From assembly GCA_017506865.1 (NCBI GenBank), contig JAFCMP010000368.1, positions 913,407-977,406 of the forward strand: a stretch of DNA of 64,000 bases, written 5' to 3'. The translations under genes were made by a program, and so were the position numbers. Position 1 is the first letter of the stretch. Every line of letters begins with the position of its first letter. The notes under the pieces were generated by a model. The model saw nothing but the letters and a program-made list of their open reading frames with translations, had not been told where the DNA came from and searched no databases. Shown here piece by piece: positions 1 through 64,000 of the stretch. This DNA comes from Tribonema minus. Lineage: Eukaryota; Sar; Xanthophyceae; Tribonematales; Tribonemataceae.

Positions 1-13
1 TCTCTGCCTCCTC
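1..13 (-). CDS. Minus gene exon 7 (cut by window edge)
   Basis: Acceptor CATTGCAG is followed by 13 nt reading Glu-Glu-Ala-Glu, in phase 0 with exon 6, so the coiled coil continues off the left edge. Two echoes of this acceptor and exon start lie at about 262-300 and 470-500, each reading Glu/Ala-rich for a few codons. Confidence 0.4.
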
Positions 14-3000
14 CTGCAATGGAGCAAGTTGAACGCCAAACATTTACATTGGTGATGACAGATAATGTAATCATATATCGATACTGTTGCGCTATGGCAA
101 TTCTCCTCGTGTGAGCAAACGAATCAGTATTTTGTTTTACGCATTGCAGCGTCTCTGCCGCTTCCCGCACCGTAACAGTGCCGCCTTCGGCACAATATTA
201 CATGCTGGCCATCCTGCAGGTGAAAACACATAGATTTCAAACGGGGGGGTTGCGCGACGCTGCGGCTTCACCTCCTCCTGCACCGGAGCAATACTGCATT
301 TTTGGCTATTCAAATATTGCATGCTGGCTGTTTTCGTGTGCGTGTGAACGACACAAGGACCATGCTTGTGTCTTGGTACATGTAGGACATGGTCTTACAG
401 GCACTGATACATCTGGACGATTAGCTGCAATGTAACAGGTGTCCATGAGGGTTTTGCGGCGCGCTGTGTCTCTGCCTCTGCCTCCGCCTGCAATGGAACA
501 ACGCGATGTTAGACACTGAGATATGACATGCTGTCGACTTTGTGTGCGGATTCTTCTGATCTGATCCTAACGCTTACCCTAGCCCTACACAAAGTCACGG
601 CACGCACTGCATGGCAGGCCCTTCTGCAGAAGAAACTTGCAGCATGCAAAGACAGTAAAATGTCCCATCATCTTGATACTACAGGTCGTCGAAGCGCGCA
701 CCCCAATTCAGAAGTCGCGTTCATTCCTTCACATTGATTCATTCATATGCTTTCACCTCATCTTGAAAAGCAGCAGCATGGCAGACCGAGAAAGAGGTGT
801 CCCGAACAGTGGATAGGCAGTTGCGAGCTCAAAGTTAAAGTTGCACTCATCTCACCTTGTAACCAAGCAGCATGGTCTCCGTGTTCTTGCGCGCTTCTCT
901 CTCTAACCGCAGTGCCTATGAAAAAAACGCACGACAGTGCAAAGGGCGTCGTTGCGAAAATGACATCCGTCAGAGAAACGCATCTGAAATGCCTCAGGCA
1001 CGCTGATACCCAGTGGCGTGAATGAGGAAATGATAGTCTTGAAGAATTACCGTATACAGCGATGACAATAATGAGGGACACAGGAGATGGCCACAAAGTA
1101 CTACACATTGATTGGTTGATTTGGGCGCTTGACTGGCAACTGGTACTTCAACACGACATTGTGCTTCCGAATCAACTGACGATAACGAGGAACACAGGAT
1201 GAACTCAAGGTACTACGCATTGATGGTTGCTTTGGACGCTTTGACTGGCATTTGGTACTTCAACTCTTGTACTTCACCTGTGCCTAATCGCCGCCGATCT
1301 GCCTCCACCTCAATAGCGCGCCGCAGGGCCTGTGCTTCTTTAACTTCACATTGTACTTCATCTCTGCTAATTACTGCCGATCCGCACCTCTTGAGCACTG
1401 GATTGGTTGCTTCAATTGGTACTTCAACTTGATGTTGTACTTCACCTCTGCTTATCGCCGCCGATCTGCCTCCACCTCAATAGCGTGCCGTTGGGCCTGC
1501 GCTTCTTCAACTTCACATTGTACTTCACCTCTGCTCATTGCCGACAATCTGCACCTCTGCATTGAGCACTGAGTCGATTGCTTTAACTGGTACTTCAACA
1601 TTGTACTTCACCTCTGCTAATCGCCGGCGATCTGCCTCCACCTCGATCGCCCGTCGCTGCGCCTCTGCTTCTCTGTCGGCGGCCCTTGATGCACGCTCCT
1701 GCACGCGAAAGTAACACACGGCTCAGCAAAATGTACTTTGCTAGACCTGGAGCTAGGGTTAGCAAGCGCGCACATGGATGAACTTGAAGTGCGGCATGAC
1801 GGCACACTAGACCCTAGGGCTATAGTTAGCACGCGCAAGTGATACACGTCTCAGCAAAAATGAACTTCAAGTGCGGCGTGAAGGCACACTAGAGCCTAGG
1901 GCTAGGGTTTGACCCTAGTGCTCGGGTGAGCACGAGCAAGAAGCACACGGCTAAGCAAAGCGAACGTTAAGTGCAGCATGACGGCACAGAGGTTCAAACC
2001 GCACCCTGGCTGCGCGCTCCTGCACGTGCAAGTAACACATGGCTCAGCAAAATGAGAACTTCCAGTGAACTTCAAGTGCCCACAAGCTGCAAACTTGGTA
2101 CACAGTGTCGCTCATTGCATCTGTAGCCCCCCCCCAATCATGAGCTGCGCCATGAGCGCACAGTTGTTAGACATGCACGAGCAACACACATTAATGGGAC
2201 TTCAAGTGCAGCGACGTCGCAGCTTCAATTTGCTTGAATTTGCATTTTAGAGGGGTACCTTTTGCATTGCTCAACGCGACACAAAACTCAGCCCAATCCA
2301 GTTGAGAGCTAGCTTTGAAGTGAGTCGAGTGACGTACACAGTAGCTGAGCATCGCTCCTTGAGAGCAGGGTGAGGGTTCAGCTGAGTGTTAGGGTTGAAG
2401 TTTGTATTATGAGCATAGGGGCTGGTTGACCATTATCGCATTGCGCAGCGTATCGCATACCTGAGCCTGCTACACGAGCGTATCGACGAGCCGCACCAGG
2501 CGCCATATATACCCTCGAGGTAGGGTCAAAGTTTAAACGAGGGTTTGCTGAGCATCATTGCATTGCGCAGAGTATCGCATACCTGAGCCTGCTCCACGAG
2601 CGTATTGACGAGCCGCACCACGCGCCACCCCCTGCAGTACCCCAGCAGCCTTAGCTCTGCAGCATCAGCGAGGATGCAGGTGAAGTCAGCACTTGAAGTT
2701 TGCGTTTGGAGGTTTTAGGTCGGTGTAAGCGCCGGAGGGGGGCGCGGTGATCTCACGGGCAGATCCGCAGCATGTGCCGACACTTCAGCAAAGAGATAGT
2801 CACTTGCTGCAGATTACTGAGTATGGATCGCGTATGTAAGGGTAGGTTTGGGCAAAGCGACAAGCACGTGCTGTCAGCGATGCGTGCCTTGCAAGGACGG
2901 ACAGCACCTGCAGAGGATCATGTCGTGCGCGTGCTGGACTTGGTTGCTAACCTAACTCTAACCCTAACCCTCACCCTAACCCTAACCCTAACTTCAACAC

Positions 3001-6000
3001 AGTCAGAGGCACAGCCGCCGTGCGCCGCATTCATGCTATGACCATCGCACGCTATCGCTGACATCACGTCTCCGCCCCTCAAGCACAAGTAGGCAGGGTA
3101 CAACGAGCGCAAGAGCGCGTGCAAAACTCCTGTGCCTGGCACCAGTGCATGTTACTTTAAAGCCACTTTTGCCAAACAGCTTTGATCTGCCAGCTCGCCA
3201 GTGCACCCCCCCCCCCCTTCTCCCGCCCCCCGCTGCAGTTACATGCGCACCTGGTGCAGCGCGTTCGATGATTGCTCAATACTAAAAGTGGAGAGTCACA
3301 CTTGCCTTTTGAGCCCCCCTGCAGCTCGCGCCACAAGCACGCTGCCACTATCGCCAGATCCAGCATGTAGCCCAAATGCTGCGGATTCGGAAGGTAAACA
3401 AGTGCACATGCAACAAGGCGTTTGACTGTGATGTGCAGAAAATCATAGAATCATAGCGGACATCGTTTGAATGCGATTCACATAATCATAGAATTGTAAC
3501 TGATATCGTGTGATGAGTGTGATTCACGGGACTCATATGTAGCATTATACAGATGCCACTTGAATGCGATTGACGAGACGCATAGGATCATGACAGATGC
3601 CGTTTGACTGCGATTCACGGGAATCATAGAATGACAGAGATCGTTTGAGTGTGATTCACAGGAAATCATAGAATCATGACACATATCGGTTGAGTGTGAG
3701 TCCCGGCAATCAAAGAACCACGACAGATATCGCGAGGGGCCTGAGCAATGAGGATAGGGTTAGCAGAGGGGTAGAGGCGTCAGCTAGCACAGACCGTGTG
3801 TCTTGCTCGCAGCACGCAGTGGGTAACTGCTGAGCCCGCGCCTCTGAGGTTGAATGTTGGGTCAGAGATGAGTATCCTTCTGAAGTAGTTCATTCCTGAC
3901 AGACTTCAAAGCACTTTGAAGCACACTATTTTCAAGTATACCTATTGCATGCAGTGATTGCGCATTTAGTGCCTGTCATTTGGATGTCCTTCCGCATTGT
4001 GCTGCGGAGGTCGTCAGAAGCGTCCCTAGACCACCGTCATGTTGAAGTTATTCGCCGGCTTTCTTACGTGTGCTTCCACAAACATCACGGTGACGCACCG
4101 AGCAGTTGGCGGGAGTTGAAGGTGGGAGAGTCACTGTTCTGGTGACGCACCTATTCGTGTCGCCACAGTTTGTGATCGGGGCGATGTGTCTCCGCCAGTG
4201 ACATTGGGCAACACCCGTCTCCGCACCGTGACCCTAACCTGACCCCTAGCTGCTGCACACAGTGGATGGCGCAACAGCCGCATCCACACCATATATTTAA
4301 AGCTATGCCTGAATCTGATACTATGTTCAACCCTTATACTAGCTCACATTTCACCTCAACCCTCACCTTGTTTCTAACTCCAACACTAAGCGCCAGTGAC
4401 TTTGGCAACACCCGCCTCCAGATCCTAATACTAACCCTGATCTGATCTTCAGCTGCTGCACCAGCGAATTGGGCAACAGTCGCCTCCAAATCCTAAACCC
4501 TACACCCAATTCTGATCCTACGTCTGACCCTCCACCTAACCGGCAGTGACATTGGCACCACCCACCTTCAGACCTTAACCAATACCCTACTCCTAACCCC
4601 TGACCTAATCTTCAGCTGCTGCTATGTCGGCAAGTGCTGATGTGGATGGTCCTTACCAGAGTGAGTGAGTGAGTGAGTGAGTGAGTGAGTGAGTGAGTGA
4701 GTGACCGGGGCGTTGTGTCACCGCCAGTGGCATCAACAAGACCAGCACTCAAACGCCAACCCTCACGCTATCCTGACCCGAGCTTAACTTCAGCTGCTGC
4801 ACTACCAACTTGTGTGCAGCACTTATGAACTTGTATTTATAGTGGCCCCAAGGGAGGCTGCGTGTCCTATGCAATCGTAAAAATTACTCCTATGCAGCAG
4901 CCTAGTCTGCACTGCGCCCTGAAAGTTTGGACACCGGCGCTGCAACTGTTACCGCCGCATTGGCCGCACAGACCACAACATGGAAGATGAAAGAGTCAGT
5001 GAATGAGTGAGTGAGTCAGTGAGTGACCATCACCAGCGACGCTGACAAGACCAGCCTCGAAGCCCTAACACCAACCCTAACCTAACCTATGAGCTGCTGC
5101 AGCGGCGGCCAGATTGTGAAAGCCCCACTGCAACAGCGGCCATGCGGACTGCGACTACGGGAGACATATACACATGGGAGAGTCACCAGCGGAGCAAACA
5201 CAGTAGGCGCTCACCAGCAGGAATTTTCTCCGGAACGCCGCCAGCAGCACCAGCAGCTCCAGCGCAAAGAAGAATATGGTGAAGTCCATGAGAGAGCCCG
5301 ACACGCGCTGCGCCACTGCCACCCACGCGCCCTGCAGCGGTGCAATGCGGAACAGTTGAAGTTGAGTGCTTCATGTGTGACTTGCCGGGGTGAAGTCCAT
5401 ATGAGAGCCCAACACGCACTGCGCCACTGCCACCCACGCGCCCTGCAGCGGGGCACATGCAGAACAGTTGAAGTTGAGTGCTTCATGTGTGACATGCCGC
5501 GGTGAAGTCTGTCAGCCAGCCCGATAAGCACCGCCTAAGCCTGATCCTGACCCTAACCCTAACCCGCCACTGCCACCCACGCGCGCTGCAGCGGGGCACA
5601 TGCAGAATACTTACAGTTGCGTGCTTCATGTGCGACATGCCGTGGGCAAGTCTGTCAGCAAGCCTGATACACACTGCGTCACTGACATCCAAGCGCCCTG
5701 CAGCGGTGCAAATACAGACCAGTTGAAGTTAAGTGCTTCCATGTGTGACATGCCGTGGGGAAGTCTTCCAGCCCAATACGCACTGCCTAACCCTGACCCT
5801 CACCCAAACCCTAATCCGTCACTGCCATCGGCGCGCCCTGCAGCAGCGTGAGAACATAACACTTGAAGTTGAGTACGTCATGTGTGACGTGCCGTGGTGA
5901 AGTCTCAGCGCGCTGCGCCGCTGCCAGGCACACGCAGCCAGCAGGGCGGCGCATGCGGATCAGTTGGTTTTGAGTACTTCAAAAGTGACGTGCCATGGGG

Positions 6001-9000
6001 AAATCTATCGAGCCTGACACTCGCTGCGCCACCGCCACCCATGCGCCCTGCAGAGCGCGGCACACAACACACAGCTGAAGTTAACCACATCGCACTTTGA
6101 GCCTCCACTGCATGCAGGGAATGTCTAAGAAGCGATGCGTTCGAAGCGTGTCAAAAGAAGACATGGAAGCGCGGCTGCTGTGCGTACGCGCAGCTTATGC
6201 TGTCATCACAACACGGGTACAACGTGTGCCGGGCACACAAGCGACCTGCGGCACGATGGATTTCCCCTGTTGTTCATTGCCAGTTACATGGCCAAAACTG
6301 TTGGCAGTGGGAAAGTCGCTCATTGGCGGTGCCAGCAGTGGGGCGAAGTACTGCATCACAAGGCTTTGCAGCTGAAGCCAGTAGTACCTGTGCCATTGCA
6401 CGCATGGCTGGAGAATATGACAACATGACCCTGTCAGAAGCCCTCGTGCCGAGCTACGCAGCTGAAGACGGTGATACCCATGCCATGCGCTGTGCGCAAC
6501 GCCTGCGTGGCTGGACTGGGAACAGTACAAAGCAATGGTGACCCTCACGGAGGTACTTCCGCTTCTTCCACGTCTTGTTGCTACACAGCCTGACGCTTAG
6601 CTGACAGGCAACAGCATACATGCCTTCTGTAAACACCTGCCCATGACACGACCTATCACAAGTACTTTTGTTGCTTTGCCCGCAAGTAATTCTGCAAAGC
6701 GAAGCACAAGCCGTGTGGCAGCAGGCTGATCAACGCGTAAACAGCACCACTAACCCTAACCCTGACCCTTGCCGAACCTCCTGCAGTACACAGCAATTGC
6801 AGTGTACTGAAGCCTTCATGGCAGTGTGGCCCAGCTTGCGTGACACCGGCAGCTAGCTGCTGATGTGCTGTATGCGACACCAGGCCCATTGCGTCATTCA
6901 TGAATTCATTTCACGCGCACAAAAGGCTTGAACGCATACTTGCGCTTCAGGAAGGTTCCCAGTCGACCGCAGTTCACATCGCAACCGTGACGCCAAATCG
7001 CGCACCACAGCAGGCTTTGCCGCTATAATGGCAAGAAGACGATCGCACAGCAGCCTGACCTATTCTGAAGTACCAATTGCGTACAGTGTGGGTACCTGAC
7101 CCTCTCCCCACGCCAGTCCTCATGGTGCGTCTAAACAACTCGAAGTACGGTTTTCAGCAGCGTCAACCTCAAACTGCGAGTGTGATGCACCTGCCGTGCG
7201 TCCGCCAGCGCGCCGCCGCCCCCTGCGCCCCCCAGCCACAGCAGATTGGCAGTGCTCAGCAGCAAAAGTATGTTGTTTTCGGCGCCAACTTCAAACTGCG
7301 AGTGTGACGCACCTGACGCTCCGCCAGCGCGCCGCCGCGCCCCGCCTCCCCCAGCCACAGCAGATCGGCGGCGCTCAGGAGCAAACTTCAACTTGAAGTA
7401 TGTTTTTCAGCAGCGTCAACTTCACACTGCAAGCGCGACGCACCTGGCCCTCGCCGCCGCGACCCGCCCCCCCCCCAGCCACAGCAGATCGGCAGTGCTC
7501 ATGGCAGCAAAAGAACTTGAAGTCAGGTTTTCAGCAGCGTCGACTTCAAGCGCGGCGCACCTGATGCTCCACCAGCGCGTCGCCGCGCCCCCCCGCCCCC
7601 GCCAGCCACAGCAGATCGGCAGTGCTCAGCAGCAGGTCCATCATGATGAGCATCACCATCAGCAGCTGCACCTCGTACAGCTCCACCAGAGCTGCGAGGT
7701 TCTGCAGTCCAGCCGGCGCGTGCGGCGGGGCGTCATCTTCAACTTTTGCTACCTGAACTTCCGCCTGTCGGAGGGGCAAGCAGTTTACTTGCGACTTTCA
7801 TGCATGCATGAGCATCCACAATGTGAACAGTTTCTTGAGTTAACATCATTCACAAAAACTCGCACAGCCTTCATTTTTCCGCCTGTCATCGCAAGGGCAG
7901 TATTAGAGCTCCGACTGTCATGCAACATGATGTCTGCAATACAGGGCGTTATTTGGGAAGGCTTCATAGACTGCCCTGCAATCTACCTATGCACCCTCAC
8001 TTGCTGTATTATAAAAGTGTTTATATACTACTCAAGCACAGTCAACCCTTTCTGCTGCCTGGGCCGTCGCTTGACAGCATGCGCAACTCATACAACCTGT
8101 GTACTTCGGATTGCTTCTCACTGATAGACATTTGGTGGCATACACTGTCCAATCGGCAGCTTCAAGCGGACCCCCCCCTGATCCGGACTTATGGGAGTTG
8201 AACTACAGTCGGTCACAATGTGGGTGCTGGCGCCACAATACATGCACACTTTGTGCTGAGCACTGCTGACGCCGCTCAAGGGCGATCCCGCTTAGATGTG
8301 TAATTCATGCGTGTTGCCACCCTCCGCGCAGCACTGTTTTCCGCCTACCAGAGGCCCTCCCGGCGTTTGTACTGTTGTCGAATTAGAGACTCAAATGTGC
8401 AGGCCTGCATGCCATGATAGTATGCGGGCTTGCACTCGTACTGCTGTTGTGTCAGATAAGGTATACTGTCTGTGACGCAACAGGGGTTCATGTGCTGAGC
8501 GCTGCGGAGCCACTAAGCACTGCCACAGGGCAAAGCACCAGCCAGCTGAGCGCTGCGGTCACACCAATTTGCACTATCCCTGCCGTACGTTGCGAACTGA
8601 CGCACAGCGGTCCACGTTGTTGAGCGTTGTGGAGCCACTGAGCACTTCCACGGGTAAATCATCAGCCAGCCGAGTGCTGTGATCACAACAAACCATTTCA
8701 CCTGGAGTGATCGAGTGCCATGAGTGAAAGGCTGCACAACACATGGTAAGCATCAACTCTGGCACCGGCAACATGCGGGAAATATGCCGAGATGGATGCG
8801 GCCATAGACGACTCTTTTCTTTACACCGAATGCCAGGGTCCTTATGGCGGACATCGGAGTTGTTGCTGCACCACAAAAATGCACAGCTACAGGCGTTGGC
8901 GTGCGGCTAATTTTGAGCCACTTAGCCATGATGAAGTTTTTCGAGTCACAACTTCAACTTGCATCGTTTGGAGGTGCACAGTGAGGTCTGCAAGTGACCT

Positions 9001-9703
9001 GGCGGCAGTACATTCAAAAAAGCTAGTGCGTGGTCTACTAATGAACAATGCGTGGAGTGTCTCTGAGTGTTATATATGACAATCCGCCACCGTCAAGCAA
9101 ACGGTACCCTTCGGTACCCTTCAAGGATTCATCGCACCCAAGCAGGACCATTGGCACTTATTGCATGGCACCACCACCTCGCCAACACACATAATTGATG
9201 AGTTTGTACCTTACCTTTTTTAACCACATTGCAGTGTCATTGACGGCTGGCAATTGTTCGGGCAGGTAGGCGGCTGGCGACTGTTGAGCTATAACTGGTA
9301 CCTTGTATGGCGCCTATCTTTCGCCGACACGCCAGCCTGAGTGCCGTTATTATATTTGCTGCGTTACCACCACAATTACACACTGTTGGTGTGTGGTCGG
9401 CAGCTATGAATAGCTTTAAACCTGATCGGGATCCTTGTTCAAAAACAGCGAGCGGGTAAGCGCGCAAAGCAAAATTGGCTGACGTACCTCCACGGATGCC
9501 GATGCTGATGCGTTTTGGCTGCGTCCTGCTCTTCGCGATCCTTTGATAGTTTCCTGCTCATGCAGCTGAGCTCCATTCTTGTCCTCCGAACCGCCATCGT
9601 CAATTATCGCAGCAACTTTGCCGTTGGACGTCGTGTTGAGGCCATCCGGCACTTTACGGCGGCGTAAAGCTGCGCTGGTGCTATCTGACTCACTGTTTCG
9701 CAT
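1..9703 (-). CDS. Membrane/coiled-coil protein gene, 5' part (7 exons, runs off window)
   Basis: I do not recognise this gene. Reading the minus strand from an ATG at 9703, I can chain these exons: 9703-9488, 7764-7561, 5331-5215, 5127-5087, 2631-2583, 1698-1612 and 13-1 (continuing outside). All introns are GT-AG. Phases are 0,0,0,2,0,0 at successive junctions, so the frame stays open for about 242 codons. The product has a hydrophilic N terminus, two strongly hydrophobic stretches that look like membrane segments, and a charged Arg/Glu/Ala-rich coiled coil. Most exons are flanked by decayed copies of their own borders, which helped identify them. The gene starts back-to-back with the plus-strand phospholipase gene, 289 bp away, so a shared promoter region is likely. 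Exons may be missing, especially in the introns at 7765-9487 and 2632-5086. Function unknown. Confidence 0.5.
1280..1520 (-). repeat. Echo copies of minus exon 6 (3' end plus donor)
   Basis: Two degraded tandem copies of the exon 6 core (AIEVEADRRR) and its downstream intron lie at about 1280-1345 and 1440-1520, spaced about 165 bp. They share the text reading CACCTCTGCTTATCG on the plus strand. They are probably duplicated border sequence rather than used exons. Confidence 0.7.
1612..1698 (-). CDS. Minus gene exon 6 (Arg/Glu coiled coil)
   Basis: This exon has 29 codons, phase 0 to 0, with acceptor GTGCAG|GAG and donor GCAGAG|GTGAAG. The peptide is a charged helix (ERASRAADREAEAQRRAIEV... 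ending LAE), typical of a coiled coil. Two downstream copies of its 3' half plus donor, with the core AIEVEADRRR, lie at 1280-1345 and 1440-1520. Copies of its acceptor side lie at about 1700-2050. Confidence 0.55.
2440..2630 (-). repeat. Two-copy tandem duplication over minus exon 5
   Basis: The stretch GCATTGCGCAG...CGCATACCTGAGCCTGCT...GAGCCGCACCA occurs twice, about 117 bp apart. The right copy is taken as the exon because it is open and has the acceptor; the left copy has an in-frame stop. Confidence 0.7.
2583..2631 (-). CDS. Minus gene exon 5
   Basis: This 49-nt exon has phase 2 to 0, acceptor TACTGCAG|GGGG and donor CTCAG|GTATGC. It reads GWRVVRLVNTLVEQAQ, an amphipathic helix leading into the coiled coil of the next exon. 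A second copy of the same junction, with one in-frame stop, lies at about 2440-2510, 115-120 bp away. Confidence 0.45.
2943..2992. repeat. Telomere-like CCCTAA run in intron
   Basis: About eight units of CCCTAA-type sequence with single-base variants (CCTAACTCTAACCCTAACCCT...). The window has many shorter runs of this kind, including about 5540, 6757, 21850, 23140, 25494, 25770, 41310 and 42200. They look like interstitial telomeric repeats rather than a chromosome end. Confidence 0.8.
3430..3730. repeat. Minisatellite, about 45-50 bp period
   Basis: Six diverged units, each built as (A)ATCATAGAATCATGACAGAT, then ATCGTTTGA, then GTGCGATTCACGG. The unit is AT-richer than the surroundings. The array lies in the intron between minus exons 4 and 5 and shows no coding sense. 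Confidence 0.75.
4185..4800. repeat. Degenerate tandem array with CCCTAA runs
   Basis: Units of roughly 110-170 bp share a CGCCAGTGACATTGGCAACA-like block, a run of CCTAACCCTGA variants and CTTCAGCTGCTGCAC. The last block resembles the 3' half of minus exon 4, so this may be its echo array. Confidence 0.6.
4662..4703. repeat. GAGT/GTGA microsatellite
   Basis: About ten perfect tetranucleotide units of GAGT inside the degenerate array. A shorter, interrupted run recurs at about 5000-5025. Confidence 0.9.
4828..4938 (-). mobile_element. LINE 3'-tail fragment, reverse orientation
   Basis: The reverse complement matches the 3' end of the LINE copy at 56830-56945: the GCCGGTATCCAAACTC-like block, the GCGCAGACTAGGCTGCTGC block, GCATAGG, and the closing CCTTGGG...TATAAATACAAGT. 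It is diverged and 5'-truncated, so it is an old short insertion. Confidence 0.75.
5087..5127 (-). CDS. Minus gene exon 4 (microexon, tentative)
   Basis: This is a 41-nt candidate read as WGFHNLAAAAAAH plus two bases. It lies 87 nt after exon 3, with acceptor GTTGCAG and a weak donor ATAG|GTTAGG. It is supported because it changes phase from 0 to 2, exactly what the next exon needs. Partial copies of its 3' half (CAGCAGCTGAAG-like) recur at about 4250, 4455, 4612 and 4790. The donor falls at the edge of a TTAGGG-like run, so the boundary is uncertain. Confidence 0.35.
5215..5331 (-). CDS. Minus gene exon 3 (second hydrophobic segment)
   Basis: This exon has 39 codons, phase 0 to 0, with acceptor GCTGCAG|GGCGCG and donor CTGCTG|GTGAGC. 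The peptide starts GAWVAVAQRV and contains FTIFFFALELLVLLAAF, a likely transmembrane helix, followed by a basic FRRKF stop-transfer-like end. About six decayed copies of its acceptor and first 15-20 codons lie on the 5' side at 5390-6060. Only the copy at 5215-5331 is extended and ends in a donor. Confidence 0.55.
5390..6062 (-). repeat. Echo array of minus exon 3 (acceptor plus exon start)
   Basis: About six degraded copies at roughly 5396, 5568, 5680, 5815, 5913 and 6018. Each carries the sequence that reads CTGCAG|GGCGCGTGGGTGGC on the minus strand. Each is followed by a GTTGAAGTTGAGT motif and a TGTGACATGCCGTGG block. Some units also contain CCCTAACCCT. All lie on the 5' side of the real exon. 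Confidence 0.8.
6063..7130. other. Intron sequence, no exon recognised
   Basis: This lies between minus exons 2 and 3. It contains a loose duplication around 6360-6500 (AGCTGAAG...GTACC / AGCTGAAGACGGTGATACC) and a CCCTAACCCTGACCCT run at 6752. I see no exon that I can support. Confidence 0.5.
7131..7560 (-). repeat. Echo array of minus exon 2 (exon end plus donor)
   Basis: Three degraded units of about 105-125 bp. Each has the plus-strand text CCAGCCACAGCAGAT(C/T)GGCAGTGCTCA (the reverse of the exon's LLSTADLLWLAG codons) and the CAGCAGCGTCAACTTCA donor-side block. All lie downstream of the exon on the minus strand. Confidence 0.8.
7561..7764 (-). CDS. Minus gene exon 2 (hydrophobic segment)
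   Basis: This exon has 68 codons, phase 0 to 0, with acceptor GACAG|GCG and donor CATCAG|GTGCGC. It opens with AEVQVAKVEDD, which contains the GAAGTT motif spread through the window. It then runs into a Leu/Met/Ile-rich stretch (QLLMVMLIMMDLLLSTADLL) that should be a membrane helix or a very hydrophobic amphipathic helix. It ends in a Gly/Ala loop. Three degraded copies of its 3' end plus donor follow on the minus strand, at 7150-7500. An internal acceptor (CTGCAG|AACCTC) would give a shorter version, also phase 0. Confidence 0.55.
8495..8690. repeat. Two-copy tandem repeat in minus intron 1
   Basis: The block TGAGCGCTGCGGAGCCACTAAGCAC...CAGCCAGC recurs about 122 bp later as TGAGCGTTGTGGAGCCACTG...CAGCCAGC. 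By analogy this may mark a further, unrecognised exon, but I cannot find open splice-bounded sequence. Confidence 0.6.
9488..9703 (-). CDS. Minus gene exon 1 (start codon, hydrophilic N terminus)
   Basis: The exon starts at ATG 9703-9701 and runs 72 codons to a good donor, GAG|GTACGT. The peptide (MRNSESDSTSAALRRRK...) is rich in Ser, Asp, Arg and Lys. It ends in a Ser/Ala run and has no signal peptide, so the N terminus is probably cytosolic. Phase 0 at the donor fits the next exon. No in-frame ATG lies closer to the divergent gene, which is why I take this as the start. Confidence 0.55.
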
Positions 9704-9992
9704 CTAGGCCGCACGGCAGCTCTCCATGAGAACACCTACAGAGCCCCGCTCACACCACACTTGTTCTCCTGGAAGTGCAGAATTCAACATGAGGTTGAAG
9801 TTGACTCGGGAAAGAACTTGGGGAGAGAGGGACGGTGACCAGAGCCTGTATACGGATGTGTGGAGCACGAGCCGTAAATTTATAGCGCTGGCATTCGACC
9901 TGCAACACCGGCGGCGACAGCACAGTGCCGGACCGTCGCTGAGGATCTTACTCGACGGAACGCTCCACCAAGTGGCAACACAACAGAGACCG
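9704..9992. promoter_or_regulatory. Divergent promoter region
   Basis: This 289-bp spacer separates the ATG of the minus gene (9703) from the ATG of the phospholipase gene (9993). It is free of echo arrays and telomere-like runs, unlike nearly every other non-coding stretch of similar length here. An AT-rich TAAATTTATAG block lies at about 9875-9888, some 110 bp before the plus ATG. No transcription start can be fixed from sequence alone. Confidence 0.45.
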
Positions 9993-10225
9993 ATGGCTCG
10001 GGGACTTCCGCTCCTTGTGGCGGCTCTGTACCTCTGTTCGAGCCATGTGATGTGGGTTCATTGCCTCCGGGCCCCTGTAAACACGCTGCGGCCCTCATCA
10101 GCGGCGGCACACGTAAGCACAGCAGCAGCCAAGCCAATTGCAGCAGCCAGCAGCAGCCGCAGCTGCAGCAGCTGCGGCAGTAAGCCCCTATTTTATGCTG
10201 ATTTGAGTGCAGCTAGCCCGAGCAG
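9993..10225 (+). CDS. Phospholipase gene exon 1 (signal-peptide-like leader)
   Basis: The ATG at 9993 opens MARGLPLLVAALYLCSS, a short basic start and a hydrophobic core. An Ala/Ser-rich stretch follows, with few acidic residues. This looks like a signal peptide followed by a transit-peptide-like region, so secretory or complex-plastid targeting is possible. Donor AGCAG|GTGAGA at 10226 gives phase 2, matching exon 2. A weaker donor at about 10179 (GTAAGC) would give the wrong phase. An in-frame upstream ATG at 9726 would add 89 residues and lose the leader, so I prefer 9993. Confidence 0.6.
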
Positions 10226-13200
10226 GTGAGAACAAAGCATACTTTGAAGCACTCGATGCAAAGTTGTTGTGCCGAATCGCTACGTGGAGTTGTTCCCCTT
10301 GGAAGCATTTGTCGTGAACTTGCAGCCAACCTCGTATGCCTAAAAATATTCACGCAGTCTAATAAAGCATACAAGTACGGTAAATGCCTTCATTTTGCAA
10401 TGGCGCCCTCATGCCAGTACAGAGCCAGCCGTCTCTCGGAACGCTTTGTTTTGCCAGGAGCCAAGTAGGGCAGGCTCCTGCACCTGGCATCCTGGCATCA
10501 AACCTGTTATTATTTATGCTATTGTGTAAGCTACATTCAGCATGGCAGCATCTTGCATGTGCGACTTGCCTGAACTTGAAGTGCGCCGTTGAACCTGCCC
10601 TTCTATCGCAGATGTTCTGCTTCGGCGCGCGGGAGGGGTGGACCGTTGCTGATGCAGACGCTGGGCACTACTGCGGAGTCAAAGGACGTGCAGCCTGCAG
10701 ATGCATCATCACCCACAGAGGTAAGGCACAAACTCAGCCGCTATTGAGGTTGGGTACTTGCTGTTGAATGAGCAGGAATTTGCAGGTGTCGTCCACAGAG
10801 GTAAGGCGCAAACTCAGCGGCTATTCGAGGTTTGAAACTTGCTGTTGAAGTAGCAGGAATCTGCAGGTGTCGTAGTCTACTCTGATGCAGTTTCCTGGCC
10901 ATAGCTAGCTGCTGCGGATGTTGAGCACTGCTGCGGAGTCAAAGGACCTGCAGCCTGCAGATGCATCATCATCCACACAGGTCAGGCACAAACTCAGCGG
11001 CTATTGAGATTTGGCACTTGCTGTTGAAGTAGCAGGAAATCTGCAGGTGTCTGTCGTCTTCTTTGATGCAGAGCTTCTGCCACAGCTAGTCCGTTCGACA
11101 TGATCATGTCTCTGCATCTGCAGGCATTGCTGAAATTGTTGCAAGTACAAAAGATCATGATCTGCAGCATCTGTTGGACTGGAATTCATATCGATATTAG
11201 CAGTGGCTGAGGTTGCCGCTAAGTTCAACACGTTGCCGTCAGCGCTCCCGGCGCAGTCGGACCAACTTTGCCTACAAGGGTCGTAGTGCAGTAATTGCTG
11301 CATCAGTTGCGGGTGGCTCGTACGGCAGTGCAGTGTTGGCTACATCAGTGGCGGTTTGCTCATTGCGCAGCTAACACTGCATCAGTTGCGGATGCATCCT
11401 GCCGTGCGCTCACATTCTTCTGCTGTTGATTGGAGCAGCTTGTTCGATGCTAGCCATGGGTGCAACCCACTCATCAGGCAGGGCACAAACGCATGGCGTA
11501 ATTCTAGCTGAGTGTGAGTGTTTGAAGTTGACATATGTGTTTAGCGTGCATTGCAGCAGCAGATGATTGATGAGGGGGTCAATCAATAGTTCTTCTACAA
11601 CAAAGTGCAAGGGGCTGCTGGCAAGGGCCTGAGGCAATTGAGATCTTTATACTTCCATCAACTCTTCAGACTCAACTTGCAGGGCGCACTGAGAAGTGCA
11701 ACATCGCTTTCAGGTGCGAAATGCTCTTGTCACTCAGCAGAAAAGTGACATTTCTACTTCAATGTGGCAGTTTGCCAGCAGCCTTGGAAGCTCTCATAAG
11801 CGCATACCATCTTGTCCATTCTCATCCTCAGGATCACGTCGACGTGCGCGGCGGGCTGCTCGCGGAACTCTGGGCGAGACTGCCGGTAAGTGCAGCGCTC
11901 AGCAAGTGCCTGTGGATATGGTATGTGCAAGGTAGGTATATCTGTTGTGGTCATATACCTACCTGGGTGGGCTGCTTGCGGAACTCTGGGCGAGGCTGCC
12001 GGTAAGCGCAGCGCTCAGCAAGTGTTTGCTAGGCATACCTGTTGCAAGCGTACACCTACCCGTGTGTGCCACAAAGCGCCTCTCAAGCACTGGGCAACCT
12101 TCGCGCTGTGATGTGTGGAGCAGTGCCCCAGTGTTAATGCAGTGTGCGATGACATCACTTTTTGTGCACAGATCTGCGCTAAAGTATCTTCGTAGCATCT
12201 GGCGGTGCCACGGAGGCTATTCAGCACTTGCACAGTGCATGGGCATACTTGAAGCATGTGATTTTTCTGTTGCGAATGCTTCAGAGTGCATCACTGGTAT
12301 GCGCATACATTTGACCGCCTGACTTACAGACAATTTTGCCAGCGCTTGAAAGCGGACGTATTTTTGGGCTCTGGTACATTACATTGGTCGCTTGTGTTGC
12401 AGTGGTCACAACGTCAGTGTGACTTGAACTTGAAGTTCACATTCTGTTCAAGGCCACACATTCAAATGCCCAGATTTGCTCGACAGCTCCATGGTTGGCG
12501 CATATTGGGAGTTTAGGAGGGTTTTTAGGAAGAAAGATGTCAGGCAGGATGCCGTCGCTCGCGCGCATTTAATTAACAGCGTACTTCAGGAATAAAGATG
12601 TCGTCGCTCAGGCACGCATTCACCTGCCCCCCCCCCCCCCCCCTCTGTGTCCGCTCATTGCGTGCCATTCAGGTGCCCTTCCGGCAAAAACGCGCCGCCA
12701 CCGAGGCAGACGACAGCGCCCACTCTCCGCCGCCGCCGCAGCAGCAGCAGCAGCATCAGCTGAGCGCTGCTGCAGCTGCTCAGCAACAGAGCACTGCCGC
12801 TGTCCACCAAACGGGCGTTGACGTCCTTCCTCAGCAGCTGAGCACTGCTGCTGCTGCTGCTGCCGCTGCGCAGCAGCGGAGCGCTGCTGAAGCTCCGCCG
12901 CCGGCGCCGCCCGCGCCGCCGAAGCCCAGGTCGCCGGTGTCGACCGCCATCGCGGCAGTGCTCGCGCCCTCGTCCCCCGCCGCTGCTGCCGCGCCCGCTG
13001 CTGCTGCGGCCGCGCCTGCTGCTGCTGCTGCGCCGCCTGTTCCTGCTGCCGCTGCTGCGGACGCGCCCGCCTCCTATGTGCGGCAGTCTGCGTCACTTGA
13101 AGTTGAAGTTGGAGATGACGGTCCACCCACCCTGGCGGAACGCGCTCCGGCGCCAGCAGCTGCGGAGCAGGCGCAGCGCCCGGCGACGGAGCCTGAGACG

Positions 13201-16200
13201 GGGGAGCTAGAAGGGGGCGGCGAGGGGGGCGGGGGGAACAGGGGGCGGGTACTAGGGAAGCTGCTGTCGTGGGTGGGAATGGGTGGCAAAGGGGGCATTG
13301 CTCCCGCGCACGCGGCAGAGATGGTGTCGAGCGCTGTGGGCAGCGGCCCTGGCGCGCCGGCAGTTACATCCGACTCAGAGGCACAGGTGGGCAGCAATCT
13401 CTGGAATATAAGCGCAAGATGAAGTAATGCGCCTTTGAGAGGTGGGCACTTGAAGTAGAAGCTGGTTCTGCTGTGCAGCAAGAGAGGGTCTTGGTTGAGC
13501 GTTGTGGGCAGCAGCCCTGGCGCGTTAGCAGTTATGTCTCAATCAGAGGCTCAGGTGGGCAAAGCGATCCGTTGATTGTGAGTTGTAGATGAGGCACACG
13601 CCTTTCAGAGATGAGGAAGGCTGTTTTGTTGTCCAGCAGGAGTCGGCGGCAAGCGCAGTGGGCAGCGGCGCTGGTGCACCAGCAGTTACGGTCACGTGAC
13701 CGCTGTAACTGTCACTTGCGCACAGGCATGAATCATGAAACAACAAGGTCAACACAGATAAGGCCCATACTCCAACACGACCTAAGGGCACAGGTGGGCA
13801 GCAGTTTGTACAATGTAAGTCGAGGATGAAGTGATCGGCGTTTGAGAGATGGGCATTTGCGGTGAAAACTGTTTTTGTGCAGCAGAGATGGTGGTGATTG
13901 ATCGCTGTGAGCAGCAACCCGGCACACCCGCTGTGGCGCCAGTCTCAGAGGCTCAGGCGGGCAGGCATTTTTGGTTTGTGACTACATGTACGTAGATGTG
14001 AGGTTTGAAGTATATTTATATGCACACCTCTGAGAGACATGAACACAAGGTGAAAGCTTTGTTGGTACGCTGCGCAAGGTCCCAAGAGCTGTCGATTGGG
14101 TTGAGCGTTGGAGGCGCAGGTGAAGCGGCGCTCGGTCGCTTGAAGTTGAAGTGTACGCCTCCCAGAACAGGCACTTGTTGTTGAGGCTGTACCACGCGGA
14201 CGCTTTTGACAAGAGACGGGCAACGGAGGCGCAGGCGGTAAGCAACCCATCGTAAGGTGACGTTGAGTGTACACCTTTGACAAACTGTGCACGAACGACA
14301 ACACGAGCACAATCAGGCAATCGAGGTCTCAGCTGTAATGCTGCGCAGCAGCATCATTCAAACTGCTGTCTGTGAAGTTGAGCTTTAGACTGTAAGCTCT
14401 GCATGCTGCGGCTGCTGCTGCTTTCTCTTGTTGTTCCTGTTGTGCAAATGCCATGCCGGCAACCTTGAAAGAGTCACCCCTGGCGTGAGGATGCACCTTG
14501 AAATCTCTCAATGACTGAAGTCGAAGCACTTGCTTCAGCAACAGACCGTCTGCATGGTCAAAGCAGTATTTCGCTGCAGTATGCCATTGGTGCCAGCGCA
14601 TGACTCTGTCACCTCGCCCTCTGAGCTGCCATCGCCTTCGACGACTCGTGCCTGTTGCAGACATACACGCCCGGGACAGCCGCCGCTGCCGCGACAGCAC
14701 CGCCAGCATCATCGTCAGCACCCGCAGCAGCAGCAGCAGCAGCAGCACCGCCGCCGCCGCCGCCGCAGTCAACTGCTGCCTCCAATGACGCCCGCAGCGC
14801 AGCAGCGGCGCGCGCGGAAGATGCAGTCAGAGGAGACGCAGCAGCAGCGCTCGGCAACGAAGCTGCTGCCACAGCGCTGAGCAAGGGCGCCCCCGCAGCA
14901 GCGCTCAGCGGCCCCCTGAGCGCTGCTGCTGCCACCACTGTGCCTGCTGCAGGCGAGACGGCGAAGCAGCTGAGGCGTGCTGCAGACCCCGCGTCGCGGC
15001 GGGGGGCGGGGGGCAGCGCGGACGAGGGGAGTGAAAAACAGGGGGCGAGCCGGGAGGGGGCGCGCGGTGCGGAGGAGCCCCCGGAACGAGTTGGCCCCCT
15101 GCAGCAGCTGTGGGGTTGGTGGGGGGGCAAAGAGGGGGAGGGGGAGGGGGTTTCACAGGCGTTGGGTGGGGAGGCGGCGCAGCAGGGGGGGGCACTGCAA
15201 TCGGAAGGAGAGGGAGGGGGGGAGCCGGGGCGGTGGTCGCCTCTGCAGCAGCTGTGGGGGTGGTGGGGGGGGGGCGAGGGGGGCGCGGAAGCCGGCGACC
15301 TGAGCGCTGCAGGCGGGGAAGGCGCGCAGCAGCGGCAGCAGCAGCAGCAGCAGCCGCAGTTCCTGCCTTGGGGGTGGGGGGGAGGCTCGGAGGGCGGGGA
15401 GAGTCAGGAGGGGGGGCGTGCGGGCCCCCTGCAGCTGTGGGGCAGGGGCGGCGCGAAAGAGGAGGGGGAAAAGGGGGGCGTGGGTGTCGAGGGGGATGGA
15501 GGGGAGGAGGGGCGTAGCGGCCCCTTGCAACAGCTATGGGGGGGCGTAGGGGAGGTGGGGCGGGCAGTGCAGGGGCTGCCGGGGTGGGTGCTCAGCAGGG
15601 GGGGCGGCAGTGATGAGAGTCAGGTGCGCGGGGGTCACCTCCGTTCATTCAAATAACGGCCAAAAAATGCGGCTACACGCCATGTTTAAAAGCGCAGCGC
15701 TTACATCATCGATGAGAGTCAGGTGCGCTGGCGTCACTTCTGTTCATTTCAGAAACAGTGTAACGAAAACAGCTTGTTTTTTACTAATATTCAAATGAGT
15801 GGCGCTTACGTCATCAATGATGCTGCATGCGAGCGCTCATGGCCATCAGCGCTTGGGATTTTTGAACCTCGGTGACCCATGTAGGATGAGAAGCACGCGT
15901 CGCACTTTAAGGTTGAAGTGAAAACGTGCAATCTTGCAACAGTGTAACACATGTATCAGTGGCTGCATGCTGCAGCAGCTGTGGAAGTAGTGTTGGGGAC
16001 GTGAGGCGGGCTGCAGTGCTCAGGAGAGGGCTGGCAACCGCTCAAAGTCTGTCCAGGTCGGGTGCCTGCTGTGGCGATGACTGTCAATGAATGAATCTTG
16101 GCTGAGTGTGGACCCAGGGTAGAGACCTGATTTGCCGAACCTGTCTCTGGCATTGTAACATTAAGCAGTAAGGTTTGCTGAGCCCAGCAAGCCCCCATGT

Positions 16201-19200
16201 GCTGATGTGCCTCTACAGCTGTTAATACGCAGTATTAGCTAACCCTAGCCCAAACCCTAACCTTTTGCCTATTCGCAACGCCTGCCTCCGGTGTGTCGTT
16301 GATAGGCAGTGAGGTTGTCAGCTTGTGAAGCCCCATTTGCTGGCGCATTGGCTGTCACGGTTGCCTCGTTGAAACAAGTCGTCAGCGCGTGTGTGCGCGC
16401 ACGACAATCGTGACAGCACGGACTGAGAGCTGAAGTGCTTCTTCTTGCGCGCAGGACGAGACTGATGGCGAGCTGAGCCTGTCCGCGCGGCGCGCGATGA
16501 GCGCTGCTGAGATAGCAGTGCTCAGAGAGCAGAAGCAGCGCGAGCGCGACCACTTGGCTGATGCTAAGGTACTACAGTATTTTGCTGTGAAACAATGCAT
16601 TTTGGGTTCGTGTCACGTATGCAACATGGCAGTGCTCAGAGAGGAGAAGCAGCGCGTTTTGATATGAATTGCTTTCTTCCACTTGAAGTTGTTTCACTTA
16701 TGCCTAACCCCCACAAGTCTCAAATCGTTGTATCGATGTTGTTGGAGTCAAATCTGAGTCATGCATCAACATTGAAAACTCAAGCTCATTTCAATCTATG
16801 TGGACACCCACAGATGTTGCTGTCCGGCCGTGTGTCACGCTGGTTGCATTTGGACAAGCAAGATGCGCATTGTTTGAATGTGTCTATAGTTAAAACGATA
16901 CATCACTGATTGTAGAAGTATACATAAACATAATATAAGCTCACTTGCCCGGTGTATGCACGTCAGCGGACGCTGCTGCTGTCAGGTCAAAGGGCAAGGG
17001 GATGTACACCCACGCTTGGAAGCTGATCCTAGTTTTCTTTCATGTGCTGTGTGCGCATCTCTACAGATGCTGCTGTCTGGGCGGAGAACAACCACCCGCC
17101 CGCCCGCGATACCTACCCCCAACAGCGGCATCGCCAAATCCGTCTCGCTGTTCTACAGGAGGTGAGCATGAAACGGCTAGTAATGCTTTCTCTTTCAGGG
17201 GATGACTGTGCATGCGTGCGGTTCCCTGCAAATTTGCAAAATCGGCTTTTTGGGTGCGGCGATGTGCTTTTCGCCCGCGATACCTACCCTCAACAGCGGC
17301 ATCGCCAAGAGTGTCTTGCTCTTCTACAGGAGAAAAGTGTGGAATGGCTGATGCTTTCTCCTTCAGGGGGAGACTGTGCATGCGTGCGGTACCCAGCAAT
17401 TTTTGAAGTGCGATTCGCAGTGTGTGGTGTGTGCCAGCATGCGATCAGGCGCAGATGACGCGCAAGGGGAGCTATTTAAGCCCAGCGTTGTTGCCCAACA
17501 TTCTAGGTATTACCAGGCACTTGGTGTTATTTGTGCAGAGGCTTCCTGGGCATGGCCCACCTGCGGCGCACGCCGGACTACACCATACCTACATACCCAC
17601 ACACCCCGTTCGCGCAGGCGTACGTGCCCTACGTACCCATACCCCCCGTTCGCGCAGGCGTGCGTGCCCTGCGTGCAGTGCTCCTGTGACACACGCAGTG
17701 CTCGTATACCTGCACTGAGCACATGTGCCCATGACTTCCGTCTGCGTTGGCACATCTGGGGCATGGTCCACCTCTGGCGTGAAGTATACCATACGTACCC
17801 ATACCGCACAGGCGCGTCCGCAGCGTTGTTTACCTAGGGCGCACGCTGGCGCACGCAGGATCGGCAGCAGTTGCAGACCCTTCTATATGCATACACAGCT
17901 CACGTACCTAAACCCTCTATCTTCGCAGGCGCATCCTGACCATGGTCCGCAGGGGCACACGCGATCAGCAGCAATGGCAGGCCGCTGAAATGCATCACAA
18001 CTCCACATACATAGTATTACATACTTACCATCGAACACCCTATATCGCCCACATGCATCCTGGGGCATGGTCCACCTGTGGCACATGCAGGATTAGCAAC
18101 CGTTAGAGGCACGTCCGCCGGGGGCATCGAAGCATGCGCAGAGTGCACATAATCATACCTACCCGTACCCCAGGCGCATCTTCGGCATGGTCCACCTGTG
18201 GCGCACGCAGGATCAGCACCGGCTACAGGCCACTGAAAGATCACAATGCCATACATACCCTGAATATGCTGTCCCGTTTTCGCAGACGCATTCTGTGCAT
18301 GGTACATGCAGCACCAGTATTCCTGTACACCCTTCCTGTTCGTGTGCACCAGTAGCCTGGTCACTGTTTCTATTCGTGTGTTGTGCCGTTGTGCAGCTGT
18401 ATCCTGGGTATGATCCACCTGTGGCACACGCAGGATCAGCAGCGGTTACAGGCGCTCGGGCCAGGCATGCAAACTTGCATGTACTCATACCTACCCATAC
18501 CCCCCTTGCGCAGACGCATCCTGGGCATGGTCCACTTATGGCACACGCACAATCAGCAGCGGTTACAGGCATACAACCGTACGCACCCATACCCTCCATA
18601 CCCCAAATGCCCTCATACATAATTTATCTGTGCGGGCGCATCTTGGGCATGGTCCACCTGTGCCCGCACACACAAGATTAAGCTGTTACAGGCATACGTA
18701 CCCATGTGTACCCATACCCTCCATACCCCATCTGCATCTGCACCTGCCCCTCATTTTTTCCCCGTCTGTGCAGACGCATCCTGGGCATGGTCCACCTGTG
18801 GCACACGCAGGATCAGCAGCGGCTGCAGGCGCTCGCGCCCGGGGCGTCGGCGGCGGGGGCGGTGCAGCTGGGGCGCATCCCACCACGCGTGGGCATCCCC
18901 GAGGGGGACGTGAAGGGGGGAGGTGTGCGCCAGAGCAGCAGCGCTCAGGTCAGTGGTATCAGATTAAAAATCAAACAAATCTTTAGAAAGCGTCATATGC
19001 TTTGCCTTACGTGCAGTCGATGCGGGTGTGCGGGTTGGCCACTGCAAAGTAGCGTGCGCTCGGGCCTGTGCAGTTGTTGTACTTCAAGTTCAACATTGCT
19101 TGCAGCGCTGAGGTGCACCGCAGCCGCGCTGAGGTGAGTGGAGCTCAATGAGGAGCTGTGGGCAAGGCTGCTGTCGGCACAGTATGTGAACATGAGTATT

Positions 19201-22200
19201 GTGGGGGAGAAGTGGGGGGGGGGGGAGTGGGGGGAGCCAGTAGCGTTCGAACGAGTGCTTCAAAAGCGCACCTCAGCAGCACTCAAGCAGACCACCTTGA
19301 AGTACGGTTTTTGTGTAATTGATGTGCTTCACATTGATTGCATTGCGTGCAGCGCCAGAGCAGCGCTCAGGTGGGAGCTTCACGGAGCGCACCGGCAGCA
19401 TATGCGCATGCAGCACGCAGGCCGGTGGGTATAGCAGCGCAACAATATCTCTTCCCGCGCGACGTTGCACCCGAAATTTGAGCTCACTACATGCACATGA
19501 CTGAAGTTGAAGTTCACAACATCCATTGCCAGCATCTGCACCTGTACAAAGACCGGTGCCACTAGTGCGTATGATTGAAGTTCACATTCATTGGCAGCAA
19601 TCTTCACCTCTACAATGACTGGGGTGATCCTCATGCTCGCAGCGCGCAGACACCCCCCCCCCCCCCCCCCCCTTCCGATGATGCACCCCAAGTTCTCGAT
19701 CACTGCACGCGTATGATCAAAGTTGAAGTTAGCATCTGCTTTTGTATGAGGACTGGTGCCATCCTGCATGCTTGCTGTGTGCAGAAGAAACCCCAGGACG
19801 ATGGGAAGCGGAAGCCGGAGCTGCGGCTGCCGACCTTCTTCACTCGCGCGATGCCCATGCTCAAAGACACTGCCGCCGCCATCGCTGAAGGTGAGACAGC
19901 AGCAGTGGTCAGCAGATTTGCCACACTCAAAGTCAACTTGAAGTTGACCTTCTTCACGGGCGCAATGCCCATGCTTAAGGACACTGCCGCCGCCATCGCC
20001 GAAGGTGAGACATCCGCAATGCTCAGCAGACTGCCACGCTCAAAGTCAACCTGAAGTTGAAGTTCTTGACCCTCATCACGCGCGCGATGCCCATGCTCAA
20101 GGCCACTGCTGCCGCCATCGCCAAAGGTGAGGAAGAGACATCAACAGTGCTCTGCGGATTGCCACGCTCAAACACAACTCGAAAATGGCCTTCTTCACGG
20201 GCGCGATGCCTATGCTCAAAGACACTGCCGCCGCCATCGCCGAAGGTAAGAGACACATGCGCAGTGCTCAGCAGCCCAAGCTGAACCTTGAAGTTACAGT
20301 TGCCTTGGGGGCAGGGGGCTCAGCTGCTGCATTACCGAAGCACCTGTTGACAACTGTTGTGATCAGCTGCGCGTTTTCACGGGCGCGATGCGCATGCCTC
20401 AAGGACACTGCGGCCGCCATCTCGCCAGAAGGTGAGACAACAGCAGTGCTCATCAGGCCAAGCTCGACTTGGAAGTAGCAGTTGCCTTGGGAGGGTGGGG
20501 GTTCAGCTGCTGCACTGCCGGGGGGGGGGAGGCTCAGCTGCTGCACCAGCGGAGCGACCATTGCGTTGTTCTGAGCAGCTGCGCATGTTCACGGGCGCAG
20601 TGCCCATGCCCAAAGGGCACTGCTGCTGTCATTGCGCCAGGTGAGACATACTGAACAGTGCTCAACAGCAATGCTCAGTGGGCCGCCATACTTGAGAAAA
20701 CTTGCGTTGTGATGGCGAGCGCATGCGATGCCGCTTGCTCTTCGCATGCGCCTCCACTGCTCCCTGCAACAGCTTCACAATCCGTGCAAAGCCTCAGGTA
20801 CTGCGCAATACCTCAGGTGCTGCGCGCTGCGCAGTGCCACTGACACGCACAAAGGTTGCCTCGGCCGCACATCCCATGGCACCTCTTTGTTGATCCTGTA
20901 CCCAACACGTGACACAGGGGGCAGACAAGAGGTGGAGCGCCAGGCACGTCAGCGCAGCAATTAGGCACCTCGCCCATTGCACATTCCTGTGACATATCTT
21001 TCTTCGCGAAGCGTCGCATTCAGTAGTGTCACACGCCTCTACGGCCATCAGGCTGATGCACGCCAGTCCCACCGCAGATTCTGTGACACCCCCCTTCGTG
21101 CATACTTAAACACTGTTCCCAGGGGGCAAAGAGGAGATGGAGCGTCAGGTACGTCAGCGCAGGGGCAAATACATACCACGCCCATTGCATATTCCCCTGA
21201 TCTTTCGTTCTTCATGAAGCATCGATGAGGTCAGTGCCTCTACGGCCATCAGGGCAGACACGGTGAACATAACGCGGGCCGTTGTCATACGATGTATCAT
21301 GTAATCAGGAGGCAAACAAGAGCTGGAGCGCCAGGCACGTCAGCGTAGGGGCGTGGGCGGCTTGCGCCCATGGCGGGGCAGCGACGGCGGTGCTGATGAC
21401 GCTTGCACCGATGACGCTGCCATTGCCGCGGCGGGTGCCGACAGAGGCGGAGCGGCGCCGGCGCCCGCTGCTGATGCTCAGGCTGCTACAGGTATATATA
21501 TGTATGTATGTATGGAAATGATTCAAAGAATCGTAGAACTCTACATGGCAAGGAGTGGGTAGCCGCATGTGGCTTCCGCCCATGTATACCTGCATTGTAC
21601 ATTCAAGTACGTCGAAGTATGTGCTCCAAGTACCTGCGCTCATCAGGGTCATGTAGTGCGCTGCCAAGTTGACCGCCAACGCCGTTGCTGCGGACGGCAT
21701 CGCGTGCCGCGGACGCACTGGCTGCTACAAGTATGTATTTACACATGCATAGCTGCATTGTACATCCAAGCATGTGCTTGCAAGCACCTGCGCGCATCAG
21801 TGTCGTGTAGTGCGCTGCCAACGTGAATGCCGTCAGCGCCGATACAACGCCTAACCCTAACCCTAACCCTAACCCTAAGCGTGCTGTACACGCACTGGCT
21901 CCTGCCATGACCCTTTCAGCGCTGACCCAATGCTGCAAACTACCAAGTACATACACATACACGCACACATATATATACAAATACTTCGTATGTGTGCCGA
22001 TGGCGGCGCGCTTTTGCGTGCTGCAGATGCGCCGGCCCCTGCAAAATTCCAGAATCTCAGTGCTCACGCAATGCTGCGAAGTGCTACTTCAAGTACATAC
22101 ACTTGCACACTTTCAACAATATACAAGCGTATCCTTTGTGTGTTTACGCGCTTTGGCGCGGCGCCTGCACATGCTGCGGAGCGCAGGCTGCCTCAGGGCA

Positions 22201-25200
22201 TGTATACACACATGCATACACACGCATGCCTACACCCACAAGTGTCGTACAGCGTGCCAACTGGCGCTCGCTGCAGCACGCTTCAACTGCACACATTGCA
22301 TTCGCGTTGCGGAATGGACTTATTTGTACGCCGTGTTGCTCGCTGCCACTTTCACCGTGACAGTGCTCATACCAGCTTGTGCCTCCCACACAGTCCTCTC
22401 CGGGGGCTGCTGAACAACATAATAACCTGCAGACAAATACAGAGATAAAAAGCCTCTATAGCAAAATTCCAAAACAATGTCAACCTAAACTTTGCGCAAA
22501 AGAACTTTCTTCCTTTATTGTTTGAAGTATAATTATAATCGATACCCTGACATACTCAATTTCTTTGATTGCTTTTTGTTTTGCCAACACTTTTGCAAAT
22601 GAGCCAGCGTTCTGAACTCATTACGATTTTGCCAACATTGCTTAAATCAGGTAGTATATAGCGGCCAATGTTATGGCGTGTGGATGTGGCATCCTTCCCA
22701 TATTTGAACTTGCGTGAATGCTCTTGTGTTCTTGTTGCCACGCCATGTGCAGCGGAAGTTCGCAGCAGCCCGCCCAATCAGACGCGGTCAGTGGCAGTGG
22801 ACGCTTCCAAAGTTGAAGTTATGCCAGAAGCTGAAGTTAGGGAGGCTTGGGGCCCCTTCGCCTGGGCCGCAGGTGCTGGTAAGTGCGCACAACAACTTTA
22901 AATTGAAACTTGAAGACGATAACAGCGGCATGAAGCAGCCTTATCAGCTGTGAACTCCTGCAATGCGCGCTTGGAACGGAGGGGTGCCTGGTGCAGTTTC
23001 TGGTTGCTGGGTGCTGCTGGTTTGCACTTGCAGCAACATTGCTTGCAATGCCTTTGATGAAAACTTGCTCGGATAATGACTCGACAAACTTTGCTTGAAG
23101 TCGTGCTCGTACGACTTGTGAGGGCAGGCATGCCTAGGCCTGACCCTAACCCTCACCCTGGAAGGGCACACACAAGCACTCAGTGGAACCTCAAGACGAT
23201 CATCACACAGCTACCTATAACCCCAACCTTAATTCTAACCCTCTCTCAATACACCGCGGGGAAATCATGAGCGCGGCTCCATTTTTCTTGCCAAAATGAT
23301 GTATATGTAGTGAACAGCGTGCACAGTTTGCGTTAACAGGCTCGTCAGGACTTCCACTATTACAGTACTGGGCAGGACCGAACCTCAACTTGATGAGCTG
23401 AGTCACCGCTTATTGCTTCAGCTTGAGCCTGGCATGTTTGTTCACTGGAAATGAGAATGGACGGAGGCTGGACTTCTCAGTGCCGCCGCCTGGGCTGCTA
23501 TTTTGTGTGCGGTGCCACATTGTGCCACCGCCGCTGCCGCGGCGTCGCGACTGCAGTGGCAGGTGGCGAAATTCCACCCATTTTTCCCAGCGCACTGCAA
23601 CTATGCGTCAGGGAGACTTCAACAATCAAATCCACGCATTGGTGTCAGCGCGCTGCAATTTTTATGTATCAAAGAGACTTCAACAGTTGTCAATTAAGGA
23701 GTCCCCAATTTCATGTTTTTGATTTCAGTAATTTCAATACTTTCATCTTGGACGAACGCATAGAAACGCACAAACAATGCAAGTACTTGCTAAAAATCTG
23801 ATCGCTGCTCTACTATGCAGGGTCGGCGCTGCAGCGCATCTGGAGCGGCGAGGGCGCGGAGGCGCAACAAAGCAAACTTCAACTTCCAGATGCACTTCCC
23901 CCTTCTTCAAGTGGCAACTTCAATGCTGAAGTTGCAGTTGAGGAGGCGCGCCGCGTGGTGTCGCTGCAGCAGGACAGGGGTGCGGAGTGGGACTCGGAGT
24001 GGGACTCGGATCGATTCTCGGGGGACGAATGGCCGCGTGAGGGGGACGAGAGGGGGCCCATGCAGGGGGCGCAGGTTGTGGCGCGCGCGCTCAACGGTTG
24101 GGCGCGCTGGGCGTGGTGAGTCACCTCTTCCACTTTAAGTTGAAAACCAGTTTGATTTGATGGATGTGAGCACGCTGGGCGCGCTGGGCGTGGTGAGTGA
24201 CCTGTTGCATTTGAAGTTGTGAAGGATTTGATGTGAGCATGCTGGGCGTGGTGGGCATGGTGAGTCACCGCTTTCCGCTTGAAGTTAAGTAGCTGTTTCA
24301 TGTGAGCACGCGGAGTGTGGTGAGGGCGCAGGTTGTGGCGTGCGCGCTCAACAGGTGGGCGCGCTGGGCGTGGTGAGTCACCTGTTGCACTTGAAGTTGA
24401 GAAACGGTTTGATGTGCGCACGCTGGGCGTGGTGGGGCGGGGTGTGAGTCACTTTTGTCATATTGAAGTTGAGGAGCACTTTGACGTGAGCACGCTGGGT
24501 GTGGTGCGTCACCAGCCATTGTCAAAGTTGGCAAGCAGTCGTAGTACGAAGTGCAGAGAGAGGCACGGTCAAGATGGCAGGTGGTGCACGGCGCTCAGGA
24601 GGTGTTGAGTGCCAGCGATGCGGGCTTGGCAGAAGCCCTTGTCGTGACTATGCTGAGTCAACTTCAAATTGTTTGATGGGGGGCGTGTCATGTACTTGAT
24701 GGTGAGGAGCAAACGCTAATTGTGACACCTCACCGGATCGCATAAGTCAAACTCAAAAACTATGATTATGGAATGCACACTTGTGTTGACTTTGATGTAA
24801 ACAGTATACTTCCTTGAAAGGATAACCTCAAATACTCTGAAATAATCCATATACAGTAATCTTGCCGCACCGGCAGGTGTCAGTCGCTATACGTCATCCG
24901 TTGGCTTTGCAGCTCACATGTAGATGTAGATGTGTGTTGCACGTGAAAAGCTGTCAGGGCGCAACGTGATCTGCCACTTTCAATTTTTCATTTCGTCAAC
25001 CTGGAGGTGCAACATCCTTTGTGTGCTGAGCACAACCTGGCTGCTGGACAGGAGTTGTGCAGGCAAATCTTCGCAAGCGATCTGGAGCGAAATTTTGCAT
25101 CTTGAAATGCAAGTTTTGAGTTCATCAGAGTACATCAAACACGATGCATCAAAGTATACTAGGCAGATGAACAAAAATGCTTTTTCCTAGTAATTGCTCA

Positions 25201-28200
25201 AAGTGTATGAGCAAAATGCCTTAAAGTACAGCGAAACGCAGCATGATTTATCGCAGTACATCTAACACAATACCACGAAACACGATGCATCAAAGTATAC
25301 TAAGCAGATGAACAAAAATGCTTTTCCCTAGTAATTGATCCAAGTGTATGAGCAAAATGCCTCAAAGTACAGCGAAACGCAGCATGATTTATCGCAGTAC
25401 ATCTAACACAATACCACGAAGTTCACTTAGACGTATATTTACCAGCCGCGACACCCGTTTCGTCGCTTATCAATAGTGCGGAGCTGACTAACGCCTAACC
25501 CTAATCCTAACCCTAACTCTAGCTTCTGACTACCTCTCATCTTTCGCTGCAACAACTCATTACCAGGTCCAAGGTCCAGGGAGAGTCGTTGGAGGAGCTG
25601 GGAAGGGAGCGCCAGGACTCGTGCCTGGACGATGGCCTGCGCGAATTTGTAACTGACGTAACTGCCGCCGGCAATGTGACCCAGGCCAGTGGTAGTGCTC
25701 GCGATGCAGCAACGGCTGCGGACACAGCTGCCAACGCCTCAGGTGAGGACGCTGTTTCTATGGTTAGGGTTAGGATTAGGGTCAGAATAAGGACCAGGGT
25801 TGAGGGTTAGGGTTTCCTGCTGGTACTGCTGAAAGGAGTTGCTGCAGAGGCTCCTACACATGGTTCTGGTGTCAACCCCGCTCTTTGTAGTCTTCTCTAA
25901 TCGATGTGTCAGGGTGAGGGTGAGGTTGGATAAGATTTGGGTTTGCTTCTGGTGTTAGGATTAGTTCTGGTTGATTCCGGTGTCAATTCCGCTCGTGTAA
26001 TCTTCTCTGATCGATGCTGGTCTTCTGAGCTGGTAATTTGCCTTTGCCCTCCCCTGTGTTGCGACCTCAAACAAGTTATGACGAGGCAATTGATTGGGCG
26101 CTACATAACACTGGTCAATGCGTTGCATACGTGGAATTACCTGTGCCTAATCTGCCTGCTTTTCACTACCTTCCTGCAAACAGACGGATGTGCTCTGATT
26201 TGGGTTAGGGCAAGCGTTTGTGTCATCTTTAGCATTGGACGCTAGAAGTAGGATTAGGATCAGGGCTGCGGGGTACACTTCATTCTTCCCTGATCTCTCC
26301 TCCTCGTGCTGCCGCGCTTGTTGCTGAAGCGGCGCATCCAATGCTTGTTGAGGATTGGAGTAAGCATTGGTGTTCAAGTTGAAGCTTAGGTCTAGGGTCA
26401 CGGTAATGGTTAGGGTCAGGGTTCACTGTTCGTGATACCACGAATGCTCCTGCTGTTGCTCCCTTGCCTCAAAGTCAACGGGTCATGAAGCGCGCTTGCT
26501 AAGGCTCACACAGAGGGTAGGACCGGCTTTCTAAGGCTCACATAGGGGGTAGGGTTATGCGTGGTGGGGTTATGAAGCTTACTCTGATCGTCCCATTGAC
26601 TCCCACAAACCCGTGCCTCTGCCTCCTTTCTCCACTGCACCGTACTTGCCTAGGGGTAAGCCTAGGTTTAGCACTACATTCACTAATCCTACCCTGATCA
26701 TGCTTTCGACGCCCTTGCCTTTGGTCCGCGCTGTTTTTCAGCTGAAGCAGCATCGGCGGAGGCGGAGTGGGCGCGCTCTATGGCTAAGGCGCAGCTTGAG
26801 AGGGGCAACAAAAAGTCCCTGCAGGAGGAAGAGGGGGGCTGGAACCCGCTGAGCTTCTTCTTTCCTTCGAGCAGCGAGGTACGCATGCAATAGTAATGAA
26901 GAATACTCTTGAAGCACCTCAAAAGTTTTCAGGTGCCTCAAAGTTTTCAGGTGCACTGAATAGTGACGCAGGTTTGGGTGCAGGAAAGGTGATGGCAAAG
27001 ACAAAGTGGTGGTCTGCGAATACCCCACTGATGAGCATTCCCACACCGGTGCCCCCCCCTGAACGCACATCCGAGTCGACGACAACCTGCGGATCAGGAT
27101 GGGGCCCCGCAGAGCCAATGCAGGGCAGACTAGCAAGACGCCAGCCAGCAGAACGCTGCCGACTGGAGCGCATCATCACACCTTTTTCGTCCCCCTTTGT
27201 TTCTCTGCTTTCTGTTGCCTGATCCTAGCCCTTGCTCTACCAATTTGCCGCCCCCCCCCCCCCCCCCTTCCCCTCCATGCAAGCAGAGCCAGCGCAGGGC
27301 AGACGAGAACGACGCCAGCGTTGCTCGCTCGCTGTTGGCTGATCCGAACACTAACCCCACTGATGATCATTCCCCTGTTGATGCCCCCCCCCCCCCGCCC
27401 CCCCGCCCGCAGAGCCAACGCAGGGCAGATGAGAAAGACGCCAAACAGCGGAGCGCTGCTGACTGGAGCGCATCATGACACCTTCGTCCATGGAGCTTCA
27501 TCCACCCCCTTTCTCTGCTGTCTGTTGCCTGATTCTAGCCCTTGCTCAACCAATTTGCCCCCTCCCCCCCACCCCCCCCACCCCCCCGTCTTGCAAGCAG
27601 AGCCAACGCAGGGCGGACGAGAAAGACGCCAGTCAGCGGAGCGCTGCAGACTGGAGCGCAAACCCTACCAACGAGTACCTCTCCGAGCTAGGGCGCGCAG
27701 CGGAGCAGCAGCAGAAGCAGCAACGCCAGCGCCAGCAGCAGGCCATCAGTGCTCAGCAGCAGGCCAGCAGCAACGCTCAGGAGCAGGCAGCGTCGGCCGC
27801 GACAGCGGCGGCTGCGGCGGACGCGAAGGCCGCGCTGTCGGAGAAGGTCGCAAGAGGTACTTGAAGTACTGATAAATTGTTGTCAACACTTGAAGTTTAG
27901 GGCTATTTGTGGCTGATGCAACTTAGACGGCATATGCGCTGATTTGGCTGTGACTCATTGCTTCCTGGTTGTGGTCTTGTGCATGTCATACTTCAAAGTA
28001 TGTTTTGGGCAAAGAGTGTTGCTGTGATGCTCATCACTGTCACTCGCTCGTGGCGGATCTGCATGGCAAAGTGCACTAGTACATAGCCTGAGAGTTGCTG
28101 CACTTCTGCCTGTGATCATAGCTCTGCCGGAATGCCAGACTGTGGTGTTGAGCTGGTTTTGCGGTACATGGGCGCGGCCCGAATAGCCACGACTGCGGCA

Positions 28201-31200
28201 AGCCTCACTTCGCACAAAGAGCGTCTACAAAATTTAATTGCACTCACTACTGCGATCCGACTGCTGTGGCAAGCGCCGCCAATTTTTCTGAAGCGCATAC
28301 CCCGGGCTGTTGTGTAAGCGTGCTCCTCCACGCACGTATCACTGCCTTGATGTTATTGCGCTTACCTCTGCGCATGATGTTGCCTCTGCTGCGATGCCTC
28401 ACGTTAGACTCCAATTGTTTCGAGTTGCATTGGCAGCAGGGCGTCTCATCGATCACCTCTGTTGCGGTTCTAGCTCTGCCGTGACGCCATAGGGTACACT
28501 TTACTCGTTTCAACCTGCACTGGCACTAACGCGTCTGATCGGTCGACACCGTTCCGCTTTTGCAACCACAGCGGCGATACTGGGCGCCACCACCGAGCAC
28601 CAACAGCCTCCGACAAAGGATGCGTCTCGGTCCAAAACGGGCGCTGCCTTGCAGCCATCCCTATTTGAGGTAAGGACTACTAAAACTGCCAGTGTTGAGT
28701 AATGACAACAGTCAAGCAGGGCGAATCAGGTGTCTACCGTGCTCTCTGTTCTCGCAAGTAGGGCTTGCGTGAGCACCATGGCCTCAAGAGCAGTTGCCGA
28801 GGCTTTCAGAAGGACTCAAATGCCGTGCATGCGCTGTGGGCAGGGCAGGCGCAGGGGCGCATCATGAGGTAATGGCCGTCAGACTGCTGCCAGGGTTGCA
28901 AAGCAGAGCCGTTAGGACATGAAGGTTATCTGTTATGTAGTTCAACCTCTTGTCTCTGCAATTGAAGACCTGTGAATTTCTTGGTTGCATGAACAACTAA
29001 ATGTTGGTGATGGTCAGGACGACTGCCATGGCGCTCTGCCGCACATTATTCACATCTGCAGGGGGGCGGGCTGGGCATGAGCACGCGCGGGCCTTGGACG
29101 TTGCATTTTTCTCAACCACAAAAAACTGTGAAGCTTGACACAGACATGCAGCAGTAAATGCTGCTACAAAGTGATACTTCAAGTACAACTTCCCGTCACA
29201 GTCAATACGGGTCGTCATCAAGCATACATGCTGCGGTTGCGAGTCAACCTTGGAGCGCCATTCGCTCCAATTGCATTGCTGTTGCTCACTACCTGTTGCA
29301 ACACACCCGTAGACCTAGACATCAAGGTGACGAATGCAACAGAAGACCGACGCCAGTCGTGTGCTGCCAGTAGTGAATGTACTGTAGTCTGTCCACTGGC
29401 AAGTGTAACTGTCGTAACCGTCAAGCCTGCAAACGACAATGAGCATGTAACTGCCATACGCTCCAACGGTATGATTGAAGTTGAAGTTTTGGTTTGAAGT
29501 ACGCGTTGAAACAGTTGAAGTTGAAGTTTTCTTCTGGAATTGTTTGACAAGTGAGGTCGTTCTTGACATGCAGCATCAACTTCACAGGTGAAGTTGTCAC
29601 AGGTGAAGTTGATGTTCAGAAGGTGAAGTTGGGTTCGTCGTACCAGGTACTGTCGGCCACGCATGCCGCCGCCATCGAGACTGCGCGCATGTACCGGCCC
29701 CCGGTGCGATGATGAGACCGTTGAGTGCAAGAAGGCGGAATACCGGCATCTTTGCCAGTTCGACGCTCTACCGCAACGGGACGTTCGTCTCACTCGTCTA
29801 GGAGCACAATCTCCCGATGTGGAATAACTCAGGAGAACAATCTCCTGATGCAGAACGATCTCCCGATGTTATCCTGGACGAGTGAGCAGAACATGGCGTT
29901 GCGGCAGAGCGTCAAATCGGCGAAGAGCGCGTTCTACCGGTATCCCACGTTCTTGCACTCGAAGGTTTCATCATCCCACGTGGGGGCTGTACGCGCAGCC
30001 TCGAATAGCGGCGGCACGTGTGGCCGACAGCACCTGGTACAACAAACACATTGCAATTGGAGCGAATGGCGCTCTGAGGTTGAATTGCACCTGCAGCATG
30101 TATGGGCGGTCACCGGAGGAGCTGCAGGGGCGGGTTCTGGCCCTGATGCGCTGCTGCGCACCAGCTGTTGAAGTTGAAATTGACCTCTTATCGCGCGCTC
30201 ACAAGTGATACTATGTCTATTAAACACTGGAAGCCATCTAGGAGGATGGCTTGTCAACGGAGGAGCTGCAGGGGCGAGTTCTTGCACCTGACCGCGCACC
30301 ATCAGTTAAAGCTGAAATTGAACCCTCATCGCAGCCAATGCGTACTTCCAACCCTCATTGCAGTCGAAGCGTACCGCTACAGTATGTTCTACATTCATGG
30401 TCACCGCCCAGGAGGATGGCCTGTGGACAGAGGAGCTGCAGGGGCGAGTTCTGGCGCCAGACGCGGCGTGCACTAACTCTTGAAGTTCAACTTCACCTCT
30501 TCCCGCATGCGACAGTTTCCAAATACTCAAAATCTGTATCTTACGCACGTTGCACTCGTTTGCCGCTCCTGATGGTTATGTCTCTGCAGGAGGATGGCCT
30601 GTGGACAGAGGAGCTGCAGGGGCGCGTTCTGACGCCAGATGCGGCGCGCGCCATGGAGCTGGACTACGCCTCGAGCATTGTCATCAAGGCGCAGGCAGCG
30701 ATCCGCTCGCAGCTGCTGCAGCACCAACAGCAGCAGCAGCAGCAGCAGGTGAGGCGATTGGTCAGGGTTGCTGGCCGGCTTTAGGAGGGGGACGAAGCTG
30801 TGCAATGCGTAGATGTGTAGAGCAATATCGAGCACGCTTCACAAACGTGCAGGCTGGGATCTGCTAGCAGCTGCTGCAGCACCAGCAGCAGCAACAGCAG
30901 CAGGCAAACGCCTGTGTGAGCATGCCGGCAAATTGAAGTAGTTGCTCAGTCTGATGCCTGCGCACCAACCCCAGGTACGCACGTATGGAACTGTATATAT
31001 GAAGGCCCAAGGGAGGCCGGGTTGCCTATGCAATCGACAAGTTTGCGTCAACGCAGCCGCCTAGTCTGCGCTGTGCTACTGCACACGTGTTGTAAAGATT
31101 ATTGCACTGTATTCTTCAGAAACTGCTGCTGGCTAAAAGGGGGTCGAGAGGGGTCGAGTGTGCCTCAACGTCACCGCGGTATTCATTTTTGCTACATTGT

Positions 31201-34200
31201 GTCGCTGCCAAAGCCACTGCTACGTGGAGGACGTCACAATTCAAGGCTACGCAGCTCATGACCATCGTGAGCTTCATGTCTGTGGTGGTTGCGGTGCCTC
31301 AGAAGCGTCTGTTACTTGATCGAGATCACGATCAGTACCTTCGCGTCGTATCTCGCGCCCTGACGTGGATGCGTGTCTTCATCGAGGCACCTCGCCAGTC
31401 TCTGACATGCCAAGTTCTGCGCCTTTGCACGACCCCACTATGGTTTTACGCCGCTGTTGTTGGTGACTCAGACGCCCTTGCTATGTGAATCTCAGCCACA
31501 TCTCTCGGCAGCACAGCGAGAGCTAAATGGAACTTGCAACAAGAATGGGGCCACCGGCTTCAATACCATTGTTTGCATGACTGAAGTCCCTAGGTGTGCC
31601 TTCAGGCTTTCTCTGCAGCCAAGCACATCAACAGGATCATCAGTACATACTTCGTGCTTTTTTGCACAAGCCACTTTGCGTGATGCTCATGCCCATTCTC
31701 TTCATGTCCACTGCAGTCACAGCGTGCGCCGGCGTGGGGCTTCAGGCGCGACAGGGCTCAGCACAGGTGAATTGATGGGGTATGTAGGTATAGTATAGCT
31801 TCCGTGATGCTATGTGGACATGCACGAACAGAGATTTGCGGTGCACTCATTGAGAATCCGGTCACTCCGCAGAGTTGCATGGTGGACTAATTTGAGTCAT
31901 ATCGACAGAGCTCAGTACAGGTGACCGGTTGAGCCACGTACGCATAGTGGCACACGGCCGGTGCAATGCCTGTTGCTGGCTTTGTTATCACCCCTGCTTC
32001 TTTGCAGCGAAAAAGAAGTGCATGGCCGGTCCTGCATTGTTGTTTAAAGCTCAACACTGACTTCAAATTTATCGCTGCTTCTTTGCAGCGAGAACACGCA
32101 CAAGCTTAACACTGACTTTCAAATTTATCCTTACTTCTTTGCGGCAAGGAAAGAGCATGGCCCCACCTGCAGCGAATTGTCGGTTTAAGGTAAACGGTAA
32201 ACGTTAACTTGCAAATTATCTGCAGCAAATTGCCGGTCTATGCGCAATACTGATTTTTGAATGTATCCCTACTTTTTGCAGTGAGTAGCAGCGCCTGGCC
32301 TTCCTGCAGCACACCAGCGGCAAAGCAGTGCATTGGTCCGTGTAAGCCTGACACTCTATTTAAACCACAACCGTACTGCTCCGCAGAAACAAGAAGCGCA
32401 TGTCTGTGTAAAGCCTGACACTGACTTCACTCTCAACCCTGCTTCTCTGCAGCAAGACGAAGCGCATCCTCCCTGCATGGTTAATGTAAGCTCAACACTG
32501 AGTGCAAATGTATCGCTGCTTCACAGCGCTTCGCCGTTTTGAGGTCAGCGCTGACTTCCAAATTTATTTCTCATTCTCCGCAGCGAGAAGAAACGCCTGG
32601 CCCTCCTGCAGCACACCAACGGCGCGTGCTCAGACATCTTCCGCAAGTGAGTGCTGACACAAAGTTCCAACACTTACATCATTGAGTCAAGGACTTGGGC
32701 GTTGTGCCACTGCCCTGCATGGTGTACTTGAAAGATGCTGCGAGTGACCGCGTTAGCTTGCGTAGCGGATTCAATGCGTGAATTGTGTCTGAGAGCCACG
32801 CACATCTTTGTGGATTTGCGGTGTCGTGTGCACTAGTAACCACAACAATCTGTGGGTGCCAGCCCAAAGCTGCGGAGTCGCCTCAAGCAACGTCTTCAAC
32901 AGCAACATCAATGCTGCTCTCAACGGTGCATTGTGTGTGACATGGAACGACTACAAGTGCCAGTCTCAAGTGCGCCGTGTGTGACATGCAACGACTACAT
33001 GGGTTTGCAACCCTGACCGTAGAGCAGCGGCTTACTCCAACACATTTCATCCTGCTGCTACATGATACTGTCATTCGAATCATTGGAACTGGGGCTGCTG
33101 GCAACCCATTGCGCGGTGGCGGCCATGCGTCCCCTGTGATGATGGGTTTCCCCCCTCTACACAGTTGTCATCTGCCCATTGCACTTTGTGCTGATGCTCT
33201 ACAGTGCTCGCGCAGCATCAATTCTGTGCGTTTCACATTTCATCCCATCATCCAGCCAACAGCTAGTTCTGTAATTCAAATAATAGGAACTGGAGCTAAT
33301 TCGCTCTCTCACGTGCTCACTCGCGCCGCAGCATGATCAGCGTGTCCATCGATGCCGCAGCAGCGATCAACCAGGTGAGAGCATGAGGCGTTAAAGTGCA
33401 GCGACGCAAGAATTCATAAACTTTTTTTTTCTCACATTATTCGTAGAACACTTGATACTGCTGGTGTGAACAACCTTGTACTAGGCCAATCAGAATGTGG
33501 TGAATTTTTTTCTCTTGCCACGTCGGAACTATTCAAGAAAATACTCCTATGCCAGATCCTGTAAAAAATGTAGGGTTAAGCTAGAAATTGTGGTTTGGAT
33601 CAAAGCCACAAAGCTGCAACAGTCCAAAGGCAGTGACGGTACCTGAGTGTTCTGGCCTGGAAGCAGTCCATGTTCGCTGAAACCAGTAGCTGTGGAAAAG
33701 CTGTACATATGCAGACTGTGTTGCAGCACCGGTGCCTAAGCTCTTAGGGCGCAGTGCAGACCAGGCTGCTGCATAGGAGTAAACCGTAGGAATGCATAGG
33801 ACACCCGGCCTGCCTTGGGGCTGTACAATTACAAGTCCACAAGTACATTAGCAGACCGTGTTACCTGTAGCCCAATTGTATCCCCACTTTCAGTTCACCC
33901 TACTGTCCAGTGTCTGCACACTGCTTTCCCCCTGGCTCGTGGCTGTTTCAGAGAACGCATCGAAAATAGTAGTTAGAAAATTGATATTAGAAATCCGGGC
34001 ATTAAACTAGCGGAACCTAACATCATCAAAACTGACATGCATCATCAACCAGAGCCACAGCACATTGAAAACCCTCCGCGCGTACACAAGACAGGTCCTT
34101 GTTCAAGCCAGTTGATGGATTAATACTTCAGAAGCACATGCTCGAAAACCCTAACCCTGATTTCTTTATGCGCAGTGACGCTGAACACTAACCCCAATTG

Positions 34201-37200
34201 TGCCCTGAGACATGTGCAGCAGCCCTCGATTCGTTTTTTTTTGGGCGGCAGTGCAGACGCGGATGACTGTTACAATTTCAGTGCTTGCAACACAGGCAAC
34301 AAAGGGTAGCGTGAGTGGGCTTTCTGTGTTGCCTACCAGCTACAATAGGCTCTGCTGCAGCTGCGCGCCTCGTGTTGTTTGCCTGTGCCAATCACCGATT
34401 GATGGCTCTACGCTGCTTCTTCCCTGAATCTCTGCGCAAAAACTTAACAGTTAATAATCTGTTCCATGCGCCCGTTCCCCGCCCAACACGTTTGTGCCGT
34501 CTTAGGTTGAGGAGTTGGAGGTGTTCAGACACACTTACGAATCACATGTTCAATTACCCTAACGCTGAACGTAATTTTCGCCATAGTCGTTTACCGCTAA
34601 CCCTACCTGTACCCCGAGAATTTGCAGCAACTCCTTAACTTGCTTCTGCTCTTGTTGTGGCAGTGCAGTTGCGTCACAACCTCAGCGTGCCCTGCATGTC
34701 TGCTCCGTGTAACTACAGCGCTCCTTGGCTCGCATTTTTTGCGCGGCAGTATACATGCGTCACAACATCTGTGCGCCCACCACGTTTGCGCCGTCTTAGG
34801 TGGAGGAGTTGGAGGTGTTTAGGGCGGAGGGGGGGCTCACATACCTGCTGAGGGGGCTCATGGACAGGCACTCAAGCGCGTCGGGACAGGTGAGCGCTGC
34901 TGAGCATTGCCACTTCAATAAGTACGGTAGTAGGTATCATGGCCACTTTTATAAGCAGTTGGCACGGCAGACACGGCTGTGCTTGCGCAAGCGCTCAATT
35001 CCACAAGGAGTCTGTGACTATGCCATATACTGCAGAGTTTCCTTTCAGGATGAGAATCTCTGAGGGGCTGATGGACACCCACTCTAGCGTGTCGGGTCAG
35101 GCGAGCGCTGCCATACTGGACGGTTGATGGAACGCACGGGTGTACTCCGAGTAAATTACTTCTATGCACTTCCAAAGTACCCCGGTAGGGGGCGCTTATG
35201 CACCATCCAGCTGCGAGCATTTCTGAGCACTGCCACACTGAATGTTGAGCAAGGAAGCGGGGGATAGTTCTTCAATTTGTTGGATGTTCATCTCGTTTGG
35301 CTCCTGTGAGTTAGGGTTAGGTCTAAAGTTAGGGTTAGGCTCGTTGACAGGCCCTCCAGCGCTTCGTGGGGGCAGGTGGCATTGCTGAGCACTGCCACTC
35401 CAGCGCTGCTCAGTCAGGGCAGGCGGGACTGGCGCATTCAGACTTGTAAGGAAGAACAGCACGTGGCTCTGCTTCTGCAATGCGCAATACTTTGCAGCCA
35501 CTCAGGGGCTCATGGACGGGCACACCAGCGCTTTGTGGCAGGCGCCCGGCGTCGCAGTGAGGGCAAACACAAAATGATTGACCTGAGGCAGGTGCCAGTA
35601 AGTTCAATTGAAGTTTATACTTTCTGTATGTTCCATCGCAATGACTGTGTGCTTTTGGCAGTCGCTCAACGCCATTCCAACCCCATTGTTAAACACGCCC
35701 ACTCATACTGCTGCTTCCGTGCTTTTGCATCTGCTGTCAACCCCCTTCTTGATGCAAACAAGCAACTGCTTGAGAAGTACGTGGAAGTATGCATTTATGA
35801 GACTATGCATGATATTCTTATGCATGATATATCCATACTTTTACATCTTCAGCTTTAGTTCTGCGGCCCCTATCTTATGGGCAGCATCTACTATAAACAT
35901 TTCATTGGTGGTCATCTTTATAACTGGCCATCTCTATGAATGTGCACGGCCTAATCATCTGCGTGCTCCGCTGCTCTGTGCTACTGCTCGTGATGCCCCA
36001 TCTCTCCTGCCCCCTGTCCAATTGTCAGACTGCAGCAGCAGCAGCGCACGCCCTCTCTGGGCTGGTGGCACTGAACGACACGGTGGCAGAGGAGGTATGC
36101 CATTCTGCTCTTGAAGTATGTACCACGTGAAAGGTCAAAATATGCCACGGTTTCAAGTGTAGCTTGCGGTTGGCGCACCGCTGACCTCCAGAGGCAGATG
36201 ATGCTCAACGTGACCAGCTCAACATGGTGGTACACCTTCTGAGGCCCAATTTGGGTTGCTGTGCAGGCACTCATTTCTTCAACTCAGGTACGGCACAGTT
36301 GGTGTGGCCGCTGGTGCTGGTGCTGCATGATTTCTGCATTCTGCTGTATTCAAAGCAGGCGTAGCTGGCTGGTAGTGCAACATTCTGGAGGTGCGTCAGT
36401 TCGGTGCGTCAGTTCCCCGTCTTGCAACCTCAACTTGCGCTCAACAAGACGAGGTTGACACGACAGTCTGGTGTTTGGGCTCATCGGCAGGGTAGCAGAA
36501 CCGGCGACAGCGGATGCCAAGCTAGAGCTTGGACAGGGGTACCTTGTCAGGGGCGCCTTCAGCTGTGGTGTGAATGCAAGACCAGTGGGCTTTTGCTGCC
36601 CTGCCCTGCACTCAAGATATTGTTGCAGCAGAGAACTTGCTTACAGACTGAGTTACAGTGGATGCGGAGCTCAAGGTTGGACAGGGGTAATGTGTCAGGA
36701 CCGCCTTTGTGTGAACGTGAGGCGGGTGGGCCTTTTTTTTTTTGCTGCCTTTTTGCACTAGCCGTATTGTTGCAGCAGATAACTTGCTCAAAGTGGGTGC
36801 GAATAGCAAGGTTGGACAGGGGTAATGTGTAAGTAGCGGCTTGTGTGAACGTGAGGCGGGTGGGCTTTTGCTGCCTTTTTGCACTAGCCGTATTGTTGCA
36901 GCAGATAACTTGCTCAAAGTGGTTGTGAATATCAAGCTCGGACAGGGGTAATGTGTAAGTGGCGGCTTGTGTGAACGTGAGGCGGGTGGGCTTTTACTGC
37001 GTTTTCGCTGTAGCCATATTATTGCAGCACTTTAGCACTTCAACTTGTGTTGTTGATGATGCTGCAGGTCCTGGCAATACCAGGCGCATTGCAGGAGCTG
37101 AAGGACCTGCTGCAGGCGCCCACCAAGTGGAAGGGGCTGGTAAGTGCCAGCAATTGTGTGTTCGATGAACTTTGCTATCAGTAATTCCTTCAGTGAGTCC

Positions 37201-40200
37201 AGTGCAAGAGGCACAAGGCAGCGGTCAACAGTGCCTCAAAGCACAATGGTTTACTGTTAGTCAGAGAGGTGTTTCCACGGCTGAACTGACCAGATGTCGC
37301 ATTTTTTTCGCGGAGAGGGCGCAAAATATGGTGCAGTTGTACGCCCAGGCTGGCCGGCAGAACGAAGCCAGGCACTGATGTTGTCCGCTTGCATCTAGCT
37401 TAGGGGAGTGATAGCGAAGTGCCAGATGTTTCACGCTGCCACGTACATGTCACCGATCCTCTGCAGCAGGTGCCCTAGTATTTCTTTATTCAGGTTTATT
37501 GTTTGTGCGTAAGCATGTATGCAATGGAGGACTGTGCGTTGATCAAAAAGCTGTGGTGCACCTCTGCACGTGCGATTCATGCGCTCATGGCATACATTTG
37601 GTGACCAGGTATGCATGTCTAGTTCAAGGCGGAAGTCACTCAGGAGACATGCTGCGATTCGCTCGCTGTGCACCTGCGCAGGTGTCGTCCATGCTTTCGC
37701 CGCCGCAAGACAGGGCCGCGGTGCTGTACGGCCAGGAAGCGGCGGCAGCGCTCATGGTGGAGCTGGCAGTGGTGCGTCACCGTACTTCATGAGTCGAAGT
37801 TAATGTTAGTCATGCTGCGGCAACGTCCACAGTAAAGCTGGCAGCTCTGCATGCGCTTGCACGTTTGATCACATCCAACTCTGCCGTGGCGATGCTCCAC
37901 GGCACTCGACATGACTCTGTGCTGCAGTTTCAATGTGGTGTGCGTGCCGCTACAGGCGACAGACTCCGCCAGTAGATATCCCATGGCCATGGGCACAGTT
38001 GAGCTACCATAATCTGACCTTACCACCTGATATGCCATCGCCGTTGTCCTTCATTTTCAATGCATCTTGTGCCACCATTAAAGGCATCCAACTCTGCCAT
38101 CGAGACTCTACTACCGTCTTGTCTATAATTAAGGACACTGGACGGCTTTTTGTTAGTTTTAACGCCAGACCCAAAACATAGGACACCCTTTTAATTGCTG
38201 CACCAGAAAGATGTCCACCCCGTATTTAATTGCTTCAACAATAAGATGTTCACCCCTCTTTGTGTGCCACACAGTCCAATTACTATGTTCACGCCGTGTT
38301 CAGAGCAAAGCTGAACTTGCTCGTGGTGCTGGAGCTGGGGCCAGGCGGTGCTGCTGTACGTTTCTGCGTGACTGGCTTGAAGCCTAATAGGCGCTGTTTA
38401 CCAGCTTTGACCTCTGTTCTATGGATATACAGCAGCACTGGCACTCAGAGCGGCACCTGGCACTTCACTTCAAAAGCGGACGCGGACCCTGTCAAAACTG
38501 GCGGCGAAACGTTTTTTTTTGCGGCTCCGCTGTTTCGCGAGAGAGCGAGCGAGAATCATCCCTGAAGTAGAACGCAGTGCACAGAAGTGGATCTTTGTGC
38601 TCTTCTTAAAATGCGTCCACCCCTTTTAATTAGCTGCGCAAAACGGACGTCCACCCCCCCTTTTTTCGCGGCAACAAAAAAGCCGTCCAGTGTCCTTGAT
38701 TATAGACAAGACGGTACTTTCATGCAGCCAGGTCCATTGGCCGCATGTGTTCGCACAGAGTCCTCATAGTATCCCTTACTTTAATCTTCCTCCGTGGTGT
38801 TCATCAGTTATGTGTTACGGTGCTCAAATACTCGACTTGCGCCTGCCTTCGTCATTGATGTTTTACCTGGCGACTCTGCTTCTTGTGGATTCTGTACCAC
38901 CCATGACAGGCATCCGACTCTGCCGTAGCGATGCTTCACGGTCTCGACATGCAGTCCCTGCTAGAGGGCCTTGTGGAGAAGGGGCTGGCCAGGCACTACG
39001 GCAGCGGCTCAGGGAAGGCGGAGGCAGCGCTCAAGGGCCCGACGCTGGCTGCCTTCAAGGTACTTGTGAATCTGTATGCAGAAAAGGGCTCATCTTCACA
39101 AACAATGGCGAACGCAAAATTGGATGTATGGAACGGTGGCAGCTCCTCAGTAAATCGAGGCAGCGCTTAAGGGTCCGACGCTGGCTGTCACATAGGTACA
39201 ATTTGACTTGTGGTTATGCAGGCCTCTATTGCAAGGATGTGAAGGTCTCATATTGGCAAGGTATTTGTGATGGACACAACCATGTATTGAAACTTTGGCA
39301 GCGGCTCAGGAAAGTCGGAGGCAGCGCTCAAGGGCCAACCCTGGCTGCTTTTATGGTACTCATGAACCTGCATGTACTAAAGGTTTCTTCTCAGTTTTTT
39401 TCTACAATATGAACGCGCCATGGCAGACGCAATACCTGATGTATAAGACTGTGGCAGTACGCCGCACCTCAGTGAAATTGGAGGCAGCGCTCAATGGTCC
39501 GACGCTGGCTGCCATCACCGTACTGTCATATGGCATGGGTGTTTCGTGAAGGACTAATGGTGGCCATGTAATTTGTCACTATGGCAGCGGCTCTGCAAAG
39601 TCAGAGACAGCGCTGAAGGGTCCGGCGCTGGCTGCCTTCAAGGTAGACATTGACTTATGTCAATGAAAGCCTCTATTGCAAGAATGTGAAGGGTCTCATG
39701 TTGGCAAGGTGCTTGTGATGGACACAGTCATGTACTATTTACTTTGGCAGCTGTTCAGCAGACTCAGAGGCAGCGCTCACAGGCCCTTACCGGCTGCTCT
39801 CAGGGGGGCTCGGATAGACAAGCACTGGTCATGTAATGCATCACCGGTGTTGCGACAGTGCCCTAGGGGACCTGACAGCAATGGCCCACAGGAGAACCAC
39901 TGCCGTCACCCACAGCAGCACGTGTTGCGGCGCCCTTGCATTTGTCTGTGTCCTGAATAGATCACTTCAACACTCACCAATCGCACATTCGCGCTGCAAC
40001 TGAGCTGCGTGACGCTGCACACGCGGACCCAGAACACAAGATCAATACTGTACATCATGCTAAAGTTCAGGCGCACTTGCTATAGCAGCTGTCAGTGATC
40101 AGAAGCTCCGTCATCTTAGTGCCACTTCGCCCCCTTTGTGCGCCCACAGAGCTGTAGCAAGTTGACGGCAGCACTGGGCTACGGACGGTGGCGCCCGCGG

Positions 40201-43200
40201 ATGCCTGGGCAGAGGTGAGAAACTTCTTGTGCTTTACTCAGAGTATTCCTTAGAGTGCTTCAATCAGGTGGCTCTTAGTTGGTTGACATGTGTGTGCGAA
40301 TGCCTGGGCAGAGGTGAGGACTTTCCGGCGGTTTATTCGGAGGAATATATTCCTTAAAACGCTTTGATCAGGTGGATGTCGTAACTGACTGGTATGGAAA
40401 GTAGGTGTGTGCGCATGACACCTGTAATTCTTCTGTGTGTGCGAATGCCTGGGCAGAGGTGAGGACTTTCCGGCGGTTTATTCGGAGGAATATATTCCTT
40501 AGAACGCTTTGATCAGGTGGATGTCGTAACTGACTGGTATTGAAAGTAGGTGTGTGCGCATGACACCTGTAATTCTTCTGCTGCTGATGCGGTCGGCACT
40601 GCTTTTGTGGGCTACCTCTGTTTTGAAGACAGATCAGAGCTGAAGCTTAACGATAGATCAGAATTAAGGCAAGGCAGACAGGATGTAGCTGGGCCAATGA
40701 GTGCGCTCTTTGGTCATGCTTCTGTGCTCGCGCAAGCAGAGCATTGCTAATAGATCGTGAGTTGAGATGGTGGGATTGGCGTTTGCACAAGATCAAATGA
40801 CAAATGACTGCCCCAACTTCCTTGCAATGCTGGCGATGTAGTAGTCTTCTGTGATGTTGGCAACGTAAAACTTCAATCGTGGTGAGTATTACGGCATGCA
40901 ACAGCGCTCGCCCCTGACCCTAACCTCAAGCACTCTGCTCAGCATCAACGCGTGAGTGACATGCTTGGATGAAATGTTGGGATGCCAGGCAGTTGCATTC
41001 AAAGCTGTGGTGATTTGACGACTGGCTGACTCAAGTAGGTTTGCGACGAGCATAATGCATTCATCATTGCTGTGTCATGTACAACAGTGGTTGTGCCCGC
41101 TTATCAATGAAGACTGGAAGATCACACCAATATCTACAATCTGTGTGCGCTGTTGCCCTTCTGCTATGTTCTCGGCGTGCTGCAGAGGCCTGCGGATCCT
41201 GTGTCTTGACGGAGGTGGCACCAGGGGGGTGCTCACTGTGGCACTGCTCAAGCAGGTCAGTTCTGTTGCTTTGCATGGCCCATGCCGTTCTCTACATGTA
41301 GCAGTTGGCTAACCCTAACCCAAACCCTAAGATCGCCGCATGTAAGGCGCTGTCGTGCAGAACCATGACCAAACGAGCGGATTTCAACCAACAGCGGGTG
41401 CAATGGCGCAGCACTGATTTTGAGCACAAAGTCAGCTATCCTGTGGGATTTGTTTCCAGCGGCTTTGGAGGGTGCACGCCGGAGTAGGCAGCGTATGGTG
41501 TGAACTCTGCGCTAGCACAGTCTGTGAGGCTTTGTGTACAGCAGCATGAGTTCCGGACGCCACGCTATTTGGCAATGCGCAATGCATGCTATCAGCGCTG
41601 CAGCTAAAGTAGCACGTGGGACGAACTGCTCAACAAAACGACAAGTGCGTAACCCATGGGAGGTTAGGCCAGAGAGGGTTGTTTGCGCAAGCCATTGATG
41701 TTTAGGCGAGATAGGAATTTTGCCATTGCTGACATTGACTGTGGCGTGGAACAACGGTTTGGTTTTCATCAGCGGCACAGTGCCTCATAGCGGCAACTCG
41801 CACAGATCATCATGTCATGCCGGTGACCAACCAGACATGGTGCATACTACCGTCAGCATAATTCAGCGAAGGCATTGCTGGCACAGCACTGAAAAGGTGG
41901 CACAGCTGATGCTGTTATTGCTGAGCTGCTATGGGTGTCGGTCGCACGCAACAACCTGAGTTGATCACCCTAGGCACCAAGCCGACTGCCTCACAGACAT
42001 GGGCGAGTCACTCAAAACCGCATTACTCTCATTGTGGCACGCTTCAGGTGATGGCGATTTACAATTTTTTAGTGACTCCGACTCCTGCTCCGCAAAGCTG
42101 TGACTCATTCACTTGTGAATTTGACTCCGCTGTTGCGGGAGCGGAGTCGGCAACGATTTCAAGCGTGAATTCGTGCCAACCCAAGGGTTTCACTGGCCCT
42201 AACCCTACCCCTAACCCTAGCCCTAACCCTACCCCTCATTGTCTGCCCGCATACGAGCGTCACTCACATCGCAGTCCCACAGTACATTATGATCACGCCA
42301 GCTTGAGAATGAGGTAGTCTCTGCAATAACGGCAAACATCTTGCGTGTATGTGGCACGCTTCATGATGGCAATAACTCCGAGCATAGAGTTGCGGTAAAT
42401 TCTTCAACAACGGCAAGCAGCTAAGCGTGTGTTCCATAACCTGAGTTGATAAACCTAGGCGCCGAGCCTGTTGCCTCACAGACATGGGCGTATTACTTGA
42501 AACCTCATCGCTTCTTTGTGGCACGCTTCAGGTGATGGCGGGAGTTGGCAAGGAGCCTCATGAGGTCTTTGACCTCATCTGCGGAACCTCCACAGGCGGC
42601 ATCCTCGCGACACTGGTATGTTTTGTGATTGTTTCTTTAATTTCTGTTTTGCAGCGTGCACAGAAGCACACATACTTTAAAGTATGAAAAGTGCTTTTTG
42701 AATGCTCCAGCGCTGTTCCTGTGAACTGTAGCAATTTCTGACAGCCCTGAACTTGCAAATTGCACCTGTGTTGGACTTGCACCTGTTGGTGGGTGCGCAT
42801 TGAGAATCCTCTCATTTTGGTGCTGCAGCATGACTATCGAAAGGCGGTTTCTGAACAGCACTGGTCCTGAGGACAGCAGCAGTTCTGGCAGTTCTGATTT
42901 GTGGATCGTTCCGGTGTGGGCTTTTTTACCAAGCTCACTTGCCAAACTTGCACACACCTATCGAAGTATCATGGATTCAACAATCGAGTGACAGGAAATC
43001 ATTAATATGCTCAGCAGAGAGCCTCCTCTCAGTCTCTTTCAGCCAAACGTGAATTTCGTTACAGCGCAAACACTCGCGGAAGCTGGCAGAAATATTCATT
43101 CCACGCCGGTGCTCTTCACCGCTTATGAACTTCTGCTGCAGTTTGCAAGCTTGAAGATCGACCTGGAGTCAACTTCAAAAGCCTACGACGAGCTCATCAT

Positions 43201-46200
43201 GAAGATCTTCAACAAGATACCATGGCTGTCCAACTTCATGCTCGTCAAGGACCAGGCGCTGGTGAGTTGAAGTGCAATTTAATCAGTTTTAATTTGTTCG
43301 ATTGACTGACTCTATAGCAGCGTTCAATACTGGGCTTGATAGTAACTCAGTATTTCAATCCTCACAGGCTAACTAGCGTAAAGTGCCAGGTATACCCCCT
43401 GGTGGGTCTTGGCTGTGAAAGAACCATGGAACTGTGGAACACCGAGGGTCAGTTGCAGCGAAGGGGGCGTTCACCTGGTGTGGAGTTGAGCTGTCATGGA
43501 TGCTCGCAGGACCGCATGTGGCTGATATGTATGCATACTATTTGCCAGGCTGGATCATTGGCTGATCGTATTTGTGGCAGGATTTCCCAGAAGATAATGG
43601 GGCTGTTTACCAGGCGCTCTACGGTGTTTCCTCTCAGGCAGGGGAACATGTATCGGCTCAGAGTGTTGCAACTGGACACAGAGTGGACTCATAACACAGC
43701 TGACCAGTCAATTGCAACATGAGTAATGCAGAGTTTATTACGAGCACCAGCTGCGCATGCACAATGAACTGCTACTTGACGTCATTTCCTGATGGTATGT
43801 ATGCTGCCTCCGTGCCCCCCTGGCAGTACTCTGAGGGCCCTTGGGAGCTGATCCTGAAGGACTTTCTCGGCGACACGAAGCGCATGATTGACATTGGTGA
43901 GCAGTACTCAGCCTACCTAGCATTAGGGTTCTCACATTCGTCCCGCAGTAGTATTGCTCAGCGCATCCTCGTGTGCACCACCTAAGGATTATTGTGCCTC
44001 AATGTAATAATGGTGTCCGGCTCATGCATGCAACTCGAACGCTCTCTTACAAGGGGAACACTCCATTGCAATACTGCACTTGTGCGCCTGGTTTTCGAGG
44101 ATGTGGACCCATCACAGCTGCATGCGTATGACTGTCTGTACAACTGCCAAGCTGCTCGCAATTGTACTGCCGCTGTTGACATGGCATACAAGTAGGGGAA
44201 GGCTACATATCCTGCCAACACGTGCTCATGTTTTTTTTACAGTTTTTCCTTTCAATCATTAATATGAACCCTCTGCAGATGATCAGCAATGACCCACCGC
44301 CTCTTTGATGCAATCGCCCTGCTCCTCTGCATTGCATGCCGCTGATGCTTCACTGATGTGCATTGCAGTGCGTGCAGAGGAGGACCCATTCGCTCTCAAG
44401 CTGGCCCTGTGCTCCACAATTATGAACGTGGATCCTCTCAGATGATCAGAAGTAACCGCCTTTTTGATGCAATCGCCCCACTCCTGTGCATCGCATACAT
44501 CTGATGCCTCACTGGTGTGCGTTGCGCTGCGTGCAGAGGAGGACCCGTTCGCTCCCAAGCTGGCACTGTGCTCCACGATCATGAATGTGGATCCTCTGCA
44601 GATGATGGTGTGGCGCTCGTACAACTACCCGGCGCACACACGTCCGCCGCATGAGGGCTCCTTCAGGAACAAGGTCGGTGCTTGACGTGAAGAGTACTAT
44701 ACACTTCAAATTTGAAGTAGTATTAGTGGTCTAATGACTGAAGTGAAGATGGCGCACACGCGCCTGCCGTATGAGGGCCCCTTCAGAAACAAGGTGGATG
44801 CATGACGTGGGTGGAGTGTATTACACACTTCAAAATTGAAGTAGTATTCATATTCTAATGACTGAAGTGAAGATCGCGCACACGCGCCCGCCGCATGAAG
44901 GCTCCTTCAGAAACAAGGTGGGGGTGCATGACGTGAAGAGCATTACACACTTCAAAGTCGAAGTAGTATGGATATTCTAATGACTGAAGTGAAGATGGCG
45001 CACACGCGCCCGCCGCATGAGGGCTCCTTCAGACACAAGGCGGGGGTGCATGACGTGAAGAGTATCACACACTTCAAATTTGAAGTACTATTAATATTCC
45101 AATGACTGAAGTGAAGATCGCGCACACCCGCCCGATGCATGAGGGCTCCTTCAGACACAAGGTGGGGTTGCCCGACGTGAAGTATTACATTGCATACTGC
45201 AAGTTGATGTAGCAAGAATGCACGTGATGACTGAACTGAAGGTCACAGAAACGAGGTGGGTGCCGTGAAGGGTATTACATGCTTCAAGGTTACAGTAGAA
45301 GAGGTATCCTGATCAGTGAAGTGAAGATGTGTGGAACATTCATGCTGGATTCATTGCAGAGGTCAGGGTGACGCTGCACTACGTTCTCATTCGCTGTTTT
45401 GATGTTGTCTACAATGCACGCTGCCAATTTCACATGCATAAACTCGCTCTACACAAGTCAGAGAGCAGTGCAAATGACGATTGCCCATCACAATGCCTCT
45501 CAATGACGGATAAGTTTTGTCAGTGAGCACGCTATAGCCACCAACACCAGTAATTGTAGTGCACAACCCTAAAGTATCATTCATGCGCTCATTCAGTTCA
45601 ATCACAGAATATGAGCATGCTCATTGCAGCCAAAATACCTGCAATTTCATGAAATCATGCATCCAGACAAGCCGCATGCATTGCCAAATTACTCTGATCT
45701 CACCATTCACCAGTGCCCCCCCCCCTCCCCCCCTCTCTCAACAGATCTGGGAGTGCGTCAGAGCCACGACGGCTGCCCCCACCTACTTCAAGCCTTTGCA
45801 GAAGGGCGCGATGCTCTTTGGCGACGGTGCGCTGTTGGCCAACAACCCCACTGCCGTCGCACTGGCTGAGGCACGGCTCATCTATCCCGGGGTCCCAGTG
45901 GAGGCAGTGGTATCAATAGGTGAGTTCCGGCAATGTGGTCCAGAGCTGGCCTTGCGTAGGCATTGCTTGCAGGTTTTCGCTGGTTTCAAGGTGCCTCAAA
46001 ACTACATGCATTTGCTGTAAGCAAGAATAACTGTGTTTGTAGTTGGCCCCTGCTGCTCCAGAATAGTCTTAAGCACAGCGCCGCGTATGGAAAGGGATAG
46101 GGTTACAGTTTGGCGGTGCTGGTTTGTAGACAGGGTCTGTTTTGCAGTTCTTGTCATCTCTGTAGCCGATCACGTCTGCACAACAGCAAACTTTTGCACT

Positions 46201-49200
46201 GTTTGCTGTCATTGGCATCATAGCTAGGGTTGTATATTGAGATTTCATACACGGGTAGAAATACGTATTTTAGCGTATTTTCCGTACATACGTATATGAA
46301 ATCCGTATCTGACAAACCCAAATCGATGGAACAGGCACTTCCCGACGTAACTTCAAGTTGAAAAATCAAGGGTGATTTGGATGCAATATAAGATGACCAC
46401 ACAGGCAGAAAGATATTGACATTATGATGCTGTTGACGTGTTTAACGGGCACATACCCAATACCCCCGTCCGCCCCCCCCCCTCCCCTTGGAGCCTCCCC
46501 CCCCACGACACGCACTGCACATGCCCAATCCAATTCACATGAGTCTCACACAACTCAAAACCAGGTTTGGACTGAACTCTCAAATACGCCACCCATATGC
46601 TTGTTTCCTTTTTTCAAAAACTAGGCGATCCAAATATATATAGTGAGGCAATAGTAGTGAGGTCGATGCCATTAGGCTACCGCGTGATCTTTGTTGAATC
46701 GCTACAGCGGACTCGCAAACACCCGAGACACTACTGTCCGATCTACGTGGCTGGTCACGCTAGCTATGAAACTCGCGTCATATTGTCGCCGCCACACCAC
46801 AGTAGCGTGTGCTAACTAACAGCACACACTCATCCCTCCACCCTTCCTTCTGTTAGCTGCATGCGTAATGGCTGCCAGGCGCAGCCCCAGCCCTGCGACT
46901 GCTACTGCACTGGTAGCGACAGCCGCCATGCTGCGAGGCGCAGTATTTTTGATCTCCAGTTGCGTAGTAGCGTGTGCACCGAACACAACACACAAACAGC
47001 GTGTAACTTCAAGAGCGAAGAAACTAATGAGCCGAGAGGTCAGAAACTGTCCGGAGGAGGTCTGCCGCAGTACGCGGCCCTCGGTCGGCTCAGGCAGAGA
47101 CAGGATGACCGATAGTACCCATCGCAACGTGCATCAAGGCAGCTGATAAACCCCAAAATACGGATTTATACGGATTTCGCAGGCCATATTTAGAGATACG
47201 GGTATATATACGCGTATATACGGATATACGGTGTATCTACGGAATACGGATTTGCCAACCCTAATCATAGCTCACGGACACCTTGTAGCGCTTGCTGCTC
47301 TATCCATGACTATGCATGGCAAAGAAACCTCATAGTGCTGCCTGCATTCATGACAATCTATATAAACCAAATGACGATGCAGAATTTTCATCGCTGAAGC
47401 GAGCTATATGCATCACAGTGTCACCCCTCATGATGTAAGGATGTCTCGTTTATTACGCGAGTGTCTCCGATGTGAGGTTTGCGTAGTATAAGCCTCATCT
47501 GTGTGCAGCGTTCATGGGTACTTGTGTTAGGCTACAGTGTCAAGCCCCCTATGATGAACCCTGCCAACCTCGTTTTGCCGTGTCTGATGCTTGTTCCGTA
47601 AACGAATTTGCTGGCAGGCACCGGATACATTGAGCCCATCATGACGCCTGCTGCGGAGACTGGATGGAAGAGCATTGTTTCCCAGGTCGTCAATAGGTGA
47701 GATTAACCGTCGAATCAGCCCAAATAGGAGCTCAATGTACTAAAAAACTTACTGCCAGCAAGTGTTTGTGTGTACGTTATTCCAAAAAAGCAACAGCAGT
47801 GACAAGCATGCACCTGAGGCTTATCAACCGTTCTCTGCTTTTGTTGCCGCAGCACCAGCAACGAGCTTGTTCTTGGCTGGTAAATTTATATTCATTGTTG
47901 CAGAATGGGCGGTGCATTGACATGATGAACCCAGCAACTGTTGTACTTGAAGTGTGAAGCACTCTTTCTCATTTGAATGGGTTTGAGTTTTTCCGACCTG
48001 CCGCTAGACATGAGACCTGGGGTTGCGCTGATGTTGACTGCTTGCGTTGCAGCGGCCGCAGCAGAGTAATGCACTCAGGGATGACACATGGCACCTGCAA
48101 AATCTCAACTATGTATGGTGCAGTGATTGAGTCCGATGCTCAAAATATCCCCATGGTCTGCTACGAGCAGCTGCTGCTCTTGCCCACACCACCACGTCAT
48201 GCCGCACTCGGCTGCATCACTATTCACATTCAGTGCCTGGGAGCACGGACGCCAGCAACAGAAGGCTGTGCCGTTGGTGGCTGGCGTCGACGCTTGTCAG
48301 CTGCCAGTTCACTGCTACGTGCGCACAATTTGACTGTGTAGTGTGCTTTGATCGCATGTTAGCACCTACCGCCTGTTACAGGCGCCCAACTTCCCCATGC
48401 ATGCATTGCATATGTACCCGTCTGCAACTTTTTGACCCATGTCACTGTCACGATCCCCCGCTGAGTTTTGGAAACCTTTCCATGCCCATGCACTGTGCAC
48501 ATGAACATTCAACAAGTTTCAAGTATTATTCGTGAAAACAACCTGAAAGCAAAGGTCGATGGATAGCAGTCAGCGTAGATCACACATTGTTGTAGAAGGC
48601 TTTTCTGATCTTGGCTGCTGCTGCTGCTTGGCTTGCGCGCCACCGACACCTTTCCATGCCTACGCATTGCACACATGGACATAGTATGCGCGGAAGATTT
48701 CTGATCTTGGCTGTTGCTTGGCTTGCGTGCTCGACAGCGCCACCGACACGGAGATGGTGAACACCATACTGGAGTCGCTGCTGCCCCAGGACCGCTACTT
48801 CAGGTTCAACCCGAGGTGAGAACAAACGCTTATGATTGACAACACTCTGATTTGCTGAGCTGCAAGTATCTTTGTCCGCAGCGCAGTGCCACAGCGCGAT
48901 GTAGCAAATATGCTGCATCTGTTGCCCGTATTATTACATTGTTGGAACTTGCGCCCCTTGAGCAGAGGCATCAAAGTACTTCAGATCCAGTCCAAGGGGA
49001 GACCATGCACTTGCTTCCCCACGCTCTGGGTAGCATGTGCACCAGTGGACACACAGTGGACAATCAACAGTTTCAAATTTAATACGGCCGCTGTGACTGG
49101 CTCTTTACCTGCTCAGGACATGTTCCAGGTCAGTGTGGTGGTGGTGTGTTGTACAAGAATACAAAAACAGTGTAGTCGGGGGCTCTTCGCACTGCGTAAG

Positions 49201-51277
49201 TCTGAGGCGAGCACACGAGGGCCCCTGCTGCATTCACAATAAAAACAAAGGCGCAATCGCACAGAGAAATTTGACGCATTTCACGCACGAACTCACATTC
49301 TCGCGCGTCCCTTCAATTAAAGGTTTGCACGTCAACATCTAAAGCTGCCTTTCACTGCGCCTGTGCCTGCGCAGGATCGAGCCCTTTGCCATTGATGAAA
49401 CCAGCCCCGAGCGGTTGGCGTGGCTCAAGAAGAGGTACGTACATCTCATCATTGTCATTCGTTGCGCGAATCAGGGTGACCTCAGCACGCTGGTGCAGAA
49501 CTCTGCGTTGCTCTTGCACTTCCACAGTCGGGTTGCGCCACTCAACCCCAACACTCAGTCATCACGGGTTGATCAGTTGGCTGTGTTGTGAGCATTGCAG
49601 ACTACAGCATGCATAATGACACCTTGTCAGTGTGGTGCTCAAAAGGCGAGTATTCGCTTTGCTGAGCCAAGGCTGACGTGCTGCGCATACTGCCACAGTG
49701 TTGATTACAAGTGCGTGGTGGTGGCTTCGGATCCATACGCAGATAGTGGAACAGCCTCTGTGTGGTGCATCTATCACACAGGTGTCCATGCCGATCAGAC
49801 ATTGCGCCTGAGCCTATGGCCTTGCATCAACGGGCTGTGCTACTCCCCGAGCACTCACCAAGTCTAGGCATCACTCTGTGAGCTCAGTAGCCTTCAACAG
49901 AAATCTGCAGTGGGCGTCGTGAATGTGATCAAGCTCATTGTCTGCTTTCTCGTGCGACGGTAGTGTTTTGGATGTCTTTAGTGATGCGAACAGTGGGTTG
50001 GTGTCTAGGCATAAACTGCTTTGTCAAGGTGCTAGTGTCATGCTAGTTGTCAATGAGTCCTGCAATCTTACTTTCTTGAGGGAGACTGCAATGCCTCTCG
50101 CAGCTGAGTGAACAATCTCGTGCCTTGGCGCATGAATACATGTGCACCAGGACAATAAACAAATTTCCCAAGCAATCATCCTGGCTTCAAGTGTGTAGTT
50201 AACGGAGGAAAAGCGAGATCATGCTGATCTCCCATCCTTTTGCTGTCAATGAAGCCGTGGACTGCCAAGCAGTGCGCATCTGTTGTCAGCTGTACAATAA
50301 CTAGCGCGCAAGTGCAACTAGCTCGTGCGAGTGGCATATAGCTTTTGCTGGTTGTTGCGTCTCCGTTGCAAGTACTCACTTGATGTTCTTGCTCATCTGC
50401 AAGTTGATCCACAAGCCTCCTCCCGCCCCCAACTCTGGCATGCACATTCAAACAGGGCCGTTGATTACTTCGAGCAGTCACCTGTGGAGCAAGCTAGGTT
50501 GAGGCAGCTGTGGCGGGTGAGTGAAGCTTGCTGATGATGCGCAGTGCCCTCATGCAAACTTCGCGTCCACTGTAGCATTTCTAGCTGGCCGATAGTAGAA
50601 CCTTGTACCATTCGGAGGCACATAAGGGGTGAAATTGCGGTCGCGCATTTCATTGGTGTCAGACACTTCTGTGTTGCTACCCGTTCAGCAACTTTGCAGC
50701 GGCTGCAGAGCTCTACCCTTTTATCTCAATCCAGTCAGTCAGACAGCAACCTTGGTGGATTCGTCACCACATGTGCACTGCATGGCGCATCACCAATGTC
50801 ATGAGGGAAAGTCTATGAGCACCTCGGAAGCTCGCATCATGCCTCCTTGCGAAGCAAATCAATGAAGCATTGAGAGCAATCTGCCACTGTTGTGAGCCAA
50901 GGCATTGCGGATGCATATCAGTAACGTCGTACAGGTGCTGAGATGCGTTGCATCGACAGCTCTTGGGCGCACACTGCAGACCGCGACAGGAGCGATAAGG
51001 ATCAGTGCAACGGCGTCAGTGGGGTGTCTGAGCTGCACTGCTTGTGACAATGTATCTTCAGCTACTTCTATGCGATGCATCTGACCATATCTGTACCATC
51101 TATTCTGCAGCAGATTGAATGTAAAGAAATTCAACGGCTTTGAGACAGCTTTGTGGCGGTGCGCTAAACGTCCACTGATGCCTGCTGTTTGCTGATGTGC
51201 AGACACTCAGAGGAGAAGTGAAGGATGGGGAGTTGAAGGAGCATTTCGGTCAAGCGGAGGGGCACATCTTCTTATAG
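9993..51277 (+). CDS. Patatin-like phospholipase with ARM-like region, 38 exons
   Basis: Exons: 9993-10225, 10612-10720, 11832-11885, 12673-13386, 14661-15623, 16455-16568, 17067-17161, 18774-18948, 19785-19890, 21309-21491, 22753-22878, 23821-24115, 25567-25742, 26742-26878, 27601-27856, 28572-28669, 29647-29703, 30590-30748, 31717-31766, 32584-32646, 33332-33374, 34800-34889, 36029-36094, 37068-37139, 37682-37771, 38910-39059, 40150-40214, 41186-41255, 42532-42615, 43142-43261, 43827-43896, 44537-44673, 45745-45919, 47618-47696, 48738-48815, 49375-49434, 50456-50516, 51203-51277. Every junction is in phase; the total is 5748 nt (1915 codons plus stop). The C-terminal third (from residue ~1580) is a complete patatin domain, expected to hydrolyse fatty acyl esters of phospho- or galactolipids with a Ser-Asp dyad. 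The order repeat region then patatin matches plant pPLA-I, and the C-terminal exon sequences match iPLA2-gamma closely. The leader suggests entry to the secretory or plastid route. The patatin part is firm; N-terminal exons are less so, and alternative gene splits there are possible. Confidence 0.7.
10612..11885 (+). CDS. Phospholipase gene exons 2-3 (short linkers)
   Basis: Exon 2 (10612-10720, phase 2 to 0) reads CSASARGRGGPLLMQTLG and on to a Ser/Thr/Asp end at donor CACAGAG|GTAAGG. Exon 3 (11832-11885, 18 codons, phase 0) reads DHVDVRGGLLAELWARLP before GTAAGT. Both have downstream echoes of their 3' end plus donor: at 10790-10805 and 10918-10985 for exon 2, and at 11968-12008 for exon 3. 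No domain recognised. Confidence 0.5.
10790..10985 (+). repeat. Echo copies of exon 2 end plus donor
   Basis: CCACAGAGGTAAGGC followed by ACAAACTCAGCGGCTATTGAG is repeated after the exon. The farther copy (10918-11040) retains about 20 codons of exon 2 and ends ACACAGGTCAGGC. Period is about 120-130 bp. Confidence 0.75.
12673..13386 (+). CDS. Phospholipase gene exon 4 (Gln/Ala/Pro low-complexity)
   Basis: This exon has 238 codons, phase 0 to 0, with acceptor CCATTCAG|GTG and donor GGCACAG|GTGGGC. After PFRQKRAATEADDSAH it is Gln, Ala and Pro runs, then an acidic/Gly-rich part, and it ends with GKLLSWVGMGGKGG and a Ser/Glu tail. It includes an in-frame copy of the TTGAAGTTGAAGTT motif at about 13097, read as LEVEVG. 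Likely disordered linker. Four to five echoes of its 3' end plus donor follow at 13490-14230. Confidence 0.6.
13490..14235 (+). repeat. Echo array of exon 4 end plus donor
   Basis: Degraded copies of GTGGGCAGCxGCCCTGGCGC...TCAGAGGCTCAG|GTGGGC lie at about 13490, 13640, 13880 and more weakly at 14100-14225. Period is about 130-240 bp. Confidence 0.75.
14661..15623 (+). CDS. Phospholipase gene exon 5 (Gly-rich, repeated Leu-Trp motif)
   Basis: This is the largest exon: 321 codons, phase 0 to 0, acceptor GTTGCAG|ACATAC, donor AGTCAG|GTGCGC. The first half is Ala/Pro/Gln low complexity. The second half carries four clear repeats of PLQ(Q)LWG followed by Gly/Glu-rich spacers, starting near residues 515, 563, 625 and 654, plus a related LPWGWGGG. 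The repeat looks like a short Trp-bearing amphipathic motif in a flexible chain, possibly for membrane or partner binding (inference). Echoes of the exon end lie at about 15690-15726 and 15800. Confidence 0.6.
16455..18948 (+). CDS. Phospholipase gene exons 6-8
   Basis: Exon 6 (16455-16568, 38 codons) is a charged helix, DETDGELSLSARRAMSAAEI followed by LREQKQRERD. Exon 7 (17067-17161, phase 0 to 2) reads MLLSGRRTTTRPPAIPTPNS and ends SVSLFYR; its decayed copy at 17270-17335 keeps the same frame. Exon 8 (18774-18948, phase 2 to 0) reads RILGMVHLWHTQDQQRLQAL and then a Gly/Ala linker ending SSSAQ at GTCAGT. The phases interlock exactly (0, 0-2, 2-0). No known domain. Confidence 0.55.
17525..18773 (+). 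repeat. Echo array of exon 8 (acceptor plus exon start), about nine copies
   Basis: The block CGCATCCTGGGCATGGTCCA followed by CCTGTGGCACACGCAGGATCAGCAGCGG recurs upstream of exon 8. Its CATGGTCC core lies at about 17551, 17763, 17940, 18066, 18186, 18298, 18412, 18526 and 18648, and at 18786 in the exon itself. Later spacings are 112-138 bp. Copies keep CAG-like acceptors and a following TACCCATACC block, but several have stops or indels. Confidence 0.9.
19785..22878 (+). CDS. Phospholipase gene exons 9-11
   Basis: Exon 9 (19785-19890, phase 0 to 1) reads KKPQDDGKRKPELRLPTFF and then AMPMLKDTAAAIAEG, a helical segment. Exon 10 (21309-21491, phase 1 to 1) reads GKQELERQARQRRGVGGL then an Ala/Asp/Gly-rich stretch. 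Exon 11 (22753-22878, phase 1 to 1) includes ASKVEVMPEAEVREAWGPF, where VEV again comes from the GAAGTT motif. All borders are GT-AG and in phase. Function of this part unknown. Confidence 0.55.
19891..20645 (+). repeat. Echo array of exon 9 (exon end plus donor), five copies
   Basis: Copies of TTCTTCACGGGCGCGATGCC...ACTGCCGCCGCCATCGCCGAAG|GTGAGAC are centred near 19964, 20085, 20204, 20387 and 20598. The first three have a period near 120 bp. The nearer copies still read AMPMLKDTAAAIAEG. Most units carry a TTGAAGTTGAAG-type motif. Confidence 0.9.
20905..21308 (+). repeat. Echo copies of exon 10 start
   Basis: GGGGGCAGACAAGAGGTGGA and GGGGCAAAGAGGAGATGGAGC, each followed by CGCCAGGCACGTCAGCG or a near-copy, lie about 205 and 190 bp apart before the exon. 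Weaker copies of its end lie after it at 21655-21730 and 21800. Confidence 0.75.
21849..21879. repeat. Telomere-like CCCTAA run
   Basis: Five exact CCTAAC units in intron 10. Confidence 0.9.
22435..22665. other. AT-rich block in intron 10
   Basis: This stretch is clearly AT-richer than its surroundings, with runs such as GTATAATTATAATCGATA. It has no echoes, telomere-like units or recognisable coding sequence. It could be an old insertion, but I found no terminal repeats. Confidence 0.4.
23821..24115 (+). CDS. Phospholipase gene exon 12 (acidic/Trp-rich, no internal ATG start)
   Basis: An open frame of 98 codons between acceptor CTATGCAG and donor GGCGTG|GTGAGT, phase 1 to 2. It starts SALQRIWSGEGAEAQQSKLQ, continues with EEARRVVSLQQ, and has an acidic Trp-bearing part (EWDSEWDSDRFSGDEWP). 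It ends RALNGWARWAW across the junction. It joins perfectly to exon 13 (TG|G = Trp). Six downstream echoes of its last 8-15 codons plus donor follow at 24160-24520. Confidence 0.6.
24116..24525 (+). repeat. Echo array of exon 12 end plus donor
   Basis: Six copies of (GCGCGCTCAACAGG)TGGGCGCGCTGGGCGTG|GTGAGTCAC, or shorter forms, lie at about 24170, 24236, 24300, 24345, 24418 and 24490. Each is followed by a TTTGAAGTTGA-type block. Period is about 60-75 bp, shorter than most other arrays here. Confidence 0.85.
25139..25420. repeat. 141-bp tandem duplication in AT-rich intron
   Basis: Two nearly identical copies of a 141-bp AT-rich unit (ACGATGCATCAAAGTATACT...ACCACGAA), differing at only a few positions, lie in intron 12. 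There is no coding sense, so this looks recent. Confidence 0.9.
25567..27856 (+). CDS. Phospholipase gene exons 13-15 (helical, Gln-rich coiled coil)
   Basis: Exon 13 (25567-25742, phase 2 to 1) reads SKVQGESLEELGRERQDS and an Ala/Thr tail. Exon 14 (26742-26878, phase 1 to 0) reads AEAASAEAEWARSMAKAQLE and then a GGWNPLSFFFPSSSE end at GTACGC. Exon 15 (27601-27856, phase 0 to 1) reads SQRRADEKDASQRSAADWS, then a Gln-rich helix and an Ala-rich helix ending LSEKVARG. Together these look like a long coiled-coil or helical linker before the conserved C-terminal region. Confidence 0.6.
27111..27480 (+). repeat. Echo array of exon 15 start, three copies
   Basis: GCAGAGCCAACGCAGGGCAG followed by a close match to the first 20-25 codons of exon 15 lies at about 27111, 27285 and 27410. 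The real exon begins at 27601. Units are separated by long C runs, and the nearest copy is the best preserved. Confidence 0.88.
28572..30748 (+). CDS. Phospholipase gene exons 16-18
   Basis: Exon 16 (28572-28669, phase 1 to 0) reads AILGATTEHQQPPTKDASRS and ends QPSLFE. Exon 17 (29647-29703, 19 codons) reads VLSATHAAAIETARMYRPP, with a weak donor GTGCGA; it lies in one arm of an inverted repeat and is the least certain exon. Exon 18 (30590-30748, 53 codons) reads EDGLWTEELQGRVLTPDAAR, then a helix (SSIVIKAQAAIRSQLLQ) and a Gln run. Exon 18 has three upstream echoes of its acceptor and first codons at 30105, 30240 and 30412. A further open candidate at 28811-28868 (KDSNAVHALWAGQAQGRIM) has good borders but no phase-compatible partner. 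Confidence 0.5.
29245..30080. repeat. Imperfect inverted repeat spanning exon 17
   Basis: Left arm: about 29245-29290 and 29635-29795. Right arm: about 29885-30080, in reverse complement. Matching anchors include TGGAGCGCCATTCGCTCCAAT with its complement near 30055, GGTACTGTCGGCCAC with its complement near 30027, and GATGATGA(G/A)ACC. The left arm has extra sequence between anchors. Exon 17 is in the left arm, and an inverted, frame-broken copy of it lies in the right arm. Confidence 0.8.
30095..30480 (+). repeat. Echo array of exon 18 start, three copies
   Basis: Copies of AGGAGGATGGCCTGTGGACA and GAGGAGCTGCAGGGGCG(A/G)GTTCT lie at about 30105, 30240 and 30410, before the exon at 30590. Each is followed by TTGAAGTTGAA-type sequence and a CATCGCAGTC block. 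Confidence 0.85.
30986..31080 (-). mobile_element. LINE 3'-tail fragment, reverse orientation
   Basis: The reverse complement matches 56845-56935: AGCGCAGACTAGGC(G/T)GCTGCGTTGACGCAA, GATTGCATAGGCAACCCGGCCTCCC and TTGGGCC. It is about 90% identical by eye, so it is younger than the fragments at 4828 and 33731. Confidence 0.85.
31717..33374 (+). CDS. Phospholipase gene exons 19-21
   Basis: Exon 19 (31717-31766, 50 nt, phase 0 to 2) is short; it is supported by a decayed second copy of its end plus donor at about 31910. Exon 20 (32584-32646, phase 2 to 2) reads EKKRLALLQHTNGACSDIFR, with six acceptor-side echoes upstream. Exon 21 (33332-33374, phase 2 to 0) reads MISVSIDAAAAINQ. Joined, they form short helices typical of armadillo-like repeats leading into the next exons. 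Confidence 0.5.
31990..32583 (+). repeat. Echo array of exon 20 start, about six copies
   Basis: Units of CTGCTTCTTTGCAGCGAAAA/GAAGAAGCGCATGG-like sequence, with remnants of CCTGCAGCACACCA, lie at about 32010, 32090, 32148, 32279, 32383 and 32452. Each is followed by GCTCAACACTGACTTCAAAT. All precede the exon at 32584. Confidence 0.82.
33375..34799 (+). other. Intron 21, AT-rich, with LINE tail and an exon 22 echo
   Basis: Apart from the LINE tail, this intron holds AT-rich unique sequence. At 34494-34535 there is an echo of exon 22 (CGCCGTCTTAG|GTTGAGGAGTTGGAGGTGTT), about 300 bp before the real acceptor. I see no additional exon. Confidence 0.6.
33723..33850 (+). mobile_element. LINE 3'-tail fragment with direct repeats
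   Basis: This matches the LINE 3' end (CTTAGGGCGCAGTGCAGACCAGGCTGCTGC, GCATAGGACACCCGGCCTGCCTTGGGGC, ATTACAAGTCC) with about 20% divergence by eye. It is bordered by 12-bp near-identical direct repeats, GCAGACTGTGTT at 33711-33722 and GCAGACCGTGTT at 33851-33862, likely the target-site duplication. Confidence 0.78.
34800..39059 (+). CDS. Phospholipase gene exons 22-26 (ARM-like helical repeats)
   Basis: Five phase-0 exons: 34800-34889 (VEELEVFRAEGGLTYLLRGL...), 36029-36094 (AAAHALSGLVALNDTVAEE), 37068-37139 (VLAIPGALQELKDLLQAPTK...), 37682-37771 (ending GQEAAAALMVELAV) and 38910-39059 (ASDSAVAMLHGLDMQSLLEG..., then KGPTLAAFK). Patterns such as 'gGl..Ll.gL', 'Aa.aLs.Lval...' and 'pGalqeLkdLl' are those of armadillo/HEAT-type alpha-helical repeats (residues ~1403-1558). 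These usually serve as protein-binding scaffolds. Plant pPLA-I also has such repeats before its patatin domain. Several of these exons have echoes on one or both sides. Confidence 0.65.
35060..35555 (+). repeat. Echo array of exon 22 end plus donor
   Basis: Three copies of GGGGCTCATGGACAGGCACT followed by CCAGCGCxTCGGGGCAG|GTGAGCGC-like sequence, at about 35064, 35340 and 35503. They differ by indels and changed donors (GCGAGC, GTGGCA, GCGCCC). Confidence 0.85.
36525..37030 (+). repeat. Tandem array, about 130-bp units, in intron 23
   Basis: Four units of GGACAGGGGTAATGTGTAAG followed by TGAACGTGAGGCGGGTGGGCTTTTGCTGCC and TATTGTTGCAGCAGATAACTTGC, with increasing similarity towards 37000. The units do not match a neighbouring exon that I recognise, although each holds a TTGCAGCA acceptor-like site. 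Confidence 0.8.
37855..38115 (+). repeat. Echo copies of exon 26 start
   Basis: CATCCAACTCTGCCGTGGCGATGCTCCACGG at about 37870 and GGCATCCAACTCTGCCATCG at about 38082 match the acceptor and first codons of exon 26 (38910), some 820-1040 bp downstream. Confidence 0.75.
39120..39805 (+). repeat. Echo array of exon 26 end plus donor, five copies
   Basis: Copies of GGCAGCGGCTCAGGAAAGxCGGAGGCAGCGCTCAAGGG(T/C)CCGACGCTGGCTGCCTTCAAG|GTA lie at about 39150, 39298, 39465, 39583 and 39752. Period is about 115-170 bp. The copy at 39583-39643 is the most complete and even keeps a GTAGAC donor. Confidence 0.88.
40150..40214 (+). CDS. Phospholipase gene exon 27
   Basis: This 65-nt exon has phase 0 to 2, acceptor CCCACAG|AGC and donor GGCAGAG|GTGAGA. 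It reads SCSKLTAALGYGRWRPRMPG and links the helical repeats to the patatin core: AG|A forms the Arg just before GLRILCLDGGG. Two later copies of its last 15 nt plus donor lie in a 144-bp tandem duplication. Confidence 0.6.
40290..40575 (+). repeat. 144-bp tandem duplication in intron 27
   Basis: Two almost identical 144-bp units begin at 40298 and 40442. Each starts with the exon 27 end and donor (GAATGCCTGGGCAGAG|GTGAGG), so this is a very young exon-border duplication. Confidence 0.9.
41186..41255 (+). CDS. Phospholipase gene exon 28: patatin oxyanion loop
   Basis: This exon has phase 2 to 0 and reads GLRILCLDGGGTRGVLTVAL and LKQ. The DGGGTRG motif is the glycine-rich phosphate/oxyanion-hole loop of patatin-family lipases, near residues 1587-1593. 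This is the start of the conserved catalytic domain and the clearest family marker in the window. Confidence 0.9.
42192..42238. repeat. Telomere-like CCCTAA run
   Basis: About seven CCCTAACCCTACCCCTAA-type units in intron 28. A shorter run lies at 41311-41330. Confidence 0.85.
42532..42615 (+). CDS. Phospholipase gene exon 29: nucleophile elbow
   Basis: This exon has 28 codons, phase 0 to 0. It ends HEVFDLICGTSTGGILATL. The GTSTG is the G-x-S-x-G nucleophile elbow; the catalytic Ser is codon 42589-42591 (residue ~1623). 'FDLICGTSTGG' is nearly the plant pPLA-I wording. Two echoes of its acceptor (ACGCTTCAGGTGATGGC-like) lie upstream at about 42040 and 42357. Confidence 0.92.
43142..43896 (+). 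CDS. Phospholipase gene exons 30-31: patatin middle region
   Basis: Exon 30 (43142-43261, 40 codons, phase 0) reads FASLKIDLESTSKAYDELIM and ends LVKDQAL. Exon 31 (43827-43896, phase 0 to 1) reads YSEGPWELILKDFLGDTKRM IDI. They correspond to the helices after the nucleophile elbow, including the 'Y-x-x-x-x-W-E-x-I-L-K-D' segment shared with iPLA2-gamma. The open sequence before 43142 is a possible 5' extension, but the TGCAG acceptor at 43141 keeps frame with exon 29. Confidence 0.85.
44537..44673 (+). CDS. Phospholipase gene exon 32: patatin core strand
   Basis: This exon has phase 1 to 0. It reads EDPFAPKLALCSTIMNVDPL, then MMVWRSYNYPAHTRPP and ends GSFRNK. The 'P-K-v-a-v-S-T...F-R-N-Y' pattern of plant and animal patatin phospholipases is recognisable (here PKLALCST and VWRSYNYP). 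Upstream at 44366-44445 there is an echo of its acceptor and first ~25 codons with a one-base loss. Downstream there are at least four echoes of its last ~15 codons plus donor. Confidence 0.88.
44674..45260 (+). repeat. Echo array of exon 32 end plus donor, about five copies
   Basis: Units of about 122 bp: GCGCACACGCGCCCGCCGCA then TGAGGGCTCCTTCAGAxACAAG|GTGGG...ACTTCAAATTTGAAGTAGTATT...CTAATGACTGAAGTGAAGAT. They recur at about 44750, 44873, 44996 and 45118, with a remnant at 45235. The first three units after the exon are highly similar to each other. Confidence 0.9.
45745..45919 (+). CDS. Phospholipase gene exon 33: catalytic Asp
   Basis: This exon has 58 codons plus 1 nt, phase 0 to 1. 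It reads IWECVRATTAAPTYFKPLQK, then LFGDGALLANNPTAVALAEA, and ends VEAVVSIG. GDGA holds the dyad Asp, codon 45823-45825 (residue ~1767). 'RATTAAPTYF' matches the family's R-A-[ST]-[ST]-A-A-P-x-Y-F. This exon has no obvious echoes. Confidence 0.92.
46225..47263. mobile_element. Non-autonomous hAT-like DNA transposon with 8-bp TSD
   Basis: A 1039-bp insertion in intron 33. It starts TAGGGTTG and ends CAACCCTA, and is flanked on both sides by exactly ATCATAGC (46217-46224 and 47264-47271). The subterminal regions are palindromic and rich in ACGTAT/ATACGG words (CCGTATA, TACGGATTT). Eight-bp target duplications and short terminal repeats of this kind are typical of the hAT superfamily. No transposase ORF is visible inside (the longest open frames are under 100 codons), so it would need an external transposase. 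Confidence 0.85.
47618..48815 (+). CDS. Phospholipase gene exons 34-35: end of patatin domain
   Basis: Exon 34 (47618-47696, phase 1 to 2) reads TGYIEPIMTPAAETGWKSIV then SQVVN. Exon 35 (48738-48815, phase 2 to 2) reads ATDTEMVNTILESLLPQDRY and FRFNP. The 'N-S-A-T-D-T-E...L-L-P-x-x-x-Y-F-R-F-N-P' block is a strong match to iPLA2-gamma and pPLA-I. An echo of the exon 35 acceptor and GCCACCGACAC lies about 90 bp upstream at 48646. Confidence 0.9.
49375..51277 (+). CDS. Phospholipase gene exons 36-38: C terminus and stop
   Basis: Exon 36 (49375-49434, phase 2 to 2) reads IEPFAIDETSPERLAWLKK; the 'DE-(T)-x-P-x-x-L' pattern follows the FRFNP block in relatives. Exon 37 (50456-50516, phase 2 to 0) reads AVDYFEQSPVEQARLRQLWR. 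Exon 38 (51203-51277) reads TLRGEVKDGELKEHFGQAEG and ends HIFL then TAG at 51275-51277. I could not identify a polyadenylation signal with confidence. Confidence 0.8.
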
Positions 51278-52640
51278 CGACTCACACTGAAGGCGCAGAA
51301 CAAGAAGGACCATGACTATACACATATATACATCATCACAAACATGCCCCGGTGCACCACATGGGATGGCAGGCAACGTCCTGACAATGCTGAACACTTC
51401 GACTTACAGTTCTTAGCCAGCTGAAACCCCAGACCAGCAGTGCGACCCCACCCCCCCCCCCCCCCTCCCCGACCCCATCGCATAAGCGTACACTGGCCTG
51501 TTGCAGAGCTGGGTGTTGCGGGTGCGCAGCACAGGCTGCAAGCACGGGCAACTGGCGGCAAATGGTAGCCGCCAGCTTGGGCACATGGTCATGGCATGGC
51601 AGTCAGCATGCTCTCGTTCGGCGCCATGGCAACGGAAGTTCACGTCAGGTGATCACAGCTCCAGTGCCGTCAGGCTCAGACATCCCAGCTCTGCTGCTAG
51701 TGCTGAACTCAGAGGGGCTGTGTGAGTGTAGGGAGCTCGCTGCAAACCCCCCCCCCCTGGCATGCATGAGCTGCCACCCCAGTCACTACACCCGCGCCTT
51801 GCAATCACAGCTACTGCTGAGGCTGCAGCGGCGCCAGTTTACAGGTCCCGGCCACGGCCGCCGCTGCGGTATGTATGTATGTAGGGTCATTGCGAGATTA
51901 CTCTGTCTGGGAAGTATACACACGCCACGTCGCGCACTTATGCGCGATGATCGTCGTTTCAAGGCATTGTACACGTGGACGGCGGAAAGCTATACATGTA
52001 TCAATTCGCTCTAGTACCGCTATGTTTTCTCCTTTTGTCTGCATATCCTCAGAGTTGCCTTGCGAATGGTGTCACCATGACGTGCACTTCTGGTACTTGT
52101 GCATTGTCATGCCTGGGTGGTCATGTCATGGCGCAGCGCATGCGCTGCTGTTGCCGCGTTTAGCTCTTGTATCGCTGCTATGTTGTCTCTCAGTGCATTG
52201 TGTGTGCCGTGAGGAGCCATATCGCACCCGTCATAGAATTTTTAAGACGCCAACCTGTCACGACTGCAGCTGCGATCGTATACGCGTACATGAGCAATTC
52301 CCATCACAAAATGCGCACCAAGGCAGTCTCTAATTGGCTACTTGACGTCCCACATCTAGCGAGTGCTTCGGCAAGCTGACATCCCAAGCTGCCCATTCAC
52401 ATTCATCTTGTGCAAGGTCGTCAAAAGCCGCATCTGCAGATGCCACCCTTCAAACGGTAGACAGCAGTTTGTTAGGTCAGATGTCAAAGTCCAAAACTGC
52501 AAGTGCGCTGCGACTCAGGCATGTCGACTAGACAATTCGCGCTCAATGCGTGATTCACAGGCTCTGATGGTCAAGACAACGCTGACGCATGAGTTGCTGC
52601 AAAACACCACTTGTGCTCAAGTGCAACGAACATATTGGCA
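51278..52640. other. Intergenic stretch, nothing firm
   Basis: It holds a C run at about 51450, another at 51748, a TATG microsatellite-like run at 51870, and scattered CAG/GTAAG-like sites, but no exon chain that I can support. It should include the 3' UTR of the phospholipase gene. No clear polyadenylation signal. Confidence 0.5.
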
Positions 52641-52645
52641 TACTA

Positions 52646-52688
52646 GTACGGTAGTTGGGCCTTTATAAATACAAGTCCCGTACGGTAG
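52646..52688 (+). mobile_element. 25-bp LINE tail micro-insertion with 9-bp TSD
   Basis: TTGGGCCTTTATAAATACAA plus GTCCC (52655-52679) is the last part of the LINE 3' tail. It is flanked by perfect direct repeats GTACGGTAG (52646-52654 and 52680-52688). It looks like a LINE insertion truncated to its final 25 bases. Confidence 0.75.
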
Positions 52689-52719
52689 TACTGCAAATTG
52701 CCATCTTCACAAAAGCTTC

Positions 52720-55700
52720 GTGCCCCCTTTCCCCCCCTCCCCCTCCGACACCATCACGTTGGCTATAACACGAAGAGCGCTGCGCCATGGCAAAGATCAG
52801 TACTATTACTTGGACCCGCCGGACGATGCCGCGTCACCGCCCCCCCCGACCACCACCACCAGTGGCAGGCCCTCAAAGCCCCAGTCACGAGCATCCCTGG
52901 CTTGGGACCTCTCGACGCCCTCGGTCGTCCACGCACTTGACCAGACCAATGAGGCGGATCTACTGCTGCTACGGTTCACCACGACTGCCAACCCCTTCCG
53001 CACTCAGCTGCAGTGCACCCAGTGGGCACGGCTAGTGGAGCACGCCACACGACTACTGGCGGACGCCACAGACAGTGCACGTGAGGCGGCACGGGTGCGC
53101 CTCCACCATGGTGCCGGGGCGTTTGCTCATCAGGTTTCTCAGACTCTAGTGCAGCGCGGCTACAGGCTGCTGCACCTGCTAGCAGCAATGGCCTTTGGTA
53201 GGCAACCGGAGGGAACCGGTATGCCGCCTGCGGCCCGGCTGGCAGCGTTGCTGTCTGGCGACTTTGCGGAGCTACTGAGAAAGACGCTGTCAGCAGCAGC
53301 GGCGCTGCGGGCCCCCAAACCAAACAACGCAGCTACGGCGTCGGCACAAACGAACTTCGATGCCGACTGGACGGAGGCTGACTCCAGGCAGCAAACAGCA
53401 TGCGCTGCCCTCTCAGGCAAGCGACGGGGGGTAGGCCTGGCTGCCGCACGACTAGAGGCGCGTGAAGCATGCGCCCCAGCAGACGAGGTCACGGCACAGG
53501 TGCTGGCAGCAAAGCACCCTGAAACTGGCACCCGGCCCGGGGTAGTCGATACGCCAATGGAGCAAGTGCGCGGCCTGGTACGCGACGCCCGGCGGCACTG
53601 CTTGCACGGCGCAGGGGTGGCAACGACCGCCGGGCCCGCTGGCAGCGGCAGTCCCGTCTTCGAATCGGGTCAGGCGCATGATCGCAGCGATAGGCCTGAG
53701 GATGCTGCCAGCGCAGCCGGACGGCGCCTCGAGGTGGAGGCGACAGACATACTGTCGACCTTGTCCGCAGCAGGGGCGGGGAAGGCAGGAGGGCTGGACG
53801 GCCTACGCTATGAACACCTCTTGATGGCCGCTGGGCCTGGTGCACCAGTGAAAGCAGCCACCCGCCCCGTGGGCAGTGCCTCGCCAGGACTAGCTGGTGA
53901 TTCAGAATCGGATGTGATGGAACCGGCATTCGCCCATCACCTGGCCAAGGTGTTCACGACGCTGCTTGTTGAGCCCGAACTGCTGCCGGAGCAATCGCAA
54001 CGGCTTCTCCGCGCCGCGGCCCTCTCAGGCATAGGACAGAAGCGGCGTCCGATCGCCTGCTCCAGTGTCTGGCGCAGACTCCTCGGGTCCACAGCGGCAC
54101 GGGGTGTCAAGGGCAAAATATCGGGGCTGCTGGCCTCCATGTCGCAGTTTGGCGTAGGATACCGGTCTGGCGTCGAGCATGTGGCAGCGTGCGCGCGCGT
54201 GTGGCACGAGCTGTATGGCACCACAATCCAGCTGGACTGTGAGAACGCATTTAACAGTGTGGATCGCGCCGCCATTGTGCGGGGACTTATGCTCTTCTGT
54301 CCGGAGCTGCTCCCGCACTTTGAGTCCGTATACTGTGGTGACACTGCCCCAGAGATGCGAGTGGAGGTGAACGGTGAAGCTCGCATTATCTGCTCCCACC
54401 TAGGGTGCCAGCAAGGGGACCCTCTAGGGCCGCTGTACTTTGCAGTGGCAGCGGCATTCCTACTCTTCTACCCTGATGGAGTGAGTGCGACGCCCGGCAG
54501 TATGCCGGCCTACGGCCACAGCACAGCGGAACCGCCAGCCCCGCACTGCGCTTTCCTGGATGACCTCAACGTGCTGCAAGCTGCCTACTTCGACGATGCA
54601 GCGGCCGCTGGGGTGGCAGAGGTGATCCGTCGGCTTGCGGCAGGGGGCCTACGCGTTCGACCAGACAAGTCGCTGGCCATTGCCATGCGCGGCACAGTGT
54701 TTGATGAAGCGGCCAGAGCACGCCTGCGCGCCCTTGACATACCGTTTGTGGACGCCACCATGCCAGAATCCAGTCAGGGCTTTACGTCGGTCGGGGTACC
54801 GGTAGGGCACCCAGCCTATGTGCATGCTGCCATGAGCAAGCATCTTGTTGACGCAGGGACATGGCGATTGTCGTGGCAGCTAGCTGGGATGGCGCGGCAT
54901 CACCTACAGGCAGCACAATTCATTCTGCGCAGGTCACTGACAAAGCGCATGGGCTTCTTAGCTCGGGTCGTTGACACGGCTTTGAGTGAGACATGGCTGC
55001 ACGCATTTGACGGGTTCTGTGCATGGACGCTTGAACGCATGCTGCACCTGCACGGCTGCGCTACCGCGGCAGTCATGAAGTCACACCTGCTGGCCGCCTG
55101 CACTGCTGGTGACAATGAGGTAGCCAGCAGTGGCAGCGTGCTGGTATTGCCGCGCTTGGGCCCGCCAGAACTCACGGACATCGCAGTGCCACTGCGGGCG
55201 TCACGGTTGCCGGAGCGACGAGGCGGTCTGGGCATGCCGCTTTTGGGGCTACTGGCACCAGCCGCATACACGGCCCAGGCATGCACAACACTGCGGCCTG
55301 CAATAATTCATGCCACTGTGGCAGCAGGGGCCCTGAGGCTCGGCACTGACGAACACGGCGCAGTCACCTGGTTCGCGCAGCACTCATGCGCAATACGCGA
55401 GGACCAGGGACTGCCGCCAATCATCGAGGCCGTGCGACGCTCTACGCGAGCGCTGACAGCTGATGGCGGCGAAAAATCACGCACAGCTGTGGCCGAGCAG
55501 CTCCCAGCATCGTTGCTACGGTGGGCAGCGGATACAACGGCCGCAGCGTCGACGCTCCCCACTGCGGTGCAAGCGATCTACGCCGCAACTGCCGTCACGG
55601 AGACGGGGACCACTGAGCCAGCCCCACACACCCACGGCATTGTGCCTGGCGCCGAGGCGGCCGCTGCGGCGGCGACCGTACCTGGCCCTCAAGCCGCTGC

Positions 55701-56865
55701 CGCGGCTGCCTCTTCCACGCCCGCTAAAACACAAACTAGCGCGGAAGAAAGCAGCTGCAGCGGCGGGCAGGAGGACGACGACGACGACTGGGAGGCCTAT
55801 GCTGACGAGATCTGCAGAAAGGTAGTGCCCCGCCGCCGGCGCGGTCACTTCACGCACGGACTACAAGCCGGCCTTTCAAATGTTCTTCGACGTCAATACG
55901 AGGACTGCCTGGTGGAGGACCTAGAGGCTGCCTCGGCTGGTGCCGTGGGCAAGCCGACGCAGGCTACACTTATTGGTGACTTGCGTGACACCAGCCGCCG
56001 CCGCCAACAGGCTAGCGCGCGGGTCCTGGCGCAGCTGCGCAGCCAGCGTGCGTCCGGGGCAATGGCGTGGATGAGCGTGCCACCCGCTGCCAATGACCGC
56101 CCGGGTGCGGCGCCCATGTCCAGTATGGCAGCAGCCACGATGATTATGGTTGCGATCTTTATAGACGGGTGGGGCATACAGGGCGAGGTGTGCCCATGGC
56201 GGTGCAGTGACGTGAGCCCCACCTCCACGCATGCGATCAGCTGCCCCAGCCAGCACATACGGGGGCACAACGCGACACACACTGCCCAAAAGCGGTGCCT
56301 ACAGCGCATCTTGAGACAGCACCATGTCTCTATTGTCCGCAATGAGGACGCTAGCGTCTTCAAGGTACCGGGGTATCGGGCGGACACAGTCATTGACCCA
56401 GGGTGTCTGCACTTTAGCAGTGCATACCGTAACAAGGGAATAGTGCTAGACACAAGTGTGCGCGCACCCACAGCGAGCTCGTACCTGACAGGCAAAACAA
56501 ATGCCTCGAACACGGACGGCTATGCTGCTGGGGTGGGGGAGGACGCGAAGGTCAAGCACCACACCGGCACCTTGACGTCATCTTGGGCTTTTGTGCCATT
56601 CGTGCAGGAGTCGTACGGACGGCTGGGCAAGCAGACAAGCCTTTTTGTTAAGGAGTTGGCAATGCACTCAGCACTGTGCTCAGGGGGGGGGAAGGCAGAT
56701 GTGTTACGCAAGGCCGGGTTAGCTAAGCGTCAGATCCACATTGAGCTGAGCATATCGCTGGCGCGGGAGTTGGCGGAGCGCGTCATGGCATACACACGTG
56801 GAGCGCGAATGCTGGGCTGTGTTGCGGCGCCGGTATCCAAACTCCTAGGGCACAGCGCAGACTAG
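52720..56865 (+). CDS. LINE copy A: reverse transcriptase plus endonuclease polyprotein, 5'-truncated
   Basis: An open frame of 1381 codons with no nearby ATG (first codon GTG), so it probably has no proper start. RT motifs: A at QLDCENAFNSVDR (Asp codon 54235, residue ~506), B at GCQQGDPLGPLYFA (54400-54445), C at FLDDLNVL (Asp-Asp, residues ~614-615). A C-x3-C-x8-H-x3-C finger follows (residues ~1158-1175). Then comes a C-terminal region with YRADTVID, GIVLDTSV and WAFVPFVQESYGRLG, which resembles the restriction-like endonuclease of R2/CRE/Dualen-type non-LTR elements. The first 30 codons are unrelated to copy B; homology starts at 52811. The frame is intact, so insertion is recent. Confidence 0.88.
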   Translation: MPPFPPSPSDTITLAITRRALRHGKDQYYYLDPPDDAASPPPPTTTTSGRPSKPQSRASLAWDLSTPSVVHALDQTNEADLLLLRFTTTANPFRTQLQCTQWARLVEHATRLLADATDSAREAARVRLHHGAGAFAHQVSQTLVQRGYRLLHLLAAMAFGRQPEGTGMPPAARLAALLSGDFAELLRKTLSAAAALRAPKPNNAATASAQTNFDADWTEADSRQQTACAALSGKRRGVGLAAARLEAREACAPADEVTAQVLAAKHPETGTRPGVVDTPMEQVRGLVRDARRHCLHGAGVATTAGPAGSGSPVFESGQAHDRSDRPEDAASAAGRRLEVEATDILSTLSAAGAGKAGGLDGLRYEHLLMAAGPGAPVKAATRPVGSASPGLAGDSESDVMEPAFAHHLAKVFTTLLVEPELLPEQSQRLLRAAALSGIGQKRRPIACSSVWRRLLGSTAARGVKGKISGLLASMSQFGVGYRSGVEHVAACARVWHELYGTTIQLDCENAFNSVDRAAIVRGLMLFCPELLPHFESVYCGDTAPEMRVEVNGEARIICSHLGCQQGDPLGPLYFAVAAAFLLFYPDGVSATPGSMPAYGHSTAEPPAPHCAFLDDLNVLQAAYFDDAAAAGVAEVIRRLAAGGLRVRPDKSLAIAMRGTVFDEAARARLRALDIPFVDATMPESSQGFTSVGVPVGHPAYVHAAMSKHLVDAGTWRLSWQLAGMARHHLQAAQFILRRSLTKRMGFLARVVDTALSETWLHAFDGFCAWTLERMLHLHGCATAAVMKSHLLAACTAGDNEVASSGSVLVLPRLGPPELTDIAVPLRASRLPERRGGLGMPLLGLLAPAAYTAQACTTLRPAIIHATVAAGALRLGTDEHGAVTWFAQHSCAIREDQGLPPIIEAVRRSTRALTADGGEKSRTAVAEQLPASLLRWAADTTAAASTLPTAVQAIYAATAVTETGTTEPAPHTHGIVPGAEAAAAAATVPGPQAAAAAASSTPAKTQTSAEESSCSGGQEDDDDDWEAYADEICRKVVPRRRRGHFTHGLQAGLSNVLRRQYEDCLVEDLEAASAGAVGKPTQATLIGDLRDTSRRRQQASARVLAQLRSQRASGAMAWMSVPPAANDRPGAAPMSSMAAATMIMVAIFIDGWGIQGEVCPWRCSDVSPTSTHAISCPSQHIRGHNATHTAQKRCLQRILRQHHVSIVRNEDASVFKVPGYRADTVIDPGCLHFSSAYRNKGIVLDTSVRAPTASSYLTGKTNASNTDGYAAGVGEDAKVKHHTGTLTSSWAFVPFVQESYGRLGKQTSLFVKELAMHSALCSGGGKADVLRKAGLAKRQIHIELSISLARELAERVMAYTRGARMLGCVAAPVSKLLGHSAD

Positions 56866-56945
56866 GCTGCTGCGTTGACGCAAGCTTTTCGATTGCATAG
56901 GCAACCCGGCCTCCCTTGGGCCTTTATAAATACAAGTCCATACGT
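52811..56945 (+). mobile_element. Non-LTR retrotransposon copy A
   Basis: It extends from the point where homology to copy B begins (B position 62450) to the tail ending TATAAATACAAGTCC. Over the shared ~1.12 kb before B's indels, I count about 18 differences, so roughly 98% identity. It lacks the OTU ORF and the N-terminal part of the RT ORF. Simple 5' truncation or recombination would explain this. Confidence 0.82.
56830..56945 (+). repeat. LINE 3' tail with TATAAATA
   Basis: This is the reference copy of the tail: CCAAACTCCTAGGGCACAGC..., GCATAGGCAACCCGGCCTCC, CTTGGGCCTTTATAAATACA, AGTCC. It overlaps the end of the RT ORF (stop TAG at 56863). There is no poly(A) or simple repeat at the end. 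TATAAATA could act as a promoter element for sequence downstream (inference). Confidence 0.7.
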
Positions 56946-57837
56946 ACTATTACTATAACGCAAGGAAATATTTTGTGTCATTGAAGCAGCGGAGCTGGCG
57001 TTCAACAAGCATGCCTGGTGCTGATGCAACTCAAATATTCGGCAGCAAAGCATTGAAAGCATGCATGGCAGCAGCTCTGTCGACATTGCTAGATGCTTCA
57101 GTTGTGTGACAACATGTGCTTTTATTTACTTCCGCTTGAGGGGCGGACACCCTCATGAGTTGTCAAGAGCAAGAAATGCGGGCTCTTGTGCTTGTGTAAT
57201 CTCCCAGACCATAAGGTCAACTGACAGCAAGTGCTGCGTACCTTGACGCTCAGCCATTGGCAAAGCTACAGGTGGGCGGGCCTCCAGAACAACTTTGTTC
57301 GCTGCAGCCTCTACACCTGAAACGCCCCCACCCGCTACTGTCCTTATGCAGGCGCAGGCAGGTAAGGTACACCACCAACAACCCGATCTGCAATGGAGTG
57401 GAAAGCGCAGCCTTTCATACTACCAACTGCCACTTCAGCCCAAAGTTGCTCCGTTCGCATGCTGCAGACTCCTTGGCCATGGTGTCAACGAGGGCGCTGG
57501 CCTAGGGCTCACCAATGGTGGGTGCTCACTTTCAGAGTTGGGATGATCCTGAGATGTGTTCAAGAATTGCACATTGAAGCACATGTTACTGCAGATTGCC
57601 AAAGCATTCGAATCGCAATCACACATGCAGATTGCGTGGCTGTTGGTATACGATGCCGCTGAGCAGCCAGCGCATTGACAAGCATGGCAGTATGGCAAGG
57701 CATCCGAGGCTCCAACAGTGATTCTTGTAGCCAGATATGGCCTGATTTTTGCAAACCAGATTCTCATGCTTTTCTTTGTACAAGATGCTTCAGAATCTGT
57801 GCGTGAACCACATGTTAGAGTCACTTGCTGACTGTAG
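56946..57837. other. Spacer between LINE and palindrome, no gene recognised
   Basis: It contains a few short open stretches and possible splice sites (for example TTATGCAG at 57350 and GTAAGG at 57361) but no family that I recognise, and no echo arrays. Confidence 0.5.
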
Positions 57838-58651
57838 TGATGTACATTGTGTGGCGGTTTTGGCATGTACTGGTGGCGTCAATTTTGCGCATTCCAAACA
57901 AGTGCCATTCAGCAGCGCCATCACCAAACACAATGCGCTGGACAGCTCACCCATTCCCTCCGGGCCTACGCAACTGCCACCGCATCATGATCATGCGCAG
58001 GACATGGATGCGCCAGAGGTCGGCACTGAGGCGGAAATGGAGGCGGAGCCGCGTGAATGCTACGAGAGCCTCAACCGTACTGCTGGTCTGCCCATCACCC
58101 GCAGAGTCGATGCAGCGGCTGCTGTGATGACCGCACGGTACCTGCCGCTGCCGCTGGACGTTTCACTGGAAGAGCGTGCAGAGTGCTTCATTGACTGCCT
58201 GCTCATCCGTTGGAATGCTGAGGGGGACGGGGGCAGCTGCCGCAGCGATGGCGTGAATCATGCTGCAGCGGACCATGAAGCGCCAGCAGCCCAAGCGACT
58301 GCAGTGGGCGCAGCCGTGGGGGCAGCCGTGCAGCAGGCGCTGGACGTAGCACTGGCCAGCGTCGCGACCGCGGCACATGGCGGCATGGCAGCAGCAACGG
58401 CGGCGGACCTAGGCGCAGCAGCAGCAGCAGAACTCGGCGTGTCAGCAGCAATTTGGGCTGACTACAAGCAGCAGCTGCAGTGGCCAGGGCCAGAGCCGTT
58501 CTGCCAGTGTTTCAAGCGGCGGATAGGCCTGCTGCAGTGGCGCCCACCGTCGCGGAGGGTGGGGATGCCGCACGCGCAGCAGCAGCAGCAGCAGCACGTG
58601 TGGCAATCCCAATCGTCAGCGCGGACGCGAAGCGAGCCGCAGCAGCATTAG
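57749..58651 (+). CDS. Palindrome left-arm ORF, unknown protein
   Basis: An open frame of 300 codons. The recognisable protein-like part starts near MDAPEVGTEAEMEAEPREC (58003), followed by ITRRVDAAAAVMTARYLPLP, the acidic LEERAECFIDCLL segment, an Ala-rich helix (VGAAVGAAVQQALDVALASV) and a Gln-rich end. No family recognised. The same segments are found on the minus strand of the right arm, where the frame is split between overlapping ORFs. Confidence 0.4.
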   Translation: MQTRFSCFSLYKMLQNLCVNHMLESLADCSDVHCVAVLACTGGVNFAHSKQVPFSSAITKHNALDSSPIPSGPTQLPPHHDHAQDMDAPEVGTEAEMEAEPRECYESLNRTAGLPITRRVDAAAAVMTARYLPLPLDVSLEERAECFIDCLLIRWNAEGDGGSCRSDGVNHAAADHEAPAAQATAVGAAVGAAVQQALDVALASVATAAHGGMAAATAADLGAAAAAELGVSAAIWADYKQQLQWPGPEPFCQCFKRRIGLLQWRPPSRRVGMPHAQQQQQQHVWQSQSSARTRSEPQQH

Positions 58652-59546
58652 CAGCACGCGCTGGGCGTGCTTCGAGGAGTGCGTCCGCGTCCACTGCAGG
58701 TGCGCCCGAGGCTGCCGCTGCTGCCGCTGCTAATGCTGCTGCGGCTCGCTTCGCGTCCGCGCTGACGATTGGGATTGCCACTTGTGCTGCTGCTGCTGCT
58801 GCGCATGCGGGATCCCCATCCTCTGCGACGGTGGACGCCACTGCAGCAGGCCTATCCGCCGCTTGAAACACTGGCAGAACGGCTCTTGCCCTGGCCACTG
58901 CAGCTGCTGCAATACCTCGCTTGTAGTCAGCCCAAATTGCTGCTGACACGCCGAGTTCTGCTGCTGCTGCTGCGTCTAGGTCCGCCGCCGCTGCCGCTGC
59001 CATGCCGCCATGTGCCGCGGTCGCGACGCTGGCCAGTGCTGCGTCCAGCGCCTGCTGCACGGCTGCCCCCACGGCTGCGCCCACTGCGGTCGCTTGGGCT
59101 GCTGGCGCTTCATGGTCCGCTGCAGCATGATTCACGCCATTGCTGCGGCTGCTGCCCCCGTCCCCATCACTGGCAGCATTCCAGCAGGCAGTCAATGAAG
59201 CACTCTGCGCGCTCTTCCAGTGAAACGTCCAGCGGCAGCGGCAGGTACCGTTCGGTCATCGCAGCAACCGCTGCATCAACTCTGGGGGTGATGGGGAGTC
59301 CATCACTACAGTTGCAATTTGGCTCTTGTGACAGGCACGCAGCTCCGCCTTGATGTTCGCCTCTGTGCTGTCCTGTGGTGCATTCATGTCCTGCACATAA
59401 TGCTGTGGCAGTTGCGAAGGCCCGAGGGGGTATGGACAGCCGTGCGGCGCTTGTGCTTCGATCATGCCGCTGCTGACTGGCACTTGTTTGAGTAGTGCTA
59501 CGATGGCGCCACCAATACATGCCAAAACTGCCACAATGTAGACTAT
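57838..59546. repeat. Large inverted repeat (palindrome), arms about 820 bp
   Basis: Left arm about 57838-58655 and right arm about 58727-59546 are reverse complements with roughly 10% divergence and some indels; the spacer is about 70 bp. Both arms encode the same peptide in opposite directions, e.g. LPLPLDVSLEERAECFIDCL and AAQATAVGAAVGAAVQQALD. Possible foldback element or an inverted gene duplication. Confidence 0.88.
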
Positions 59547-59580
59547 ACCACTGAAGCAAGGGGGTCAAGGCCCCCTTCAA
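58512..59580 (-). CDS. Palindrome right-arm ORFs, inverted copy of the same protein
   Basis: On the minus strand, an N-terminal-like ORF (59580-59167, containing ITPRVDAAVAAMTERYLPLP) and an Ala-rich ORF (59195-58512) together match the left-arm protein. They lie in different frames, so the copy is frameshifted or spliced. The Ala-rich ORF reads through the palindrome centre into the antisense of the left arm. Confidence 0.35.
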
Positions 59581-59829
59581 GTGCTAACAGCTGGCGACTT
59601 TGACATGCCAGTGGTCGACTTGCCATAAATATAAGCTTCAAGTCCTGCGCAAAGCATGGAAAGCATGTCATTGAGTAGCGCAAAAGCTGACTTGATGGTG
59701 TGCGCCACCGGTATCAAATCCCTCCTTCAGAACTGCAATCCTCATTTGGACATACCATTGGCCAGCTGTCATTATCAAATACCAATCCTCTTTGCAGTGC
59801 AGATAAGAAATTACTTAGAATACAATCTT

Positions 59830-59873
59830 CATAGGCAACCCGGCCTCCCTTGGGCCTTTACAAATACAAGTCC
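59830..59873 (+). mobile_element. LINE tail fragment before copy B
   Basis: CATAGGCAACCCGGCCTCCC followed by TTGGGCCTTTACAAATACAAGTCC is the last 44 bases of the tail, placed directly before the first ATG of the OTU ORF. The flanks TACAATCTT (left) and TACAATCCT (right) are near-identical and could be a target-site duplication. It is either a separate micro-insertion or the 5' boundary of copy B. Confidence 0.7.
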
Positions 59874-61589
59874 ATGAGTACAATCCTCGGATGCGAGCAC
59901 CTGGGGGTGGACCCCAGGCAAGCCCATGCATCTACGTTGGACGGTGTGGCAGTTGCGCCGCTGCCGAGACTGACCCGGAGCAGCACAATGGGTGTGCTGC
60001 CTGGCGAAAGTCGTGCTAGCGATAGCGGCGCAACGATGTCAAGCAACGATCGTGTGCCCAGCACACCTGGCAGTGCAGCAGCTGCTGTCGCAGAGGGCGC
60101 TCAGTCTAGCGAATGCCCCAGGGACCCGACGGGATCTCACTGGCAAGGCTTGCTGGGGGCGGCTGGCGCACTCGCGCGCAGGGTACGTGCACTGGCCCTT
60201 GCCCCCAATCGGGCACGCGTCACGGTGCTTTGCGCTTGGCCGACGGGTACCAAGCTTGAACCCTGCCGCACGTCACGCCGACTGCACGCGCCAGCAACAC
60301 AGACCCTGCTGGGCCGGACTCCCTGCGCACCGCTGGTGAATCAGATGCATGACCTGACGGTCACGTTCAGCTTGCTCTCCCTCCGAGAAGAGGGTAACGA
60401 CCTGGCAGCGGTGTTTGACCAACTCTCCCTTAGGGAACCGGTCGTTGCCAGGTCGCCTCGCCAGCCAGCCGGGAAACATGGCGAGTCAGACGTAACGCAG
60501 GCCGGTGATAACAGCACCCACGCAACAATGACCGAGACAGCATCTGTCACGGCTATGGTTGCCAGTGGAAAGCGCAGTCGACGCAGAGGTAAACACAGAC
60601 GGCGGACGCAGGAGCGACAGGCCCAGTGCGACAATTCTCCTGCACCCCTAGGGCAGCTGGCACCAGCCACCACACCGCCAAGGGGCGGTGCCTCTGCCCC
60701 CTCAGCACCAATATCCGGGCCGGCGAAGGTCACCACCGTGACGGTGGCGACCCGGATACCCTCAACCGTGTGCCATACAGTCACCGTGGAGGAGCAGCAA
60801 GACGCACTGGCACAGGCCACCAACTATGGTTTTTCCACTTGGCACACGGGCCTGCAGGCACTCCACAAACAGGCGCTTGGGGAAAACACAGCGACGCTAG
60901 CACGTGGTGGGGAGCTTCGCCCCGTGAGCAACGTGGGCAACGGCAACTGCCTGATTCATACAGCTCTACACGGCATAGGCAGCGTCGCAGTTGAGCACGG
61001 ACTGCCGGCCCCAGCGCTGGTGATTGCCATGCGAGAGGCACTGCTGGACGGGATGGTGGCATACGTCACACAGGGGGCGGGCAAACAAGGGGCCAGCATG
61101 TCATCGATGCGTCAACTGACCGCGCATGCCGCAGCCCAATCTGCGTGTACACGTGAACAATTCGACACGTACGGGACACGCGCTCGCTGCCTCGCAATCG
61201 AGTACGGCACAAATGAAACGGATAGCAAGGACAGCGGGCACACGCTCCTGCTGCAACGCCTACAGGAAGAGGGCGTGTGGGGACGGCCCCTCGGTTTGTC
61301 TGTGTGGGCCATTGTTGCAGCGGTCTACGCGGTCTCGGTGACGGTGTGGCAGGCCAAGCCTCAGGCCACTGGCAGCACGCAAAAATCAACAGGGCTGGTG
61401 CTGGCACAACTGATGGGGCTGCCAGCGGTATTCGCACCGGCGACTCCAGCTCAGCCTGACTGCCATCTGGATGTGCTGTGGACGCCGCCTGGGCTATATA
61501 CAAATGTGGGACACTTTACTGCTTGTCGCCCCTGCGGCAGCTCCGCCCTTGCCAACCACTATGACAGCGTCGGCGACCACTCAAGCTGA
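59874..61589 (+). CDS. LINE copy B ORF1 with OTU-like cysteine protease domain
   Basis: This ORF has 571 codons from ATG 59874. The N-terminal part is Ser/Thr/Arg-rich with a basic RRRGKHRRRTQER stretch, a possible nucleic-acid-binding region. The C-terminal ~200 residues look like an OTU-family cysteine protease: NVGNGNCLIHTALHG holds the Cys (codon 60948-60950, residue ~359), and VGHFTAC near the end holds the His (codon 61512-61514, residue ~547). OTU-type proteases are known in a few non-LTR elements, for example the Dualen/RandI group. The ORF end overlaps ORF2 by 119 nt in another frame. The start is uncertain because a tail fragment adjoins it; the next in-frame ATG is near 59989. Confidence 0.75.
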   Translation: MSTILGCEHLGVDPRQAHASTLDGVAVAPLPRLTRSSTMGVLPGESRASDSGATMSSNDRVPSTPGSAAAAVAEGAQSSECPRDPTGSHWQGLLGAAGALARRVRALALAPNRARVTVLCAWPTGTKLEPCRTSRRLHAPATQTLLGRTPCAPLVNQMHDLTVTFSLLSLREEGNDLAAVFDQLSLREPVVARSPRQPAGKHGESDVTQAGDNSTHATMTETASVTAMVASGKRSRRRGKHRRRTQERQAQCDNSPAPLGQLAPATTPPRGGASAPSAPISGPAKVTTVTVATRIPSTVCHTVTVEEQQDALAQATNYGFSTWHTGLQALHKQALGENTATLARGGELRPVSNVGNGNCLIHTALHGIGSVAVEHGLPAPALVIAMREALLDGMVAYVTQGAGKQGASMSSMRQLTAHAAAQSACTREQFDTYGTRARCLAIEYGTNETDSKDSGHTLLLQRLQEEGVWGRPLGLSVWAIVAAVYAVSVTVWQAKPQATGSTQKSTGLVLAQLMGLPAVFAPATPAQPDCHLDVLWTPPGLYTNVGHFTACRPCGSSALANHYDSVGDHSS

Positions 61590-63612
61590 CAGCACCCACA
61601 TCACGGCTCCGAGTCGGACACAGCCCCGTACTGCGCTGCAGTTGCCACAGCAGCCTGAGCCACTGAGGTGTCCACTATGCACACTGGCATTTTGGCAGCT
61701 TGGTCAGAAAGAGGACAGCAAACAGCGAGGCAAACTGTCAGCTGCGAGCCGCATGGCACCGGTAGTGGCCCACTTCAACGGTGGTAGCTGCACGAGGTCG
61801 ATGCTGAACCCTGAGGCGAGCACATCACACTGTCAGCAAAATCCGGCGGCAGCATACGCCAAGGGCATCCGGCAGCAGGGTGATCACGACCCATCCGGTG
61901 ACCGTGCCCCTTCAGGCAGCAGTACCTGCAGCACTGGGGCACACCATGCCAAGCATGTGCAGGAGATGAGCACCATGTATGGTTGCACGGCAGAAGACTT
62001 CCTACGGGCGGTAAGGAAGCTGAGTGCATGCACAGGTGCCTGCGGCCTGGTCCATATGTCAGCCAGCGCGGGGCAGAGGCAATGCGCGCTGACCTCGCCA
62101 TGCCACACGTGTCGACGGAATGGAAGCGCCCCCACGCGCGCACGCCCGGCAGTACCCCCGGGCCAGTCCGAGGGCGGGGGTGCGGGTAGCGACGGCGCGG
62201 CCGCGGCGGCGGGGGCTGCCGCAGCGACACCTCCAAAACTACCGGCGGTGCCGGCTAGTGGCGGTGCCAACTCAAAGTCTAGCAAGAAACGCCCGGCGGC
62301 TACGGCAACCGGCGCGCAACGCCGGCGCCGAACGGCAGCTGCTGCGGCACCGCCTAGCAGCGCCGGCAGCCGCACTCAGTCTGACAGCCTGAGGCTGCAG
62401 GACAGCAGCCCCCCCCACGGGACGGCCGTGGGATGGGCGGACATGGACGTGGACCCGCCGGACGATGCCGCGTCACCGCCCCCCCCGACCACCACCACCA
62501 GTGGCAGGCCCTCAAAGCCCCAGGCACGAGCATCCCTGGCTTGGGACCTCTCGACGCCCTCGGTCGTCCACGCACTTGACCAGACCAATGAGGCGGATCT
62601 ACTGCTGCTGCGGTTCACCACGACTGCCAACCCCTTCCGCACTCAGCTGCAGTGCACCCAGTGGGCACGGCTAGTGGAGCACGCCACACGACTACTGGCG
62701 GACGCCACAGACAGTGCACGTGAGGCGGCACGGGTGCGCCTCCACCATGGTGCCGGGGCGTTTGCTCATCAGGTTTCTCAGACTCTAGTGCAGCGCGGCT
62801 ACAGGCTGCTGCACCTGCTAGCAGCGATGGCCTTTGGTAGGCAACCGGAGGGAACCGGTATGCCGCCTGCGGCCCGGCTGGCAGCGTTGCTGTCTGGCGA
62901 CTTCGCGGAGCTACTGAGAAAGACGCTGTCAGCAGCAGCGGCGCTGCGGGCCCCCAAACCAAACAACGCAGCTATGGCGTCAGCACAAACGAACTTCGAT
63001 GCCGACTGGACGGAGGCTGACTCCAGGCAGCAAACAGCATGCGCTGCCCTCTCAGGCAAGCGACGGGGGGTAGGCTTGGCTGCCGCACGACTAGAGGCGC
63101 GTGAAGCATGCGCCCCAGCAGACGAGGTCACGGCACAGGTGCTGGCAGCAAAGCACCCTGAAACTGGCACCCGGCCGGGGGTAGTCGATACGCCAATGGA
63201 GCAAGTGCGCGGCCTGGTACGCGACGCCCGGCGGCACTGCTTACACAGCGCAGGGGTGGCAACGACCACCGGGCCAGCTGGCAGCGGCAGTCCTGTCTTC
63301 GAATCGGGTCAGGCACATGATCACAGCGATAGGCCTGAGGATGCTGCCAGCGCAGCCGGACGGCGCCTCGAGGTGGAGGCGGCAGACATACTGTCGACCT
63401 TGTCCGCAGCAGGGGCGGGGAAGGCAGGAGGGCTGGACGGCCTACGCTATGAACACCTCTTGATGGCCGCTGGGCCTGGTGCACCAGTGAAAGCAGCCAC
63501 CCGCCCCGTGAGCAGTGCCTCGCCAGGACTAGCTGGTGATTCAGAATCAGATGTGATGGAACCGGCATTCGCCCAATCACCTGGCCAAGGTGTTCACGAC
63601 GCTGCTTGTTGA
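61471..63612 (+). CDS. LINE copy B ORF2: zinc finger plus RT, frameshifted
   Basis: An open frame of 713 codons. It starts in the overlap with ORF1 (frame +1 relative to it) and contains an N-terminal CPLC...H...C finger-like part at about 61669-61790, then a long Ala/Pro/Gly linker. From 62450 it follows copy A at about 98% identity. The frame breaks by a one-base insertion at about 63576 (CCCAATCAC versus CCCATCAC in A). Further indels follow: loss of C at about 63615, extra G at about 63655, loss of C at about 63702, and a loss at about 63972. The RT catalytic part lies beyond, partly outside the window. Confidence 0.82.
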   Translation: MCCGRRLGYIQMWDTLLLVAPAAAPPLPTTMTASATTQADSTHITAPSRTQPRTALQLPQQPEPLRCPLCTLAFWQLGQKEDSKQRGKLSAASRMAPVVAHFNGGSCTRSMLNPEASTSHCQQNPAAAYAKGIRQQGDHDPSGDRAPSGSSTCSTGAHHAKHVQEMSTMYGCTAEDFLRAVRKLSACTGACGLVHMSASAGQRQCALTSPCHTCRRNGSAPTRARPAVPPGQSEGGGAGSDGAAAAAGAAAATPPKLPAVPASGGANSKSSKKRPAATATGAQRRRRTAAAAAPPSSAGSRTQSDSLRLQDSSPPHGTAVGWADMDVDPPDDAASPPPPTTTTSGRPSKPQARASLAWDLSTPSVVHALDQTNEADLLLLRFTTTANPFRTQLQCTQWARLVEHATRLLADATDSAREAARVRLHHGAGAFAHQVSQTLVQRGYRLLHLLAAMAFGRQPEGTGMPPAARLAALLSGDFAELLRKTLSAAAALRAPKPNNAAMASAQTNFDADWTEADSRQQTACAALSGKRRGVGLAAARLEAREACAPADEVTAQVLAAKHPETGTRPGVVDTPMEQVRGLVRDARRHCLHSAGVATTTGPAGSGSPVFESGQAHDHSDRPEDAASAAGRRLEVEAADILSTLSAAGAGKAGGLDGLRYEHLLMAAGPGAPVKAATRPVSSASPGLAGDSESDVMEPAFAQSPGQGVHDAAC

Positions 63613-64000
63613 GCCGAACTGCTGCCGGAGCAATCGCAACGGCTTCTCCGCGCCGCGGGCCCTCTCAGGCATAGGACAGAAGCGGCGTCCGATCGCCTGC
63701 TCAGTGTCTGGCGCAGACTCCTCGGGTCCACAGCGGCACGGAGTGTCAAGGGCAAGATATCGGGGCTGCTGGCCTCCATGTCGCAGTTTGGCGTAGGATC
63801 CCGGTCTGGCGTCGAGCATGTGGCAGCGCGCGCGCGCGTGTGGCACGAGCGGTATGGCACCACTATCCAACTGGACTGTGAGAACGCATTTAACAGTGTG
63901 GATCGCGCCGCCATTGTGCGGGGGCTTATGCTCTTCTGTCCGGAGCTGCTCCCGCACTTTGAGTCCGTATACGTGTGACACTGCCCCAGAGATGCGGGTG

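What the first reader, a model, noticed from the sequence alone, without database searches (positions are those of the whole stretch)
1..51277. Exon echoes: introns built from tandem copies of the neighbouring exon's splice junction
Seen directly: at most exons of both genes, the intron contains 1-9 decayed tandem copies of that exon's border. Acceptor-side copies sit upstream (exons 7, 8, 10, 15, 18, 20, 22, 26, 29, 32, 35; minus exons 3, 6, 7). Donor-side copies sit downstream (exons 2, 3, 4, 5, 9, 12, 19, 22, 26, 27, 32; minus exons 2 and 6). Units are usually 100-145 bp. This is not a transposon pattern, since every array is private to its exon. It suggests intron expansion by repeated local duplication across splice sites, by replication slippage or unequal exchange. 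I do not know of a described system in which this is general across a gene.
Basis: partly seen in the sequence, partly recalled or inferred. Interest (0 to 1): 0.92.

Follow-up and report, generated by a model that had tools for sequence, protein, structure and literature searches.

The report
Introns grown from copied splice junctions
In this alga, short stretches spanning the exon-intron border have been duplicated in tandem again and again, so many introns carry fading copies of their own exon edges; this shows, in several gene families, how introns can lengthen without harming the protein.

Summary
In the window, 15 of 25 modelled exons have border copies in adjacent non-coding DNA. In kinesin genes elsewhere in the 158 Mb genome, 32 of 74 domain-matched exons have a copy in their own flank that beats 20 control flanks. 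Of 33 refined kinesin and dynein introns, 20 carry arrays, and 22 or 23 of 24 arrays reach into an exon. Two array units searched genome-wide match only their own locus. A paralogous light-harvesting gene pair shows polarity: one paralog has three acceptor junctions where the other has one, and the extra copies account for 283 of the 306 bp intron difference. I explain this as tandem duplication of segments mostly 90-180 bp long. Those crossing one splice site are tolerated because the extra junction is spliced out, and the conserved exon keeps old copies recognisable. Junction arrays exceed a uniform neutral model, and copies seldom reach beyond 75 bp into the exon, so a junction bias stays open. 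I found no described general case in the library searched. New variant of a known kind.

The parts
13160..13386 (+). modelled coding exon; donor-border copies downstream at 13481-13642, 13640-13689, 13778-13899 and 13879-13974
18811..18948 (+). modelled exon; seven acceptor-border copies upstream between 17847 and 18693
23973..24115 (+). modelled exon; four donor-border copies downstream between 24176 and 24539
27601..27856 (+). modelled exon; acceptor-border copies upstream at 27109-27172, 27200-27318 and 27321-27472
30590..30748 (+). modelled exon; acceptor copies upstream at 30067-30159, 30240-30302 and 30409-30471, donor copy downstream at 30828-30903
38955..39059 (+). modelled exon; donor-border copies downstream starting at 39138, 39292, 39453, 39577 and 39741
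44537..44673 (+). modelled exon; two acceptor copies upstream (44255-44446) and four donor copies downstream (44751-45241)
44631..45189 (+). tandem array of 4.6 units of 122 bp crossing the donor junction of exon 44537-44673; its unit matches only this locus
19832..20251 (+). tandem array, period 114, whose consensus unit reads like coding sequence followed by a donor (GCCGAAGGTGAGACAG); my model missed its exon
   Evidence: the junction is read by eye
5187..5331 (-). minus-strand modelled exon; six acceptor-border copies on its upstream side, 5389-6082
7561..7641 (-). minus-strand modelled exon (to 7764); donor-border copies at 7111-7509, offsets 125, 251 and 370
1612..1698 (-). minus-strand modelled exon with a weak coding score; donor-border copies between 1253 and 1552
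25137..25420 (.). young full-length tandem duplication (period 141, 96.5%), 143 bp from the nearest modelled exon; unit matches only this locus
40289..40580. young full-length tandem duplication (period 145, 98.6%) off modelled exons; 40197-40271 resembles the unit, so it may belong to a junction array whose exon my model misses
45739..45864 (+). patatin-like phospholipase exon of the plus-strand gene (end of the Pfam domain)

Best explanation
Segments mostly 90-180 bp long (median spacing 145) are duplicated head to tail in this genome. When the duplicated segment spans one splice junction, the cell keeps using the original site (the first donor or the last acceptor). The extra exon border then falls inside the intron, the protein is unchanged and the intron is longer. 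The array may grow further, and the intronic copies then decay as neutral DNA. Because the true exon stays conserved, old copies stay recognisable on their exon part after their intron part has drifted. Shown here: tandem layout, polarity, privacy of two units, presence in several gene families, more junction copies and a longer intron in one of two paralogs, and decay of the copies. Inferred: that splicing ignores the copies, that the founding step is repair of a staggered break by fill-in and end joining, and that selection removes duplications that disturb splicing.
For: Kinesin exons: 32 of 74 beat the best of 20 control flanks, about 3.5 expected. In 33 refined introns 20 have arrays, which cover 32% of intron bases; as counted, 23 arrays reach an exon and 1 does not, but one of the 23 (L036) rests on a match that I judge spurious, giving 22 and 2. 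Polarity: 67 of 70 donor copies downstream, 92 of 104 acceptor copies upstream, both directions searched. Paralogs L060/L061 (two largest matches about 90% identical): introns of 966 and 660 bp; acceptor junctions at 4740, 4864 and 5023 in L060, one at 3334 in L061; the other gene of the pair has three junctions against one. Decay: GT is kept in 53 of 70 donor copies and AG in 66 of 104 acceptor copies; by base, G 0.97, T 0.79, A 0.80, G 0.82, neighbours 0.65-0.96. Mismatch at the three codon positions 0.076, 0.074, 0.154, as expected if the copy is free and the exon changes at silent sites. Identity steps down at the junction. Two units match only their own locus.
Against: Uniform neutral duplication run through the same pipeline puts 0.36-0.55 of arrays on a junction, or 0.63-0.70 with more events per intron than observed, against 22 or 23 of 24. 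A short-ancestral-intron model gives nearly all on junctions but also arrays in 32.5-33 of 33 introns, against 20 observed. Exon reach is narrower than uniform: over 75 bp in 3 of 41 cases (exon at least 150, unit at least 110 bp); KS p = 1.6e-7, n = 46. In 12 of 126 copies the exon part has under 3% mismatch while the adjoining intron part is near random. 13 of 33 introns show no array. In L060/L061 loss in one paralog is not excluded. No RNA data.
Confidence: 0.75

Rival explanations
1. Junction-centred duplication: breaks or fill-in synthesis occur preferentially around splice junctions (for example set by nucleosome phasing, or by transcription- or splicing-linked lesions), so introns grow from their edges.
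For: 22-23 of 24 arrays on junctions against 0.36-0.70 over all uniform simulations; with exons removed, 14 of 18 intron arrays touch an intron edge against 35-51% in simulations; exon reach mostly under 75 bp and median unit 145 bp, sizes that recall half and whole nucleosomes (recalled, not tested).
Against: The three pairs that match over a whole period at 96.5% or more overlap no modelled exon, though one of them (40289) may sit in a junction array that my model misses. Short ancestral introns also put nearly all arrays on junctions. Conserved exons make junction copies visible for longer.
Confidence: 0.3
2. The copies are functional: alternative or mutually exclusive exons, or decoy splice sites kept by selection.
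For: Some copies keep 95-100% identity over 40-66 exon bases; the donor G is kept in 0.97 of copies and GT in 53 of 70.
Against: T of GT (0.79) and AG (0.80, 0.82) are kept no better than neighbours; first and second codon positions have changed half as often as the third, too much for constrained coding; copies are cut exon pieces, mostly 20-75 bp; junction number differs between paralogs.
Confidence: 0.07
3. Introner-type transposable elements inserted beside exons.
For: Many introns are affected and unit sizes are similar.
Against: Units contain the exon's own coding sequence, two units match only their own locus and control flanks from other loci match far less.
Confidence: 0.02
4. [quoted passage not shown]
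For: Tandem duplication around splice sites is present.
Against: Donor flank resembles acceptor flank at p<=0.01 in 2 of 33 introns, weakly; in the one paralog pair, the member without an array has the same intron.
Confidence: 0.03
5. Gene conversion from the exon keeps the exon parts of the copies similar.
For: 12 of 126 copies have nearly intact exon parts beside near-random intron parts, and mean intron divergence does not rise across bins of exon-part divergence.
Against: The average step at the junction is near what one-sided decay plus finding copies by their exon part would give (my judgement, no test of it); codon-position pattern as for free copies.
Confidence: 0.15

Closest known systems
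[quoted passage not shown] potato RdRp case, PMC4974935, passages)
   Same: Local tandem duplication in a gene, protein left unchanged because the extra copy is spliced out.
   Different: There it creates a new intron; here an existing intron is lengthened by copies of one of its own junctions. Donor and acceptor flanks resemble each other in 2 of 33 introns.
Small tandem duplications at staggered breaks by CST-guided Pol alpha-primase fill-in and end joining (PMC8355091, passages)
   Same: Abutting head-to-tail copies with little shared sequence at the join in the three young cases.
   Different: That work is on mammalian cells and shorter events (it speaks of insertions under 100 bp and of 43 and 50 bp overhangs); the machinery was not examined in this alga.
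Introner elements (PMC9860276, passages)
   Same: Genome-wide change of introns.
   Different: Introners are dispersed families of similar introns; here both units tested match only their own locus and contain their own exon's sequence.
Short direct repeats near splice sites (Rogers and Bendich 2025, PMC11782384, abstract and section list)
   Same: Direct repeats at intron-exon borders.
   Different: Mean 11.4 bp, found by comparing the two borders of an intron; here units of mostly 90-180 bp at one border, in arrays.
Tandem exon duplication (recalled, no call)
   Same: Exon sequence duplicated beside itself.
   Different: Here mostly 20-75 bp of an exon edge, decaying.

Membership tests
Intron gain by tandem duplication (Rogers) | donor flank and acceptor flank of the intron are duplicates of one exonic segment | tested here: not met
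   2 of 33 introns at p<=0.01, weak
Intron gain by tandem duplication (Rogers) | intron absent before the duplication | tested here: not met
   Paralog L061 has the same intron without the array; one gene pair only
Introner elements | many introns share one similar sequence over their length | tested here: not met
   Two units match only their own locus in 158 Mb; control flanks match far less. Introner families elsewhere in the genome were not searched for
Introner elements | target-site duplication or terminal inverted repeats | not tested
   No shared element to test
Tandem duplication by staggered-break fill-in | abutting copies with little or no shared sequence at the join | tested here: inconclusive
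   0-2 bp in the three young full-length pairs; the join in L060 lies in C-rich sequence (by eye); older arrays too diverged
Tandem duplication by staggered-break fill-in | dependence on CST-Pol alpha and end-joining enzymes | not testable with these tools
   Needs genetics in the alga
Mutually exclusive or alternative exons | coding constraint and intact splice sites in the copies | tested here: not met
   Codon-position mismatch 0.076/0.074/0.154; GT kept in 53 of 70, AG in 66 of 104; use in mRNA not testable here

The most novel reading that the evidence does not exclude
In this alga tandem duplication is directed to splice junctions: units of about one nucleosome length are centred near exon-intron borders with at most about 75 bp of exon, so introns grow outward from their own splice sites by a junction-linked break and fill-in process. 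Exons then serve as fixed reference copies from which the history of intron growth can be read.
Probability: 0.3. Interest if true: 0.85.

Novelty: new variant of a known kind. Interest (0 to 1): 0.68.

Why it matters
How introns become long is usually put down to transposons (general knowledge). Here 32% of the bases of 33 introns lie in recognisable tandem arrays, most of which include one of the intron's own splice junctions. Since the exon side of each copy is a conserved reference, the age and order of intron growth can be read directly. The genome also asks how the spliceosome tells a true junction from several similar copies within a few hundred bases, which RNA-seq can test.

Tried and rejected
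Telomeric repeats as filler at duplication joins: 65 tracts of (TTAGGG)n of 12 bp or more in 210 kb, 0 expected, but no link to copy edges: 6 of 59 within 60 bp, 7.2 expected. Rejected.

A shared intron-start motif (GCAGYGCTCAGCA), followed up from a 10-mer found in 6 of 33 kinesin introns: 8 scattered occurrences in window 1-52000, none in the 20 kinesin loci. Rejected.

My first idea that junction arrays should be rare by chance was too strong. Uniform simulations give 0.36-0.55 and 0.63-0.70 with more events; short ancestral introns give nearly all. I therefore do not claim targeting. Rates, unit lengths and exon conservation in the simulations are assumed.

Recent allelic differences: C70/C489 are 99.87% identical over 3 kb and carry no arrays, so not informative.

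Lineage: a light-harvesting exon is closest to fucoxanthin chlorophyll proteins in the PDB, so probably a red-plastid alga; that the top entries are from diatoms is recalled. Pavlovales CCMP2436 (165.4 Mb, GC 55.2%, 2,243 scaffolds; PMC9756366, passages) does not match 158 Mb in 554 contigs. Phaeocystis globosa (GC 64.6%; PMC11347835, passages) does not match either. 18S rRNA could not be had. Passages of PMC9481584 were read for introners and gave nothing on this pattern.

Literature: ten searches of the held open-access library (31 was about lineage, 78 about telomeric repeats) listed no paper that I recognised, from titles and abstract starts, as describing general splice-junction arrays. 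Subscription papers are not in it.

Caveats on counts. One search used 74 of the 132 kinesin matches: those in 20 multi-exon loci that I chose; control flanks were not matched in length. Of 33 kinesin introns, 24 with a splice score of 4.5 or more were kept, plus 9 dynein introns; one search fetched four of the dynein genes. Gene-finder junctions (206 of 272) are predictions, and some predicted exons may be copies (for example L035 7278). Searches count only copies with at least 15 bp of exon and look on the intron side only. One search kept 126 of 173 copies; one search used 78 junctions, of which 71, 46 or 41 pass the length filters. One search listed 9 pairs of at least 93% over 45 bp or more: 5 overlap a modelled exon and match over part of their period only, 4 do not, and 3 of these 4 match over a whole period.

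Full report
What was checked. The window lies in a 158 Mb, 554-contig eukaryote genome without a name. GC is 48-66% in 2 kb steps. The main plus-strand gene holds a patatin-like phospholipase domain. A light-harvesting exon of the same genome is closest to fucoxanthin chlorophyll proteins in the PDB, so this is probably a red-plastid alga. The kinesin motor and dynein AAA_6 families gave 132 and 59 matches.

The observation. Self-comparison finds 71 local direct repeat pairs and 6 more distant ones in the window; Tandem Repeats Finder gives the larger arrays periods mostly of 111-167 bp. With a gene finder trained on homology-supported exons of this genome, one search reports border copies for 16 of 25 modelled exons (13 of 22 plus, 3 of 3 minus); in one of these (14953-15623) the copy lies within the exon itself, so 15 of 25 have a copy in the adjacent non-coding DNA. 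Two array units searched against the whole genome match only their own locus. A third query matched elsewhere only through bases 128-212 of the query, which hold a CAG-rich stretch; its other border parts matched only locally.

Not a peculiarity of this locus. I took 74 kinesin exons defined by the Pfam motor domain in 20 multi-exon loci that I chose. With coding sequence alone as the query, 32 of 74 score higher against their own flanks than against any of 20 control flanks from other loci, about 3.5 expected. In 33 introns with refined splice sites (24 kinesin, 9 dynein), 20 carry arrays and 13 do not, 32% of intron bases lie in arrays, and 22 or 23 of 24 arrays reach into an exon. Of 272 junctions, 85 have a junction-spanning copy within 3 kb; among the 66 homology-supported ones, 23 do. 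These are sampled gene families, not a genome-wide census.

Anatomy. Donor copies lie downstream (67 of 70) and acceptor copies upstream (92 of 104). Spacing has a median of 145 bp (quartiles 120 and 182). Among copies with at least 15 bp of exon, the reach into exons of 150 bp or more has a median of 54 bp, and exceeds 75 bp in 3 of 41 suitable cases. Copies of one array often share the same exon-side limit, as expected from one founding duplication.

Polarity of change. A duplicated pair of divergently transcribed light-harvesting genes (L060, L061; the two largest matches about 90% identical) gives a comparison. In L060 the intron before one exon is 966 bp with three acceptor junctions, at 4740, 4864 and 5023; in L061 it is 660 bp with one, at 3334. 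The two spacings (124 and 159 bp) make 283 of the 306 bp difference. The neighbouring gene in the same pair has three junctions against one. Gain in L060 is the simplest reading; loss in L061 is not excluded.

Fate of copies. Identity is about 0.87 on the exon side, 0.72-0.77 just inside the intron and about 0.6 at 55-60 bp, against a baseline of about 0.56. Mismatches in exon parts are 0.076, 0.074 and 0.154 at the three codon positions. Splice dinucleotides: donor G kept in 0.97, T 0.79, acceptor A 0.80, G 0.82; neighbours 0.65-0.96. So apart from the donor G, the signals are kept no better than their surroundings. One result does not fit well: in 12 of 126 copies the exon part has under 3% mismatch while the adjoining intron is near random, and mean intron divergence does not rise with exon-part divergence. 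Gene conversion is possible, as is the bias of finding copies by their exon part.

Neutral or directed. Simulated uniform tandem duplication with protein-preserving selection, run through the same pipeline, puts 36-55% of arrays on junctions, or 63-70% with more events per intron than observed; observed are 22 or 23 of 24. If introns were about 100 bp when arrays began, nearly all arrays fall on junctions, but then arrays appear in 32.5-33 of 33 introns instead of 20, and the intron parts of observed units (median 101 bp, 95th percentile 196 bp) show that many introns were already longer. Of 9 pairs with at least 93% identity over 45 bp, 5 overlap a modelled exon but match over only part of their period; the 3 that match over a whole period overlap no modelled exon, though one of these (40289-40580) may belong to a junction array whose exon my model misses. 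I take tandem duplication plus tolerance plus visibility as the core and leave a junction bias open.

How it may start. Those three pairs share 0-2 bp at their joins, which fits fill-in and end joining of staggered breaks as described for small tandem duplications in mammalian cells (PMC8355091, passages). This is inference. Telomeric repeats are strewn outside exons (65 tracts in 210 kb, 1 in exons) but not near copy edges.

Comparison. The Rogers-type model and the potato case concern intron birth (PMC4974935, passages); birth is not the general case here. Introners are dispersed families (PMC9860276, passages). In ten library searches (listed in Tried and rejected) I saw no listing that describes general splice-junction arrays.

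Noticed in passing
loci L033-L052, L056-L059 and window 1-52000: Interstitial telomeric repeats: 65 tracts of (TTAGGG)n of at least 12 bp in 210 kb, none in three order-2 Markov simulations, 1 in modelled exons; AACTTC is the next commonest tandem hexamer.
   Followed up: partly
window 52669-56865 and about 61414-63978: Reverse transcriptase reading frame (RVT_1, 29.5 bits against a cut-off of 29.6) and a second, partial, similar copy; TRF finds the same 21-bp unit at 53027 and 62666.
   Followed up: no
window 59835-61589: Long open frame upstream of the second retroelement copy, no Pfam match at 0.01; it looked OTU-protease-like to me (recalled, untested).
   Followed up: no
G000 C70:83300-86300 and C489:4560-7560 (L062, L063): 99.87% identical stretches on two contigs; C489 (11.8 kb) is probably a redundant haplotig.
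   Followed up: yes
L033 exon 5636-5827 and others: Copies whose exon part is 98-100% identical while the intron part is hardly or not recognisable; 12 of 126 copies have exon mismatch under 3%.
   Followed up: partly
whole genome: 92 light-harvesting matches and 132 kinesin matches; some kinesin matches lie in very long open frames (to 1897 aa) while other kinesin genes are split into many short exons.
   Followed up: no
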